Part shown: piece after piece, positions 1 through 55,352 of the stretch
How positions within the stretch are numbered: the first letter of the stretch is position 1
Layout of the letters: every line of letters starts with the position of its first letter
From: an uncultured Lachnospiraceae bacterium
Lineage (GTDB): Bacteria; Bacillota; Clostridia; Lachnospirales; Lachnospiraceae
DNA length: 55,352 bases
Assembly: GCA_947623805.1 (NCBI GenBank)
Contig: CANQHZ010000010.1
Span: forward strand, 1 to 55,352
Direction of reading: 5' to 3'
The notes under the pieces: generated by a model
Seen by the model: the letters and a program-made list of their open reading frames with translations, nothing else
Database searches by the model: none
What the model was told of the DNA's origin: nothing
Translations under genes and position numbers: made by a program

Positions 1-68
1 AGATTATTTGCGATGAATGTGGGGAGGAATTTGTTTTTGCAGACGGGTGGTGTGAAGATATATGGTAA
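1..68 (+). CDS. C-terminal end of an upstream gene (partial)
   Basis: Codons beginning at base 3 read openly to a TAA at 66-68. They give a 21-residue tail that starts with a CDEC cysteine pair and is acidic and aromatic after it. The Cys-x-x-Cys spacing suggests half of a zinc-ribbon knuckle, but too little is present to name a family. The next gene starts 49 bases later with its own strong ribosome binding site. It could be chance reading in a short stretch, so confidence is low. Confidence 0.4.
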   Translation, partial: IICDECGEEFVFADGWCEDIW

Positions 69-116
69 GGTGAAAAAGCTATTTTATTGTAGTATGAGTA
101 TAGGAGGAAATCAGTT

Positions 117-518
117 ATGAAAAATTTTAAGGATTATACACCAGAAAAATATTCTTCATCGGATTTTAAGCAGATTGAGGAAGGAATTTATAAGACAAAA
201 AGTCCGTATGAGAACGAGGATATATTTGTCACTTCACTTTCGTTTGAAATGGAGACGGAGTGCTATGGTGAAGAAGAAGGTTCTCCCCAAGACATCAGTC
301 AGATACCGTTTGAGGATCTTCTGGATGAGTTTAATGTGTATGTTACCGATTTTTACGACGAACTGAACGAGCAGAGTGAAACGACGTGTTATCAGGAATT
401 TGGCTCCGATGAAATAGAGGATATCCGAAAGCTGAGGACAATCATAGGAAAACGTTTTTATGCCGTTCCATGCACAGATGAAGGAGATGACGAAGAATAT
501 CGTGTAATAATCGAATAA
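117..518 (+). CDS. Small acidic protein of unknown function
   Basis: This is a 133-residue, strongly acidic soluble protein with no signal peptide or membrane segment. The start is supported by AGGAGG at 101-106. It has acidic clusters near residues 50-55 and 120-127 and an aromatic C-terminus ending in a hydrophobic strand. I do not recognise a family. Such small acidic proteins are often immunity or adaptor proteins, but nothing here proves it. It stands alone, with a large inverted repeat downstream, so it is probably a monocistronic accessory gene. Confidence 0.7.
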   Translation: MKNFKDYTPEKYSSSDFKQIEEGIYKTKSPYENEDIFVTSLSFEMETECYGEEEGSPQDISQIPFEDLLDEFNVYVTDFYDELNEQSETTCYQEFGSDEIEDIRKLRTIIGKRFYAVPCTDEGDDEEYRVIIE

Positions 519-654
519 AAACCGATAATAACTACTGCAATCACAACTGGATAACAACGGATTAAGATAATATGCCGAATTTATCCATACGTCACAGCCA
601 GATATAAGAAATAATATAATGTTAAGTAATTGCGAAACATGTTCTCAGCCGTCC

Positions 655-737
655 GAATTTAGTCAAAATATATAAAAACGCGGCTAGGTGCAGCTAGCTG
701 CAAGACGCCGCTTATTTTATATATTTTGACTAAATTC
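655..737. repeat. Long inverted repeat (83 bp, 23-bp perfect arms)
   Basis: Bases 655-677 are the exact reverse complement of 715-737. Inside them GCGGC (680-684) pairs with GCCGC (707-711), and the loop is itself the palindrome TGCAGCTAGCTGCA at 689-702. The whole element can fold into one long hairpin or cruciform. The AT-rich outer arms lack the one-sided U tract of a normal terminator. It may be a bidirectional terminator or a small non-coding palindromic element. It occupies the middle of the 281-base gap between two small genes; I see nothing else in that gap. Confidence 0.85.
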
Positions 738-799
738 TAGGTTATCAAATAGAGTTTCGTAAACGTCTACAATATAATGTAAAAATGGAGGAAAAAACA

Positions 800-1129
800 A
801 TGAATCAACAGCAGCTTAATGCAGCAAAAGAAAATATGCTTGAATGGCTGGCAAATCCGCAGGAGCTGGGAAAAGCGCCAAGTAAGCTCGAATGTGCGGG
901 ACAATTTGAGTACAGGGAAATGACCTATTATATTTTTAAGTTTAAGACAGGAATGTTTGGGAAATGGCTGCTTGGCGTAAGCGGCGGCTTTGAAGATGAT
1001 GAGCTTGAGCCCTGCGGGCATACTTACAGCGAGATGCAGCCATATAATGAGCCCTCCGCGCAGCAAGACTGCATAAAGATGATTGACAAAATCGTGGCAT
1101 ACTGGCAGCAGCAGGCTCAAAAATTTTAA
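800..1129 (+). CDS. Small protein of unknown function
   Basis: This predicted soluble protein has 109 residues. GGAGG at 787-791 sits nine bases before the ATG at 800, so I prefer this start to the in-frame ATG at 785, which overlaps the ribosome binding site. It begins with a Gln-rich helix, has a central amphipathic and aromatic region and a GVSGGFED turn, and ends with a helix rich in Trp and Gln. I cannot assign a family. It precedes the sigma factor by about 150 bases, and co-transcription is possible but not shown. Confidence 0.75.
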   Translation: MNQQQLNAAKENMLEWLANPQELGKAPSKLECAGQFEYREMTYYIFKFKTGMFGKWLLGVSGGFEDDELEPCGHTYSEMQPYNEPSAQQDCIKMIDKIVAYWQQQAQKF

Positions 1130-1281
1130 CAAATGTAAAAAACACATACTGTCCCTAAAAAATTTTTCCAGCCTGATGAGATTTTCCAGCGCGCTTTTTT
1201 GTCTAATGTATGCAGGACAAAAAAACAAAGGACGCTTTGACAGCCTGCACAACACTGCTGCGCACAGGAGGTACTGCTGTA

Positions 1282-1812
1282 ATGAAGCAGAACGAAATAC
1301 AAAAACTGGCAGATCAGGCAAAAAGGCACGAGTACGACGCTTTCACGCAATTAATGCAATACTGTATGAAGGATATGTACAAGACCGCACTGGCAATCCT
1401 TATGAACGACGAGGATGCCGCAGACGCCATACAGGACACGATTCTTGCCTGCTGGGAAAAGCTGCACACGCTTAAAAAGACGCAATACTTTAAGACGTGG
1501 CTCACGCGCATACTGATTAACAAATGCTATGACATACGCAAAAAACGCGCGCGCCTGACAAGCCTTGAGGATTATGACGAACCCGCCTATGAGGGCGGCT
1601 GCAATCTTGAACTGAAAGAGGCGCTTGCCGCCCTTGATGAAAAGTACAGACTCGTAATACTCTTGTTTTACGGGGAGGGCTACAGCGTCTGCGAGATTGC
1701 AAAGCTTTTGAAAATTCCCAAAAGCACGGTCACGACACGGCTGCAGCGAGGCAGGGAAAGGCTCGCAAGGTACTATGAAACGTCTATGAACGACAGGGAG
1801 GGTTTGAGATGA
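1282..1812 (+). CDS. ECF-type RNA polymerase sigma factor
   Basis: This is a 176-residue sigma-70 family protein of the extracytoplasmic-function group. Region 2 covers about residues 18-85, with an acidic DEDAADAIQDT stretch followed by KTWLTRILINKCYDI, the usual region 2.2-2.4 pattern. Region 4 covers about residues 115-170, with a helix-turn-helix around IAKLLKIPKSTVTTRL. The start is fixed by AGGAGG at 1266-1271; reading further upstream would add an unconvincing extension. Its stop overlaps the ATG of the DUF4179 gene as ATGA, so the two are translationally coupled. It should direct core polymerase to envelope-stress or surface-related promoters when released by its partner. Confidence 0.93.
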   Translation: MKQNEIQKLADQAKRHEYDAFTQLMQYCMKDMYKTALAILMNDEDAADAIQDTILACWEKLHTLKKTQYFKTWLTRILINKCYDIRKKRARLTSLEDYDEPAYEGGCNLELKEALAALDEKYRLVILLFYGEGYSVCEIAKLLKIPKSTVTTRLQRGRERLARYYETSMNDREGLR

Positions 1813-3002
1813 GCGTAGATGAACACGGCATTTTCTCGTCGGATATAGAATTGCCTGCGATTGTGCAGAAGAAAGCGGACACTGCCTTTTCGATGATTAA
1901 AAAGAAAGGGACAGGTTCTATGGAAAATTTTGAAAGGGAAAATCTCAAAAAGAAATCAAAAAATGCGAGGACATTCAAAAAACCAACAGCGGCTGTGGCA
2001 GCCGTATGCGTCTTGGCGCTTGGCGGGATAACCGCGCTTGCGGCGGGATATCATTACTGGAGCCGCAGCATGCGCGGGACACTCCAGGCAGATGAGACAC
2101 AGCAGATAGAGCTGGTGCAGAGCGGCGTCGCGGACATATTGGACACGCAGGACACAGACGATAACGGCGGCGCGCCTGCGGAAATCAAGGAAGTCACGGT
2201 AGGGGGCGTCACGGTCAAGCCCATGGAGATAATCGCGGACAGCCATTTTGCCCATATATCATTCTCAATATCAGGCTATACGCTGGGCGAGCAGGTGGAG
2301 CCTAGCTTTGAGCATATGGACGCGGAATGTGAAGGAATGGCTGCCGTAAACGCCAGCTTTTACGACGGAATTGTTTCGGACAGCAACGGTAAGCCAATAT
2401 ATGACGATGGCACTCCGATTGAGCTTGACGCCGATGGCGCGGTAATCTCGCACTATACGGACGCCGATGGCACGCTCGAATACGTAATAACCTGCATATC
2501 AGCCTATGACCAGACAATTTTAGGCAAAACCATTCATGTAGAATTGGAAAACCTCGGAACGACATACCACGCAGATTATGAAAACGTGCTAAGCGGAAAA
2601 TGGGAATTTGACATTCCCGTCACTGAAAAAAATTCGGCAAAGACATACGCGCTTGGCGCATCAGTAGGCGACTCGGGCGCGACAGTGACTACAGTGGAGC
2701 TGTCCCCCATTTCCATAAAGGTAAACTATGATTTTCAGGGAGAAAAAGTGACGCAGGGGGGCTCAGATAAAAGCTACACCAATCCGCCGCTGTTCTGCGG
2801 AGTGCGCTTAAAGGACGGCACAATGCTTCCATACCTTGCGGACGGCGGCTCCAGCGGATATACAGACGAAACAGCCGCGCAGTATTACTTTATGTCAGCG
2901 TTTGACAGGGTGATTGATGTGGACAATGTAGACGCGCTGTTGTTTAGAAAAGCAGACGGCGCGCCGGTAGGGAATAATCTTTATATAGTGCCGCTTGTGT
3001 AA
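1809..3002 (+). CDS. DUF4179-type membrane-anchored anti-sigma-like protein
   Basis: This 397-residue protein begins inside the stop codon of the sigma factor gene. About 55 cytoplasmic residues come first, then one hydrophobic segment at about residues 58-77, then a large extracellular region of beta type. The order (ECF sigma factor, then a single-pass protein with a DUF4179-like outer region) is common in Clostridia, where the second protein is thought to hold the sigma factor at the membrane. The N-terminal region is the presumed sigma-binding part. A G6 run at 2756-2761 lies in the outer domain and is not followed by TA. A terminator follows immediately. Confidence 0.85.
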   Translation: MSVDEHGIFSSDIELPAIVQKKADTAFSMIKKKGTGSMENFERENLKKKSKNARTFKKPTAAVAAVCVLALGGITALAAGYHYWSRSMRGTLQADETQQIELVQSGVADILDTQDTDDNGGAPAEIKEVTVGGVTVKPMEIIADSHFAHISFSISGYTLGEQVEPSFEHMDAECEGMAAVNASFYDGIVSDSNGKPIYDDGTPIELDADGAVISHYTDADGTLEYVITCISAYDQTILGKTIHVELENLGTTYHADYENVLSGKWEFDIPVTEKNSAKTYALGASVGDSGATVTTVELSPISIKVNYDFQGEKVTQGGSDKSYTNPPLFCGVRLKDGTMLPYLADGGSSGYTDETAAQYYFMSAFDRVIDVDNVDALLFRKADGAPVGNNLYIVPLV

Positions 3003-3027
3003 CGGCTGATAATTGCAAATAATAATC

Positions 3028-3064
3028 AAAAATCTCTGTGAGCGTACGGCTTGCGGAGATTTTT
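3028..3064 (+). terminator. Rho-independent terminator after the sigma/anti-sigma pair
   Basis: AAAAATCTC at 3028-3036 pairs with GAGATTTTT at 3056-3064, with further partial pairing inside. The right arm ends in a T run. It lies 25 bases after the DUF4179 stop and separates that operon from the glycan locus. Confidence 0.75.
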
Positions 3065-3106
3065 GCGCCTTTCGGAATGTGGTTTTAATAAAAAATGTTG
3101 AAAAAG

Positions 3107-3134
3107 TTGGCATTTGACTGTATACTTGTAATAT
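3107..3134 (+). promoter_or_regulatory. Candidate sigma-A promoter of the glycan operon
   Basis: TTGGCA at 3107-3112 and TAATAT at 3129-3134 are separated by 16 bases. They lie just after the upstream terminator and about 40 bases before the rfbB start. This is the only clear transcription-start signal I find ahead of the long run of same-strand genes. The -35 match is good and the -10 is one base from consensus. Confidence 0.45.
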
Positions 3135-3173
3135 CAGTATTTTTTCAATATTTTATGGAGGAAACATTTTTCT

Positions 3174-4250
3174 ATGAGGACTTATTTAGTTACCGGGGGA
3201 GCAGGTTTTATCGGCTCGAATTACATTCACTATATGTTTAAAAAATACGGTGATGCAATCAGGATAATCAACGCGGACGCGCTCACATATGCGGGTAATC
3301 TCGAGAATTTAAAGGATATAGAAGACAGGTCAAACTACACATTTATCAAAGCAGATATCACTGACAAGGCGGCAATCGCTAAAATATTTGAGGAGAATGA
3401 CATTGACAGGGTAGTCCATTTCGCAGCTGAAAGTCATGTGGACAGGAGCATAAAAAACCCCGAGATTTTTGTCCAGACAAACGTGTTGGGTACAGCGGTC
3501 ATGCTAAATTGTGCAAAGGCGGCATGGGAGCTTGAGGACGGCACGTTTAAGGCGGACAAGAAGTTTCTTCACGTCTCTACGGACGAGGTGTACGGTTCGC
3601 TTGAAAATGACGGCGAATATTTTTATGAGACGACGCCGTATGCGCCACATAGTCCGTATTCGGCGAGCAAGGCGTCTTCAGATATGCTTGTAAAGGCGTA
3701 TATGGATACATATAAATTTCCGGCAAATATCACAAACTGCTCGAACAATTACGGACCGTATCAGTTTCCCGAAAAGCTGATACCGCTTATCATCAACAAT
3801 GCGCTTCAGGGCAAGAAACTTCCGGTCTACGGTGACGGCAAGAATGTGCGCGACTGGCTTTATGTCGAGGACCATGCGAAAGCGATAGATATGGTGCAGG
3901 AGCAAGGTAGACTTTTTGAGACATACAATATCGGCGGGCATAATGAAAAGCAGAATATAGAAATAGTTGAGATAATCATAGAGACACTGCAGGAGCAGCT
4001 TTCCGACGATGACCCGAGAAAAAAGCATGTTTCAAAGGATTTGATTACATATGTTGAGGACCGCAAAGGACATGACAGGCGATATGCCATTGCTCCCGAC
4101 AAGATAAAGGCGGAGATTGGCTGGGAGCCGGAAACTATGTTTAAGGACGGCATAAGGGAAACAATCAAATGGTATTTCGCGCACGAGGACTGGCTGAAAA
4201 ATGTGACAAGCGGCGATTATCAGAAATATTACGCGGAAATGTACAAGTAG
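3174..4250 (+). CDS. rfbB: dTDP-glucose 4,6-dehydratase
   Basis: This 358-residue short-chain dehydrogenase-type enzyme converts dTDP-glucose to dTDP-4-keto-6-deoxyglucose, the second step of dTDP-rhamnose synthesis. The N-terminus has the Rossmann motif TGGAGFIGSN. HVSTDEVYG and the catalytic YSASK follow at about residues 130-165, and the family motif NNYGPYQFPEKLIP is intact. The length is normal. The start has a GGAGG about 15 bases upstream. It is the first gene after the candidate promoter and leads the rfbB-rfbA-(GH25)-rfbC set. Confidence 0.97.
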   Translation: MRTYLVTGGAGFIGSNYIHYMFKKYGDAIRIINADALTYAGNLENLKDIEDRSNYTFIKADITDKAAIAKIFEENDIDRVVHFAAESHVDRSIKNPEIFVQTNVLGTAVMLNCAKAAWELEDGTFKADKKFLHVSTDEVYGSLENDGEYFYETTPYAPHSPYSASKASSDMLVKAYMDTYKFPANITNCSNNYGPYQFPEKLIPLIINNALQGKKLPVYGDGKNVRDWLYVEDHAKAIDMVQEQGRLFETYNIGGHNEKQNIEIVEIIIETLQEQLSDDDPRKKHVSKDLITYVEDRKGHDRRYAIAPDKIKAEIGWEPETMFKDGIRETIKWYFAHEDWLKNVTSGDYQKYYAEMYK

Positions 4251-4311
4251 AAGGTGGAAAAATTAGACAATTGGAGTTTTAAGCTTTTTAGATTGAAGAA
4301 TGAGGATTGAT

Positions 4312-5181
4312 ATGAAAGGTATTATTTTAGCAGGTGGCTCAGGCACAAGGCTGTATCCGCTTACAAAGGCGATTTCAAAACAGATTATGCCTGTGTACGA
4401 CAAGCCCATGATTTACTATCCGCTTTCCACGCTGATGCTTGCGGGGATAAGGGATATTTTGATTATTTCGACACCGAGGGATTTGCCCGTGTTTAGGGAG
4501 CTCTTTGGTACAGGCGAGCAGCTGGGCTTGCGCATGGAGTATGCCGTGCAGGAGCAGCCGCGCGGACTTGCCGATGCGTTTATTATAGGTGCGGACTTTA
4601 TCGGTAGCGACTCCGTGGCGCTGGTACTTGGCGACAATATTTTTTACGGGCAGAGTTTTTCAAAGCTTTTGCAGAGAGTGGCGGCAAAGGAAAGCGGTGC
4701 GACTATTTTCGGATATTATGTCAGAGACCCGAGAGAATACGGGGTAGTGGAATTTGACGAAAACGGCAAGGCTATTTCCATAGAGGAAAAGCCGCAAAAG
4801 CCAAAGAGCAACTACGCTGTGCCGGGACTTTATTTTTATGACAATGATGTGGTGGAGATTGCCAAAAACGTAAAGCCGTCGGCGCGTGGTGAGATAGAGA
4901 TTACAAGCATAAACAATGAATATTTAAGGCGCGGAACACTCACTGTGGAAACCATGGGGCGCGGCTTTGCGTGGCTTGACACGGGTAATCACGACTCACT
5001 GCTTGACGCGGCTGATTTTGTGTGTGCTTTTCAGAAAAGACAGGGGTTGTATATTTCCTGCATAGAGGAGATTGCGTACAAGCGGGGCTTTATCACAAAG
5101 GAGCAGCTTTTGGCGCTTGCCGAGCCGCTCATGAAGACGGATTACGGAAAGTATTTGGTTGAGGTTGCGAATGGACTCTAA
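4312..5181 (+). CDS. rfbA: Glucose-1-phosphate thymidylyltransferase
   Basis: This 289-residue nucleotidyltransferase makes dTDP-glucose from glucose-1-phosphate and dTTP. The N-terminus [16 protein letters not shown] is the classic nucleotide-binding signature, and [26 protein letters not shown] and the EEKP motif follow. I place the start at 4312 because GAGG lies eight bases before it and the signature begins there; an ATG at 4300 would add four residues. The end overlaps the next gene by 11 bases. Confidence 0.96.
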
Positions 5182-6460
5182 GGCAAAAAGGGTCGGCATA
5201 TTGCTTGCACTGTGCGCTGTGCTTGCTGTGATGGCTGTGGTTGCGTTTATAAATTACAGGCGGTTTGCCGACGGCGGTTCTGCAAAAAATAACGAGGAGC
5301 AGGTTGTTGATACCGGCAGTGGCATAGCAGAAGATGGGCGCGTAAAGGGAGCGGATTTGTCGGCGTTTTTGAATGACGAGGATTTTTTTGACAAAGAAAC
5401 GTCAAACAGTTCCAATCTAAGTCACGCATCAAATGAGGAAATTGCGCCGCTTACGCTGCTTGCAAGCTCTGTGCAGCGTGACATCAGGGTAAAAGTGGTT
5501 GACGATAAAGGTGATGTAGTGTCCGGTCATGACTTCATGGTTGAAGTCGAGGGCGAGGGCACATATTTTGATGAGGATAAGGACGGCATCGTCCATATAA
5601 CCGATGTAAAGCCCGGCGACTACAAGGTTTCGCTTGGCAGCGTTGAGGGATTTGAGGTGCCTAGTGAGCCTGCCAATGTGCGGGTGAAGTCGATTGTTTC
5701 TTATGCTCCGATTGATGACATAAGCTTTTTCGTCCATTCGGAAGATGAAATAGATGTTTTGAACGACGATTTGGAATACAAGAACGAGGCTGTAGACAGT
5801 GACGACGAAGATGATACGCAGTATACCGCGCTGCTTGACAAAGATGAGCGCGACAATGCCGTATCGCTGGGCATAGACGTTTCAAAATGGAACAAAGAGA
5901 TAGACTGGGAGATAGTAAAGGCGGAGGGCGTCGACTTTGCGATAATACGCTGTGGATACCGCGGTTCTTCGTCAGGACTTCTTGTTGAGGACCCTTATTT
6001 TTACAAAAACATAGAGGGTGCAAAAAAAGCGGGCATAAAGGTAGGCGTATACTTCTTTTCGCAGGCGGTCGACCTGGTGGAAGCCGTCGAGGAGGCAAGT
6101 ATGGCTATCGCTCTGTTAAACGGCACGGAGCTTGACTTCCCGATATTTATTGATATTGAGGGCATGGGCGGTAACGGCAGGGCGGACGGCCTCGATGCGG
6201 CGATGCGCACGGCTATAGTGAACGCGTTCTGCCAGACGATACAAAATGCTCAAATGGAGGCGGGCGTATATTCAAGCCGCAATTGGTATTATAATAATTT
6301 AAATACAGATGAATTTTATGATATTAAGATATGGCTTGCTGAGTACAGGCAGACGCCGCTCTATGAGGGCAAATATGATATGTGGCAGTACACGTCGAGC
6401 GGCGCGGTAGGCGGCATTGAGGGCAGAGTTGACTTGAATGTCAGCTATCTTGGAATATAA
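5171..6460 (+). CDS. Membrane-anchored GH25 lysozyme-type muramidase
   Basis: This 429-residue protein has a hydrophobic N-terminal anchor at about residues 8-30, an acidic linker, and a small beta domain at about 105-175 of the Cna-B or carboxypeptidase-regulatory kind. The glycoside hydrolase 25 barrel runs from about 233 to the end. LGIDVSKWN opens the barrel and FIDIEGM carries the catalytic acidic pair. GH25 enzymes cut the MurNAc-GlcNAc bond of peptidoglycan. The start is the ATG inside the rfbA 3' end, after a GAGG. Its place between rfbA and rfbC suggests local wall remodelling that helps the polymer to be anchored or exported. That role is inference. Confidence 0.93.
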
Positions 6461-6500
6461 TATATCTGTTTGAGCCGTTAAAGCGGCATGGAGGATTAAA

Positions 6501-7064
6501 ATGGGAAAAATTACGGTAGAGGAATGTATTACGGACGGTCTTGTGATAGAGGGCCTGAAAGTCATAACCCCGCAGGTGTTTGGAGATAAGAGGGGATATT
6601 TTATGGAGACATATAATTATAATGACTTCAAGGCGGCGGGCATAGACCAGGTCTTTGTGCAGGATAATCAGTCTGCGTCAAAGAGAGGCGTACTGCGCGG
6701 TCTGCATTTTCAGAAAAACTATCCGCAGGACAAGCTTGTGCGCGTCATAAAGGGTGAAGTGTATGATGTCGTGGTGGATTTGCGCAAGGACTCAAAGACT
6801 TTTGGCAAGTGGTATGGCGTGCATCTTTCAGAGGAGAACAAAAAACAGTTTTTTGTGCCGAAGAATTTTGCGCATGGTTTTCTTGTGCTTTCTGAATATG
6901 CGGAATTTTGTTATAAATGCACGGATTTTTATCACCCTGATGATGAGGGCGGATTGCTTTGGAACGACCCCGACATAGGAGTGGAGTGGAATATTCCGGA
7001 GGGAATGGAGCTTATAATGTCTGAGAAAGATACAAAGTGGGGCGGCATAAGGGGATTGAAATGA
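6501..7064 (+). CDS. rfbC: dTDP-4-dehydrorhamnose 3,5-epimerase
   Basis: This 187-residue cupin-fold epimerase acts on dTDP-4-keto-6-deoxyglucose at C3 and C5. VFVQDNQSASKRGVLRGLHFQ contains the catalytic histidine, FFVPKNFAHGFLVLSE is the second conserved block, and YHPDDEGGLLWNDP the third. The length is normal. GGAGG stands about 10 bases before the ATG. The stop overlaps the start of the exporter permease as ATGA. No rmlD reductase is found in the window, so either it lies elsewhere or the final sugar is not plain L-rhamnose. Confidence 0.97.
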   Translation: MGKITVEECITDGLVIEGLKVITPQVFGDKRGYFMETYNYNDFKAAGIDQVFVQDNQSASKRGVLRGLHFQKNYPQDKLVRVIKGEVYDVVVDLRKDSKTFGKWYGVHLSEENKKQFFVPKNFAHGFLVLSEYAEFCYKCTDFYHPDDEGGLLWNDPDIGVEWNIPEGMELIMSEKDTKWGGIRGLK

Positions 7065-8062
7065 AGAACGTCATATCCAAACGGACGATAAAATTATTTG
7101 CGACGTTTATGGCTGTGGCCTTGGCGGCTGTGATTATAATACATCACAATCCGCTGGCAAATCAGCATGAGGAAAATGTCAAAAAGCTGATTGCGTGTCT
7201 TATAATAGTCGGCGCCATGCTTATTTTTTACCGATTTTATGACAGGCTTGTATCACTTCCTGTCGAGCTGTGGCAGTCGCGCGAGCTTATCTGGAAGCTT
7301 GCCAAAAACGATTTCAAGAACAGGTACGCAGGCTCTTATATGGGACGTGTCTGGGCGTTTACGCAGCCTGTGGTGACTGTGCTTTTGTACTGGTTTGTGT
7401 TCGGTCATGTGATGGCGCGCGACAAGCTGGAGGTACTTACCGTAGGCATCGAGGCGCCGTATGTGCTGTGGCTTACGGCAGGGCTTGTGCCATGGTTTTA
7501 TTTTAGCGAGGCGATAAATAACGGCACGACCTCGCTGCTTGAATACAACTACCTTGTGAAAAAGGTAGTGTTTAAAATCAGCATTATCCCGATAGTGAAG
7601 CTTATAGCGGCATCATTTACGCATATATTTTTTGTATGCTTTATGTTGGCGGTATATTTTATTTATGGTTATAAGCCGGATGTTTATTTGCTGCAGCTTA
7701 TCTATTACAGCCTTTGTATGTTTATTTTCGTGCTTGCCATCAGCTATTCAACGTGTGCGATAGTTATATTTTTCAGGGATTTGACGCAGATTATAAATAT
7801 AGTGCTGCAGGTAGGAATGTGGGCGACTCCGATATTGTGGAATATCACGCGCCTTGACGACAATCCCGTGCTCCAAAAGATACTCAAAATCAATCCGGTA
7901 TTTTACATCGTGAACGGTTACAGGGATGCCATGTTTACAAAGACATGGTTTTGGCAGGATTTTTACTCGACAGCCTACTTTTGGATTGTGACGGTAGTAT
8001 TTTTCGGGCTGGGAGCGCTTATCTTTCGCAGGCTGAAAGTGCATTTTGCGGATGTGCTTTAA
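7061..8062 (+). CDS. ABC-2 type polysaccharide export permease (Wzm/RgpC-like)
   Basis: This integral membrane protein of 333 residues carries the ABC-2 permease domain from about residue 75. The cytoplasmic lead LIWKLAKNDFKNRYAGSYMG is the typical Wzm/TagG opening, and six or so transmembrane segments follow. Before it lie two extra hydrophobic segments (about residues 9-30 and 45-60) that ordinary Wzm proteins do not have. The start overlaps the rfbC stop. With the ATPase that follows, it should move an undecaprenyl-linked polymer across the membrane. Confidence 0.93.
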   Translation: MKNVISKRTIKLFATFMAVALAAVIIIHHNPLANQHEENVKKLIACLIIVGAMLIFYRFYDRLVSLPVELWQSRELIWKLAKNDFKNRYAGSYMGRVWAFTQPVVTVLLYWFVFGHVMARDKLEVLTVGIEAPYVLWLTAGLVPWFYFSEAINNGTTSLLEYNYLVKKVVFKISIIPIVKLIAASFTHIFFVCFMLAVYFIYGYKPDVYLLQLIYYSLCMFIFVLAISYSTCAIVIFFRDLTQIINIVLQVGMWATPILWNITRLDDNPVLQKILKINPVFYIVNGYRDAMFTKTWFWQDFYSTAYFWIVTVVFFGLGALIFRRLKVHFADVL

Positions 8063-8145
8063 ATTCTTTTGTGAAAACGGTTTTGGTATAAAGTGCTTAT
8101 TGGAGAAAACCGTAATGTCCACGGAAGCGAACAAGAGGTATCGAT

Positions 8146-9453
8146 ATGAGTAATGAAACCGCAATCGCGGTAAAAAACGTATGCAAAATATATAAGCTCT
8201 ATGATAGGCCAATGGACCGCATGAAAGAGGCACTGGGGCTTACAAGGACAAAAAAATACAAGGAACACCGCGCACTTGACAATGTGAGCTTTGAGGTAAA
8301 GCAGGGCGAGTGCGTGGGTATCATAGGGACGAACGGCTCCGGTAAGTCAACCATACTCAAAATAATAACAGGTGTTCTTAATCCGACGAGCGGGAGCGTG
8401 GAAGTGGACGGCAGGATATCCGCGCTGCTGGAGCTCGGGGCAGGCTTTAATCAGGAATATTCTGGCATGGAAAATATATATCTCAACGGCACTATGAACG
8501 GTTTTTCAAAGTCGGAGATAGATGCGAGAATGGCGGATATTCTTGATTTTGCGGATATTGGAGATTATGTTTATCAGCCGGTAAAGACGTATTCGAGCGG
8601 TATGTTTGTGCGGCTTGCGTTTTCTGTGGCGATAAATATCGAGCCTGAGATACTTATAGTGGACGAGGCGCTTTCCGTGGGGGACGTTTTTTTTCAGGCA
8701 AAGTGCTATCACAAGTTTGAAGAATTTAAGCAGATGGGCAAGACTATAATTATCGTAAGTCATGATTTGAGCAGCATTGCCAAATATTGTGACAGGGTTA
8801 TTCTCTTAAATCAGGGTGTCAAGCTTGGAGAGGGCTCGCCAAAGGAAATGATAGACGACTTCAAACGCGTGCTTGTGGGGCAGTACGAAGTGCCGGAGGG
8901 CAAGGCGGAACAGAGCCTTATAAATGATGCTGAGGTGAAAGAGGCGGTTGAGGCAAAGGCGGCTGAGCAGAAGAAAGCACGCGAAAAGGGCGAGCAAGTG
9001 TCAAAGCTGCTTGAGTATGGCACTAAGCAGGCGGTTATCGAGGAGTTTTATATCATTGACGACAAGGGCACACGTACCAATGCGATTATAAAGGGAAATG
9101 AGTTTACTATATATATGAAAGTTCGCTTTGAGAGCGATTTGCCTGCACCGATATTTGCGTTTTCGCTTAAGACGGCGAAAGGGACGGAAATTACGGGCAC
9201 GAACACCATGTTTGAGAAAGCGTTTTTAGAGCCTGTGAGCGCGGGCTCGGTAAAGGAGATAACCTTTACGCAGAAGATGTCGCTGCAGGGCGGCGAATAC
9301 CTTATCTCATTCGGAGTTACAGGCTATGAGGGCAATGATTTTAAGGTATACCATAGAATGTATGACGCGCTTGACGTGACTGTGATATCGGACAAAAATA
9401 CGGTAGGATATTACGACATGAATTCCAAGGTCAGTGTGAAAGATGCCGGTTGA
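8146..9453 (+). CDS. ABC polysaccharide export ATPase with C-terminal cargo domain (Wzt-like)
   Basis: This protein has 435 residues. The nucleotide-binding domain covers about 1-240, with Walker A GTNGSGKST at about 61-69, signature TYSSGM near 149, Walker B ILIVDEAL near 170 and the switch histidine in IIIVSHD. A Lys/Glu-rich linker (about 255-290) leads to a C-terminal beta-sandwich like the Wzt carbohydrate-binding domain. In known systems that domain recognises a modified chain end. AGAGG lies before the ATG. It pairs with the permease just upstream. Confidence 0.95.
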   Translation: MSNETAIAVKNVCKIYKLYDRPMDRMKEALGLTRTKKYKEHRALDNVSFEVKQGECVGIIGTNGSGKSTILKIITGVLNPTSGSVEVDGRISALLELGAGFNQEYSGMENIYLNGTMNGFSKSEIDARMADILDFADIGDYVYQPVKTYSSGMFVRLAFSVAINIEPEILIVDEALSVGDVFFQAKCYHKFEEFKQMGKTIIIVSHDLSSIAKYCDRVILLNQGVKLGEGSPKEMIDDFKRVLVGQYEVPEGKAEQSLINDAEVKEAVEAKAAEQKKAREKGEQVSKLLEYGTKQAVIEEFYIIDDKGTRTNAIIKGNEFTIYMKVRFESDLPAPIFAFSLKTAKGTEITGTNTMFEKAFLEPVSAGSVKEITFTQKMSLQGGEYLISFGVTGYEGNDFKVYHRMYDALDVTVISDKNTVGYYDMNSKVSVKDAG

Positions 9454-9495
9454 TGCGGCTCATAGAGCTTTGGCGATTATTTGGAGGATGGCATA

Positions 9496-11613
9496 ATGGC
9501 TGAACAATTCGGACAGTTTGAACAACCTGAAAAGCTTGAAAAGATAGGAAACGTGGTTTTGGATTTGAGCCTTTATTCGGGCGAGGATTTGTATACGGAC
9601 GGCGATATTGAGGACGAGATGCTTGACATTGCCATGAAACATTCCGTTGATGAGTTTCCTAGCATCATAGAGCAGAAAAAAAGCTGGCCGGTCTTTTATC
9701 ATTTTTCGCCGTTTCGTTCAAATATCATTGACTGGCTCCCGTTTAAAAAGACGGATAAAATACTCGAAATCGGTTCCGGGTGCGGCGCCATTACGGGTGC
9801 GCTTGCAAGGCGTGCAGGGAACGTTACCTGCGTAGAGCTGTCCAAAAAACGCAGTCTGATAAACGCCTACAGAAACAAGGAATATGACAATATAACCATT
9901 AAGGTTGGCAATTTCAAGGATATTGAGCCGCGGCTTTCGAGGGATTTTGATTATGTGCTGTTGATTGGCGTGTTTGAGTATGGGCAGGCATATATCGGAG
10001 GCGCTGCTCCATATGAGGATTTCATGCGCATTTGCAATTGTCATAGAAAGCTTGGTGGCAGGCTTATTATAGCAATTGAAAATAAATTCGGACTTAAATA
10101 TTGGGCAGGGTGCAGGGAAGACCATATCGGCACTCATTTTTCGGGAATTGAGGGCTACCATGGAGGCGGCTCGGCGAGGACATTTACGCGGCGCGGGCTT
10201 GAAAATATTATGGAGAGCGCAGGCATACATGAGTATTTCTTTTACTATCCTTATCCCGACTACAAATTTATGACGACAATATATTCTGACAAATATTTGC
10301 CCGGAAAGGGAGAGCTGTCAAATAATCTGCGCAATTTTGACAGGGACAGGGTGCTGCTTTTTGATGAAACTCAAGTGTTTGACCAGATTATCGATGAGAA
10401 AGAGTTTGCGCTTTTTTCCAATTCATATCTTGTCGTGGCGGGTGGTGAGCCTGATGCGCTGTATGCGAAGTTTTCAAATGACAGAGATAAGAGGTGGGCT
10501 ATACGCACGATTATGCTAAAGGATGCGCCGGGAAAGCTACGCGTGGAGAAACAGCCGGATACTCCTGCGGCATATGGGCATATCACTGACATGCGTCGCG
10601 CTTATGAGCTGCTGTCAAAGCGGTACGAGGGGACGAAGATAGACATTAACAAATGTGAACCGATTGACGGGGACATCAAAAACGGTCTTAGGTTTGAGTT
10701 TTGCGGGGGCATGACGCTGGAGGCGATGCTTGACGAGTGTCTTTCAAAGGCGGATACGGAGGGCTTTAAACGGCTTGTCGGCGAGTATATGGAGTGGCTT
10801 AGCTACAATGAGGACAGTACATGCGTGAGCAATATTGATTTTATTTTTCCGAATATACTTGTAGACGGCGATAAATGGCATATAATTGATTATGAGTGGA
10901 CATTTGAGCGCAAAATCCCCGCAAAGAGCATAGCATTCCGTGCCTTTTATAATTATATGCTCGGCGGCGATACAAGAAAGACCTGCGGGGAACTTTTGAT
11001 GCGAGATGTGCTTGGACTTTCGCAGGATGAGATAGACGCGGCGGCAAAAAAGGAGAGCGAACTGCAGGATTATATAAACGGCAGTCGCGCGTCAGTCAAT
11101 AAAATGCGCGAGCTTATCGGGTATAGGGCATATGAGCTTTCGGGCATGCTTGAATACTGTAAATATGCTGAGAGCAGGTATGCGGCGAAAATATATGCGG
11201 ATTACGGCGACGGTTTCAGCGAGGAAAACTCGTTTAAGCTTGTGGACTGCTATATTGAGGAGAAGTATCTGCACATCGGCTTTGACATACCGCACGGCGC
11301 TGCGAGGCTGAGAATAGACCCGTGCGAGATACCTTGCGCGGTAAAGATAAACGGGATAAAAATCGACGGCAGGGAATATCCGGAGGACAGGCTTTGGATA
11401 AACGGTACGGCGCAGGAGAGTGGTTATGTTATATTTGAGGGCGACCCGAATATAACGGTTGCCGTGGACGGAGGCAGACGGCTTGAGGCTGACATGGAAG
11501 TGTTTGAAATACCGGCTGAGATAGCAGAGGTGTTTACTGACAGGCAGGAGCAAAAGCAGGGCTTTTTGTCGCGCACCAAGGGATATATCAAAGGAAAGCT
11601 TTTGAAAGAGTGA
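9496..11613 (+). CDS. SAM methyltransferase fused to a kinase-like domain (WbdD-like chain terminator candidate)
   Basis: This protein has 705 residues. A class I methyltransferase domain is seen from about residue 60, with its SAM motif ILEIGSGCGAITG near 89-101. A second domain (about 300-500) has a protein-kinase/APH-like signature: DFIFPNILVDG near 448-458, followed by IIDYEW, which resembles the catalytic loop and the Mg-binding Asp. A small beta domain and a basic C-terminal tail follow. In E. coli O9a, WbdD joins the same two activities to cap the growing chain, and Wzt then recognises the cap. This gene follows a Wzt with a long C-terminal domain, so the role fits well, but it is inference. 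GGAGG at 9483-9487 supports the ATG at 9496. Confidence 0.8.
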   Translation: MAEQFGQFEQPEKLEKIGNVVLDLSLYSGEDLYTDGDIEDEMLDIAMKHSVDEFPSIIEQKKSWPVFYHFSPFRSNIIDWLPFKKTDKILEIGSGCGAITGALARRAGNVTCVELSKKRSLINAYRNKEYDNITIKVGNFKDIEPRLSRDFDYVLLIGVFEYGQAYIGGAAPYEDFMRICNCHRKLGGRLIIAIENKFGLKYWAGCREDHIGTHFSGIEGYHGGGSARTFTRRGLENIMESAGIHEYFFYYPYPDYKFMTTIYSDKYLPGKGELSNNLRNFDRDRVLLFDETQVFDQIIDEKEFALFSNSYLVVAGGEPDALYAKFSNDRDKRWAIRTIMLKDAPGKLRVEKQPDTPAAYGHITDMRRAYELLSKRYEGTKIDINKCEPIDGDIKNGLRFEFCGGMTLEAMLDECLSKADTEGFKRLVGEYMEWLSYNEDSTCVSNIDFIFPNILVDGDKWHIIDYEWTFERKIPAKSIAFRAFYNYMLGGDTRKTCGELLMRDVLGLSQDEIDAAAKKESELQDYINGSRASVNKMRELIGYRAYELSGMLEYCKYAESRYAAKIYADYGDGFSEENSFKLVDCYIEEKYLHIGFDIPHGAARLRIDPCEIPCAVKINGIKIDGREYPEDRLWINGTAQESGYVIFEGDPNITVAVDGGRRLEADMEVFEIPAEIAEVFTDRQEQKQGFLSRTKGYIKGKLLKE

Positions 11614-11624
11614 AATGATTTATA

Positions 11625-13688
11625 ATGATAGGTAAGATAAAAGAGGCAATCCAGAACAGGCTGTATGAAAACTGCATAGACGAATACCGCAGGGAGCTGT
11701 GCTGCCAGACAGACCCGTATTTGTTGTGGATAAAGCAGACAGAGCTTTACGGAGAAAATCGCGCGGACGAGGAGGAGTATCCGTCGCTCGGCGTAGTCTA
11801 TATGGAGCAGTGCACGAGCGGATTTACCCTTGACGACGTAAAAAACGAGTATATAATATTTGCATCGAGGAATGGCAAAATTTCCGTGAGAGCGTTCGGC
11901 GAGATTATGAGCTATTTTGACACGCATATGGATACTGACATTGTATATCCCGATGAGGATATCTGGGCACTGTGCGCGGATGAAAGCGATTTGCGCAGAG
12001 GCGATGGCGATGATGAGCTGTATCACCGCATATTTCCATGGACAAAGCCTATGTGGTCGCCAGATACGCTGTTTTCGTTTTTTTATTTCGGAAATATTTT
12101 CGCGATAAGAAAGAGTGCGTTTCTGGGCATAAAATGGCTTGGAGATGACGATTACAGGAAAAATATATATGACTTTGCGCTGAAAGCTACAGAGAGCGGC
12201 AAGCGCGCCGGGCATATTGAAAAAGTGCTTTTCCATGCATATAAAAAGGGAAAAAACATAGCCGAGATTGAGGAAGCGTGTATGCACGACACGGACTTTA
12301 TCGGTGTCGGTGCGGAGTATGACGCTATCCGCGTGGCAGCGATGGAGCGCAGGGGAATTAAGGGCAGAATGGAGCTTGACGCTGCGACAGGGATAACTTA
12401 TCCGATATACGAGGTAAAGGATAATCCGCTTGTAAGCATAGTCATACCGTCAAAGGACAATCCTGAAGTGCTTAAACAGTGCATACGCTCTATTTACAGC
12501 CATACGGCTTATAAAAAATTTGAGATTATTGTGGTCGACAACGGCAGCTCGGCAAAGAACCGTATTGTGCTTGATGTGTTTAAGAGTGAGTGTGATTTTG
12601 CATATATTTATCAGCCTATGGAGTTTAACTTTTCGCAGATGTGCAATATCGGTGCAAAGGCGGCAAAGGGCAGCTTTATATTGCTTTTAAATGACGATAT
12701 GGAGGCTGTGGAGGATTTGTGGCTTGACAGGATGGTAGGGCAGGCAGCGCTTAAGCATGTGGGAGCAGTGGGCGCAAAGCTTTTGTATCCCAATTCCACG
12801 CTCATACAGCACGCGGGTATAAGCAATACCATCTACGGACCGGGGCATAAGCTGAAAAAGATGGATGACAGCGTTTCATATTATTATGGAAGAAACCGTT
12901 TCGTGTACGATATGATAGGCGTGACGGCGGCGTGCCTGCTTATACGTAAGGATTATCTGAAAGCGATTGGCGGGCTTTATGAGGGGCTTGCGGTGGCATA
13001 TAATGATGTGGATTTGTGCTTTAGGCTTTGCACAAAGGGACTGTACAATGTACAGCGAAATGATGCAGTGCTTTATCATCATGAATCGCTAAGCCGCGGT
13101 GATGATATGCAGGACGAGGAGAAGCTGAAACGCCTGCTTAGAGAGCAGGAACTTCTTTACAGCAGGCATAAACAGTTTTATCATAGGGACCCCTTTATAG
13201 GCACGCTCATGAACGACGGCAGTCCCGAGTACAAATGCCGCTGGCTCGAGGCATATGAGCTTGCGGACACGACCGACTGTGCGGAGCAGCTAAAGCAGGG
13301 AAAGCGTCTGCCCAATGAGCGCAGAATGAACAACGCGATTATGGTGGTTACGGAGGACTGCAAAAAAGAGCGGCACACGAAAAGACCATATTATCTCATA
13401 AAAGGCTGGGCGTATGTGCCTGATATGGACAATGCGCGGTACAGCTTTAAGCTGCTTTTTGTAAACGGTAGCGGTCAGGTGTGGGAACTGCCTGTGCAGA
13501 AGCGTTATCGCAAAGATGTGGCAGCCATATTGGAAAATCAGACAAATGTTGAGATGACGGGCTTTTGCTGCTGGATATACGAGGGCGCTTTGCCGAATGA
13601 CACGTACGATTTGTGGATTACGGCAAAGGATGGCTGTTCGAGGCAGCGTCTTTACAGAAATATGGAAAAGCAGCTAATAATAAGATAG
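11625..13688 (+). CDS. Large GT2-family glycosyltransferase (rhamnosyltransferase-like)
   Basis: This protein has 687 residues. About 260 N-terminal residues form a degenerate sugar-transferase-like region. A full GT2 domain then starts at LVSIVIPSKDN (about residue 268), with VVDNGS, the metal-binding LLNDDME near 354 and AYNDVDLCFRLC as the usual acceptor-side block. A C-terminal domain of about 130 residues follows. GT2 enzymes of this size make polyrhamnose-type or similar polymers on the cytoplasmic face of the membrane. It lies 12 bases after the methyltransferase-kinase gene and is paralogous to the next gene. Confidence 0.92.
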   Translation: MIGKIKEAIQNRLYENCIDEYRRELCCQTDPYLLWIKQTELYGENRADEEEYPSLGVVYMEQCTSGFTLDDVKNEYIIFASRNGKISVRAFGEIMSYFDTHMDTDIVYPDEDIWALCADESDLRRGDGDDELYHRIFPWTKPMWSPDTLFSFFYFGNIFAIRKSAFLGIKWLGDDDYRKNIYDFALKATESGKRAGHIEKVLFHAYKKGKNIAEIEEACMHDTDFIGVGAEYDAIRVAAMERRGIKGRMELDAATGITYPIYEVKDNPLVSIVIPSKDNPEVLKQCIRSIYSHTAYKKFEIIVVDNGSSAKNRIVLDVFKSECDFAYIYQPMEFNFSQMCNIGAKAAKGSFILLLNDDMEAVEDLWLDRMVGQAALKHVGAVGAKLLYPNSTLIQHAGISNTIYGPGHKLKKMDDSVSYYYGRNRFVYDMIGVTAACLLIRKDYLKAIGGLYEGLAVAYNDVDLCFRLCTKGLYNVQRNDAVLYHHESLSRGDDMQDEEKLKRLLREQELLYSRHKQFYHRDPFIGTLMNDGSPEYKCRWLEAYELADTTDCAEQLKQGKRLPNERRMNNAIMVVTEDCKKERHTKRPYYLIKGWAYVPDMDNARYSFKLLFVNGSGQVWELPVQKRYRKDVAAILENQTNVEMTGFCCWIYEGALPNDTYDLWITAKDGCSRQRLYRNMEKQLIIR

Positions 13689-13698
13689 GGGACATTAA

Positions 13699-15687
13699 AT
13701 GGGGTATTACGAGGAGGAGCTGTTCGCTCAAAAAACGCCGTATCTTCAATGGCTCAAGGAGCAGGAGAAATATAGTGGAGCCCATACGGGGAAAAAGTTG
13801 TGCAGACTTCCCTTTTGTTCGTGTGAGGACAAGGTGATAGACATTGCGGAGGCGGCGATACATAGAGGCGTAGGCGGGATTGAAGATAAGGCGGTCTATC
13901 TCTTTGAGCGCAAGGACGGAGAATTGTCAAAAGACGCGGAGTATGAGATATGGGAAGCGTTTCGACAGAACAAAAAGGTACAGCTTGTATATGCGGATGA
14001 GGATTACCTCGGCGGTCTTGATGAGCTTTACGGGCTGGAGGACGACGGCGCTCTATACCGCGGAGAACCATGGTTTAAGCCTGATTATTCGCCTGATACG
14101 CTCAGCGCTTTCTTTTATATAGGCAGCATATTTGCCGTGCGCGGCGCGATACTTAGGGAGGCTGTGGAAAAGGGGCTTAATTTGTATGAGCTTGTGTGCC
14201 TATCGGCTGATATGGACAGGGAAAAGGTGGTACATATACCGAAAGTGCTTTATACAAACAATAGTCTGTCCGGTGTATCGGAGCTTGAGGGGCGCGGGCT
14301 GATGGCAGATGAGGGATATGTGCCGGATGAGCTTGTGTCTGTTATCATACCGAGCCGAGATAACAGCAAGGTCCTTGGAAAGTGCCTTGATACGCTTACG
14401 GAGATTACCTCGTACAAAAATTATGAGCTCATTATCGTGGACAATGGCAGCAAAAATGAGGAGAAAGCGGCTGTATATGGTCTTACGGGGCGGCTTAAGC
14501 AAAAAAATAACGGGCTTAATATTGAATATATCTGGAGGGAAATGCCGTTTAATTTTTCTGTGATGTGCAATATCGGCGCGAGAATGGCAAACGGAAAATA
14601 TCTGTTGTTCTTAAATGATGATACGGAAATTATAGAGCCGGAGTGGCTTAAAAATATGCTTTCTTCTGCAGCATTGTCGCATGTTGGCGCTGTGGGAGCG
14701 AAGCTGTATTATCCTCGGGAAGAAAATAGCGACAGTTATTTAATCCAACATATTGGTATTGCAAACATGGGAATAGGTCCTGCGCATAAGCTTAGCGGTT
14801 TGGAGGACAGCGGCAGTCTTTACCATGGGCATAATCTTGTCACATATGATATGCTTGCCGTTACCGGTGCATGTATGATGATTCAAAAGGCAAAATTTGA
14901 CGCCGCAGGCGGATTTGACGAGGAACTTGCCGTTGCCTATAATGATGTGGAGCTGTGTTTTAGACTTTATAAGGCAGGTTATTATAATCTTGTTAGGAAT
15001 GACGCAAGGCTTGTGCATTGTGAATCACTGAGCCGTGGGAGTGATGACAGTGCTGAAAAACGGGAAAGACTGTCAGAAGAAAAGCAGATGTTATATAATA
15101 AGTATCCGGACATGGAGGGGACAGATCCGTTTTACAGCCCTAATCTTGTTCAGTGGAAACGCGATGTAAAATATAACACGGGATATTTATATTTCTGCGA
15201 TAATGAAGCACTGCCGGTAAGACTTGCCGATGATATAATCAGGACATTGCCAAGAGCGCATAAAAACAAACTGATTAGGCGTATGACGGGTGAAAACCGT
15301 ATAATGCTTACGATAGATGAAATAAAAACGGGCGATATCGAAACGCCTCACTACTGTACGGAACGTCTTGCGAGCATAGTAGGCTGGTATTTGATACGCG
15401 GCAAAGATAACGCTTGTGTTGAAAAGGCGCTGCTGCTCAAAAAAACGGATAATAACAGCCATATATATATTTTGCCGGTTTATCCGCAGCTTAGGGGTGA
15501 TGTGTCTGAAATGATTGAAAACAGCGAAGATTCAGACAGGACGAAGAACACGGAGCTTTGCGGGATACGGGTGATATTTAATTGCATGGCGCTTGTTGAG
15601 GGAAGTTATGAAATAGGAATAGTTGCCACTGCGGGCAATGAGCGGCGCGGGTACATCAAGTGGAGTGGGTGCACGATAGACATTTAA
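13699..15687 (+). CDS. Large GT2-family glycosyltransferase, paralogue of the preceding gene
   Basis: This protein has 662 residues in the same layout as the gene before it. The N-terminal region includes YADEDYLGG and WFKPDYSPDTLSAFFYIGS. The GT2 domain begins at LVSVIIPSRDN (about residue 212), with FLNDDTE near 303 and AYNDVELCFRLYKAGY. The first 210 residues look like a decayed or specialised second GT fold. The start lies 11 bases after the previous stop. The two tandem paralogues probably add alternating linkages in one repeat unit, which is inference. Confidence 0.92.
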   Translation: MGYYEEELFAQKTPYLQWLKEQEKYSGAHTGKKLCRLPFCSCEDKVIDIAEAAIHRGVGGIEDKAVYLFERKDGELSKDAEYEIWEAFRQNKKVQLVYADEDYLGGLDELYGLEDDGALYRGEPWFKPDYSPDTLSAFFYIGSIFAVRGAILREAVEKGLNLYELVCLSADMDREKVVHIPKVLYTNNSLSGVSELEGRGLMADEGYVPDELVSVIIPSRDNSKVLGKCLDTLTEITSYKNYELIIVDNGSKNEEKAAVYGLTGRLKQKNNGLNIEYIWREMPFNFSVMCNIGARMANGKYLLFLNDDTEIIEPEWLKNMLSSAALSHVGAVGAKLYYPREENSDSYLIQHIGIANMGIGPAHKLSGLEDSGSLYHGHNLVTYDMLAVTGACMMIQKAKFDAAGGFDEELAVAYNDVELCFRLYKAGYYNLVRNDARLVHCESLSRGSDDSAEKRERLSEEKQMLYNKYPDMEGTDPFYSPNLVQWKRDVKYNTGYLYFCDNEALPVRLADDIIRTLPRAHKNKLIRRMTGENRIMLTIDEIKTGDIETPHYCTERLASIVGWYLIRGKDNACVEKALLLKKTDNNSHIYILPVYPQLRGDVSEMIENSEDSDRTKNTELCGIRVIFNCMALVEGSYEIGIVATAGNERRGYIKWSGCTIDI

Positions 15688-15778
15688 TGTCAGCAGTTAT
15701 TTTATAAAAATGAACTTTACAGCAAATGTAATAACGCATGATTTTAAAAGCTAAAATGTTATGCCGGAGTAATGTAAG

Positions 15779-17758
15779 ATGGATAATGAAGAACGTATAT
15801 ATGATTTAGAATTTTATAAGAGTGCCTATGAGCAGGAAAAGGCGCGCTCGGCATCGCTTGCGGGACGCCTTGCGGATGCCAAAAATGAAGCGGACAATTT
15901 ACAGCTTCAACTTGACCGTATAAAGAATAATCCGATTTGGAAAGCGAGCAAGCCGCTTAGGGTGGCTATGCATTGGGGGATAAGAAACTTTAGGCGGCTT
16001 AAGAATCTCGGTGGTCCGCGCGGGATAGCAAGGAAGCTGCGCCAAAAGAAGATAGAGGCGCAGGCAAAAAGACTTCACGGTACGGCAAGTTTCCCGAGCG
16101 CGGAGGAGGCAAAGCGCCAGCGTGAGGAAAAATTTGAGCGCATGGTGAAATTCAGTATACTGGTGCCGCTTTGGAATACGCCGATTAATTTTCTTGATGA
16201 GATGATTAAGTCTGTTATAGAGCAGACTTACGCAAATTGGGAGCTTTGTCTGGCGGATGGTTCGGATGAGGACCACTGTGAGGTGGGAAAAAGATGCCTT
16301 GAGTACGCAGAGACTGATAAGCGTATAGTGTACAGAAAGCTTGAAAAAAATGAGGGCATCGCAGGAAACACAAATGAGTGCTTGAAACTGGCGACAGGCG
16401 AATATATAGGGCTCTTTGACCACGATGACATTCTCCACCCGTCCGTGCTGTACGAGTATGCCAAGGTGATTAATGAGCAGGGCGCGGACTATATTTATTG
16501 TGATGAGACGACCTTTAAGGGCGACAGCATTGACAATATGATTACGCTCCATTTTAAGCCCGATTTTGCGATTGACAATCTGCGGGCGAACAATTACATC
16601 TGTCATTTCAGCGTATTTTCACGTGAACTTCTGGAGGGTACTGAGCTTTTCAGGAGTGGCTTTGATGGCAGCCAGGACCACGACATGATATTGCGGCTCA
16701 CGTCGAATGCCAAAAAGGTCGTACATGTGCCGAAGCTTATGTATTACTGGCGTTCACACAAAAACAGCACGGCAAGCGATATAAGCGCTAAGCCTTATGC
16801 GATAGCCGCGGCAAAAGGGGCAGTCGCCGACCATCTTGAAAAGAGCGGGTTCAAAAATTTTGAGATTAGGAGCACACGGGCATTCGATACGATTTTTGAG
16901 ATTAAATATGAGATTTTGAGCGAGGACAAGATATCGATACTTATTCCAAATAAAGACCATGTTGATGATTTGCGCAGGTGTATTGAATCGATAAAGACAA
17001 GGTCCACATATGACAATTATGAGATTATTATTATAGAGAATAACAGCGAGGAGAAAGCGACATTTGACTATTACAGGACGCTTGATGAGCAAGAAAAAAT
17101 AACTGTTGTTATGTATGAGGGAGAATTTAATTATTCCAAAATCAATAATTTCGGCGCAGGCTTTGCTACAGGGAAATATCTGCTTTTGCTTAATAATGAC
17201 ACGCAGGTCATCACTATGAACTGGCTGGAGAATATGCTGATGTACGCGCAGCGCGATGACGTGGGTGCGGTAGGTGCAAAGCTGTACTATGGTGACAGGA
17301 CTATCCAGCACGCCGGCGTCGTCGTGGGGCTTGGAGCGCATAGGACAGCGGGGCATACGCACTACAAGATTAATTATGACAATCTCGGCTATATGGGAAA
17401 GCTCTGCTATGCGCAGAATGTCTCGGCAGTCACGGGCGCGTGTCTTATGGTTAAAAAGTCGCTATATGACGAGTTTGGAGGGCTGGATGAGGAGTTTAAG
17501 GTAGCGCTCAATGATGTGGATTTCTGCCTGAGGCTCTTGGAGAAAGGATATCTGAACGTATTTACGCCGTTTGCTGAGCTTTATCATTTTGAATCTGCCT
17601 CAAGAGGAATTGATGTTGTTGATGAGGCAAAGGCAAAACGCTACGAGGAGGAATCGGAGCATTTTCGTAAGAAGTGGAGGGCGTTTCTGGAGAAAGGGGA
17701 CCCTTATTATAATCCTAATTTTTCGTTGGATTATAGTGATTATTCTTTGCGGGTGTAG
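15779..17758 (+). CDS. Bifunctional GT2-GT2 glycosyltransferase
   Basis: This protein has 659 residues. A coiled-coil lead at about residues 10-50 is followed by a short basic stretch. The first GT2 domain (about 123-340) has KFSILVPLWNTP and GLFDHDD, and the second (about 385-620) has KISILIPNKDH, LLNNDTQ and ALNDVDFCLRLLEKGY. Both carry the DxD-like metal site, so both may be active. Proteins of this shape occur in rhamnan clusters. It is the last gene of the higher-GC part; the genes after it are visibly more AT-rich. Confidence 0.93.
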   Translation: MDNEERIYDLEFYKSAYEQEKARSASLAGRLADAKNEADNLQLQLDRIKNNPIWKASKPLRVAMHWGIRNFRRLKNLGGPRGIARKLRQKKIEAQAKRLHGTASFPSAEEAKRQREEKFERMVKFSILVPLWNTPINFLDEMIKSVIEQTYANWELCLADGSDEDHCEVGKRCLEYAETDKRIVYRKLEKNEGIAGNTNECLKLATGEYIGLFDHDDILHPSVLYEYAKVINEQGADYIYCDETTFKGDSIDNMITLHFKPDFAIDNLRANNYICHFSVFSRELLEGTELFRSGFDGSQDHDMILRLTSNAKKVVHVPKLMYYWRSHKNSTASDISAKPYAIAAAKGAVADHLEKSGFKNFEIRSTRAFDTIFEIKYEILSEDKISILIPNKDHVDDLRRCIESIKTRSTYDNYEIIIIENNSEEKATFDYYRTLDEQEKITVVMYEGEFNYSKINNFGAGFATGKYLLLLNNDTQVITMNWLENMLMYAQRDDVGAVGAKLYYGDRTIQHAGVVVGLGAHRTAGHTHYKINYDNLGYMGKLCYAQNVSAVTGACLMVKKSLYDEFGGLDEEFKVALNDVDFCLRLLEKGYLNVFTPFAELYHFESASRGIDVVDEAKAKRYEEESEHFRKKWRAFLEKGDPYYNPNFSLDYSDYSLRV

Positions 17759-17771
17759 GGAGGACTGATGA

Positions 17772-18941
17772 ATGTATAAGCTGATGAAACGTATACAAGG
17801 CATTCTTTTAGACAAATATGGCATTCAGTTTCGAAAAACTGATGTCAGGCGAAGTGAAAACATAGTGTTTGACATTAATAGAAATTATGGCTCAGAGCAA
17901 AAGCGGATACTGATATGTTATTTAGATTATGGAAGGACTATGTATGCTTTAAGGCACAATTTCGGGCACACCAATTATCAGGAGCTTTGTCAGATTATAC
18001 GAGTTCTTATCGAAATGGATTTTAGAATTGACGTCTGCGGCTGCTCCAACAGCCAGGCAGTCAATGAACTTCCAAGGGACTATTATGATTATATATTCGG
18101 ATTGGGCGAAGTATTCTGGAAAGCTGCCCAGTATAATCCCAAGGCATTTTTGCTCCTGTATATGACGGAAAATCCATACTATGTTTCGCGCCAGCGGGAA
18201 GATGAAAGGCTGCAGTATTTTTATGAGCGGACAGGAAAAAAACTGGAATTTAGCAGGACAGGCAAATTTTATAATGAAGCTGATGAGGAAAAGGCGGATG
18301 CCATTATATGCTTAGGCGAAGAAAAATATTATAATAAATTGCAAAAGCCAGTAATGAGGGTATTTCCGAGTGCATTTAAAAATCAAGCATTTAAAAATAT
18401 TTTTGAAAATAGGAAAAAAACAAATTTTTTAGTTTTTGGCGTAAAGGGATTTGTTCATAAGGGTAATGATATTCTCATAGAAGTGTTTCAGAAGCATACG
18501 GAGTGGACATTGTATATGTGTGGCGCAAATATAGGGAAAGAGTGTGCTCAACTGGGATATAAGCTGCCTGCGAATATAATTGATTGTGGTTATATAGACG
18601 CTATGTCGCAGCAGTTTTGTGACATAGCAGGCAGCTGCATGTTTGTACTCCTCCCATCTTGCTCGGAAGGTATGTCAACGGGCCTCATGACGTGCATGCG
18701 CCATGGGCTTATACCAATAACAATGCATGGTACAGGAATGGACATGCTTGAAGAATACTGCTTGTTTTTTGAGAATTATTATATTGCTTTGGTAGAGCAA
18801 AAATTGACGGAAGTTACGGCTATGAGCGATGAAGAATGTATGGCTATGAGCAACAAAATATATGAGTACGCAAACAATGAGTTTACAATAGAAAAATATA
18901 CTGAAAATATACGGAGCGCGTTAAAAAAATGTTTATCGTAA
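17772..18941 (+). CDS. GT-B fold glycosyltransferase
   Basis: This soluble protein has 389 residues. The N-terminal half is divergent. The C-terminal half has LVFGVKGFVHKGND near residue 220, which opens the second Rossmann-like domain, and LLPSCSEGMSTGLMT near 292-306, matching the donor-binding loop of GT4-like enzymes. GGAGG lies about nine bases before the ATG. The donor and acceptor cannot be read from the sequence. Confidence 0.75.
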   Translation: MYKLMKRIQGILLDKYGIQFRKTDVRRSENIVFDINRNYGSEQKRILICYLDYGRTMYALRHNFGHTNYQELCQIIRVLIEMDFRIDVCGCSNSQAVNELPRDYYDYIFGLGEVFWKAAQYNPKAFLLLYMTENPYYVSRQREDERLQYFYERTGKKLEFSRTGKFYNEADEEKADAIICLGEEKYYNKLQKPVMRVFPSAFKNQAFKNIFENRKKTNFLVFGVKGFVHKGNDILIEVFQKHTEWTLYMCGANIGKECAQLGYKLPANIIDCGYIDAMSQQFCDIAGSCMFVLLPSCSEGMSTGLMTCMRHGLIPITMHGTGMDMLEEYCLFFENYYIALVEQKLTEVTAMSDEECMAMSNKIYEYANNEFTIEKYTENIRSALKKCLS

Positions 18942-19049
18942 TAACTATATGACCAGATGAGGATGTGGAGTATATGAAATGCCGTTGGGAGGCAGGATGA
19001 CTGAAAGCGAAAGTAAACGGGTTTGGTGAATAATCGGAGGATATATATT

Positions 19050-21194
19050 ATGAAGAAGGAAAAACAGATACTTATGAAACATAATGCCATATTGCTGGCG
19101 GCATCGCTTTTTTTGGCTGCTAATTTCTATGTGCTTTGCGGAGTAAACACAGATGATGCGGCGACATATGTATGGCTAAGGGAGCAGTTTGCTTTGGGAG
19201 CGGTGCATCACTCCATAAAGGAGTATTTGAATCCATGGTTTTTAGTTGCCGCTATATTATACAGGCTTGGAATTGGGAATACGGGAGCTGCCATGGTGGC
19301 ATATTGTTATAGTATATGGATTTTTTTGTGTTCTTTTATGACATTAAAAATATCCTTAAGGGGATGCGTCAAGGGACAAGGTAAAAACAGCTGGCTGGCA
19401 TTTTTAGCGACATTTATTATGATACCATCCGTCTCTGTGAACAGATATCACCTTCCGACTATATTTGCAGTGTTACTGTTGCTGTGGGCTGTTGATGAGT
19501 TTGTTTCGGAACATAACAAGGGAGCATTAATAGCTGCTGTTATATATGCATTGTATACTTTTTTGTTTACTGCCGATAAAGCGCTGTTGTTTATGGAGAT
19601 TGTTGCGCCTGCCGGGATGTATGCAATAATTTGGTGTCTGCAAAAAAGAGAACGGAGGAAATATTTACTGTTTGGCACAGGAGGAATTGCGTTTCTGCTG
19701 GCTTGTGTCAGAATCGTATCCGATGCATGTTCGCTTTCAATAGCCGGTTCATGGGGGGGATATGGCGGAGATGGCTATATGTATTGGACGGATATACAGA
19801 CTTTATTTGAAAAAAATATCCCTTCCGTTTTTGCCGCGCTGATGAATCAGTATAATATACCGGCAGATGGGGGATTGATACAGTTTCTGTCGTTTTACTG
19901 GATAATCAGGCTGGTCATTGTGGGGGCTATGCTTTTGGCGTTTGTGCTTCGATGCAGGGATATTTTCAAAAAGGGTGTGGAGAATGTGCATATTGTAGAT
20001 TCTCTTTCCGTATTGACTGCTGTGTCGCTGGTCGGAGTTAATATATTGAACGGTATTGCTGTGGCGTATTCTGTGTATGGTCAGCCAATTAATAGATATG
20101 CGGGACTTGCATGGTATTTGCTGATTATAATATTTATCAGATGGGTGGATGAACAGTACAGTTCATTTTATATAAAGATTAAAAATATAAATATGACGTC
20201 CGGCTTTATAATGGGGCTGGCATTGATATTTTTAATAGTTGGATATTCACAGCCGATTTATAAGGGAAGGGATGCCCTTGTGTCAGAGGAATGTCAGGCA
20301 CAGATAGATTTTCTTAAAGAACACGGTGACGAGTACAGATACGGATTGACAAGTTATTGGAAATCGCATCCGATTACGGCGATGACAAATGGAGAGTATA
20401 CTATGTGCTGTGGGTGGGTGACTGAAGACGAGACTGAACCTGAGCAATTGTATCTGTATGGTTCAAATAATGTACATGAGTATGAAGATGGAAGCAATTA
20501 TTTCAACATCATAATTTCATATTTAGATAATACTATGAAAATAGATGAAGAAAATATTGAATTGCTTAGAGGTGATTATGCCGACAGAATACAGATTGGC
20601 AATACTATATATTACTTATATGATTACGATATACGGTGGGTTCCCAGACTGATTATGGAAGCTGTCGGTACCGACTATGAACTGACAGAACCTATACAGT
20701 ACCAATTTGAATTTCCCGTCGGAACAAACCGCATTGAGATGGATGTGGCAAATAGTGAAAATTTTGAACTGTCCATCAATGACAACGAGGATGTCAGCAG
20801 TGTGTCGGTACAAAAAATAAGTGACAGCAAGATATATGTAGATTTGGTATGCACACAGAATACAAATGTGGCATTTAATGTCGCGCGGAAAGCGGACGAG
20901 CTGACTACAATCCACAAGATTGTGCTGAAACGTGTCCGTGCTGCGATAGAATTGGATTCAAATGAAATATTTTTAAAGCCGGGCAGCTATGTCATAACAT
21001 TTAACGGGGATGGACTACATGATGCTCAGGCAGTTTTTGAAGGTGAGGGCATATCGGTTTGTCGGCTTACGGACGGAATGATAAAAAATAAGTATAGAGT
21101 TGACGTTGAAAAGGCTCAGACGATAAAGTATAATATAACAGGAAAAAATATATCAGTTGACAATGTGTACTATGAAAACGCAGTTGCGAATTGA
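19050..21194 (+). CDS. Multi-pass GT-C-like membrane protein
   Basis: This protein has 714 residues. About ten hydrophobic segments lie between residues 8 and 400, and an extracytoplasmic domain of about 300 residues follows. An acidic NTDDAATY stretch sits soon after the first segment, as in GT-C enzymes that use polyprenyl-phosphate sugars. GGAGG supports the ATG at 19050. A G7 run followed by ATAT lies at 19753-19759 within it, one base away from the recurrent poly-G plus TAT pattern. Function is inferred from fold and neighbours. Confidence 0.75.
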   Translation: MKKEKQILMKHNAILLAASLFLAANFYVLCGVNTDDAATYVWLREQFALGAVHHSIKEYLNPWFLVAAILYRLGIGNTGAAMVAYCYSIWIFLCSFMTLKISLRGCVKGQGKNSWLAFLATFIMIPSVSVNRYHLPTIFAVLLLLWAVDEFVSEHNKGALIAAVIYALYTFLFTADKALLFMEIVAPAGMYAIIWCLQKRERRKYLLFGTGGIAFLLACVRIVSDACSLSIAGSWGGYGGDGYMYWTDIQTLFEKNIPSVFAALMNQYNIPADGGLIQFLSFYWIIRLVIVGAMLLAFVLRCRDIFKKGVENVHIVDSLSVLTAVSLVGVNILNGIAVAYSVYGQPINRYAGLAWYLLIIIFIRWVDEQYSSFYIKIKNINMTSGFIMGLALIFLIVGYSQPIYKGRDALVSEECQAQIDFLKEHGDEYRYGLTSYWKSHPITAMTNGEYTMCCGWVTEDETEPEQLYLYGSNNVHEYEDGSNYFNIIISYLDNTMKIDEENIELLRGDYADRIQIGNTIYYLYDYDIRWVPRLIMEAVGTDYELTEPIQYQFEFPVGTNRIEMDVANSENFELSINDNEDVSSVSVQKISDSKIYVDLVCTQNTNVAFNVARKADELTTIHKIVLKRVRAAIELDSNEIFLKPGSYVITFNGDGLHDAQAVFEGEGISVCRLTDGMIKNKYRVDVEKAQTIKYNITGKNISVDNVYYENAVAN

Positions 21195-21222
21195 TAGAGC
21201 GTTTTTACAGGGAGAATTGGTA

Positions 21223-22883
21223 ATGCACTTTCTTGATTGTGAACATAAAAGGCTGAGTCCTGTAATTGGACTTTTGACAGGTTTTTTGATTTTTATTATA
21301 ATATACGGCGTTAGGGTTTTGAATCCTGTCTATGTAGATTGGCTGCTTGGAAAGGGCGATTTATCACAGCATTATCTTGGATGGGAATTTTATCGCAGGG
21401 ATGTGTGGAGATTTCCGATTGGAATGACAAACAGACTGGCGTACCCGATAGAGACATCGGTTGTCTTTACGGATTCAATACCGATACTGGCAGTAGTGTT
21501 TAAGATATTTAAGGGAGTATTCCCTCAATATTTTCAATATTTTGGTTTGTGGGGGATTCTGTGTTTTGGTCTGCAAGGGTATTTTGCAGTAAAAATATTT
21601 AATGCATGGGAATTGGATTATCGATGTTCATTTCTGGGAAGTATTTTTATCATAATTTCGCCAGTCATGATAAATAGAATGTTTACCCATACTTCGCTGG
21701 GAGGGCAATGGATTATACTTGCTGCGATTTATTTGTTTTTTGCGTATAATGATGAATGCGAATGCAGCAAAAAGGAAATATTGTACTGGGGAATACTGGG
21801 ATTTTTGATTGCGGGTATACACTTGTATTTTTTTCCGATGTGTTTTTTATTTACCGTGGGAGGTATAGCTAAGAGAATTATCAAATATAAGAAAATAAAA
21901 TTTGAGTATGCATTACCTGTTATAAGTTATACAGTGGGAACGTGCGGTAACTTATATATTTTAGGTGGCTTTGCATCACACGCAATCGGAAGTTCGTTCG
22001 GCCTTGGGGAATTTGGCATTAATTTAAATTCTTTTATAAATCCGGATGGGTTTTCAAGATTTTTACCGAGCTTAGATAATGCTGGGGGGGGGGGTATGAA
22101 GGCTTCGCTTATTTAGGATTAGGTTCCTTATGTATGTGTGCTATATGCATTTTGGCATATTGTTTCAAAGGACGCCTGCGTAATATGTTTACGGCTGATA
22201 ATATTATAATCATATGTATTTGCCTTATAAGTTTGCTAATGGCGACATTTCCAACAGTGACTTTAGGTAATAAAGTTTTAATAGACATTCGTCTTCCGGA
22301 GAAAATCAATAGGCTGTGTTCTGTATTCCGCTCGACAGGAAGATTAATCTGGCCTATGTGGTATTTAATAATGCTGTATAGCATTAAAGGAATAACAATT
22401 TTAAAGTATAGCAAGAAATGCATTGTTAATGTGTGTATATTGGTGATATGCCTCATAATTCAGATAGTGGATATTAGTTCGGCTTTGATAAGTCGTCATG
22501 AAACGTTTGCGAATGAGCAAAAATATGAATATTCGGATGCAGATTTTTGGCAGCGGTTGTCTGAGTACCGGAATTTTAAGTGCGTATGCTTTACTTATCA
22601 GGCTGAGGGGACGTATATGCAAGTTGGGGCATTGGCTTTAAAATATAACTGGATGATGAATTCGTTTTATTTCGCACGTGATATAGAAGGAATACGTCAG
22701 AATCAAGATGTCTTAAGCCATGAGGGGCCCAAGTCGGATTGCATTTATGTTTTTTATCCGAATCAGCAGGAGTTGATGGAGAGTATGGAGGATGTGATTA
22801 GATACTACAATATGGGAGAGTTTATAGTAGGAATAACATGGCTTGATGATGATGGAAATGTAAATGATTTTTCATATGAATAG
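21223..22883 (+). CDS. DUF6311-type membrane protein, split by an 11-G tract (phase-off as read)
   Basis: The first part (21223-22116) encodes membrane segments and stops 22 bases after an 11-G tract at 22084-22094. With one more G (or two fewer), the reading frame runs through the tract into a Tyr-Glu-Gly-Phe-Ala-Tyr-Leu-Gly stretch and on to the TAG at 22883, giving 553 residues with more membrane segments and an outer C-terminal domain. That stretch right after the tract resembles the DUF6311 family, so the restored frame is the real one. The start at 21223 has GGAG at 21211-21214. The likely role is a GT-C type transferase or a glycan-modifying membrane enzyme. As read, the gene makes a truncated protein of 297 residues. 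Confidence 0.85.
22084..22094 (+). repeat. Poly-G tract 1 (G11, then TAT)
   Basis: Eleven G bases are followed by TATGAA inside the DUF6311-type gene. Nine or 12 G would keep the gene open; the 11 present put it out of frame. Confidence 0.95.
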
Positions 22884-22901
22884 GAGGTACATAGAATTAA
22901 A

Positions 22902-24920
22902 ATGACGGGTAATGATAATCATTTTAAAAGCTGGCTTCTGCGTAATTGTCCTATATTTATAATCCTGTTTGTTTTCTCTGCGCTGTCACTTGAAGTGATT
23001 GATTCATGGATTATATGGGATGCGGATGATTACTGCTCAAGCGCCTATTCTACAACCGGAAATGTACAGGGAATAATGAGGCAGATATCAGAAGGAAGCC
23101 TGAAAAGTATCTATGATTTGTATCTTTGCGGACATGCAAGTCTGGGCTGGTCGTTATGGCTGATTTTATTCCAGCTAATCAAAGAAGGAAACGCAATGGT
23201 GCAGATTGCCGATATTACGTTGGCTTTAATTAGCATTTATGCATATTATCAGATATTAAGAAAGATACTTGGGGGGGGGTATGCCTCAGTACTGGCAACA
23301 CTTCCGTATGCTTTTTCACCATTTGTATTAGGAATTGTCGGCGATGTCAATCCTGACAGCGCTGCGATGTATTATATGGTTATTTTTATTGCGTGTTCGC
23401 TGTATAAATATGAATGGCTTGAATTGATTTTCGCGATATGCTTTGTCTTTACTAAAGAGCCGGCTATTATATACTATACTGCTTATATAGCGGCAAAGAT
23501 TGTAGGCGAGTATTTATATAACCATTCGTTTCGGCTGATGGATTTTGTGAAGTGCGCTGTTTGCAATATAAAAAATTATATTTATGCATTACCGATAATA
23601 GGGTGGTTATTGCTTTATCTGTTAAATCCTAATGGCGCGTGGGGAAGTGGCAGCAGCATAGGACATTTTGGAGTTGATGCAGAGGTCTTAGCAATGAAAC
23701 TAAAACAGATATTTTGCCTTAATTTTAACTGGCTGTTTTGGCTGCTGATTATCATTGCGTTAGTTGGATGTATTATTTCAAAAATCAAAATAGAAAAAAA
23801 TATATTAAGAGATTTATTCCCAATCTGTATAATGCTGCTGTCTGTTATAGCATTTAATTGCCTGTATAGTACATTTACGCATGCAAGATACATTGTTCCG
23901 ATGATACCGCTGTTGTATTTGACGGCGACAGCATTGGTGATAAAATTGGGTAATAAAACGATTATTATTTGCAATATATTTATTTCTGTTTTATTATTAA
24001 TTCAAAGCTTTTATGTAATTGATCCGGTAATGGACAAGATTTTTCCATGGACAGATACAGGGAGCGGTAAAATATACAGATTACAAGCAAGAGGAATGGC
24101 TTTAGTGGATGGAATTGTATACAACCGTCAATACGTGTATCTTTCTGAGGCAATATCCATAGTATTGGAAGATTCTGGATATAATGGAGACATGCAGATT
24201 GTACTTCCTGATGAGCCTTTGTGTACCGAGTATGACTTGTTTGGCGGGATTAGTTTATGGGATACTCAAAGAAAGAAAAGAGTAAACTATAACAGCAATA
24301 TAGAATGGTCAGAGCAGGGAGAACTGATAAAGGTCTGTCAAATATCAGGATTAGATCATGCGCTTGAGCGCGTATATAAGGGAAAGTACATATTGTATAT
24401 TGTGCCAGAATGGGCAAACGTTGATACTGACTTTATATTATATGGGGAGACAATAAAAGAAGGCAGGATTGAACATAAGGGTTATAATATACGTTATTGG
24501 GTTATGGATATTGAGGACAGGCTGTGTATGAATAATAAAAGATATGTAATTGTGCCTAAGGGTGACGATACAGGTCTTGCATTATGTACAGATGGTCTAA
24601 CGGTATCAATAGGAGAAGAAGCGCTTGCTAAGACAATAACATTGCAGGCTGTGGAAAATAGATATAAGCTTATTTTTGATGAATATCAGATTGCTGTGAG
24701 GTTTCCGGATGATGTACAGGAAGATAACGGCACAATCTGGGTAGAGCAGCAGTTGGAGGACTCAGAACATCAAGAATGGACTTTGAGAAGTGTTGGGGAC
24801 TACTTTATGATTTGTCATGGAAAATATGCTCAAACATATAATCTGGAGGATTGTTCGGTAAAACTAAATGAGGCAGTTGGCGATGAAAACCAGCTCTGGA
24901 GGTTTGAACCGATAGATTAA
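22902..24920 (+). CDS. GT-C-like membrane protein with C-terminal ricin-type lectin region; carries a 9-G tract (on)
   Basis: This protein has 672 residues. About ten membrane segments occupy residues 12-375, and an outer region follows. The last ~110 residues have two Q-x-W motifs (HQEWTLRS and NQLWRFEP) typical of ricin-B-type carbohydrate-binding trefoils. The first loop has WDADDYCSS, an acidic pair as in GT-C active sites. The 9-G tract at 23271-23279 encodes Gly124-126 and keeps the frame open. AGGAGG lies about 15 bases before the ATG. A transferase with its own lectin would suit a processive or acceptor-binding enzyme, which is inference. Confidence 0.82.
   Translation: MTGNDNHFKSWLLRNCPIFIILFVFSALSLEVIDSWIIWDADDYCSSAYSTTGNVQGIMRQISEGSLKSIYDLYLCGHASLGWSLWLILFQLIKEGNAMVQIADITLALISIYAYYQILRKILGGGYASVLATLPYAFSPFVLGIVGDVNPDSAAMYYMVIFIACSLYKYEWLELIFAICFVFTKEPAIIYYTAYIAAKIVGEYLYNHSFRLMDFVKCAVCNIKNYIYALPIIGWLLLYLLNPNGAWGSGSSIGHFGVDAEVLAMKLKQIFCLNFNWLFWLLIIIALVGCIISKIKIEKNILRDLFPICIMLLSVIAFNCLYSTFTHARYIVPMIPLLYLTATALVIKLGNKTIIICNIFISVLLLIQSFYVIDPVMDKIFPWTDTGSGKIYRLQARGMALVDGIVYNRQYVYLSEAISIVLEDSGYNGDMQIVLPDEPLCTEYDLFGGISLWDTQRKKRVNYNSNIEWSEQGELIKVCQISGLDHALERVYKGKYILYIVPEWANVDTDFILYGETIKEGRIEHKGYNIRYWVMDIEDRLCMNNKRYVIVPKGDDTGLALCTDGLTVSIGEEALAKTITLQAVENRYKLIFDEYQIAVRFPDDVQEDNGTIWVEQQLEDSEHQEWTLRSVGDYFMICHGKYAQTYNLEDCSVKLNEAVGDENQLWRFEPID
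23271..23279 (+). repeat. Poly-G tract 2 (G9, then TAT)
   Basis: Nine G bases are followed by TATGCC inside the lectin-bearing membrane protein gene. The frame is open at this length, and any change not divisible by three would truncate the protein at about residue 130. Confidence 0.95.
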
Positions 24921-24979
24921 TGTGGTTAATCAGGATAAAAAGATGTATAATATTAAAAGAGGGAAAATGCGCTGCAATT

Positions 24980-26155
24980 ATGAAGAAAATTAAAAAGAAG
25001 GATAAAATTACAATATTATCCCTCTCATGGCGTGATATAAAATCACCAAATGCGGGCGGGGCGGAAGTTCACACTCATGAGATGCTGAGCCGTGTGGATA
25101 AAAGCAAATTCAGAATATATCATTTTTCGCCGAGATACGGTAGTTTGCCTAAATCAGAGGTTATGGACGGCGTGATGTATATTAGGGCGGGAAATGTGAT
25201 TTCAGTGATTTTTCATGCTTGGATGTTTTACCTGACAAACCGCAAAAATATTGATTTTGTCATCGATCAGTGCAATACTCATCGCTTTTTTACTCCGTTT
25301 TGGGTGAGGCGTGAAAAAAGGATATTTTATATTCACCAGCTTACAAAGGAAATTTGGGACTATAGCGCTAAGTTTCCACTTAGTAAAATAGGAAAAGCCT
25401 TTGAAGAATGGTTTTTGTGGCTCAATCGCCATGATGCGGTTATAACCGTGTCTGAATCCACTAGAGACGAGCTGGTAGAGCGTGGATACGATAAAGACAG
25501 AATTAAGATTATCCACAATGGGGTGTCATTTGAGCCATGGAAGCCTGAGATGTGGCTGCAAAAAGAGGAACGTCCCACATTTATATACGCGGGGAGATAT
25601 TCGCCTTATAAGGGGATTGATGCCGCAGTTGAAGCTGTTGCCATGCTGAAAGAGGAATTTCCCGACGCAAGACTGTGGATAATAGGGAAAAAAAATCAGG
25701 AATACATGGAAAAAAATTTACTGCCAATATGTAATAAATATAATCTTAAGTGGGAAGACGCAGAAGACGGGCCTGTTGATGGGGATATAATAAGCTGGGG
25801 GTACGTGTCAGAGGAGAAAAAGCTTGAATTATTGAGCCGTTCATGGGCACTGCTGTTTCCGTCGATTAGGGAAGGCTGGGGGATACCTGTCACAGAGGCA
25901 GGGTGTGTCGGAACTCCGAGCATTGTATATGATTCGCCTGGGATACGTGAGGCGATTGACTATGGCAGGGCGGGGTTTTTGTGTAAGAAAAATAGCGCTT
26001 TGGGGCTTTGTGATGAGATGAGAAATGTAATTAATAACAAAACATTATATGGCGACAGACAAAGGTGCGCATACAGATATTCGGCTCAATTTTTGTGGGG
26101 CAGTGCGGGAAATGATTTTGGCGAGTTTATACAGGTATTGATGAAAAATAAATAA
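24980..26155 (+). CDS. GT4-family glycosyltransferase
   Basis: This GT-B fold transferase has 391 residues. The N-terminal block SLSWRDIKSPNAGGAEVHTHE holds the acceptor-side GGAE loop. FIYAGRYSPYKGIDAAVEA opens the donor domain, and SIREGWGIPVTEAGCVGTPS is the E-x7-E donor motif. I start at the ATG at 24980, where the usual N-terminus begins; an in-frame ATG at 24920 directly after the previous stop is the alternative and adds 20 residues. Neither has an ideally spaced binding site. Confidence 0.93.
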   Translation: MKKIKKKDKITILSLSWRDIKSPNAGGAEVHTHEMLSRVDKSKFRIYHFSPRYGSLPKSEVMDGVMYIRAGNVISVIFHAWMFYLTNRKNIDFVIDQCNTHRFFTPFWVRREKRIFYIHQLTKEIWDYSAKFPLSKIGKAFEEWFLWLNRHDAVITVSESTRDELVERGYDKDRIKIIHNGVSFEPWKPEMWLQKEERPTFIYAGRYSPYKGIDAAVEAVAMLKEEFPDARLWIIGKKNQEYMEKNLLPICNKYNLKWEDAEDGPVDGDIISWGYVSEEKKLELLSRSWALLFPSIREGWGIPVTEAGCVGTPSIVYDSPGIREAIDYGRAGFLCKKNSALGLCDEMRNVINNKTLYGDRQRCAYRYSAQFLWGSAGNDFGEFIQVLMKNK

Positions 26156-26182
26156 TAGACATAAGGAGTGGACAAGCATTTA

Positions 26183-26965
26183 ATGAAGAAAGACGATGAA
26201 CTTTCCATTATAATCTATTCATGCTGGAAAAATAGGGATATGTGGGAAATTTTCTCAATATTATTTCATAAATATTGGGAGAATTGCGTTTACAAAGTGA
26301 TTTTAGCCACGGATGAATACCATGATGAAGGCAGATTTAACGTGTTTGATGATGTAGTTGTGTTGGACAGTACATGGGCTAAGATGATAAAGGCAGCGGT
26401 CAAAAAATCAGGCACAAAATATGTTATGCTTTGGATGGATGATTATCTTCTGTGTGATTATGTTGACAACAGTGATATTAAAAAACAGCTTGAACGTGCA
26501 AAAAAATATAACGTTGCCAATATTAGGCTTGTGGAATCGCCAAAATGCAAGGGGCATTATAAAAATCAGAAAAATATTGGATATTATAGATTAGGAGAAC
26601 CTTATTCCCTTGTGACGCAGGTTGGAATTTGGGATACAGCCTTTTTGGATAAAGTGCTTATTGAAAAATGGAGCGCATGGGATTTTGAAAGGATTGGTTC
26701 AATGCAGCTTGGGTGCATAGAGCAGCCGCTTCTTGTTTCGTTGGATTATGTATTTCCATACGAAGAAGGGGTGCGTAAAGGCAAATGGATGGTCGCAGGC
26801 GAAAAATTGTGCAGGAGAAACGGAATAAAGATTGACATTTCAAAACGTCCGATTATGTCAAATTTTGATATGGCAGTGATTTATTTTCAGGGAGCGTTAT
26901 TAGATTGGTGTCCCAAGCTTATTTTAAAAACGCAAAATTTTATCAATAATGTCAGACGGAGGTAG
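26183..26965 (+). CDS. Putative glycosyltransferase of unassigned family
   Basis: This soluble protein has 260 residues. YVMLWMDDYLLCDYVD near residues 82-97 looks like a metal-binding Asp-Asp motif of a GT-A transferase, and a C-terminal membrane-associated helix may be present. AAGGAG at 26163-26168 precedes it; an in-frame GTG at 26168 is too close to that site, so the ATG at 26183 is preferred. It sits between a GT4 and a GT2 gene, which supports a transferase role. The substrate is unknown. Confidence 0.65.
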   Translation: MKKDDELSIIIYSCWKNRDMWEIFSILFHKYWENCVYKVILATDEYHDEGRFNVFDDVVVLDSTWAKMIKAAVKKSGTKYVMLWMDDYLLCDYVDNSDIKKQLERAKKYNVANIRLVESPKCKGHYKNQKNIGYYRLGEPYSLVTQVGIWDTAFLDKVLIEKWSAWDFERIGSMQLGCIEQPLLVSLDYVFPYEEGVRKGKWMVAGEKLCRRNGIKIDISKRPIMSNFDMAVIYFQGALLDWCPKLILKTQNFINNVRRR

Positions 26966-26969
26966 GGCA

Positions 26970-27959
26970 ATGAACGTACAGCCCATGATTACGGTAATAA
27001 TTCCTGTATATAACGGCGCGGACAGGCTTCCGATATGTCTGCAAAGCATAAAAGAACAGTCATATCCGCAGGATAAAATTGAGATTATTATAGTTGATGA
27101 CGATTCAACGGATAGTACGGTGCAGATTGCACGGGAGGAATTTGGCTGCAAGATAGTCAGAAACGGAGAACATGATCCAGAGCGTGGGAAATCAATAGGA
27201 ATTGAGCATGCGGCAGGAGAATATCTGTTTTTTATAGATGACGACAATGTACTTCCGCATAAAGAATGGCTTGCTAATCTTGTGAGAGCTGTATTAAAAG
27301 AAAATTGTGTAGGCGGGCAGGCGGCAAAATTTGCATATGATAAAAGCGCAAGCGTACCTGATAAATATATGGCATTGTTTGGCTGCGGTGATCCTGCGGT
27401 ATTTTATCTCAGAAGGCGCGACCATATGATGAAGACGGAGAAAAAATGGCATCTTGGAGGACAGGTATTAAAGGAAACAAAGCACTATTTTAAAGTAAAG
27501 TTTGATGAAGATACACTTCCGACGATTGGCTCACAGGGGTTTCTCATAAAGAAGGAGTATGTACATTTAATAAAATGGCAGCCGTTTTTTTACCATATAG
27601 ATTCTAATCTGGAGCTTGTAAAGCTGGGATTTGATGACTATATTATTATGAAGGATATGGTTATACACAATCATTCAGCTAATTATAAGGATTTTATGAG
27701 CAAAATCAAACGAAATTCCAAGCAGCTCAGCCGCAATGACCAGTACAGGACATATTCATATAATCTTAGCCTGCCTAAGATGATAAAGCTGGGGTTGACT
27801 TTGGGTACATTTGTCATACCAATTGCTGACAGTATACGCGGGTTTCTGAAATTCCCTGTAAAGGAATGGTTTATTCACCCGGTTGTATGCTTCAGGGCTG
27901 CAGTGCTGTATACTTTAAATACACTGCGTAATATAGGGAGCATTGGGAAGATAAAGTAA
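26970..27959 (+). CDS. GT2-family glycosyltransferase
   Basis: This protein has 329 residues. The opening ITVIIPVYNGADRLP, IIIVDDDSTDST and the metal site FFIDDDN near residue 89 define a GT-A domain, and the C-terminal 60 residues have hydrophobic, membrane-associated stretches. GGAGG followed by a short spacer supports the ATG at 26970. It is the last gene before the ATPase cassette, which begins 90 bases later. Confidence 0.92.
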   Translation: MNVQPMITVIIPVYNGADRLPICLQSIKEQSYPQDKIEIIIVDDDSTDSTVQIAREEFGCKIVRNGEHDPERGKSIGIEHAAGEYLFFIDDDNVLPHKEWLANLVRAVLKENCVGGQAAKFAYDKSASVPDKYMALFGCGDPAVFYLRRRDHMMKTEKKWHLGGQVLKETKHYFKVKFDEDTLPTIGSQGFLIKKEYVHLIKWQPFFYHIDSNLELVKLGFDDYIIMKDMVIHNHSANYKDFMSKIKRNSKQLSRNDQYRTYSYNLSLPKMIKLGLTLGTFVIPIADSIRGFLKFPVKEWFIHPVVCFRAAVLYTLNTLRNIGSIGKIK

Positions 27960-27984
27960 GGTGTGGAAAATAGAAAAGAAGTTC

Positions 27985-28014
27985 CAGTTTGAAAAACTGT
28001 ATTTAAAATACAGT
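27985..28014. promoter_or_regulatory. Overlapping small palindromes before the ATPase cassette
   Basis: CAGTTT-gaa-AAACTG at 27985-27999 forms a six-bp stem. Sharing its right arm, ACTGTATTTAAAATACAGT at 27996-28014 is an almost perfect 19-bp palindrome. The two structures are mutually exclusive. They lie 36 bases before the ATPase gene, as an operator or attenuator might. No poly-T tail follows, so it is not a simple terminator. Confidence 0.5.
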
Positions 28015-28049
28015 GGTGGGTAGGAAATAAAGCAGCATGGGAGATTAAA

Positions 28050-29324
28050 ATGAAACTCTATTTAAAAAATATTGGAAAAATAAATGAGGCAAATATAGAA
28101 ATTAGTGGCATTACGGTAATAGGTGGAGAGAATAACACGGGGAAAAGTACAGTTGGCAAGTCATTATTTGTTATATTTAACAGTTTTTATGAAATTCAGA
28201 GGCAAATTCAGCAGGAGAGACTCTCAAGCATAGAAAACACACTGTTGATTCTGTACAGAAATTCTTTTGTTCACGCATCGGGAGAGATAAAGGAACTGAC
28301 TGACTATTCAAAGGAAATTCTATTAAATTCTGAAAAATATATAGAGTCACCAGATTTGCTGAGAGATTATATTGATTCGATTTTTACAGTAAAATCGAGT
28401 CAGCAGAAACCGTTTTATGCAAAAACATATACAGATGATATTGTTGACAGGCTTATAGAAATATTAGCAATTCAGCCGGAGACAATACTTAATTCTGCTA
28501 TTAATAAGAGAATAAATGCTGAATTTGCCGGGCAGGTCATAAATGCGTATTCAGAAGCGGAGGGAATAATTTCCTTGAATGTCGATGGGGAAGAATTGCG
28601 TATAAACGTTTCTGACGGCGCAGTATTATCAAGCGGCTGTGGTTACAGTCTTCATACAGAAGCATTTTATATAGACGATCCGTTTGTGTTAGATGATGTC
28701 GATTTGAGAAGATTCAGACAAAGGATTGCTTACACAGACCATCGAGATCAGCTTATTTATAAGCTGTTGGGAGAAAATGATAATGGAAATGTTATAGATG
28801 AGATAGTGGTAGAAAAAAAAATTGATAAAATATATGAGAAGATATTGTCTGTCTGCGATGGCAAGGTAATCCGCCAGAAAAACTATCGTTTAGGGTATCA
28901 AATGAAGGACTCTGATAGAACGCTGAGTGTAAAAAACATATCTACTGGATTAAAAACATTTGTTATTTTGAAGACGTTGCTGATGAATGGTACAATAGAA
29001 CCCAACGGGACAATTATCCTGGATGAACCGGAGATACATCTTCATCCTGAATGGCAATTGCTGTTTGCTGAGCTGATTGTTTTGCTCAATAAAGAATTTA
29101 AAATAAACATCTTGTTAAACACGCATAGTCCGTATTTTCTGCGTGCAATACAGGTATATGCTGCAAAATATGATGTAAGTGATGTATGTAGGTATTACCT
29201 GTCGGAATTTGTTGATGAAAACGGAGCCCGTATTACAGATGTTACAGACAGCATAGATAAAATATTTTTAAAGCTTTCAAAACCATTGCAAAAGCTTGAG
29301 GACGAGAGGTGCAATATTGATTGA
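28050..29324 (+). CDS. AAA/OLD-type ATPase (AAA_15/AAA_21-like)
   Basis: This protein has 424 residues. Walker A is GGENNTGKS at 25-33. Walker B TIILDEPEIHLHPEWQ has its catalytic Asp-Glu near 325-326 and the H-x-H-P signature of SMC/OLD-like ATPases. LLNTHSPYFLRAI is the switch-histidine region. A middle section of about 200 residues is divergent. No TOPRIM domain follows, so it is not a full OLD nuclease. The start has GGGAG eight to nine bases upstream. The gene overlaps a small partner by eight bases. Such pairs are common among prokaryotic defence systems. It is unrelated to glycan synthesis by sequence. Confidence 0.85.
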   Translation: MKLYLKNIGKINEANIEISGITVIGGENNTGKSTVGKSLFVIFNSFYEIQRQIQQERLSSIENTLLILYRNSFVHASGEIKELTDYSKEILLNSEKYIESPDLLRDYIDSIFTVKSSQQKPFYAKTYTDDIVDRLIEILAIQPETILNSAINKRINAEFAGQVINAYSEAEGIISLNVDGEELRINVSDGAVLSSGCGYSLHTEAFYIDDPFVLDDVDLRRFRQRIAYTDHRDQLIYKLLGENDNGNVIDEIVVEKKIDKIYEKILSVCDGKVIRQKNYRLGYQMKDSDRTLSVKNISTGLKTFVILKTLLMNGTIEPNGTIILDEPEIHLHPEWQLLFAELIVLLNKEFKINILLNTHSPYFLRAIQVYAAKYDVSDVCRYYLSEFVDENGARITDVTDSIDKIFLKLSKPLQKLEDERCNID

Positions 29325-29904
29325 TATTAATAAACATAAATTGCTAAGGGATAATGTTTCAACGTTAAAAGAAACTTCCATAGATACTCATGATAATAAT
29401 AATATTAAATATATGACCGCTTCAGAAAGAGAAGCCATAAATTTTGACAATGTAAAGAAGGAATACATCAAAAATTTGGCTTTAACTGATGAACCAAAAT
29501 CCAATGATGCCCTGTTTATAAATAAAAATGATGATTTGGTTTTTGTGGAATTTAAAAATGGATATATGGATACAGCAAAGAAATATGCGGTGCGGAAAAA
29601 AATATATGACAGTATAATTATTTTGACAGATATTCTAAATGTTGGAATAAGCCAATTAAAAAATGATATGGAATATATTCTGGTATATAACGAAACTGTT
29701 AATAAAGAAGAAGCGGATGTTTTGAAAAAACAAAAATCCTATGTGCAGGCATCAAAGGCATTTGATGATATTGCTAAAAACATAAGCACTATGGCAAAGA
29801 CAGAGTATGTATGTTTTGGAATTAAGATTTTTGAAAATTATTGCTTTCGTAAAGTACATACATACACAGAAGCTGAGTTTGAAGAATATTTGAAAAATAA
29901 TTGA
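29317..29904 (+). CDS. Small partner of the ATPase, PD-(D/E)XK nuclease-like
   Basis: I place the start at TTG 29317, seven bases after GAGAGG, which gives 195 residues and an 8-base overlap with the ATPase gene. Residues about 63-81 read NDALFINKNDDLVFVEFKNG. Asp64, then strand residues and Glu78-x-Lys80, match the D-x(n)-E-x-K pattern of the PD-(D/E)XK nuclease core, and a following helix begins at YAVRKKIYDS. I do not recognise the exact family. Overlap with an AAA/OLD ATPase suggests an effector controlled by that ATPase. The nuclease reading is inference from one motif. Confidence 0.65.
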   Translation: MIDINKHKLLRDNVSTLKETSIDTHDNNNIKYMTASEREAINFDNVKKEYIKNLALTDEPKSNDALFINKNDDLVFVEFKNGYMDTAKKYAVRKKIYDSIIILTDILNVGISQLKNDMEYILVYNETVNKEEADVLKKQKSYVQASKAFDDIAKNISTMAKTEYVCFGIKIFENYCFRKVHTYTEAEFEEYLKNN

Positions 29905-29943
29905 GCGTAAATGGTCAGATTCATGTTTATTGCACAAAAAAGA

Positions 29944-29972
29944 TTGTATATGAAAAAAATGTATGTTATTAT
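29944..29972 (+). promoter_or_regulatory. Possible promoter restarting the operon after the ATPase cassette
   Basis: TTGTAT at 29944-29949 and TATTAT at 29967-29972 are 17 bases apart, in the 122-base gap before the next glycosyltransferase gene. AT-rich sequence makes chance matches easy. Confidence 0.3.
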
Positions 29973-30026
29973 GAATAGAGGCAACTATATACAATAAAAG
30001 TTCTTTGCAAAGTGCGGAGCATATTC

Positions 30027-31016
30027 ATGAAGAAGACAATAGAGCTGATAGTACCATGCTATAATGAAGAAAATTGCATACAGGCATTTTATAATAGCGT
30101 TAGGGAAGTTTTTAAAAAGCTGTATAAGTACGATTTCATCATAACATTCGTAGATGACGGTAGTAAAGATAATACGCTTAATATAATAAAAGAAGTGGCA
30201 GGCACTGCGACAAAGGGAAGAGTGCAATATATAGCTTTATCACGTAATTTTGGGAAAGAATCGGCGATTTATGCTGGACTAAGCAAGAGCAGGGGCGACT
30301 ATGTAGCGCTTATGGATGCTGATTTGCAGCATCCGCCAGAGCTTATAATAAAGATGCTTGATGCCATTGAAAATGAAGGATACGATAGGGCGACTGCAAG
30401 GAGAATATCAAGAACAGGTGAGCCCATGATTAGAAGCTTGTTTTCAAGGGCATTTTATCATATTATAAATCATGTTACCGTGATAGATTTAGTGCCAGGC
30501 AGCACGGATTACTGTTTAATGAAGCGTAATGTAGTGGAGGCAATACTCTCTGTGACAGAACGTGAACGGTTTACTAAGGGGATATACGCATGGGTCGGCT
30601 ATAAAAATAAATGGATTGAATATGAAAATGTAGAAAGAGTAGCGGGCAAGACCAAGTGGAATTTTATGGGGCTTTTTCGGTATGCTTATAGTGGATTTAT
30701 TGCGTTTGCGACTACTCCGCTTAGGGGAGTGGTGTATTTGGGATTGTTGATAACAATAGCTGCATTTATATATGCCGCCAATATATGGATAAGTACAATG
30801 CAGAACCCATATGCCCCAAGAAACGGGTATGCAAGTATAATGATAATTATGCTGTTCTTGGGAGGAGTAATTATTACTACGCTGGGAATGATAGGCGAGT
30901 ATCTGGCAAGAATTTATATGGAAGTGAAAAATAGACCTATTTATTTTGAGAGAGAGAGTAATATTATCAAAGAAAAAAAGGATCTTTGTACTGAGGATGA
31001 GAAACTTAAAAGATGA
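30027..31016 (+). CDS. Polyprenyl-phosphate glycosyltransferase (GtrB/DPM1-like)
   Basis: This protein has 329 residues. The GT2 domain has ELIVPCYNEENCI, TFVDDGSKDNT and the metal site LMDADLQHPPELI near residue 97. Two C-terminal membrane segments (about 235-260 and 270-295) follow, as in GtrB. Such enzymes charge undecaprenyl phosphate with one sugar, which GT-C transferases then use outside the cell. The three GT-C-like proteins upstream are natural partners. CGGAG at 30015-30019 supports the ATG at 30027. Confidence 0.93.
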   Translation: MKKTIELIVPCYNEENCIQAFYNSVREVFKKLYKYDFIITFVDDGSKDNTLNIIKEVAGTATKGRVQYIALSRNFGKESAIYAGLSKSRGDYVALMDADLQHPPELIIKMLDAIENEGYDRATARRISRTGEPMIRSLFSRAFYHIINHVTVIDLVPGSTDYCLMKRNVVEAILSVTERERFTKGIYAWVGYKNKWIEYENVERVAGKTKWNFMGLFRYAYSGFIAFATTPLRGVVYLGLLITIAAFIYAANIWISTMQNPYAPRNGYASIMIIMLFLGGVIITTLGMIGEYLARIYMEVKNRPIYFERESNIIKEKKDLCTEDEKLKR

Positions 31017-31048
31017 TTATAGCATAATAAATATTTGGGAGAGATGGA

Positions 31049-31795
31049 ATGATTTATGTTATTACTTATGCTGATGAAAAGTATAAGGCAACCCAAAATT
31101 ATTGTGAATATACAGCATATAAATATGGTGCCAATACAGTATATAAATTTGACAAATTTGATATAGATAAAAATTTTATGAATAATAACAATGCTATATT
31201 AGATTTACCAAAAGGCGGAGGATACTGGTTATGGAAGCCATATTTTATTAATAAAGTTATGAATGAGTGTAATGAAGGGGATTGGATAATTTATACAGAT
31301 TCAGCTTTGTATTTTAACAGAAATTTGAAAGAGCATCTTGATGCATATATAAGGCAAAATAAAAAATTCATTGTACAAGAAACGAGATTTTTGGAGAAAC
31401 AATTTACCAAGGCAGATGTATTAGAAGCACTGGATTGTAATGACAGCAAGTACATTAATTCTAAGCAGATTGCTGCTACTGTTATAGTAATGCAGAATTG
31501 TCAAGAGAGCAAAGAAATTGTTGCAGAATGGTTAAAATATTCTCAAAATAAAAAACTTATTACAGATGAAATTATTATACCTAACTGTAAGGAATTTATA
31601 GAGAATAGGCATGATCAAAGTCTGCTATCTTTAATTTGTAAAAAACGTATGGTTACTGTTGATAATAATCTTTTTCGAGACATTGTTTTTCCGTTTCATA
31701 GCAAGGCATTATTGACATACCATCATTCATTATATGATAAAAAGTATAAGATGTTTATAGCAAGCTTGGTTAGAGTTTTAAAATATATATCATAG
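31049..31795 (+). CDS. Putative glycosyltransferase (GGGYWLWKP family)
   Basis: This soluble protein has 248 residues. KGGGYWLWKPYFI near residues 55-67 and WIIYTDSALYF near 83-93, with an Asp in the metal-site position, match a group of small transferases seen in capsule and LPS clusters. Here the Gly-Gly-Gly-Tyr is encoded by mixed Gly codons, not by a G tract. GGGAG lies about nine bases before the ATG. The donor is unknown. Confidence 0.7.
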   Translation: MIYVITYADEKYKATQNYCEYTAYKYGANTVYKFDKFDIDKNFMNNNNAILDLPKGGGYWLWKPYFINKVMNECNEGDWIIYTDSALYFNRNLKEHLDAYIRQNKKFIVQETRFLEKQFTKADVLEALDCNDSKYINSKQIAATVIVMQNCQESKEIVAEWLKYSQNKKLITDEIIIPNCKEFIENRHDQSLLSLICKKRMVTVDNNLFRDIVFPFHSKALLTYHHSLYDKKYKMFIASLVRVLKYIS

Positions 31796-31810
31796 TTTGG
31801 AGTGTTATAA

Positions 31811-32920
31811 TTGCAAGGTTATTATATTCATTATAAAGGAAGGATTCCAATTGGTGTTTCTAAGAAGATAGATATGATATTGAAGGAGTTTAGTAAGTTT
31901 TCTGATATAGAAGAGATTGACCTTACACCTTCCAAATGCAGCATCTGTCGTTCTGTATTGGCCTTTTTGCCGTTTATTAATATAAAACGAAATTATAAAA
32001 AGGCATATGAGCATATGGAGAAGCATAATCCAGATTATATATATATAAGACGTACAACTGCAGATAAAGGATTCATGAATTTCATAAAAAATATAAGAAA
32101 AACATACCCTTCTTGTAAAATTATAGTTGAAATTATGTCTTATCCGTATGACAAAGAAGAATTTTTCAATATAATTTATTGGCCGTATTATTTTAAAGAG
32201 ATAATAAATAGAAAAAAATATAAATTATATATAGATAAATTTATTACCTATACTGAAGATTGTAATATATTTGGTGTTGATACAATAAAAACATTAAATG
32301 GAATTACAGTAGATAATATTGTACCTGTATCTTATAAAAAAAATGAATATTCTGGAATAAACCTGATTGCTGTGGCAGGAATGTATAAGTTTCATGGTTA
32401 TGAGAGGCTAATATATGGTCTGCATGATTATAGTGGAGATGGTAATAAACGTAAAGTGTTTTTGCATTTTGTTGGCGATGGACCAGAACTGTCAAAATAT
32501 AAGAAGCTTGCAAAATGCTTTCATTTGGAAAATCAAATAATATTTTATGGTAAAAAATATGGAAAAGAATTAGATGACATATATAATGGGATGGATATAG
32601 CAATATCATCATTAGGATTATATAAACTGGGATTTAACATGAGCAGTTCTCTTAAATTGAATGAATATCTGGCAAAGGGATTACCAATTGTTGTAGCAGG
32701 TGATACTGCGGCATTGACGGGGAAAAAAAGTATGTACTACCTACAACTTGAGAACGATAAAAGCCCAGTTGATATTAATGTGATAGTTAATTTTTATGAT
32801 AAAATATATATGGGGAGTAAAGAGAGAAAAGATATAGTTAATGATATAAGGCAATTAGCATATAAAACGGTAGATATGTCAATTACGCTGAGTAAAATCA
32901 GAGATTATATTGTTGAATGA
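31811..32920 (+). CDS. GT4-like glycosyltransferase
   Basis: This protein has 369 residues and starts at TTG 31811, eight bases after GGAG. The C-terminal half has LIAVAGMYKFHGYERLIYG near 180 and FVGDGPELSKYKKLA near 215, then IAISSLGLYKLGFNMSSSLKLNEYLAKGLP near 265, a typical donor-binding region in which the usual first Glu is not obvious. Base composition is very AT-rich here. A GT-B transferase role is clear; specificity is not. Confidence 0.85.
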   Translation: MQGYYIHYKGRIPIGVSKKIDMILKEFSKFSDIEEIDLTPSKCSICRSVLAFLPFINIKRNYKKAYEHMEKHNPDYIYIRRTTADKGFMNFIKNIRKTYPSCKIIVEIMSYPYDKEEFFNIIYWPYYFKEIINRKKYKLYIDKFITYTEDCNIFGVDTIKTLNGITVDNIVPVSYKKNEYSGINLIAVAGMYKFHGYERLIYGLHDYSGDGNKRKVFLHFVGDGPELSKYKKLAKCFHLENQIIFYGKKYGKELDDIYNGMDIAISSLGLYKLGFNMSSSLKLNEYLAKGLPIVVAGDTAALTGKKSMYYLQLENDKSPVDINVIVNFYDKIYMGSKERKDIVNDIRQLAYKTVDMSITLSKIRDYIVE

Positions 32921-32942
32921 TTAGGAAGGGGGGCAATAATAT

Positions 32943-34025
32943 ATGATGAAAAGAAATGCGAGCATAATACACATAGTTGGAAATCGACCGCAGTTTATTA
33001 AATTAGCCCCGCTATATAAGGAATTAAAAAGCAGGAATTATGGGCAATGCATTATTCATAGTGGACAGCATTATGATGCAAATATGTCTGAAGTTTTTTT
33101 TCATGAATTGAATATACCGCAATCGGATTTAAACCTAAAAGTAGGGAGTGGTAGTCATGCTGAGATAACATCAGGAGTTATGTTGGGATTAGAAAGAGAA
33201 CTGAATAAATTAAGACCAGACCTGATTATCCTATATGGTGATACAGATACTACCTTAGCTGGTGCGTTGGTGGCATCAAAACTAAATATACCTATGGCTC
33301 ATGTTGAAGGTGGGGTGAGGACTCATCATAAAGAAAATCCGGAAGAATGTAATCGGATTGTGGCGGATCATTTATCAGACATATTATTTTGCCCTGACAG
33401 GGCATCCTTGGAGAGTGCCGTCAAAGAAGGGATGCAAGAAAAGGCATTTTTGACAGGCGATATCATGTATGATACTTTTATGTCTATGAATACAAGAAAT
33501 AAAGAGGTATCAGAAGAAATAATATTAATGACATGGCATAGGCAGGAAAATACAGAAACAAGATCAAGGATGTCAAGCATTATAGAATTTATCAAAAAAC
33601 TTGATGGAAAAATTATATGTCCGATGCATCCAAGAACTCAAAAATGTTTGAAAAATTTTGATTTGTGGAATGAAATAGAGTCTATTGCCAATTTGCAGAT
33701 TGTCGAACCGGTTGGCTATATGGAAATGATTGAGTTAATGAACAGTGCACGGCTGATTGTCACTGATTCAGGTGGGGTTTCAAAAGAGTCATCTTTTGCG
33801 GGGGCAAAATGTATTTTTATGCTTGACTTAGATATCTGGGAGGACTTGGTTAGTAATAGGTGGATTTTGAAAATGAATCCCGAAGATGATATGAGTGTTG
33901 CAAGCGCGTTGGCATTTGCTAAAGAGGCTGTCAGAGTTGATGGAAGTGAGAGACCTAAATTCTATGGAGACGGTCATGCTGCCGTAAAAATGGTAGATTT
34001 ATTGGAAAAACACAGATTTATATAA
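32943..34025 (+). CDS. wecB: UDP-N-acetylglucosamine 2-epimerase family enzyme (WecB/WbpI-like)
   Basis: This protein has 360 residues. VGNRPQFIKLAPL, IHSGQHYD, LYGDTDTTLAGA, AHVEGGVRTH and DSGGVSKESS are all family motifs. The three genes that follow make UDP-2,3-diacetamido sugars, so this one may be the WbpI-type epimerase that acts on the 2,3-diacetamido product rather than the WecB reaction on UDP-GlcNAc itself. The binding site AAGGGGGG lies about 10 bases before the ATG. Confidence 0.93.
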   Translation: MMKRNASIIHIVGNRPQFIKLAPLYKELKSRNYGQCIIHSGQHYDANMSEVFFHELNIPQSDLNLKVGSGSHAEITSGVMLGLERELNKLRPDLIILYGDTDTTLAGALVASKLNIPMAHVEGGVRTHHKENPEECNRIVADHLSDILFCPDRASLESAVKEGMQEKAFLTGDIMYDTFMSMNTRNKEVSEEIILMTWHRQENTETRSRMSSIIEFIKKLDGKIICPMHPRTQKCLKNFDLWNEIESIANLQIVEPVGYMEMIELMNSARLIVTDSGGVSKESSFAGAKCIFMLDLDIWEDLVSNRWILKMNPEDDMSVASALAFAKEAVRVDGSERPKFYGDGHAAVKMVDLLEKHRFI

Positions 34026-34040
34026 AATGAGGAGTATGAC

Positions 34041-35120
34041 ATGAAATATGCACTGATAGGCTGCGGACGGATATCGCCGAATCATATTGCAGCGGCTAAG
34101 GCTAACAACCTTGAATTTGTAGCGGTGTGCGATATATCGCCTGCAAACATGAAAGATAAAAAATTAAAATTTGATTTAGATAACAATGTGCGGCAATATA
34201 CTGATTACCATGAAATGCTTGAAAAGGAAAAGCCTGAGCTGGTGGCTATTGCTACAGAGAGCGGAAAACATGCGCAGATTGCGTTAGATTGTATGGATTA
34301 TGGATGTAATCTGATTATTGAAAAGCCTATTGCGTTATCCATTGAGGATGCAGATAGGATTATTGAAAAATCAAACAGGTTAAATTTAAAGGTATGCGCA
34401 TGCCATCAAAACAGATTCAATAAGTCAATACAAAAGATAAGGGAAGCAGTGGATAAAAATAGATTTGGAAAGATGTTCTACGGTACAGCACATATAAGAT
34501 GGTGCAGGGATTATGAATATTATGCGCGTGCTAACTGGCGCGGTACATGGGAGCAGGATGGCGGTGCGCTGATGAACCAGTGTATTCATAATATTGATTT
34601 GCTTCGATGGATGATGGGCGATGAGATTGAGGAAGTTGTGGGAATGACAGATCGCCTGCACCACAATTATATTGAGGCAGAGGATTTAGGCATTGCATTG
34701 ATTAAATTTAAAAATGGAGCGTATGGAATTGTAGAAGGAACTACAAATATTTATCCGCAAAATCTTGAAGAAACATTATATTTATTTGGTGAAAAAGGTA
34801 CTGTAAAGGCTGGTGGGCAGTCGGTTAATGTAATTGAGGAATGGCGGTTTTCGGATATGCTTGATGATCCTGATGAAGTTAAAAGGCAGTTTCATGAAAA
34901 TCCACCTAATGTATATGGCTACGGGCATACACCTTTGTATGCGGATGTGATACAGTCGATTAAGGATGACAAGAAGCCATATGTTGATGCCGAGGCAGGG
35001 AAAAGAGCGTTGGAACTTGTTCTTGCAATCTATAAATCAGCATCAGAAGGGAGTATAGTAAAGTTCCCGCTTGAAAAATGCGCGACAACGGATTTTACTG
35101 GTAGGTTTAGCAATAATTGA
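34041..35120 (+). CDS. Gfo/Idh/MocA oxidoreductase (WlbA/WbpB-like)
   Basis: This protein has 359 residues. The NAD-binding start is [13 protein letters not shown], and IIEKPIAL contains the conserved Glu-Lys-Pro. The block from HQNRFNKSI to ARANWRGTW and the metal-side motif [12 protein letters not shown] match the WlbA/WbpB group, which oxidises C3 of UDP-N-acetylglucosaminuronate. The product is the keto substrate for the aminotransferase two genes on. The UDP-GlcNAc 6-dehydrogenase needed first is not in the window. Confidence 0.93.
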
Positions 35121-35131
35121 TGGAGAAAAAA

Positions 35132-35710
35132 ATGGATGGATATTATGTTCACGAAAGTAGTTATGTAGATAATGATGTGCAGATTGGCGTTGGAACAAAA
35201 ATATGGCATTTCTGCCATATACAAAGTGGTGCAAGGATAGGGTCTGGCTGTACAATAGGACAGAATGTGAATATAGCTAATAATGTACACATTGGCAATA
35301 ACTGTAAGATTCAAAACAATGTTGCGATATATGAAGGGGTAGAACTGGAGGAAGGTGTATTTTGTGGTCCGTCAATGGTGTTTACTAATGATTTGACGCC
35401 ACGCGCGCAGTTTCCCAAAGGCAGGGCAGGGTATAAACATACATTGGTTCATAAGGGGGCAACTATTGGCGCTAACGCAACTATAGTCTGCAATCATGAG
35501 CTTGGCAGTTACTGTACTATTGCCGCTGGAGCGGTTGTGGTAACAGATGTACCACCATATGCATTGATGATGGGAGTTCCAGCAAGGCAGGCAGGTTGGG
35601 TCTGCAAATGCGGACAGGTTTTAGGGGAAGATTTGTGCTGTCCCGATTGCAATAGGAAGTATGAGTATATTGCAGGGCAAGGTATCCGTCAAAATAAAAC
35701 AGGAGAATAA
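35132..35710 (+). CDS. Left-handed beta-helix N-acetyltransferase (WlbB/WbpD-like)
   Basis: This protein has 192 residues with hexapeptide repeats from about residue 15 to 130, including the early [16 protein letters not shown] typical of WlbB/WbpD. It ends with a short zinc-ribbon-like tail with cysteine pairs (CKCG and CCPDC), as in many members. It should acetylate the 3-amino group of the UDP-sugar. GGAG at 35122-35125 supports the ATG at 35132; the earlier TTG and ATG at 35117 and 35120 lack a site. Confidence 0.93.
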
Positions 35711-35713
35711 ATA

Positions 35714-36850
35714 ATGGAATTTAGAGATTTAAAGGCGCAATATCTAAATAACAAGACAACGATTGATAATGCAATACAAAGTGTTCTACTGAGCAGTCAT
35801 TTTATAGGGGGTGAACCTGTTAAGCAGCTTGAGGAGAAACTTGCGGAATATGTTGGAGTCAAACACTGCATTACTTGCGCTAATGGTACAGATGCTTTGC
35901 AGCTTGCATTAATGGCATGGGGAATAGGAGAAAATGATGCGGTATTTGTCCCTGATTTTACATTTTTTTCAACAGCGGAGGTTGTTTCTTGGGTAAATGC
36001 AGTGCCGATATTTGTAGATATAGAAAGAGATACTTTCAATATGTCTGCGCATTCCTTGGAAGAAGCAATTATTTCGGTAATAAAGGAAGGTAAGTTGACA
36101 CCAAAGGCAGTGATTGCGGTTGATTTGTTTGGACAACCTGCAGATTTCCACGCGATTCAGTTGATAGCGCAAAAATATAATATATTGTTATTGGAAGATG
36201 GGGCACAGGGTTTTGGAGGAAGTATAGAGGGTAAAAAGGCTTGTAGCTTTGGAGATATTTCAACTACATCATTTTTCCCAGCAAAACCGCTTGGGTGTTA
36301 TGGTGATGGCGGTGCCATATTTACTGACAATAATGACTGGGCAGAGTTGATTGAATCCTATAAGGTGCATGGTAAAGGAAAGGACAAATATGATAATGTC
36401 CGCATTGGAATGAATTCAAGATTAGACACTATACAAGCAGCAGTTCTTCTCGAAAAATTAAAGTTTTTTGATGAGGAAATTGATGCTTGTAATAAAATTG
36501 CGAGAGAGTATTCACAACATTTGATGAATATGGTCAAAGTACCAGTAATAGGGGCGAATATTATATCAAGCTGGGCGCAATATACAATTTGTTTCCGAAA
36601 TAACAAAGAACGTGAATATGCAATAAAAACTTTAGCTGATGATAATATTCCAACAGCAATATATTATAGGAAACCAATGCACAAACAAAAAGCATTTCAG
36701 CCCCAACTATATAATAATCAAGATTACATTATTACAGAGAATGTCTGTGACTGTTGTCTTTCGTTGCCTATGCATGCTTATTTAAGTATGTGCGATATAC
36801 AGTATATAACTGAACGGATAGAAAATGCAATTACTAGCATTAAGGGCTGA
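35714..36850 (+). CDS. DegT/DnrJ/EryC1 sugar aminotransferase (WlbC/WbpE-like)
   Basis: This PLP enzyme has 378 residues. CITCANGTDALQLALMAW is the substrate-side block, LLEDGAQGFGG holds the PLP-pyridine Asp, and TSFFPAKPLGCYGDGGA holds the Schiff-base Lys. It transfers an amino group to C3 of the keto sugar in the 2,3-diamino pathway. It starts three bases after the acetyltransferase stop, which supports one tightly coupled four-gene pathway. Confidence 0.95.
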   Translation: MEFRDLKAQYLNNKTTIDNAIQSVLLSSHFIGGEPVKQLEEKLAEYVGVKHCITCANGTDALQLALMAWGIGENDAVFVPDFTFFSTAEVVSWVNAVPIFVDIERDTFNMSAHSLEEAIISVIKEGKLTPKAVIAVDLFGQPADFHAIQLIAQKYNILLLEDGAQGFGGSIEGKKACSFGDISTTSFFPAKPLGCYGDGGAIFTDNNDWAELIESYKVHGKGKDKYDNVRIGMNSRLDTIQAAVLLEKLKFFDEEIDACNKIAREYSQHLMNMVKVPVIGANIISSWAQYTICFRNNKEREYAIKTLADDNIPTAIYYRKPMHKQKAFQPQLYNNQDYIITENVCDCCLSLPMHAYLSMCDIQYITERIENAITSIKG

Positions 36851-36874
36851 TTACTACATAGAAAGGGCATAAGC

Positions 36875-38743
36875 ATGTGTGGAATAGCAGGGTGTATAAA
36901 AACAAAAGGAGAAATAGATAAAGCACGGTTTGAAAAAATGGTAGATATTATTGAGCATAGAGGACCTGATGATCGCGGCGTGTTTTATGAAAATATCCTT
37001 GCGTTGGGACATCGAAGACTTTCTATTATTGATTTATCGACGGATGGACATCAGCCATTTTGCTATGGTGATAGATATGTGGTTGTATTTAATGGGGAAA
37101 TTTATAATTACTTAGAGTTAAAAGAATATTTACAAGGAAAAGGATATAAATTTAATACAAAAACAGATACGGAAGTTCTTGTAGCTTCTTATGCTAATTG
37201 GGGAGAAAAATGTGTTGAGCACTTAAATGGGATGTGGGCTTTTGCAATATATGATAGAGAAAAGCAGAAGATATTTTGCTCAAGGGATCGATTTGGTGTT
37301 AAACCATTTTATTATACTGAACAAGAAGGAATGTTTTTGTTTGCATCTGAGATAAAACAGTTTTTTGAAATTTTAAAACAAAATCCAAGAGTGAACAGAA
37401 AAAGACTTTTGCAATATATTATCCGCGGAAAGTTGGATTGCTCAAATGAGACAATGTTTTGTGATGTGTTTCAGTTACAAGGGGGGCATAATCTTAGTTA
37501 TGATTTAAAGAATCATTTGTATAAAATAAATAGGTATTATAATATAAGAAATATAATGGAAAACAAAGAGTCTTATGAAGATGCTTGTCAAAAATTTGCA
37601 GAGAGGTTTTATGATTCTGTAAAACTGCGGTTAAGGGCTGATGTGCCTGTTGGGTATGCTTTGTCGGGGGGGTTGGACAGCTCGGCGATTGTCTGCATGG
37701 CTGCTAAAATAAACAAAGAGAAAAAAATGATGGAGCAGCATACGATATCTTCCTGCTTTGAGGACAAAAGATATGATGAACAGGAATATATTGATGAGGT
37801 TATAAAGAAAACGTCAGCAACTCAACATAAAGTTTTCCCGCAGGAAAAGAGCTTGTTCAAAGAACTGGATAATATAATATGGCATATGGATGAGCCTTTT
37901 GGATCAACGTCAATTTACGCACAATGGAATGTATTTAAAAAAGCTAAACAAATTGATTTAAAGGTTATGCTAGATGGTCAGGGAGCAGATGAACAGCTTG
38001 CAGGGTATACTGATTTTTATTCTGTATTGTTTGCTGAGTATTTAAAAAATGGCAAAATTAAAAAAATGTACAAAGAATGGCGGACATATAAGAATAAAAG
38101 GGCTATTACAGAAAAACATGTTTCTGCAAATTTTATTATATGTTCTGCTATTGCTGCTGTTTTGGAAACGAAAATAAAAAATTTTGCAAAATACATTTAT
38201 TATATTTGGCCAGGTAATAGGGCTTGTTTTTCGTATAGACAGCATATCGAGGCGATGCGTCAGGAAAAACTTAGTTTAAAATGTGATGCAAGAGAATATA
38301 TTGCTGAATCGTTGGAACAAGGTTTAGCTTCCCTATTACACTATGAAGATAGAGACTCTATGGCACATTCTATTGAGTCAAGAGTACCGTTTCTGGATTA
38401 TAGATTAGTTGAAGCAGTTTATGCTATGCCATTTAATTATAAACTTAGGGATGGCATTACTAAATCAGTGTTGAGGGATGGGCTTGCAGATGTGTTGCCT
38501 GATAAAATTCGGAACAGATATAGTAAATTAGGTTTTGTAACGCCAGAGGATCAGTGGATAAATAGCAATTACAATAAATATCAAAAAGAGCTAAAAGAGT
38601 CCGCAGAGATGTTAGAAGGTATTATAGACAGTGATAAAGTTATGAAATGGTTTGGCAATAATAAAGTAAGACGACAGGATTCTACGATATGGCGAATAAT
38701 ATGTGCAGGACACTGGGTCAGATTATTTAATGTTAATGTGTGA
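36875..38743 (+). CDS. Asparagine synthase (glutamine-hydrolysing) family, copy 1
   Basis: This protein has 622 residues. Cys2 follows Met (MCGIAGCI), so the glutaminase is intact, and RGPDDRG, HRRLSIIDLS and FNGEIYNY follow. The synthetase half has ALSGGLDSSA near residue 265, the ATP pyrophosphatase loop. Family members inside glycan clusters often amidate uronic acids or other carboxylates instead of making asparagine. That fits a locus with a uronic-acid diamino sugar. The pyrophosphatase loop is encoded over a G7 run at 37666-37672; a G6 run lies at 37481-37486. Confidence 0.92.
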   Translation: MCGIAGCIKTKGEIDKARFEKMVDIIEHRGPDDRGVFYENILALGHRRLSIIDLSTDGHQPFCYGDRYVVVFNGEIYNYLELKEYLQGKGYKFNTKTDTEVLVASYANWGEKCVEHLNGMWAFAIYDREKQKIFCSRDRFGVKPFYYTEQEGMFLFASEIKQFFEILKQNPRVNRKRLLQYIIRGKLDCSNETMFCDVFQLQGGHNLSYDLKNHLYKINRYYNIRNIMENKESYEDACQKFAERFYDSVKLRLRADVPVGYALSGGLDSSAIVCMAAKINKEKKMMEQHTISSCFEDKRYDEQEYIDEVIKKTSATQHKVFPQEKSLFKELDNIIWHMDEPFGSTSIYAQWNVFKKAKQIDLKVMLDGQGADEQLAGYTDFYSVLFAEYLKNGKIKKMYKEWRTYKNKRAITEKHVSANFIICSAIAAVLETKIKNFAKYIYYIWPGNRACFSYRQHIEAMRQEKLSLKCDAREYIAESLEQGLASLLHYEDRDSMAHSIESRVPFLDYRLVEAVYAMPFNYKLRDGITKSVLRDGLADVLPDKIRNRYSKLGFVTPEDQWINSNYNKYQKELKESAEMLEGIIDSDKVMKWFGNNKVRRQDSTIWRIICAGHWVRLFNVNV

Positions 38744-38805
38744 TATGGTGTTGTAATTGGAGCAGATTAGAATTAATAAATAATATATAGAAGGAGGTTG
38801 ATGAT

Positions 38806-40125
38806 ATGGGCAATAAAAATATTGTAGATGCCATATTGGATAATTTAAAAACGGGGGGGGGGTATTACGAGCTTGATGATTATATTATGAACAATACAAA
38901 TGACGTAAAAGCACTGTATTACAGTTGTGTATTGTATGAACAGGCTAAAAAGACAGAAACAGCCAAGATTAAGGATGAAAAGATAAAAGAGCATATTTTA
39001 TTTTGGCAAAAAGAAAAGTGTGAAGAAACACAATATAAAGCATTTATAAATGATATGAAAAAGCTTGATTTCCATTGTCATGGCAAGGGTGTGGAAATAA
39101 CTTTGGGGTGTTCTACTGTATGTAATGCGAAATGCAGTAATTGTACACACGAAACCATGGTTAGAAATGGGGAATTGCTACCAAAAATTTTAGAATTAAA
39201 AGAATTGCGCTATTGGGTGCGAAAGTATAAATTGCTATCGCTAGTGGCAGATATACAAGTTACTAGTATAAGTCCTGTCGGTATGGGAGAGCCATTAACT
39301 AATCCTAATATCATTGAGTTTTATAAGTATATTAAAATCTTTTTTCCAAATGCTGAATTGGGACTGAATACAAATATTAGCTTGTTAAAGGGAAATATGG
39401 CACATGAGATTGCAAAACTCAATATGGGATATATATATCTTAGTCTTTCTTATTTTAATAAGGAGACGTATGAGAGAGAAGTTGGGTTGGATTATGATAA
39501 TACAGTAAAGAACATTTTGGATTTCATAAGAATATGCGAGGAGGAAAATTCAAAAACAAGAATTACAATTCATATATTGAATAATGAATTAAATTCAAAA
39601 AAAGATATTAAAGAATTTATAAAATATTTTCAGCCTTTGTTGCATAAAAAAGACAGGCTTGAAATTAGAAGATATATGCAGATATCTGGAAAAAGCATTA
39701 AAGGAAGAGGAATTAAAAGAAAAAAGTTGCGCCCATGTTATGAATTATGGCAAGTTTTGGCAACAGAGGCAAACGGTAATATTTATCCGTGTTGTTTAGG
39801 ATTATGGAAAAAGTATGATCCGTATTTGTCAATCGGGAATATTACAGATCCGATTCCTGACATTATAAGGAATCTGATGAATATACGTGAAAGGCAGTTT
39901 AACGGTGATTTTAATTCATGTATGGAGTGCGATGTACTGCAACATAATAGAGCATTTTTTCTGCCTATACGTTTTTACAACAAAGAAAAAACGATTAAGG
40001 GAGATATTCAATACATTACGCAAAAAAAATTCTTGTCAGAAATCTTATATATGGCTGAAAAAATCAAATGTTATATTCTGGATTATTCAAAAGAACAGTC
40101 ATATTGGGGAACAAAAGATAAATAA
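38806..40125 (+). CDS. Radical SAM/SPASM protein with a 10-G tract near its start (on)
   Basis: This protein has 439 residues. A cysteine cluster C-NAK-C-SN-C near residues 109-116 is the C-x3-C-x2-C site for the [4Fe-4S] cluster that cleaves SAM. The C-terminal cysteines (RPCYELWQ, YPCCLG and CMECD) look like a SPASM extra-cluster region. Radical SAM/SPASM proteins modify peptides or sugars. The 10-G tract at 38853-38862 encodes Thr-Gly-Gly-Gly at residues 16-19, so slippage would abort translation before the catalytic domain. AGGAGG lies about 10 bases before the ATG. Confidence 0.88.
   Translation: MGNKNIVDAILDNLKTGGGYYELDDYIMNNTNDVKALYYSCVLYEQAKKTETAKIKDEKIKEHILFWQKEKCEETQYKAFINDMKKLDFHCHGKGVEITLGCSTVCNAKCSNCTHETMVRNGELLPKILELKELRYWVRKYKLLSLVADIQVTSISPVGMGEPLTNPNIIEFYKYIKIFFPNAELGLNTNISLLKGNMAHEIAKLNMGYIYLSLSYFNKETYEREVGLDYDNTVKNILDFIRICEEENSKTRITIHILNNELNSKKDIKEFIKYFQPLLHKKDRLEIRRYMQISGKSIKGRGIKRKKLRPCYELWQVLATEANGNIYPCCLGLWKKYDPYLSIGNITDPIPDIIRNLMNIRERQFNGDFNSCMECDVLQHNRAFFLPIRFYNKEKTIKGDIQYITQKKFLSEILYMAEKIKCYILDYSKEQSYWGTKDK
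38853..38862 (+). repeat. Poly-G tract 3 (G10, then TAT)
   Basis: Ten G bases (the first completes an ACG codon) are followed by TATTAC. The frame of the radical SAM gene is open at this length. Confidence 0.95.
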
Positions 40126-40161
40126 AGATAAATTTTAAATCAATTAAGGAGACATAGAAAT

Positions 40162-41085
40162 ATGGAGAAACTCGCATTTCCAAATAGAGTAACCGTAGAA
40201 TTGACAAATGACTGCAATGTATCCTGTACTTTCTGCAATCGTCAAAAAATAGATATGAAAATCGGATATATGAAGGACGAGTTGTATTATAAGATAGTAG
40301 ATGAAATGGCAGAACATCCTCCGATAAAAATGGTTCCATTTTTTAGAGGTGAGCCATTGATGCATCCGCATATTATATCTTTCATAAAATATGCAAAGGA
40401 AAAAGGAATAGGTCCTATTCAGATGGCATCAAATGGTCTTCTGTTGAATGATAAAATGCAGGATGAATTGATAGAAACGGGCATTGACTATGTATCTTTT
40501 AGCTTAGATACTACGGATGAGGAAATATATAAATGTTCAAGGTTATCGGGCAACCTTAAGATTAGTTCTGATAATGTGGAGTCTTTTGGACTGAAATGTA
40601 AAAGAAGAAAGGAACAAGGATTAACAGCACCTAAAGTTCAGGTATCGACGATTAATATAGAAGATTATAAGAAGAATCAAAAGGAATTTATAGATAAATG
40701 GCTGCCGCTTGTTGACGTTGTAAGGGTATATGAACAGCATGATGAAAAAGGGCAACTGGTAGATCCTAATGTTCGCAGAAAGTTGGATATATTTATGGAC
40801 AGAAAACCCTGCAGAAAAATATTTACAGATATGATTATTTACTGGGATGGAAGGCTTGCATTATGTAATTACGACTGGGATGAAAAGCGGGATTTAGGCA
40901 ATGTAAATAACAGCAGCATTCAGCAGATATGGAATTCTCAAGAATACGAATCCATCAGGAACAGACATATTAATAATCTGCTTCAGGACGAGATTTGTGC
41001 GGATTGCCATCATTGGAAAATTGATTATACAGAACAAGGATATATAGGTACAAGCTATCATTCAGAAGAACAGAGGATTATATAA
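40162..41085 (+). CDS. Radical SAM/SPASM protein, second
   Basis: This protein has 307 residues. LTNDCNVSCTFCNRQ holds the C-x3-C-x2-C cluster site near residues 16-23. FRGEPLMHP and SFSLDTTDEEIY are core-barrel motifs. The tail has PCRKIF, LALCNYDW and CADCHHW, a SPASM-like cysteine set. It overlaps nothing and lies one base before the second asparagine synthase gene. No G tract is present. With the radical SAM gene just upstream it lies between two asparagine synthase genes, which suggests a shared modification route; this is inference. Confidence 0.92.
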   Translation: MEKLAFPNRVTVELTNDCNVSCTFCNRQKIDMKIGYMKDELYYKIVDEMAEHPPIKMVPFFRGEPLMHPHIISFIKYAKEKGIGPIQMASNGLLLNDKMQDELIETGIDYVSFSLDTTDEEIYKCSRLSGNLKISSDNVESFGLKCKRRKEQGLTAPKVQVSTINIEDYKKNQKEFIDKWLPLVDVVRVYEQHDEKGQLVDPNVRRKLDIFMDRKPCRKIFTDMIIYWDGRLALCNYDWDEKRDLGNVNNSSIQQIWNSQEYESIRNRHINNLLQDEICADCHHWKIDYTEQGYIGTSYHSEEQRII

Positions 41086-41086
41086 A

Positions 41087-42988
41087 ATGTGCGGAATAAT
41101 CGGAATTATGTGCTTAAAGAGAAGGGAATGCCCTATTAGGGAGACAGAGAAAATATTAGCTGGAATGTCAGATTTGATTGCACATAGGGGACCTGACGGA
41201 GTGGGTTATGTAACGCTTGATAACGGACATGTATTCTTGGGACACAGAAGGTTGGCAATTATTGATTTATCGGAGCAGGGCAGACAGCCGATGCAGAGTG
41301 CAGATGAAAGATTTACTATAACTTACAATGGAGAAATCTATAACTATCAGGAATTGAAGAAAGAGTTGCAGGGATTAGGGTATCATTTTGTTTCAAATTC
41401 AGATACAGAGGTACTGCTGAAAGCTTATGAGCAATGGGGGGTATCAAGTTTAAACAGATTAAACGGCATATTCGCGTTTGCGATATGGGATGATTATTTG
41501 AAAAAAATGATTATAGCACGTGACCGCTATGGGACAAAGCCACTTTATTATGCGAGGATAGGCAGTCAATTTGTTTTTGCTTCTGAGTACAAAGCTTTTT
41601 TGGCGCACCCGGAATTTCAAAAAAAGATTGATTTAAATTCAGTAAAGGAATATTTTACATTCCAAAATCTTTTTTCTAAAAGAACTTTTTTTGAAAGCGT
41701 AGAAATTCTGGATGCCGGAAGTTATATGGTTATAGATTATGAAATGGAATCTGTTCCACGGGCAGTACATTTTTGGGATTATGATTTCTCAAACTCAGAA
41801 TTGAAGCTGAGCAGAGATGAGTACATGGAAGAACTGGACAGGCTATTTAAAAGGGCTGTCGAGCGTCAACTTGTAAGTGATGTGGAGGTGGGAACATATT
41901 TATCGGGAGGAATTGATTCAGGAGCGATTACAGCTATAGCGTCACAGTATATTTCTGATTTAAAAACATTTACATGTGGCTTTGACCTGCATTCGGCTTC
42001 AGGTATAGAGTATTCATTTGACGAGCGTGAAAAAGCAGAGTATATGTCTTATAAGTTTAAGACAGAACATTATGAGATGGTTTTAAAGGCTGGTGATATG
42101 GAGAGGTGCATGGACAAGCTTGTATGGCATCTTGAAGATCCGAGAGTAGGGCAGAGTTATCCTAATTTTTATGCTGCCAAGCTGTCTTCCAATTTTGTAA
42201 AAGTGGTTTTGGCGGGGACAGGCGGAGACGAACTGTTTGCAGGCTATCCATGGAGATATTACAAGGCATACAACAGCCAGAATTTTGAGCAGTATATAGA
42301 TGATTATTATGAATATTGGCAACGGCTATTGAAGGAAGACGAACAGGAGAAATTTTTTTCGCCTATATATGATAGCATTAAGAATTATTCAACAAAGGAG
42401 AGTTTCCGTGGTATTTTTGGCAATGTAATATCAAAAGAATTTTCACCAAAGGATAATGTAAATTATTCACTGTATTTAGAGGCAAAGACATTTCTTCATG
42501 GATTACTGATTGTAGAGGATAAATTAAGTATGGCGCACGGATTGGAAACCAGAGTCCCATTTTTAGATAATGATTTGGTGGATTTTGCAATGAAGATTCC
42601 GTCTGAATATAAGTTGGCTGGTGTGGAGTCTGCAGACAGGATTAATGAAAATGATAATGGACCTAAAGTGGATAAATATTATCGGGTTCATAAGGATGGA
42701 AAATTAATCCTTCGGGATGTGATGAAGAAATATCTGCCAAAAGACATTTCACAGGGGGAAAAACAAGGATTTTCCGCCCCGGATGCAAGTTGGTTTAAAG
42801 GTGAAAGCCTTGATTATGTGAACAGTATTATATCTGATGGTAATGCGAATATATATCAGTTTTTGGATAAGGCAGAAGTAATGCGTATGTTCCAAAATCA
42901 TATTAAAGGCAAGGAGAATAAGCGTCTATTAATTTGGTCTGTCATTAATTTTGAAAAGTGGCTGCAGTTGTTTTTACGTGCCTCATAA
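41087..42988 (+). CDS. Asparagine synthase (glutamine-hydrolysing) family, copy 2
   Basis: This protein has 633 residues. Cys2 and MCGIIGIM open the glutaminase domain, and the set AHRGPDG, HRRLAIIDLS and YNGEIYNYQE is intact. The synthetase loop YLSGGIDSGA lies near residue 272. The two copies have the same domain layout but differ along their length, so this is not a recent duplication. A short G6-TAT run at 41436-41441 encodes Trp-Gly-Val. The likely acceptor is a sugar carboxylate, by context. Confidence 0.92.
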   Translation: MCGIIGIMCLKRRECPIRETEKILAGMSDLIAHRGPDGVGYVTLDNGHVFLGHRRLAIIDLSEQGRQPMQSADERFTITYNGEIYNYQELKKELQGLGYHFVSNSDTEVLLKAYEQWGVSSLNRLNGIFAFAIWDDYLKKMIIARDRYGTKPLYYARIGSQFVFASEYKAFLAHPEFQKKIDLNSVKEYFTFQNLFSKRTFFESVEILDAGSYMVIDYEMESVPRAVHFWDYDFSNSELKLSRDEYMEELDRLFKRAVERQLVSDVEVGTYLSGGIDSGAITAIASQYISDLKTFTCGFDLHSASGIEYSFDEREKAEYMSYKFKTEHYEMVLKAGDMERCMDKLVWHLEDPRVGQSYPNFYAAKLSSNFVKVVLAGTGGDELFAGYPWRYYKAYNSQNFEQYIDDYYEYWQRLLKEDEQEKFFSPIYDSIKNYSTKESFRGIFGNVISKEFSPKDNVNYSLYLEAKTFLHGLLIVEDKLSMAHGLETRVPFLDNDLVDFAMKIPSEYKLAGVESADRINENDNGPKVDKYYRVHKDGKLILRDVMKKYLPKDISQGEKQGFSAPDASWFKGESLDYVNSIISDGNANIYQFLDKAEVMRMFQNHIKGKENKRLLIWSVINFEKWLQLFLRAS

Positions 42989-43047
42989 AAATTGACAAGG
43001 TTGATACTGGCTGGAATGCATGCCAAAGCGTATAAGGGGGTATAAGA

Positions 43048-43775
43048 GTGAAAAAGGAAATTTATTTGACATTTGATATGGACTGGGCAATTGATGAGGT
43101 GTTGGAGTATTTTTACGAATTAATAGAGAAATGTCAAGTAGCTGCGACATTAAACGTTACCCACGAGACACCGCTTTTGCAAAAATTTGAATGTTCAAGA
43201 AAAGTGGAGTTGGGAATACATCCAAATTATAATGATTTGCTAAATACTAGGGGGGGGTATGCAGCGACTGCGAGAGCGTATTGGAAAATATGAAAAAGAT
43301 TGTGCCTAGTGCTGTCTGCTGTAGAAGTCATTCCCTTACAACAAGCAGCATTATAGTAAAAAATTATAAAAAGTATGGCATAAAATATGAACTTAATACG
43401 TTGATTCCTGCCTATAAAGGTATGCGGATCCGACCATTTCCTGCGCCTGTAGACGAAGATGTAAAGATACTTCCCTTTATTTATGAAGATGATGTCTATT
43501 TGAACCAAAAAAATAAATTACAGGTTCAGGAATTCCTGTCAAATGAAATAGAGGCACCTAGAATATTTAACTTCCACCCTATCCATTTGTTTCTTAATAG
43601 TGACTGCCAGGAAACTTATGAAAAGGCAAGACCGTATTTTAAGGATTATAAAAGTTTAAGGCAGTATATTAATCAGATAAATTATGGCATAAAAGATTTC
43701 TTTAATGAACTGATTGATGCAGCAAGAAATGCAGGATGGGAGTTTAAGACTATTTCGGGAGGGTGTTGGGAATGA
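43048..43775 (+). CDS. Polysaccharide deacetylase WbmS-like protein, split by an 8-G tract (phase-off as read)
   Basis: The first part (GTG at 43048) opens with EIYLTFDMDWAIDEV, holding the metal-site Asp pair, and stops at 43293 after an 8-G tract. One extra G carries the frame through SDCESVLENM into CCRSHSLTTSS and FNFHPIHLFLNSD, the histidine motifs of the same fold, to the TGA at 43775, giving 242 residues. The two halves make one family-consistent deacetylase. The restored stop overlaps the next gene as ATGA, so the off state may also lower translation of the formyltransferase. Confidence 0.85.
43250..43257 (+). repeat. Poly-G tract 4 (G8, then TAT)
   Basis: Eight G bases are followed by TATGCA inside the WbmS-like gene. 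Nine G would keep the gene open. Confidence 0.95.
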
Positions 43776-44827
43776 GAGTAGCAGTTCTTGGAAGAACCGA
43801 AATGTTGTGGAACAGTATAAAGCTGCTGGAAGAAAGTGAGCATGAGATTGTCTTAATAGGAACTTGCAAGGCGGCGCCAGAGTATTCGGTAGATGAAAAA
43901 CATTTTGAACAGGAGGCAAAGAGGCTTGGCATTCCCTTTTTCAATAATGCAAAGATTAATTCAGATGAGATTATTGCATTGCTTTCAAGAGTTCAAGCGG
44001 ATATTGCCATAAGCATTAATTGGTTGACAGTAATAGGACAAAGAGCAATAGATTGTTTCAGATATGGCATATTAAATGCACATGCCGGTGACTTGCCTAA
44101 ATATAGGGGCAATGCCTGTCCTAACTGGGCAATTATAAATGGTGAAAAGCGCATAGGGATAACGGTTCATTATATGCTTGCTGATGAGATAGATGCAGGC
44201 GATATTCTGGTGAAAGACTATTATTCTTTGAATGATAAAACTACTATTACTGAAATATATCAGTATATGGAGAAAAAGATACCGGAAATGTATATGCAGG
44301 CATTGGATAAGATTGCTCAAGGTGCTTTTCCTACATCTCAAAGCAAGAAGCCGGAAGATATATTAAGATGCTACCCGCGAGTGCCTTCGGACAGTTTTAT
44401 TGATTGGAAAATGTCATGCAATGATATAGATAAATTAGTCAGGGCATCATGCAGTCCCTTTACGGGAGCTTACACTTATTTTAAGGAATATAAAATACGG
44501 ATTTTTGAATGTAGCAAAGAACCTTTTCGGACATCTGTGCTTGTGGTTCCCGGACAGATTGTGATGATTGATAAACTGACAAATCGGATTGGCGTAGCGG
44601 CAAGGGATGGTATTATTATTATATGCAAATCAGAAGTGGAAGGGAGCGAAAAGAAGATTACAGAAATTATTACTTCTGTCAGGGCGAGGATGAATTATAG
44701 TGTTCAGGATAAATTATATGAGTTAGAAAGGCGAATAGAGAAATTGGAGAATATAGGGGGGGGTATAATACATACACTGAATACCTCCATACGGATGTTG
44801 GAGGAAAATGTGCATGAGATTATCTGA
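43772..44827 (+). CDS. Sugar N-formyltransferase-like protein 1, with variable C-terminal tail
   Basis: This protein has 351 residues. It resembles methionyl-tRNA formyltransferase. LNAHAGDLPKYRG contains the catalytic Asn and His, and DEIDAGDIL the conserved Asp. A C-terminal OB-like domain (about 235-300) is present, then a short coiled-coil tail. Genes like this in glycan loci formylate amino sugars. An 8-G tract at 44756-44763 sits in the tail. With 8 G the tail ends at 44827; with 9 it ends at 44817; with 10 it ends right after the tract. The start is within ATGA at 43772-43775. Confidence 0.88.
   Translation: MRVAVLGRTEMLWNSIKLLEESEHEIVLIGTCKAAPEYSVDEKHFEQEAKRLGIPFFNNAKINSDEIIALLSRVQADIAISINWLTVIGQRAIDCFRYGILNAHAGDLPKYRGNACPNWAIINGEKRIGITVHYMLADEIDAGDILVKDYYSLNDKTTITEIYQYMEKKIPEMYMQALDKIAQGAFPTSQSKKPEDILRCYPRVPSDSFIDWKMSCNDIDKLVRASCSPFTGAYTYFKEYKIRIFECSKEPFRTSVLVVPGQIVMIDKLTNRIGVAARDGIIIICKSEVEGSEKKITEIITSVRARMNYSVQDKLYELERRIEKLENIGGGIIHTLNTSIRMLEENVHEII
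44756..44763 (+). repeat. Poly-G tract 5 (G8, then TAT)
   Basis: Eight G bases are followed by TATAAT close to the 3' end of formyltransferase 1. All three frames stop within about 65 bases, so only the C-terminal tail changes. Confidence 0.95.
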
Positions 44828-45704
44828 AACATTCTTATATGAAGGCGAGAAATTGATAGCAGATGGCGAATTTGAGTGTCTAGGTTTGTTAAACAATAAT
44901 AAGAATGATAAAATATTATCATTCTTGGATAATGAGCGTTTTTTGGATGATACAAATAACGAATTTATAAGTTGCATTATATGCAGGGAAGAATTTGTAC
45001 CTTTGCTGCCAATGCATATAGAAGGAGTCATTGTATCTGAACAGCCAAGCATCAGCTATTGGAAAAGGCATAACGCTATGCAGGAAAAAAGAAAGGAATT
45101 TACAACAAGGATAGGCAGTGGATGTGAAATCAGTCCGTTAGCATATATTGCTAAGAAAAATGTGGTCATTGGCAATAATGTAAAGATAGAAGAATTTGTT
45201 TGTGTAAAGGAAAATGTAGTTATAGGGGATAATTGTATTATACGTGCAGGATGTGTTATTGGTTCTCAAGGTTTTGAATTTAAGAATACTAAAGATGGTA
45301 TGCCTTTTGCAGTAGAGCACTTTGGTGGAGTTATTATTGAACAGGATGTAGAATTGCAAGGTATGACGCATGTTGCCAAAGCCATTGACTATTCTGATGA
45401 TACTGTAATTGGGAGAGGAAGTAAAATAGACGGACTAGTGCATATTGCACATGCTGATAAAATAGGGCGCAACTGTAGAATTGCTGCTGGAGCGGTGCTT
45501 AGCGGAAGCGTTTGTATTGGGAGTAATGTATGGATAGGTCCTAATGCTACAATTAGTAATGGAATTTTTATTGGTGATGGGGCAAGAGTTTCAATAGGGA
45601 GCGTAGTGACAAAGAAGGTGGAACAAGGTACGATAGTAAGCGGAAACTTTGCGATTAATCATAAGACTTTTATGGAGCATATAAAAGCGATTGCAAATAA
45701 GTGA
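44814..45704 (+). CDS. LpxD-like hexapeptide acyltransferase, first
   Basis: This protein has 296 residues. About 100 N-terminal residues resemble the LpxD uridine-binding region. The left-handed beta-helix follows, with VEHFGGVIIEQDVELQG and LVHIAHADKIGRNCRIAAGA, where the histidine of IAHAD is the catalytic base in LpxD relatives. In a Gram-positive this is not lipid A synthesis. It more likely acylates an amino sugar. GGAGG at 44800-44804 favours the ATG at 44814 over the one at 44808. The start overlaps the 3' end of the upstream gene. Confidence 0.88.
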   Translation: MRLSETFLYEGEKLIADGEFECLGLLNNNKNDKILSFLDNERFLDDTNNEFISCIICREEFVPLLPMHIEGVIVSEQPSISYWKRHNAMQEKRKEFTTRIGSGCEISPLAYIAKKNVVIGNNVKIEEFVCVKENVVIGDNCIIRAGCVIGSQGFEFKNTKDGMPFAVEHFGGVIIEQDVELQGMTHVAKAIDYSDDTVIGRGSKIDGLVHIAHADKIGRNCRIAAGAVLSGSVCIGSNVWIGPNATISNGIFIGDGARVSIGSVVTKKVEQGTIVSGNFAINHKTFMEHIKAIANK

Positions 45705-45778
45705 TTTTTAGGAATGCTGATATAGATTGATTGAGATATAAGTGGATTATCTAATTATGAAAGGATTTTTATATAAAT

Positions 45779-46597
45779 ATGAATGTTGTCTTTTTTACAG
45801 CATCAGCTTATGGAGTAAAATGCTTGATGTCAATTTTGAAAATAAAAGAAATAGTTGTGGTTGGCATTGTTACAACGCAGGCAGAGTTTACATTGACATA
45901 TAATGATGGCAAAGATAATAAACGGATGAAAAATGAAGTCCTTTCCGAACTTCACCAGATAAGTGACATAAATGGAATTGAATGTTTTGAAATACAAAGA
46001 ATGAACAGTTCAGACACATATGGTGTATTAAAAAAATGGAAACCTGATTTGATTGTTGTTTCAGGATGGTATCATATGATTGGGGAAACAATCAGAGAAA
46101 TACCAAAGTATGGCGTTGTGGGACTGCATGCATCACTGCTTCCAAAATATAGAGGTGGTGCACCTTTGGTGTGGCAGATGATAAATGGCGAGGATAAAGC
46201 AGGGATTACTTTGTTTTATATAGAAGAAGGCATTGACAGTGGGGATATTATTGCCAGTGCAGAGGAAACTATCGAAGAAACTGATACGATAGCAACGCTG
46301 TACGAGAAGGTGGGGAGTAGAGGAATTGAATTGCTGAAAACATATCTGCCTCTGATAGCATTAGATAAAGCACCGCGTATAAAACAAGATTATTCGGATG
46401 AAAAAGATATATGGCCACAGCGAAAACCCGAAGATGGCTTGATTGATTGGAGTAAAAGCCCAAAAGAGATAGAGCGGTTTGTCCGAGCTCAAACAAAACC
46501 CTATCCAGGTGCATACGCCATAATAGATGATAAGAAAGTTATTATATGGGACTGTACAGTAGAAAATATACAGGGGGGGGGTATAGAAAGGGTTTAG
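45779..46597 (+). CDS. Formyltransferase-like protein 2, with variable C-terminal tail
   Basis: This protein has 272 residues. It has the formyltransferase fold, with HASLLPKYRGGAPLVW and EGIDSGDII, but the place of the catalytic Asn in the N-x-H motif is Gly (GLHASLLP). The C-terminal domain is cut to a few residues by the stop after a 9-G tract. Ten G would extend the protein to about 46677 through a basic tail; eight or 11 would stop at once. Upstream spacing to an AAAGGA site is long, so translation may be weak. Whether it is catalytically active is doubtful. Confidence 0.82.
   Translation: MNVVFFTASAYGVKCLMSILKIKEIVVVGIVTTQAEFTLTYNDGKDNKRMKNEVLSELHQISDINGIECFEIQRMNSSDTYGVLKKWKPDLIVVSGWYHMIGETIREIPKYGVVGLHASLLPKYRGGAPLVWQMINGEDKAGITLFYIEEGIDSGDIIASAEETIEETDTIATLYEKVGSRGIELLKTYLPLIALDKAPRIKQDYSDEKDIWPQRKPEDGLIDWSKSPKEIERFVRAQTKPYPGAYAIIDDKKVIIWDCTVENIQGGGIERV
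46573..46581 (+). repeat. Poly-G tract 6 (G9, then TAT)
   Basis: Nine G bases are followed by TATAGA at the 3' end of formyltransferase 2. The length decides among three C-terminal tails. Confidence 0.95.
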
Positions 46598-46747
46598 TAT
46601 TTTTTTGTGACATCAAAATAAAAAGACATTTGCATAATTCTGCTAAGGAATATAATTTTATGATGACTGTTCCATAGTATTGAATAGATAAAATAAAAAT
46701 GGTAGCGGAACAGAATATGTAATTATGTAATTTGTGGAGATGTCAAA

Positions 46748-47821
46748 ATGAGAGTGGTAAATACTAACATACATGTTGAATTGTTGAAGTCTGCAGATGA
46801 GGAACAATATGAAGAATATTTGTTGGGTAAAGAAGATACACTGATATATCAGTCATTAAAATACAGATATTTTTTAGAACAACTTTTAAAAGATAAAAGC
46901 TTTTATTTGGTTGCAAAAGAAAATGGCGATATCAAAGGTGTGCTTCCTATAATGGTTCGTTGTAATGATTTATATGGGGGTATTGCTAATTCACTGCCTT
47001 TTTATGGCAGTAATGGTTCAATAATTGCCGATAATAGTGATGTATTTGAAGCACTTATAAATGAATATATGAGAATGGCTGATGAAAAAAAGTGGCTGGC
47101 AGGTACGATTATTTCTTCTCCGTTTGACAAAAAAAATTTATATTTTCAGCAGAATATTAAACCGTGTTTTTTGGATAAAAGAATAGGGCAAGTCACCTAT
47201 TTGCCACCGAATAACATTGATTATGAAGAAGCTATTTTTGAAATGATATATAGCAGCGCCAGAAGGAATATTAGAAAGGCGCGTAAGGGCGGAATATCTG
47301 TAGATATAGATAATTCGGACAGCAGCATAGAGTTTTTGTATATGACGCACAGGAAAAATATAGAGAAAATAAATGGGATTGCAAAGAAGAAATGTTTTTT
47401 TGAAGTGTTTCCAAGGGTATTTGAAGAAAAGATGGATTACAATGTTTATATTGCGCATAAAGATGGGAGAATGATTGCTGCATTGCTTGTGTTGTATTAT
47501 AACAAAACTGTTGAATACTTTACCCCTGCCATTGTAGAAGAAAACAGGACAGATCAACCTTTGCCGATGATTATTTATCAAGCGATGTGCGATGCTGTAA
47601 AAAAAGGCTTTAAATATTGGAACTGGGGTGGGACATGGCTTACGCAGGATGGAGTTTATGCATTTAAAAAGAAGTGGGGTTCTGTAGATCTGCCTTACTA
47701 TTATTATACATATATCTTCAACAAGGATATTTTGCAGCTTAATAAGGATGAGGTTTTAAAAAACTATGAAAATTATTTTGTGTATCCTTTTGATGGAGGT
47801 GTAAGTATTGAAAAAGTTTAA
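46748..47821 (+). CDS. FemAB/GNAT-like aminoacyl- or acyl-transferase
   Basis: This protein has 357 residues. Two GNAT-like folds in tandem are suggested by the length and by SARRNIRKARKGG in the middle and YWNWGGTWLTQDGVYAFKKKWGS near the end, a typical FemAB-like closing block. Relatives add amino acids or acyl groups to wall precursors or glycans. GGAGAT precedes the ATG. A short G5-TAT run at 46976-46980 encodes Gly-Gly-Ile. The gene end overlaps the next start by 14 bases. Confidence 0.85.
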   Translation: MRVVNTNIHVELLKSADEEQYEEYLLGKEDTLIYQSLKYRYFLEQLLKDKSFYLVAKENGDIKGVLPIMVRCNDLYGGIANSLPFYGSNGSIIADNSDVFEALINEYMRMADEKKWLAGTIISSPFDKKNLYFQQNIKPCFLDKRIGQVTYLPPNNIDYEEAIFEMIYSSARRNIRKARKGGISVDIDNSDSSIEFLYMTHRKNIEKINGIAKKKCFFEVFPRVFEEKMDYNVYIAHKDGRMIAALLVLYYNKTVEYFTPAIVEENRTDQPLPMIIYQAMCDAVKKGFKYWNWGGTWLTQDGVYAFKKKWGSVDLPYYYYTYIFNKDILQLNKDEVLKNYENYFVYPFDGGVSIEKV

Positions 47822-48575
47822 ATATGTATTTTTGTGTGGCGGTGACAGACTTGAGGCAATTAAGGCTCTTTTTGATGCAGGCAAGGATATTGGATATATA
47901 ATAGTGCCAAAACAGAAAGCAATTCTGATGAGGGTTAAAAGAGTTATAGAATTTGCAGAAGCTAATAAAATAAACATTTCTTATTTAGAAAAAGATGAGT
48001 TAACAGATTTTTTTAATAATCATAATTTTGATGTGCTGATTTCATTAGGCTGGCCGTGGATGATAAGCACTGAAATTATTGGCAGTGTCAGGCATGCGTT
48101 AAATGTTCATCCTACGTTACTGCCGAAATATAGGGGATTTAGAAGTGGGGCGTATATCCTGATTAATGGCGAAAAAGAATCAGGTGTTACGGTTCATATG
48201 TTGACAGAGAAAATGGATGCCGGGGCAATAATATGCCAAAGCGCTTTTCCGCTGTCTGTATTTGATACGCCAAAAAGTTTAAAGCGTAAAACAAGCATGA
48301 TTGAAGGCAGCGTTTTAACTGAAGCTATAGAAAAAATAGAGAAGGATGAAGTGAAATTGGTCAGCCAAAACGAATCTGAGGCTACAGAATATAATTATGT
48401 GCGAACCCCAAATGATTCGTTTATTGATTGGAATAAACCATTAAAGGATTTATATAATGAAATTAGGGCTTGCGATCCCGAAAATTATCCGGCATTTTTT
48501 TATGTAAATGGAGAAAAGGTTTGCATACAACTGTACAGATTTGATAAGCCAGAGGAGGATTTTGATATGATATAG
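47808..48575 (+). CDS. Formyltransferase-like protein 3, short C-terminus
   Basis: This protein has 255 residues. The TTG start at 47808 lies eight bases after GGAGG inside the previous gene. ALNVHPTLLPKYRG keeps the catalytic Asn and His, and EKMDAGAIICQ the conserved Asp. The protein ends soon after entry into the C-terminal domain, at a tandem GATATGATAT at 48564-48573. With one GATAT unit removed the frame would stay open to 48745 and add about 55 residues that look coding. So the 3' end may be frameshifted by a 5-bp duplication. Confidence 0.85.
   Translation: MKKFKYVFLCGGDRLEAIKALFDAGKDIGYIIVPKQKAILMRVKRVIEFAEANKINISYLEKDELTDFFNNHNFDVLISLGWPWMISTEIIGSVRHALNVHPTLLPKYRGFRSGAYILINGEKESGVTVHMLTEKMDAGAIICQSAFPLSVFDTPKSLKRKTSMIEGSVLTEAIEKIEKDEVKLVSQNESEATEYNYVRTPNDSFIDWNKPLKDLYNEIRACDPENYPAFFYVNGEKVCIQLYRFDKPEEDFDMI
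48564..48573 (+). repeat. Tandem pentamer GATAT x2 at the end of formyltransferase 3
   Basis: The repeat lies just before the TAG stop. Deleting one unit opens the frame from Asp-Ile-Glu-Asn through Asn-Glu-Arg-Pro-Asn to a TAA at 48743-48745, across what is otherwise a 183-base gap before the methyltransferase start at 48759. Confidence 0.6.
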
Positions 48576-48758
48576 AAAATATAGATTTTAAAATAATAAG
48601 TACAAATTTTATATTTAATGAAAGACCTAACTTTCCGGATGTGCTGGGGAGAATAAGGTATTGGAAAACGGTGAGAATATCAATAAAAACATCCTATGCT
48701 ATAATGAATTGGTGTTGCAAGGCAAATTATGATTTTGATATTTAACGGGGGTAATAAG

Positions 48759-49726
48759 ATGCTTAGTTATCAAAACTATTTAGAACTTAATGAAGAGTAT
48801 TTTGTTGGCGAGGATGGGATTGTTCGTGAAAAAAAGAATTATTCCAAAGAACAGAATCAGACAAAAGACGCATTTGCATATAAATGGAAACAAAAAAGCT
48901 CATATGAAAGTGAAGCGGTTTATAAAACTGTGAAAGAATGGTTATGGGAAAAGTATTTTGATAATGATGAGGAAATGTTTAAAAGGGTTTTTGCGGATAA
49001 TGCAGTTGTTTTGGATGCAGGTTGTGGGGCAGGGCTGTCGGCGAATGCTCTGTTTGGCAGCCGAATGGATTCCATTAAATATATTGGCGTTGATATTTCG
49101 CGTGCAGTAGATGAAGCAAATAGATTATTTTTAAGCAAAGGTTATAGTAATTATATTTTAGTGCAAGGGGATTTGAATAATATTCCCTTAAAAGAAAAAG
49201 TCGATGTGATTTTTTCGGAAGGTGTATTGCATCATACGGATTCTACCAGAAGTGCGATTATTAATTTGAGCCGATATTTAAACGGGGGGGGGTATTCTGC
49301 TTCTATGTATACGCAAAAAAAGCACCCGTCAGGGAGTTTACGGATGATTATATTAGAGAATATTTTATGAATAAGAGTGATGAGGAAACTTGGAATGAAA
49401 TGATGGCATTGACTAAATTGGGGCAGCAATTAGGCGATATGAACATTACATTAAATGTAGAAGACGATATCCCGTTTTTGGGAATAAAAAAAGGGAGTGT
49501 TGATTTACAGAGATTTTTTTATTGGAATATTTGTAAATGTTTTTATAAATCAGAATACACTCTTGAGGAGATGAACCATATTAATTTTGATTGGTTTAGA
49601 CCAGCTAATTGTCACAGGCAGACTCCTGAAGAAGTATCTCAATGGTGCAAGGAGGCAGGACTGGAAATCGAAAGACTGAATGTGGAAGATGCAGGAATAA
49701 CTGTTATAGCTAAAAAGGAAAGGTAA
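48759..49726 (+). CDS. Class I SAM methyltransferase, split by a 9-G tract (phase-off as read)
   Basis: AVVLDAGCGAGLSANAL near residues 84-100 is the SAM-binding loop, and DVIFSEGVLHHTDS the post-loop motif. As read, the frame passes through a 9-G tract and stops at 49370. With 10 G it continues as FYVYAKKAPVREFTDDYI, the usual continuation in this methyltransferase family, and runs to 49726 for 322 residues with a conserved C-terminal helical part. So the gene is off by one base. I start at the ATG at 48759, seven bases after a GGGGG purine run; the ATG at 48729 lies in the upstream relic frame. Confidence 0.85.
49284..49292 (+). repeat. Poly-G tract 7 (G9, then TAT)
   Basis: Nine G bases are followed by TATTCT inside the methyltransferase gene. 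Ten would restore the full enzyme. Confidence 0.95.
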
Positions 49727-49731
49727 AAAAT

Positions 49732-50595
49732 ATGAATAAGGTACAAAAAGATGTTATAGCACATCAATACTTATATAATAAAATTTATGATGTGCAAATG
49801 AGTGATGAAATATCGGGTAATATATTACCCCAAAAGTTAATTATTAAGCCAGGAAAGTACAAGGTGTTTGATAAAGTATATGATATGAGTAGAGAGGGTT
49901 TGTACCGTTTTATTCAGCCTTTTGATAAGACTGAACAGCGAATTGTGTGTACGGGGGGGGGGTATAAAAAAATCGGGATTTTATTATCTTCAACATCGTG
50001 GATTCTTGCGCATGGTACATTAGATGATAGGATTACAATTGAGAAAGAAAACAGAAAAGCACTTCACAGGAAGCTTATTTGTTCATGCAGTTATGCATCG
50101 TCGTGGGTATCATCGGTATTAAAAAAATTTAATATTAATAGTAGGCTTGTAGTAGGTCTTACGCTTGATAAGTGGAACTCGTATGATAACGGACATACAA
50201 TGTTGGAAATCTTTACTGGTAATAGATGGGTTGTTTATGATGTGACAAATCACATGTTTTTTAAAAATGAGTTGCATTATTTAGATATGTATGAACTGTG
50301 TGACATTGTTTTCAGTCATCGGGATTATGAGATAATTTCCTTGACAGATAGTTTGCAGTATGATGTTAATAGTCCTTGTACTTTATGGACAGAATCAAAA
50401 ATGTCAAATAAAGAATGCCTGAAGAAATGTTACGACAGGCTATTTCAGTGTTCTCTGATTGAGCAAAATAATAAATTTTATTTTTGCGATGTGATGAATA
50501 AAGATAAAGTGGAGTCATATAGCCATAACTATAAGTATATGGAAAAAGATAAATTTATGGAAGAATTTTATTATGTTTCAAATAAAGGAGACTAG
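49732..50595 (+). CDS. Transglutaminase-like protein with a 10-G tract (on)
   Basis: This protein has 287 residues. A cysteine in CSYASSWVSSVL near residue 119, a histidine in GHTMLEIF near 155 and an Asp in VVYDVTNHMFF near 170 form the Cys-His-Asp set of the transglutaminase/peptidase fold. No signal peptide is present, so it acts inside the cell. In glycan clusters such proteins may couple amines to carboxylates or cleave amides, but the substrate is unknown. The 10-G tract at 49953-49962 encodes Thr-Gly-Gly-Gly (residues 74-77) before the catalytic region. Confidence 0.82.
   Translation: MNKVQKDVIAHQYLYNKIYDVQMSDEISGNILPQKLIIKPGKYKVFDKVYDMSREGLYRFIQPFDKTEQRIVCTGGGYKKIGILLSSTSWILAHGTLDDRITIEKENRKALHRKLICSCSYASSWVSSVLKKFNINSRLVVGLTLDKWNSYDNGHTMLEIFTGNRWVVYDVTNHMFFKNELHYLDMYELCDIVFSHRDYEIISLTDSLQYDVNSPCTLWTESKMSNKECLKKCYDRLFQCSLIEQNNKFYFCDVMNKDKVESYSHNYKYMEKDKFMEEFYYVSNKGD
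49953..49962 (+). repeat. Poly-G tract 8 (G10, then TAT)
   Basis: Ten G bases are followed by TATAAA; the first G completes an ACG codon. The transglutaminase-like gene is open at this length. Confidence 0.95.
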
Positions 50596-50598
50596 CAT

Positions 50599-51729
50599 AT
50601 GATACCTATAACGAAACCGTATTTTGATAATGATGAGCTGGATTGTCTGAAAAAATGCTTAGAATCAGGATGGGTTACGCAGGGACCCATGACCGAGAGG
50701 TTTGAAGAATTATTTAAGAAAGAACATGATGCTAAATATGCAGTTTCGGCTTCTTCATGTACAGCAGCGCTTCATTTAGCAATGCTGGCATTAGGGATAA
50801 AAGCAGGTGATGAGGTAATTGTGCCTGCGTTTACATGGATTACATCGGCAAGCTGTGTTGAATATGTCAATGCAGATGTCAAGTTTGTAGATGTAGAAAA
50901 AGAGACGATGAACATTGATCCGTGCAAGATAGAAGCAGCGATTACGTCTAAGACAAAAGCTATTATCGCAGTGCATTTATTCGGGTGTCCGGCAAAGATG
51001 GATGAAATTATGGAAATTGCGCGTAAATATAATTTATATGTGATAGAAGACTGTGCATGTGCGATTGGAACAACATATAAAGGCAAAAAAGTTGGTACAA
51101 TAGGAGATATAGGCTGCTTTTCATTCCATCCGAGGAAAGCAATCACTACAGGTGAGGGTGGAATGTGCTCTACAAATAATGAAGAATTGTATCATAAATT
51201 GCTGCAGTTTAAAAACCATGGATTGAGTACAACAAAAAAAGGTGATGAATATGGCAACCCATTTTATATGGGAATATACGATGAGGTAGGATATAATCTT
51301 CGCTTATCAGATATTCAGGCGGCAGTCGGTATTGCACAATTTAAAAAATTAGACAAGTTGCTAAAAGACAGGAAACGATGTGCGGATTATTATATTACGC
51401 AATTAAAGGCGGAGGACAAACTATTGTTACCAATTGCACTGGAAGGATTTGGGCATACTTATCAGTCTTTTGTTGTATTATTAAAAAATGGTAGCAGGGA
51501 ATTGAGAAATAAGATAATGCTTGCAATGAAAGAACAGGAGATTCAGACTAGACCAGGAACAATAGCAATTACAAGAACCGAATTCAATAAGAATAAATAT
51601 GGATTAAAATGTGGCATGTTTCCTGTTGCAGAGTTCTGCGAGGACGCATCAATAACATTACCGATATACCCCAACATGTCAAATACTGATATGGACAAAG
51701 TAATCAGGGCGTTGGAAGTTATATTTTAA
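50599..51729 (+). CDS. DegT/DnrJ/EryC1 sugar aminotransferase, second
   Basis: This PLP enzyme has 376 residues. ITKPYFDNDELDCLKKCLESG is the typical N-terminus, and ASSCTAALHLAMLALG, VIEDCACAIGTTY and FSFHPRKAITTGEGGM with the Schiff-base Lys follow. It is close to the PglE/PseC/ArnB type that aminates 4-keto sugars. The dTDP-4-keto-6-deoxyglucose made by rfbB is a possible substrate, and the resulting 4-amino sugar would suit the formyl- and acyltransferases nearby. That link is inference. Confidence 0.95.
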   Translation: MIPITKPYFDNDELDCLKKCLESGWVTQGPMTERFEELFKKEHDAKYAVSASSCTAALHLAMLALGIKAGDEVIVPAFTWITSASCVEYVNADVKFVDVEKETMNIDPCKIEAAITSKTKAIIAVHLFGCPAKMDEIMEIARKYNLYVIEDCACAIGTTYKGKKVGTIGDIGCFSFHPRKAITTGEGGMCSTNNEELYHKLLQFKNHGLSTTKKGDEYGNPFYMGIYDEVGYNLRLSDIQAAVGIAQFKKLDKLLKDRKRCADYYITQLKAEDKLLLPIALEGFGHTYQSFVVLLKNGSRELRNKIMLAMKEQEIQTRPGTIAITRTEFNKNKYGLKCGMFPVAEFCEDASITLPIYPNMSNTDMDKVIRALEVIF

Positions 51730-51743
51730 AATGGAAGTTAATA

Positions 51744-53051
51744 ATGGGTGAAAACATGAAAGAGCATAGAATTTTTTTGGGGGCGCAGGAAATAGCAGGT
51801 ATGATGAAACGTGTTAATAATGCGTTTAAAGATATGGGGTATAAGTGTGACTATTATTGTCTAAATGAATATGTCTTTGATAAAAATGGGTATGAACCGC
51901 TTCCACAGATGAAGAAATACAGACGGCATATGGAAAGAATCCAAAATACAAACAGCTTATTAAAAAAGGCTTTGCTGTATATTGTACAGATGTTTGATAT
52001 ACTTAACATTTTTGTATATACATTATTTGTCTATACGGATTATATTTATATATTTGGTAATGGTTTGTTTTATTTTAATCCATATTTGCGGCATATTCAA
52101 GAGTTGGAATTTTATATTTTAAAGCTTTGCCACAAAAATATGATTATGTGGCTTTGTGGATCTGACTCACGTCCGTCATATTGTGATGTAAACACTTATA
52201 AAACTATCAATGCGATGTATAGGGATGCAAGGAGAAGAGCAAAAAATATTAGGATGCTGGAAAAATATATGCTTTTGATAGATAATCCAGCTTCATCACA
52301 TTTTCATACCAAACCATATATCATATATAATTGTATAGGAATTATTGCTGATGAAAACGAAAAGGTGAAGGCGAATTTGCAGAATGATGGAAAAATACGG
52401 ATATTGCATGCGCTTTCTCATCTAAAGGGTAAAGGTACGGCTGAAATACAGAAAGTTTTGCAAGAACTTAAGGAGGAAGGTTATAAATTTGAATATATTG
52501 CAGTACATGGGGTTTCACATAGAGAAGTGCTTAAACAAATGGCACAGGCTGATATTGTTATAGATCAGTTGTATTCCGATACGCCAATGGCAGGTTTTGC
52601 TACAGAGGCAGCAATTAATGGTATACCAGTTATTGTGGGAGGATATTATGCGGATTATTATCATAAAGTAAAGAGTAATCCAGATATTCCAACTTTATAT
52701 TGCGCACCAGATAAGTTGAAAGAGAATATTATTTTTTTGATTAACAATGAAAACATAAGAACGGAAATTAGCGAAAAAGAAAAAAATTATATAGAAAGTA
52801 ATTGCACGCCTGAAAAAGTCGCAAAAAAACTGATAAAATTGTTAGAAAAAGATATACCAACAGAATGGTATTTTAATCCATTTGATAATGATTATCCTTT
52901 TGGGGGAGGGATAAAAAAAGAAGAAATGATTGATAATGTTACTAGGCTTATTGATAAATATGGAGAGAAAGCTCTTTGTTTGGATAAAAATACAATATTA
53001 TTTGAAAAATATATGGATTTATACAGAGGTAATAAAAGGCATGTTAGGTAA
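51744..53051 (+). CDS. Putative GT-B fold glycosyltransferase
   Basis: This protein has 435 residues. The N-terminal half is divergent, with an aromatic hydrophobic stretch near residues 75-110. IRILHALSHLKGKGTAEIQKVL near 215 opens a donor domain, and IDQLYSDTPMAGFATEAAINGIPV near 272-295 resembles the donor-binding loop. A late PFGGGIKKEE is encoded with an A-interrupted G run (GGGGGAGGG). An ATG at 51756 is a possible alternative start. It overlaps the following deacetylase by 11 bases. Confidence 0.72.
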   Translation: MGENMKEHRIFLGAQEIAGMMKRVNNAFKDMGYKCDYYCLNEYVFDKNGYEPLPQMKKYRRHMERIQNTNSLLKKALLYIVQMFDILNIFVYTLFVYTDYIYIFGNGLFYFNPYLRHIQELEFYILKLCHKNMIMWLCGSDSRPSYCDVNTYKTINAMYRDARRRAKNIRMLEKYMLLIDNPASSHFHTKPYIIYNCIGIIADENEKVKANLQNDGKIRILHALSHLKGKGTAEIQKVLQELKEEGYKFEYIAVHGVSHREVLKQMAQADIVIDQLYSDTPMAGFATEAAINGIPVIVGGYYADYYHKVKSNPDIPTLYCAPDKLKENIIFLINNENIRTEISEKEKNYIESNCTPEKVAKKLIKLLEKDIPTEWYFNPFDNDYPFGGGIKKEEMIDNVTRLIDKYGEKALCLDKNTILFEKYMDLYRGNKRHVR

Positions 53052-53847
53052 ACAATATTATTTTGATGATTTCACAGAAGAAAATTATAAGAGATTGATT
53101 GAGAAACTTACTACTAATTATAAAATAATAGAATTTTCATATGAGGATATTTTGAAGAAAGATAAAGTAGTGCTGTTACGGCATGATGTAGATGCCTCAT
53201 TGAACAGGGCGTATCGTTTAGCCCAAATTGAATACGGGGGGGGGGTAAAAACAACCTACTTCATACATTTACATAATATGTTTTATTCAATTTTGGAACA
53301 AAACCAATTTATGATGATAAAAAATATTATCCGCATGGGGCATAAAATTGGTTTGCATTTTGATTTTGATTTTTATAAACAGACAAGAGATATCGGGTCT
53401 GGATATGCATTGGAGGAATATGCGAAACAAGAGAGAAAAATGCTGGAAAGTTTGTTTGAAGTCAGTATAGATGTGGTTTCTTTTCATAATCCAGAAGCAG
53501 CAGGAGTACTAAATTTGCAAAATGAATATTATGCAGGAATGGTAAACGCATATTCTAGAGTTATTAGTGAATGCTTTAAATATTGTTCGGATTCCAATGG
53601 TTACTGGAGATTTGAACGATTAGAGGATGTTATTGATTATGGGTATGATAAGCTGCATATTTTGCTACATCCTGAATGGTGGACGCCGGATTTGATGAGT
53701 CCTTATGATAGAATTAGAAGATGTGTAATCGGAAGAACTGACAACATCTTGAAATCATATGATAGACTTATAAGTAGTTCTGGCAGGGAAAATGTAGGTT
53801 ATAATGAAGAAAAGGTTGATCTGTCGGGTGAGGTTGGAAATAGATAA
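53041..53847 (+). CDS. Polysaccharide deacetylase-like protein with a 10-G tract (on)
   Basis: This protein has 268 residues. [13 protein letters not shown] near residue 43 holds the Asp pair of NodB-like enzymes, [14 protein letters not shown] follows the tract, and [10 protein letters not shown] and [10 protein letters not shown] carry histidines. A HPEWWTPD block closes the domain. The ATG at 53041 lies after AGAGG and overlaps the previous gene. The 10-G tract encodes Gly66-68 plus part of Val69 and keeps the frame open. The likely reaction is removal of N-acetyl groups from a sugar, possibly making the free amine that acyl- or formyltransferases use. Confidence 0.87.
53236..53245 (+). 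repeat. Poly-G tract 9 (G10, then TAAAA)
   Basis: Ten G bases are followed by TAAAAA, the only tract of the nine without a full TAT. The frame is open at this length. Confidence 0.95.
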
Positions 53848-53848
53848 A

Positions 53849-54760
53849 ATGAAAATAAATATACAGGATATTTTAAAATATTTGCATACAAATAATGTAG
53901 ACTTTTATTATGGTGATAGCTGTAATATTGAGATTGAGGGTTATTGTTCTCTAAAACAGCTAAGAAGTCATTGCATAACATGGATACGAAATATTACGAA
54001 CAAATATATAAAGGATTTAAAAAATTTAGAAAATTGTATTGTTGTTTCGAATGGAAAAGTAAATTGTAGCAATGATAAGTTAGGATTTATTGTTACAGAT
54101 GATCCAAGAACTGTGTTTTTTTTGATTTTAAATCATTTTTTTGCAGAAAAAGGTGTACAGGATTTTGTGGGAAAAAATACAATTATTGATATAGGAGTGA
54201 GTTTGGGGAAAAATGTTACAGTAGGAAATAATTGTATAATTGCGGGAGATATTGAAATTGGTGACAGGACAGTTATAGCTGATAATACTGTGATTAAGGG
54301 AAAAGTAAGAATAGGTAAAGAATGTATTGTTCATTCAGGGGTAGTTATTGGTGAAGATGGATTTGGCTATTTTACAGATTCTGCAAAGCATCCTATTAAA
54401 ATCGCACATTTTGGTGGAGTAAGTATTGGAGACTATGTAGAGATAGGAGCCAATGTATGCATTGATAGAGGAACACTTGATGATACAGTTATTGGTTCTT
54501 ATGTTAAAATTGATAATCTTGTACATATTGCTCATAATGTGCAGATTAAAGAGAACGCTATGATTGTGGCAGGGGCTATTATTTGCGGGAGTGCGTGTGT
54601 AAATGAAGGCAGTTACATTGCACCAGGCACAATTATAAGAGATTATGTGTGTATAGGGGCAAATACAATGATTGGGATGGGAAGTGTTGTAACTAAGAAT
54701 ATTGAAGGCAATAAAATTGCATTAGGCATTCCTGCAAAAATAATTGGCGATAAGAGTTAG
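53849..54760 (+). CDS. LpxD-like hexapeptide acyltransferase, second
   Basis: This protein has 303 residues. An N-terminal region similar to the LpxD nucleotide-binding part is followed by hexapeptide repeats from about residue 105, with [20 protein letters not shown] and [11 protein letters not shown]. The histidine of IAHN is the expected base. It has the same layout as the LpxD-like gene at 44.8-45.7 kb but is not near-identical. A purine-rich GGAAAT precedes the ATG at 53849; reading from further upstream would run into the previous gene. The acceptor is probably an amino sugar. Confidence 0.88.
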
Positions 54761-54765
54761 GTGAT

Positions 54766-54870
54766 ATGAAAATGAATGGAATAAGTGTTGGTGATAGTGC
54801 AACGATGTCAAAGACGCTGGTAGAAACGGATGTGTATAATTTTGCAGGAATATGCTTATGGCGAGATTGA
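54766..54870 (+). pseudogene. Relic of a MaoC-like (R)-enoyl-CoA hydratase
   Basis: A 34-residue frame begins with GDSATMSKTLVETDVYNFAG, very like the N-terminus of MaoC/PhaJ-like hydratases, then breaks off after Ile before the catalytic Asp-His region. In another frame right after it, MLMARLIYA resembles the later family block GMLVAxLIsA. The pattern suggests an internal deletion that joined both ends. A protein this short cannot be active. A related activity could once have supplied or edited acyl-CoA for the LpxD-like enzymes. Confidence 0.5.
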
Positions 54871-54921
54871 TATATGCGTGAAGTGAATATTTGTTTGACA
54901 TTGTGGCAGTTTGGAGAAAAA

Positions 54922-55352
54922 ATGAAAAAAGTCAAAAGCTTTTTGAATGTATTAAAAAAATTAAATAATATACTGAACAAAAAGCAGAAATTAAAAAGCA
55001 TAGAAATTTTATTTTGGATGTTGATATCGTCAGTATTTGAACTCATAGGAATAGCGGTTATGTCACCATTTATAAGCGCACTCCTTGAGCCTAAAGTCCT
55101 TATGGAAAACAAATACGTATCATGGGCGGCAGGCAAGTTGGGAACAGAAATCTATGCAGGCTTTCTCGCAATAATGGTAACGGGAGTTATTATAATTTAT
55201 ATTGTAAAGAATGCAATGCTTATATATTCAAGGGCAGTACAAATGGCATACCAGTGTCAGATAGAAGAAGATTTGTCATTGATGATGCTCAGAGAATATT
55301 TGGATAAGCCATATTCGTACCATACTCGCACAAACAGCAGCGGCATTAGACA
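54922..55352 (+). CDS. ABC transporter, N-terminal membrane part (flippase-like, partial)
   Basis: The gene starts at ATG 54922 after GGAG and stays open to the window edge, giving 143 residues. After a basic lead, SIEILFWMLISSVFELIGIAVMSPFISALL and a second segment around ITGVIIIYIVKNAMLIY mark the first membrane helices of an MsbA/PglK-type half transporter. The ATPase domain would lie beyond the window. A PglK-like flippase would be a second export route besides the Wzm/Wzt pair, perhaps for short lipid-linked glycans. Confidence 0.8.
   Translation, partial: MKKVKSFLNVLKKLNNILNKKQKLKSIEILFWMLISSVFELIGIAVMSPFISALLEPKVLMENKYVSWAAGKLGTEIYAGFLAIMVTGVIIIYIVKNAMLIYSRAVQMAYQCQIEEDLSLMMLREYLDKPYSYHTRTNSSGIR

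Follow-up and report, generated by a model that had tools for sequence, protein, structure and literature searches.

Genome-wide poly-G tracts with a shared ATAC/TAT flank are candidate contingency loci of surface genes in a Lachnospiraceae bacterium

Long poly-G tracts form a separate sequence class in the genome of an uncultured Lachnospiraceae bacterium of the gut (assembly GCA_947623805.1). Among the genes scanned, they lie mainly in those for glycan-decorating enzymes and surface proteins, and a few tracts are located in promoter spacers. The tracts are probably contingency loci that would be switched by slippage, a reading to which we assign a probability of roughly 0.85 from sequence evidence. 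An earlier note on this DNA had interpreted nine tracts of one glycan locus as a phase-variation system. This interpretation draws support from the tract lengths at orthologous sites, the nearly equal numbers of in-frame and out-of-frame tracts, the nature of the host genes, and the promoter tracts. It has to be widened, however: the tracts occur genome-wide and in several species, they include promoters, and they carry a flank signature.

Poly-G Tracts in the Window

The window, i.e., the whole stretch of 55,352 nucleotides analyzed here (contig CANQHZ010000010.1), contains nine runs of eight or more G. A direct run count found them at exactly the starts reported earlier and in an excess far beyond chance, each in a host gene of its own and with the G on the coding strand. 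Their lengths in coordinate order are 11, 9, 10, 8, 8, 9, 9, 10, and 10:

22084..22094, + strand: G11 tract, out of frame, in a DUF6311 gene (21157-22883) with 315 codons before the tract and 262 after it
23271..23279, + strand: G9 tract, in frame, in a gene for a 672-aa protein (22902-24920); flank ATACTT-G9-TAT
38853..38862, + strand: G10 tract, in frame, starting at codon 16 of a radical SAM/SPASM gene (38806-40125)
43250..43257, + strand: G8 tract, out of frame, splitting a WbmS-like polysaccharide deacetylase gene (43048-43775); flank ATACTA-G8-TAT
44756..44763, + strand: G8 tract near the 3′ end of a formyltransferase gene (43763-44827), setting the C-terminal tail
46573..46581, + strand: G9 tract near the 3′ end of a second formyltransferase gene (45779-46597); flank ATACA-G9-TATA
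49284..49292, + strand: G9 tract in a methyltransferase gene (48729-49370), probably out of frame with a 144-codon frame ending at 49726
49953..49962, + strand: G10 tract, in frame, in a transglutaminase-like gene (49732-50595); flank GTAC-G10-TATA
53236..53245, + strand: G10 tract, in frame, in a gene without a Pfam match (52930-53847); flank ATAC-G10-TAA

These states fit the earlier tally of four open genes (23271, 38853, 49953, and 53236), three broken ones (22084, 43250, and 49284), and two in which the tract lies near the C-terminus (44756 and 46573), with two qualifications. The break at 49284 is only probable: the methyltransferase profile match ends at position 109 of 145, and the piece downstream of the tract has no Pfam match. 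At 46573 somewhat more than a tail is affected, as the match to the C-terminal domain is cut at position 52 of 100. The deacetylase profile is matched at positions 1-64 before the tract at 43250 and at 72-186 after it. Genus matches to the radical SAM gene are distant (24-32% identity). The 672-aa protein has no Pfam match; in NCBIfam it hits a single entry, a cell-surface glycopolymer family, with 27 bits, far below the cut-off of 150. The 128 combinations once calculated for seven on/off loci are arithmetic only.

Two G7 runs (19753 and 37666) are also present in the window, and its + strand has no C run of six or longer. The dinucleotide TA directly follows all nine tracts on the right, a feature absent from the earlier note. 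The claim that nucleotide-sugar and export genes are free of tracts holds for such genes in this window:

3174..9453, + strand: stretch without G8+ tracts, with the following genes
3174-4250, + strand: NAD-dependent sugar dehydratase, no G8+ tract
4300-5181, + strand: nucleotidyltransferase, no G8+ tract
5159-6460, + strand: GH25, no G8+ tract
6501-7064, + strand: dTDP-sugar 3,5-epimerase, no G8+ tract
7037-8062, + strand: ABC-2 transporter, no G8+ tract
8146-9453, + strand: Wzt-type ATPase, no G8+ tract
11625..17758, + strand: three large GT2 glycosyltransferase genes, no G8+ tracts

A Separate Class of Long G Tracts and Their Host Genes

A search of the whole genome (3,955,491 bases in 229 contigs) found 59 tracts of G8 or longer, 58 with a readable left base and one at a contig start: 8 of G8, 28 of G9, 20 of G10, and 3 of G11. 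As the assembly is a 229-contig draft, individual lengths may be off. In 322 kb of the genome, counted on both strands, there are 3226 runs of G3, 660 of G4, 113 of G5, 23 of G6, and 4 of G7; this DNA was selected around tracts, and only the shape of the curve is meaningful. The counts drop about fivefold per base to G7 and rebound at G9-10. Because of this fall and rise, the long tracts are regarded as a separate class; had the fivefold decay continued, about one run of eight or longer would be expected instead of the 59 observed.

Outside the window, 30 protein pieces from 26 of the 50 other tracts were scanned, and 24 of them matched Pfam while six did not. Methyltransferases, some of them of the TylF and FkbM types, and sulfatase-fold enzymes make up most of the matches. 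The other hosts are a glycosyltransferase, a Branch-type transferase, a hexapeptide protein, WcbI, a PIG-L deacetylase, an AMP-binding enzyme, a LysM protein, DUF1796, DUF7402, and a rhamnosidase, together with two that are not obviously surface-related, a citrate-lyase-ligase-like protein and a DUF4956 protein.

Clear coding tracts were defined by at least 50 codons on each side and a best frame at least twice the next. Among the 24 clear coding tracts followed by TA, 11 are in frame and 13 out of frame, and the best frame after the latter runs from 57 to 963 codons. The rule itself demands at least 50 codons, so that only the long downstream frames, such as those of 963 (rhamnosidase), 400, 334, and 295 codons, speak against decay. 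The rhamnosidase gene is broken at its tract, whereas its 14 full-length genus orthologues (48-55% identity) have no internal stops. Decaying pseudogenes with chance G runs would account for the 13 out-of-frame tracts, but these long frames and the discrete, commonly flanked class of runs leave this explanation hardly any credibility.

The ATAC/TAT Flank Box

The tracts share a box, ATAC-N0-2-G8-11-TAT, which goes beyond the earlier note and occurs in promoters as well as in each of the three codon phases. In the own genome, TA follows 43 of the 57 tracts with a readable right flank, against 8.0% of 4,022 G3-6 runs. TAC is located at most two bases upstream in 25 of 42 TA tracts with sufficient left flank and in none of the 14 others; the corresponding figures for four relatives are 24 of 45 and 5 of 27. 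Outside ATAC and TAT, the flanks are merely A/T-rich. Most loci of the relatives had been selected through G8TA or the box itself; with respect to TA, nearly unbiased sets are thus limited to the own genome and to the four relatives filtered at two pattern ends.

The filler between TAC and the G run is related to run length. In the own genome, the run is G10 in all ten tracts without filler, G9 in nine of ten with one filler base, and G8 in two and G9 in three with two filler bases. TAC and TA are exactly 10 apart in 21 of 25 tracts, and the genes concerned include both frame states. The same trend, looser, is seen in 80 other genus tracts, with a distance of 10 in 36, 11 in 29, and other values in 15 (permutation p of 5e-5 in either set).

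Several origins of the flanks were considered and either rejected or left without support. An amino-acid cause is rejected since TA tracts are spread over the three codon phases (7, 10, and 7 of the 24 clear coding ones) and also occur in promoters. For a hairpin or quasi-palindrome, the left and right flanks of 96 TAC-TA tracts show no covariation beyond the consensus. Shorter runs from which the tracts could have grown within these flanks are missing from the DNA around the tracts, where none of 140 G5-7 runs has both flanks. Insertion of a whole 17-bp unit is at odds with the only site that has clear tract-free orthologues, the rhamnosidase, whose tract occupies an existing loop of similar length: orthologues lacking the tract have a conserved Y-x-G loop there (protein of 14, one of them cut short; DNA of 8). 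A fixed 17-mer with mutations, searched with three mismatches, gave 37 matches against 26 reversed in G000, 12 against 11 in G026, and 28 against 22 in G028, a search that says little because a bare G run suffices for such a match. Most simply, the ATAC/TAT flanks are a DNA-level context that favors or stabilizes such tracts in Lachnospiraceae. A bolder proposal, which we hold only tentatively and with more doubt than belief, is that the box is recognized as a unit by a factor deciding at which places G tracts arise or in what way they slip. Phase variation would then be site-addressed and not a matter of the polymerase alone.

Promoter-Spacer Tracts

A few tracts are found in promoter spacers, in the arrangement TTGACA-N-TAC-G10-TATAAT. 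The pattern TTGACA-N4-14-G7-N0-6-TAT gave 26 matches in 10 of 38 genus genomes against two for the reversed control; one G026 site is counted three times among the 26, and the matches in G024 and G034 are unlike this promoter type. Many of the matches extend to TATAAT, and several lie ahead of LysM or other proteins with signal-peptide-like starts. The spacer between -35 and -10 in these promoters is often 19, the usual spacer being 17.

Length Differences Between Orthologous Sites

Tract-site length differs at seven of 12 orthologous sites, all between species, and is equal at five. Nine of these sites, six unequal and three equal, come from a comparison of 208 tracts in loci assigned to 17 genus genomes (a few of the tracts stem from an assembly gap in L117), and the other three from inspection by eye or protein match. 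Alignment gaps were inspected around six locus pairs. For example, own locus L072 (G9) and L227 of G026 (G10) differ by 22 substitutions over 2,301 aligned bp, and their sole indel is in the tract. Own L086 (G9) and L241 of G019 (G11) are 97.9% identical over 2,301 bp with one gap, at the tract, amounting to one net base. In L145 of G002 and L274 of G022, two tract sites are one base off each, and each of the two aligned blocks has one additional single-base indel. The remaining unequal sites of this comparison are a promoter tract, G9 in G003 and G10 in G005, and a promoter common to own L090, G019, G028, and G026, of which three are alike and one is a base longer beside the tract. Two sites of L100 and G028 and one of G022/G060 are equal in length.

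Among the further three sites, G002 (G9) and G021 (G10) differ within one protein family (64-68% identity), and two LysM promoters are equal in spacing (L085/L214, and L073/L209, a pair with an A in place of a G). Another LysM pair, own L085 (G10) and L210 of G026 (G11), was excluded as doubtfully orthologous at 58% identity. Between species, tract length changes faster than the surrounding DNA. Fixed lengths in all related genomes had been named in advance as evidence against phase variation; instead, the lengths differ between species.

Taxonomic Spread of the Box

Over 36 genus genomes, G8TA outnumbers the reversed ATG8 by 226 to 21, and over 24 other genomes, mostly through G052, G039, and G045, by 56 to 14. 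The G7 form of the box, ATAC-N0-2-G7-N0-4-TAT, gave 82 matches in 19 of 38 genus genomes, against 3 for the reversed control; owing to the variable gap, some of the 82 are counted twice. Of 78 genomes outside the genus, 5 had a match (5 matches against 11 reversed). Confinement to the genus, first suggested by this search, was corrected by a family-wide one: a stricter G8 box, searched in 396 family genomes, was found in 20 of the 394 outside the genus, with 33 matches (one doubled) against 1 reversed. The box is enriched in the genus and scattered through the family.

Twenty-two extra-genus sites were retrieved as 20 stretches, and 10 protein pieces were scanned, one of which had no match. 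The hosts include two S-layer-homology proteins, an LRR protein, another repeat protein, an MBOAT acyltransferase, a TylF methyltransferase, and two-component genes. The arrangement TTGACT-N-TAC-N-G-TATAAT is present at four sites in two genera. G052, a member of the order, has 29 G8TA sites and no box match, and the box is thus no general property of G tracts. Viral contigs gave four exact box matches against none reversed, none of them within a long open frame.

Mechanism and Alternative Explanations

As expected for contingency loci, homopolymer tracts are found in coding regions or promoters beyond chance, and tract length, judging from the sequence, alters frame or promoter spacing. Slippage in G8-12, the presumed cause, would add or remove one or two G, shifting the downstream frame in or out in a coding tract and altering the -35/-10 distance in a promoter tract. 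If this occurs within a population, dozens of glycan-decorating enzymes (formyl-, methyl-, acyl-, and glycosyltransferases, sulfatase-fold enzymes, and deacetylases) and surface proteins may switch independently, and each cell would have its own surface structure. Campylobacter is not known to carry MutS1. In this genome, by contrast, MutS1 is present, as it is, over the cut-off, in 34 of 38 genus genomes; lack of MutS is hence not the reason, and any tract switching happens in a MutS-bearing cell.

The TAC-TA distance is more constant than a free random walk suggests, which runs against the contingency reading, as do the five orthologous sites of equal length. This constancy is the least explained observation. 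A slippage bias toward about ten bases, or a factor reading the box, would account for it. So would fixed-length sites for programmed transcriptional or ribosomal frameshifting, by which every gene would be expressed in part at any DNA length, given that the spacing of 10 is kept whatever the frame state. Such sites are quite unlikely, as the same core lies in promoter spacers upstream of -10, outside the expected transcript, and orthologue lengths differ.

The box could also be the operator of a dimeric regulator with half-sites ATAC and GTAT, MerR-like at promoters, and no mutation hot spot. Its half-sites are indeed sharp and mutual reverse complements, spaced by about one helical turn, and the promoter spacers of 19 are in keeping with this. 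In MerR-type operators, the dyad is centered in a spacer of 19-20 bp; here, by inspection, it lies against the -10 end, and the box is also found in coding DNA. Indeed, 39 of the 43 own TA tracts have the G on the strand with the longer open frame, being mostly intragenic and in one orientation. ATAC-N9-GTAT without a G run is at background level in the DNA examined around tracts, and the single-base length variation also disagrees with an operator, which we consider just as improbable as frameshifting.

Assembly or sequencing artefacts at homopolymers deserve still less belief. The assembly is a draft and Illumina reads can fail in G tracts (PMC9187656), but the flanks are shared, long frames lie on either side, and the same box occurs in genomes with contigs of 3.5-3.8 Mb. 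Single lengths may still be one off. Three of the 59 tracts stand at the very start of a contig; these were given no weight, as they could reflect either mixed lengths or the read failure.

Relation to Known Systems and Significance

Gram-negative pathogens provide the best-known cases of multi-locus poly-G phase variation. In Neisseria, promoter-spacer homopolymers act as switches, e.g., in porA, where the homopolymer likewise lies between -35 and -10; the tract described here differs in running straight into the -10, with TAC before it and the same core as coding tracts. Campylobacter jejuni NCTC11168 has 29 poly-G/C contingency loci with tracts of at least seven (PMC4965091). The likeness to that species lies in dozens of G tracts, many of them in surface-structure genes (here nine window genes and those of 26 of the 50 other tracts were scanned), and in frame switching, which is predicted here. 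Unlike C. jejuni, the present host is a Gram-positive Lachnospiraceae with 59 tracts of eight or more, set apart further by promoter-spacer tracts and perhaps by the shared ATAC/TAT flank.

There is one Gram-positive gut precedent of G-tract phase variation: in Bifidobacterium breve, also a gut commensal, a coding-sequence tract of mixed lengths in the population acts as a pilus switch (PMC9187656). The B. breve system comprises G tracts in one or two pilus clusters, whereas dozens of tracts, many in glycan genes, with promoters and flanks in addition, are found here. Among the papers listed by literature searches of limited coverage, none describes phase variation by G tracts in Lachnospiraceae.

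The flank box makes the determinants of homopolymer mutability directly testable and is a simple motif to find switchable genes in Lachnospiraceae. If the contingency reading is true, consensus genomes would mis-call many switchable genes as broken, and a two-mode system of 59 tracts, acting through frame and promoter, would allow surface antigens and phage receptors of gut Lachnospiraceae to be mosaic within a strain.

Poly-G tracts in other genes and genomes

The box, a poly-G tract with its flanks (ATAC-N0-2-G8-11-TAT), is also found in large, mostly surface-type reading frames. In genome G227, five such frames (L281-L284), which match SLH, LysM, Big_2 or Flg_new or are without a match, each carry ATACA-G9/10-TAT at 37-202 codons from the start; judged by the best frame, one is kept in frame across the tract and four are out of frame. 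Box sites at two further loci (L285 and L286, from G227 and G184) are located between the response-regulator receiver part and the AraC-type HTH part, and inside a histidine kinase ATPase domain; these genes may be phase-variable regulators.

At locus L098, a DUF1796 reading frame starts at one G10 tract (L098:9635) and contains another, which lies some 760 bp away (L098:10396). In similar promoters of the sister genomes G028 and G019 (L200, L201), the tract is interrupted by an A at differing positions (G7AG3, GAG9), and these may be locked switches. G052, from another family, harbors many tracts of 10-12 G followed by TAA, TAG, TAC or TAT, without the ATAC flank (L127-L144), apparently an independent poly-G system.

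MutS-family matches and a candidate defence pair

Among the matches listed, a second MutS-family match of about 145-167 bits, presumably MutS2-like, is found in most genus genomes and is absent for G000, G019 and G004, for which missing contigs may be the reason.

Amid the glycan locus lie two further genes:

window 28050-29904: AAA_15/AAA_21 ATPase and a 202-aa ORF

A search with the 202-aa ORF gave no match. The ATPase has numerous matches among defence ATPases, AriA and PtuA included, the best being PD-T4-4_A at E 3e-24. The two genes may form a phage-defence pair.
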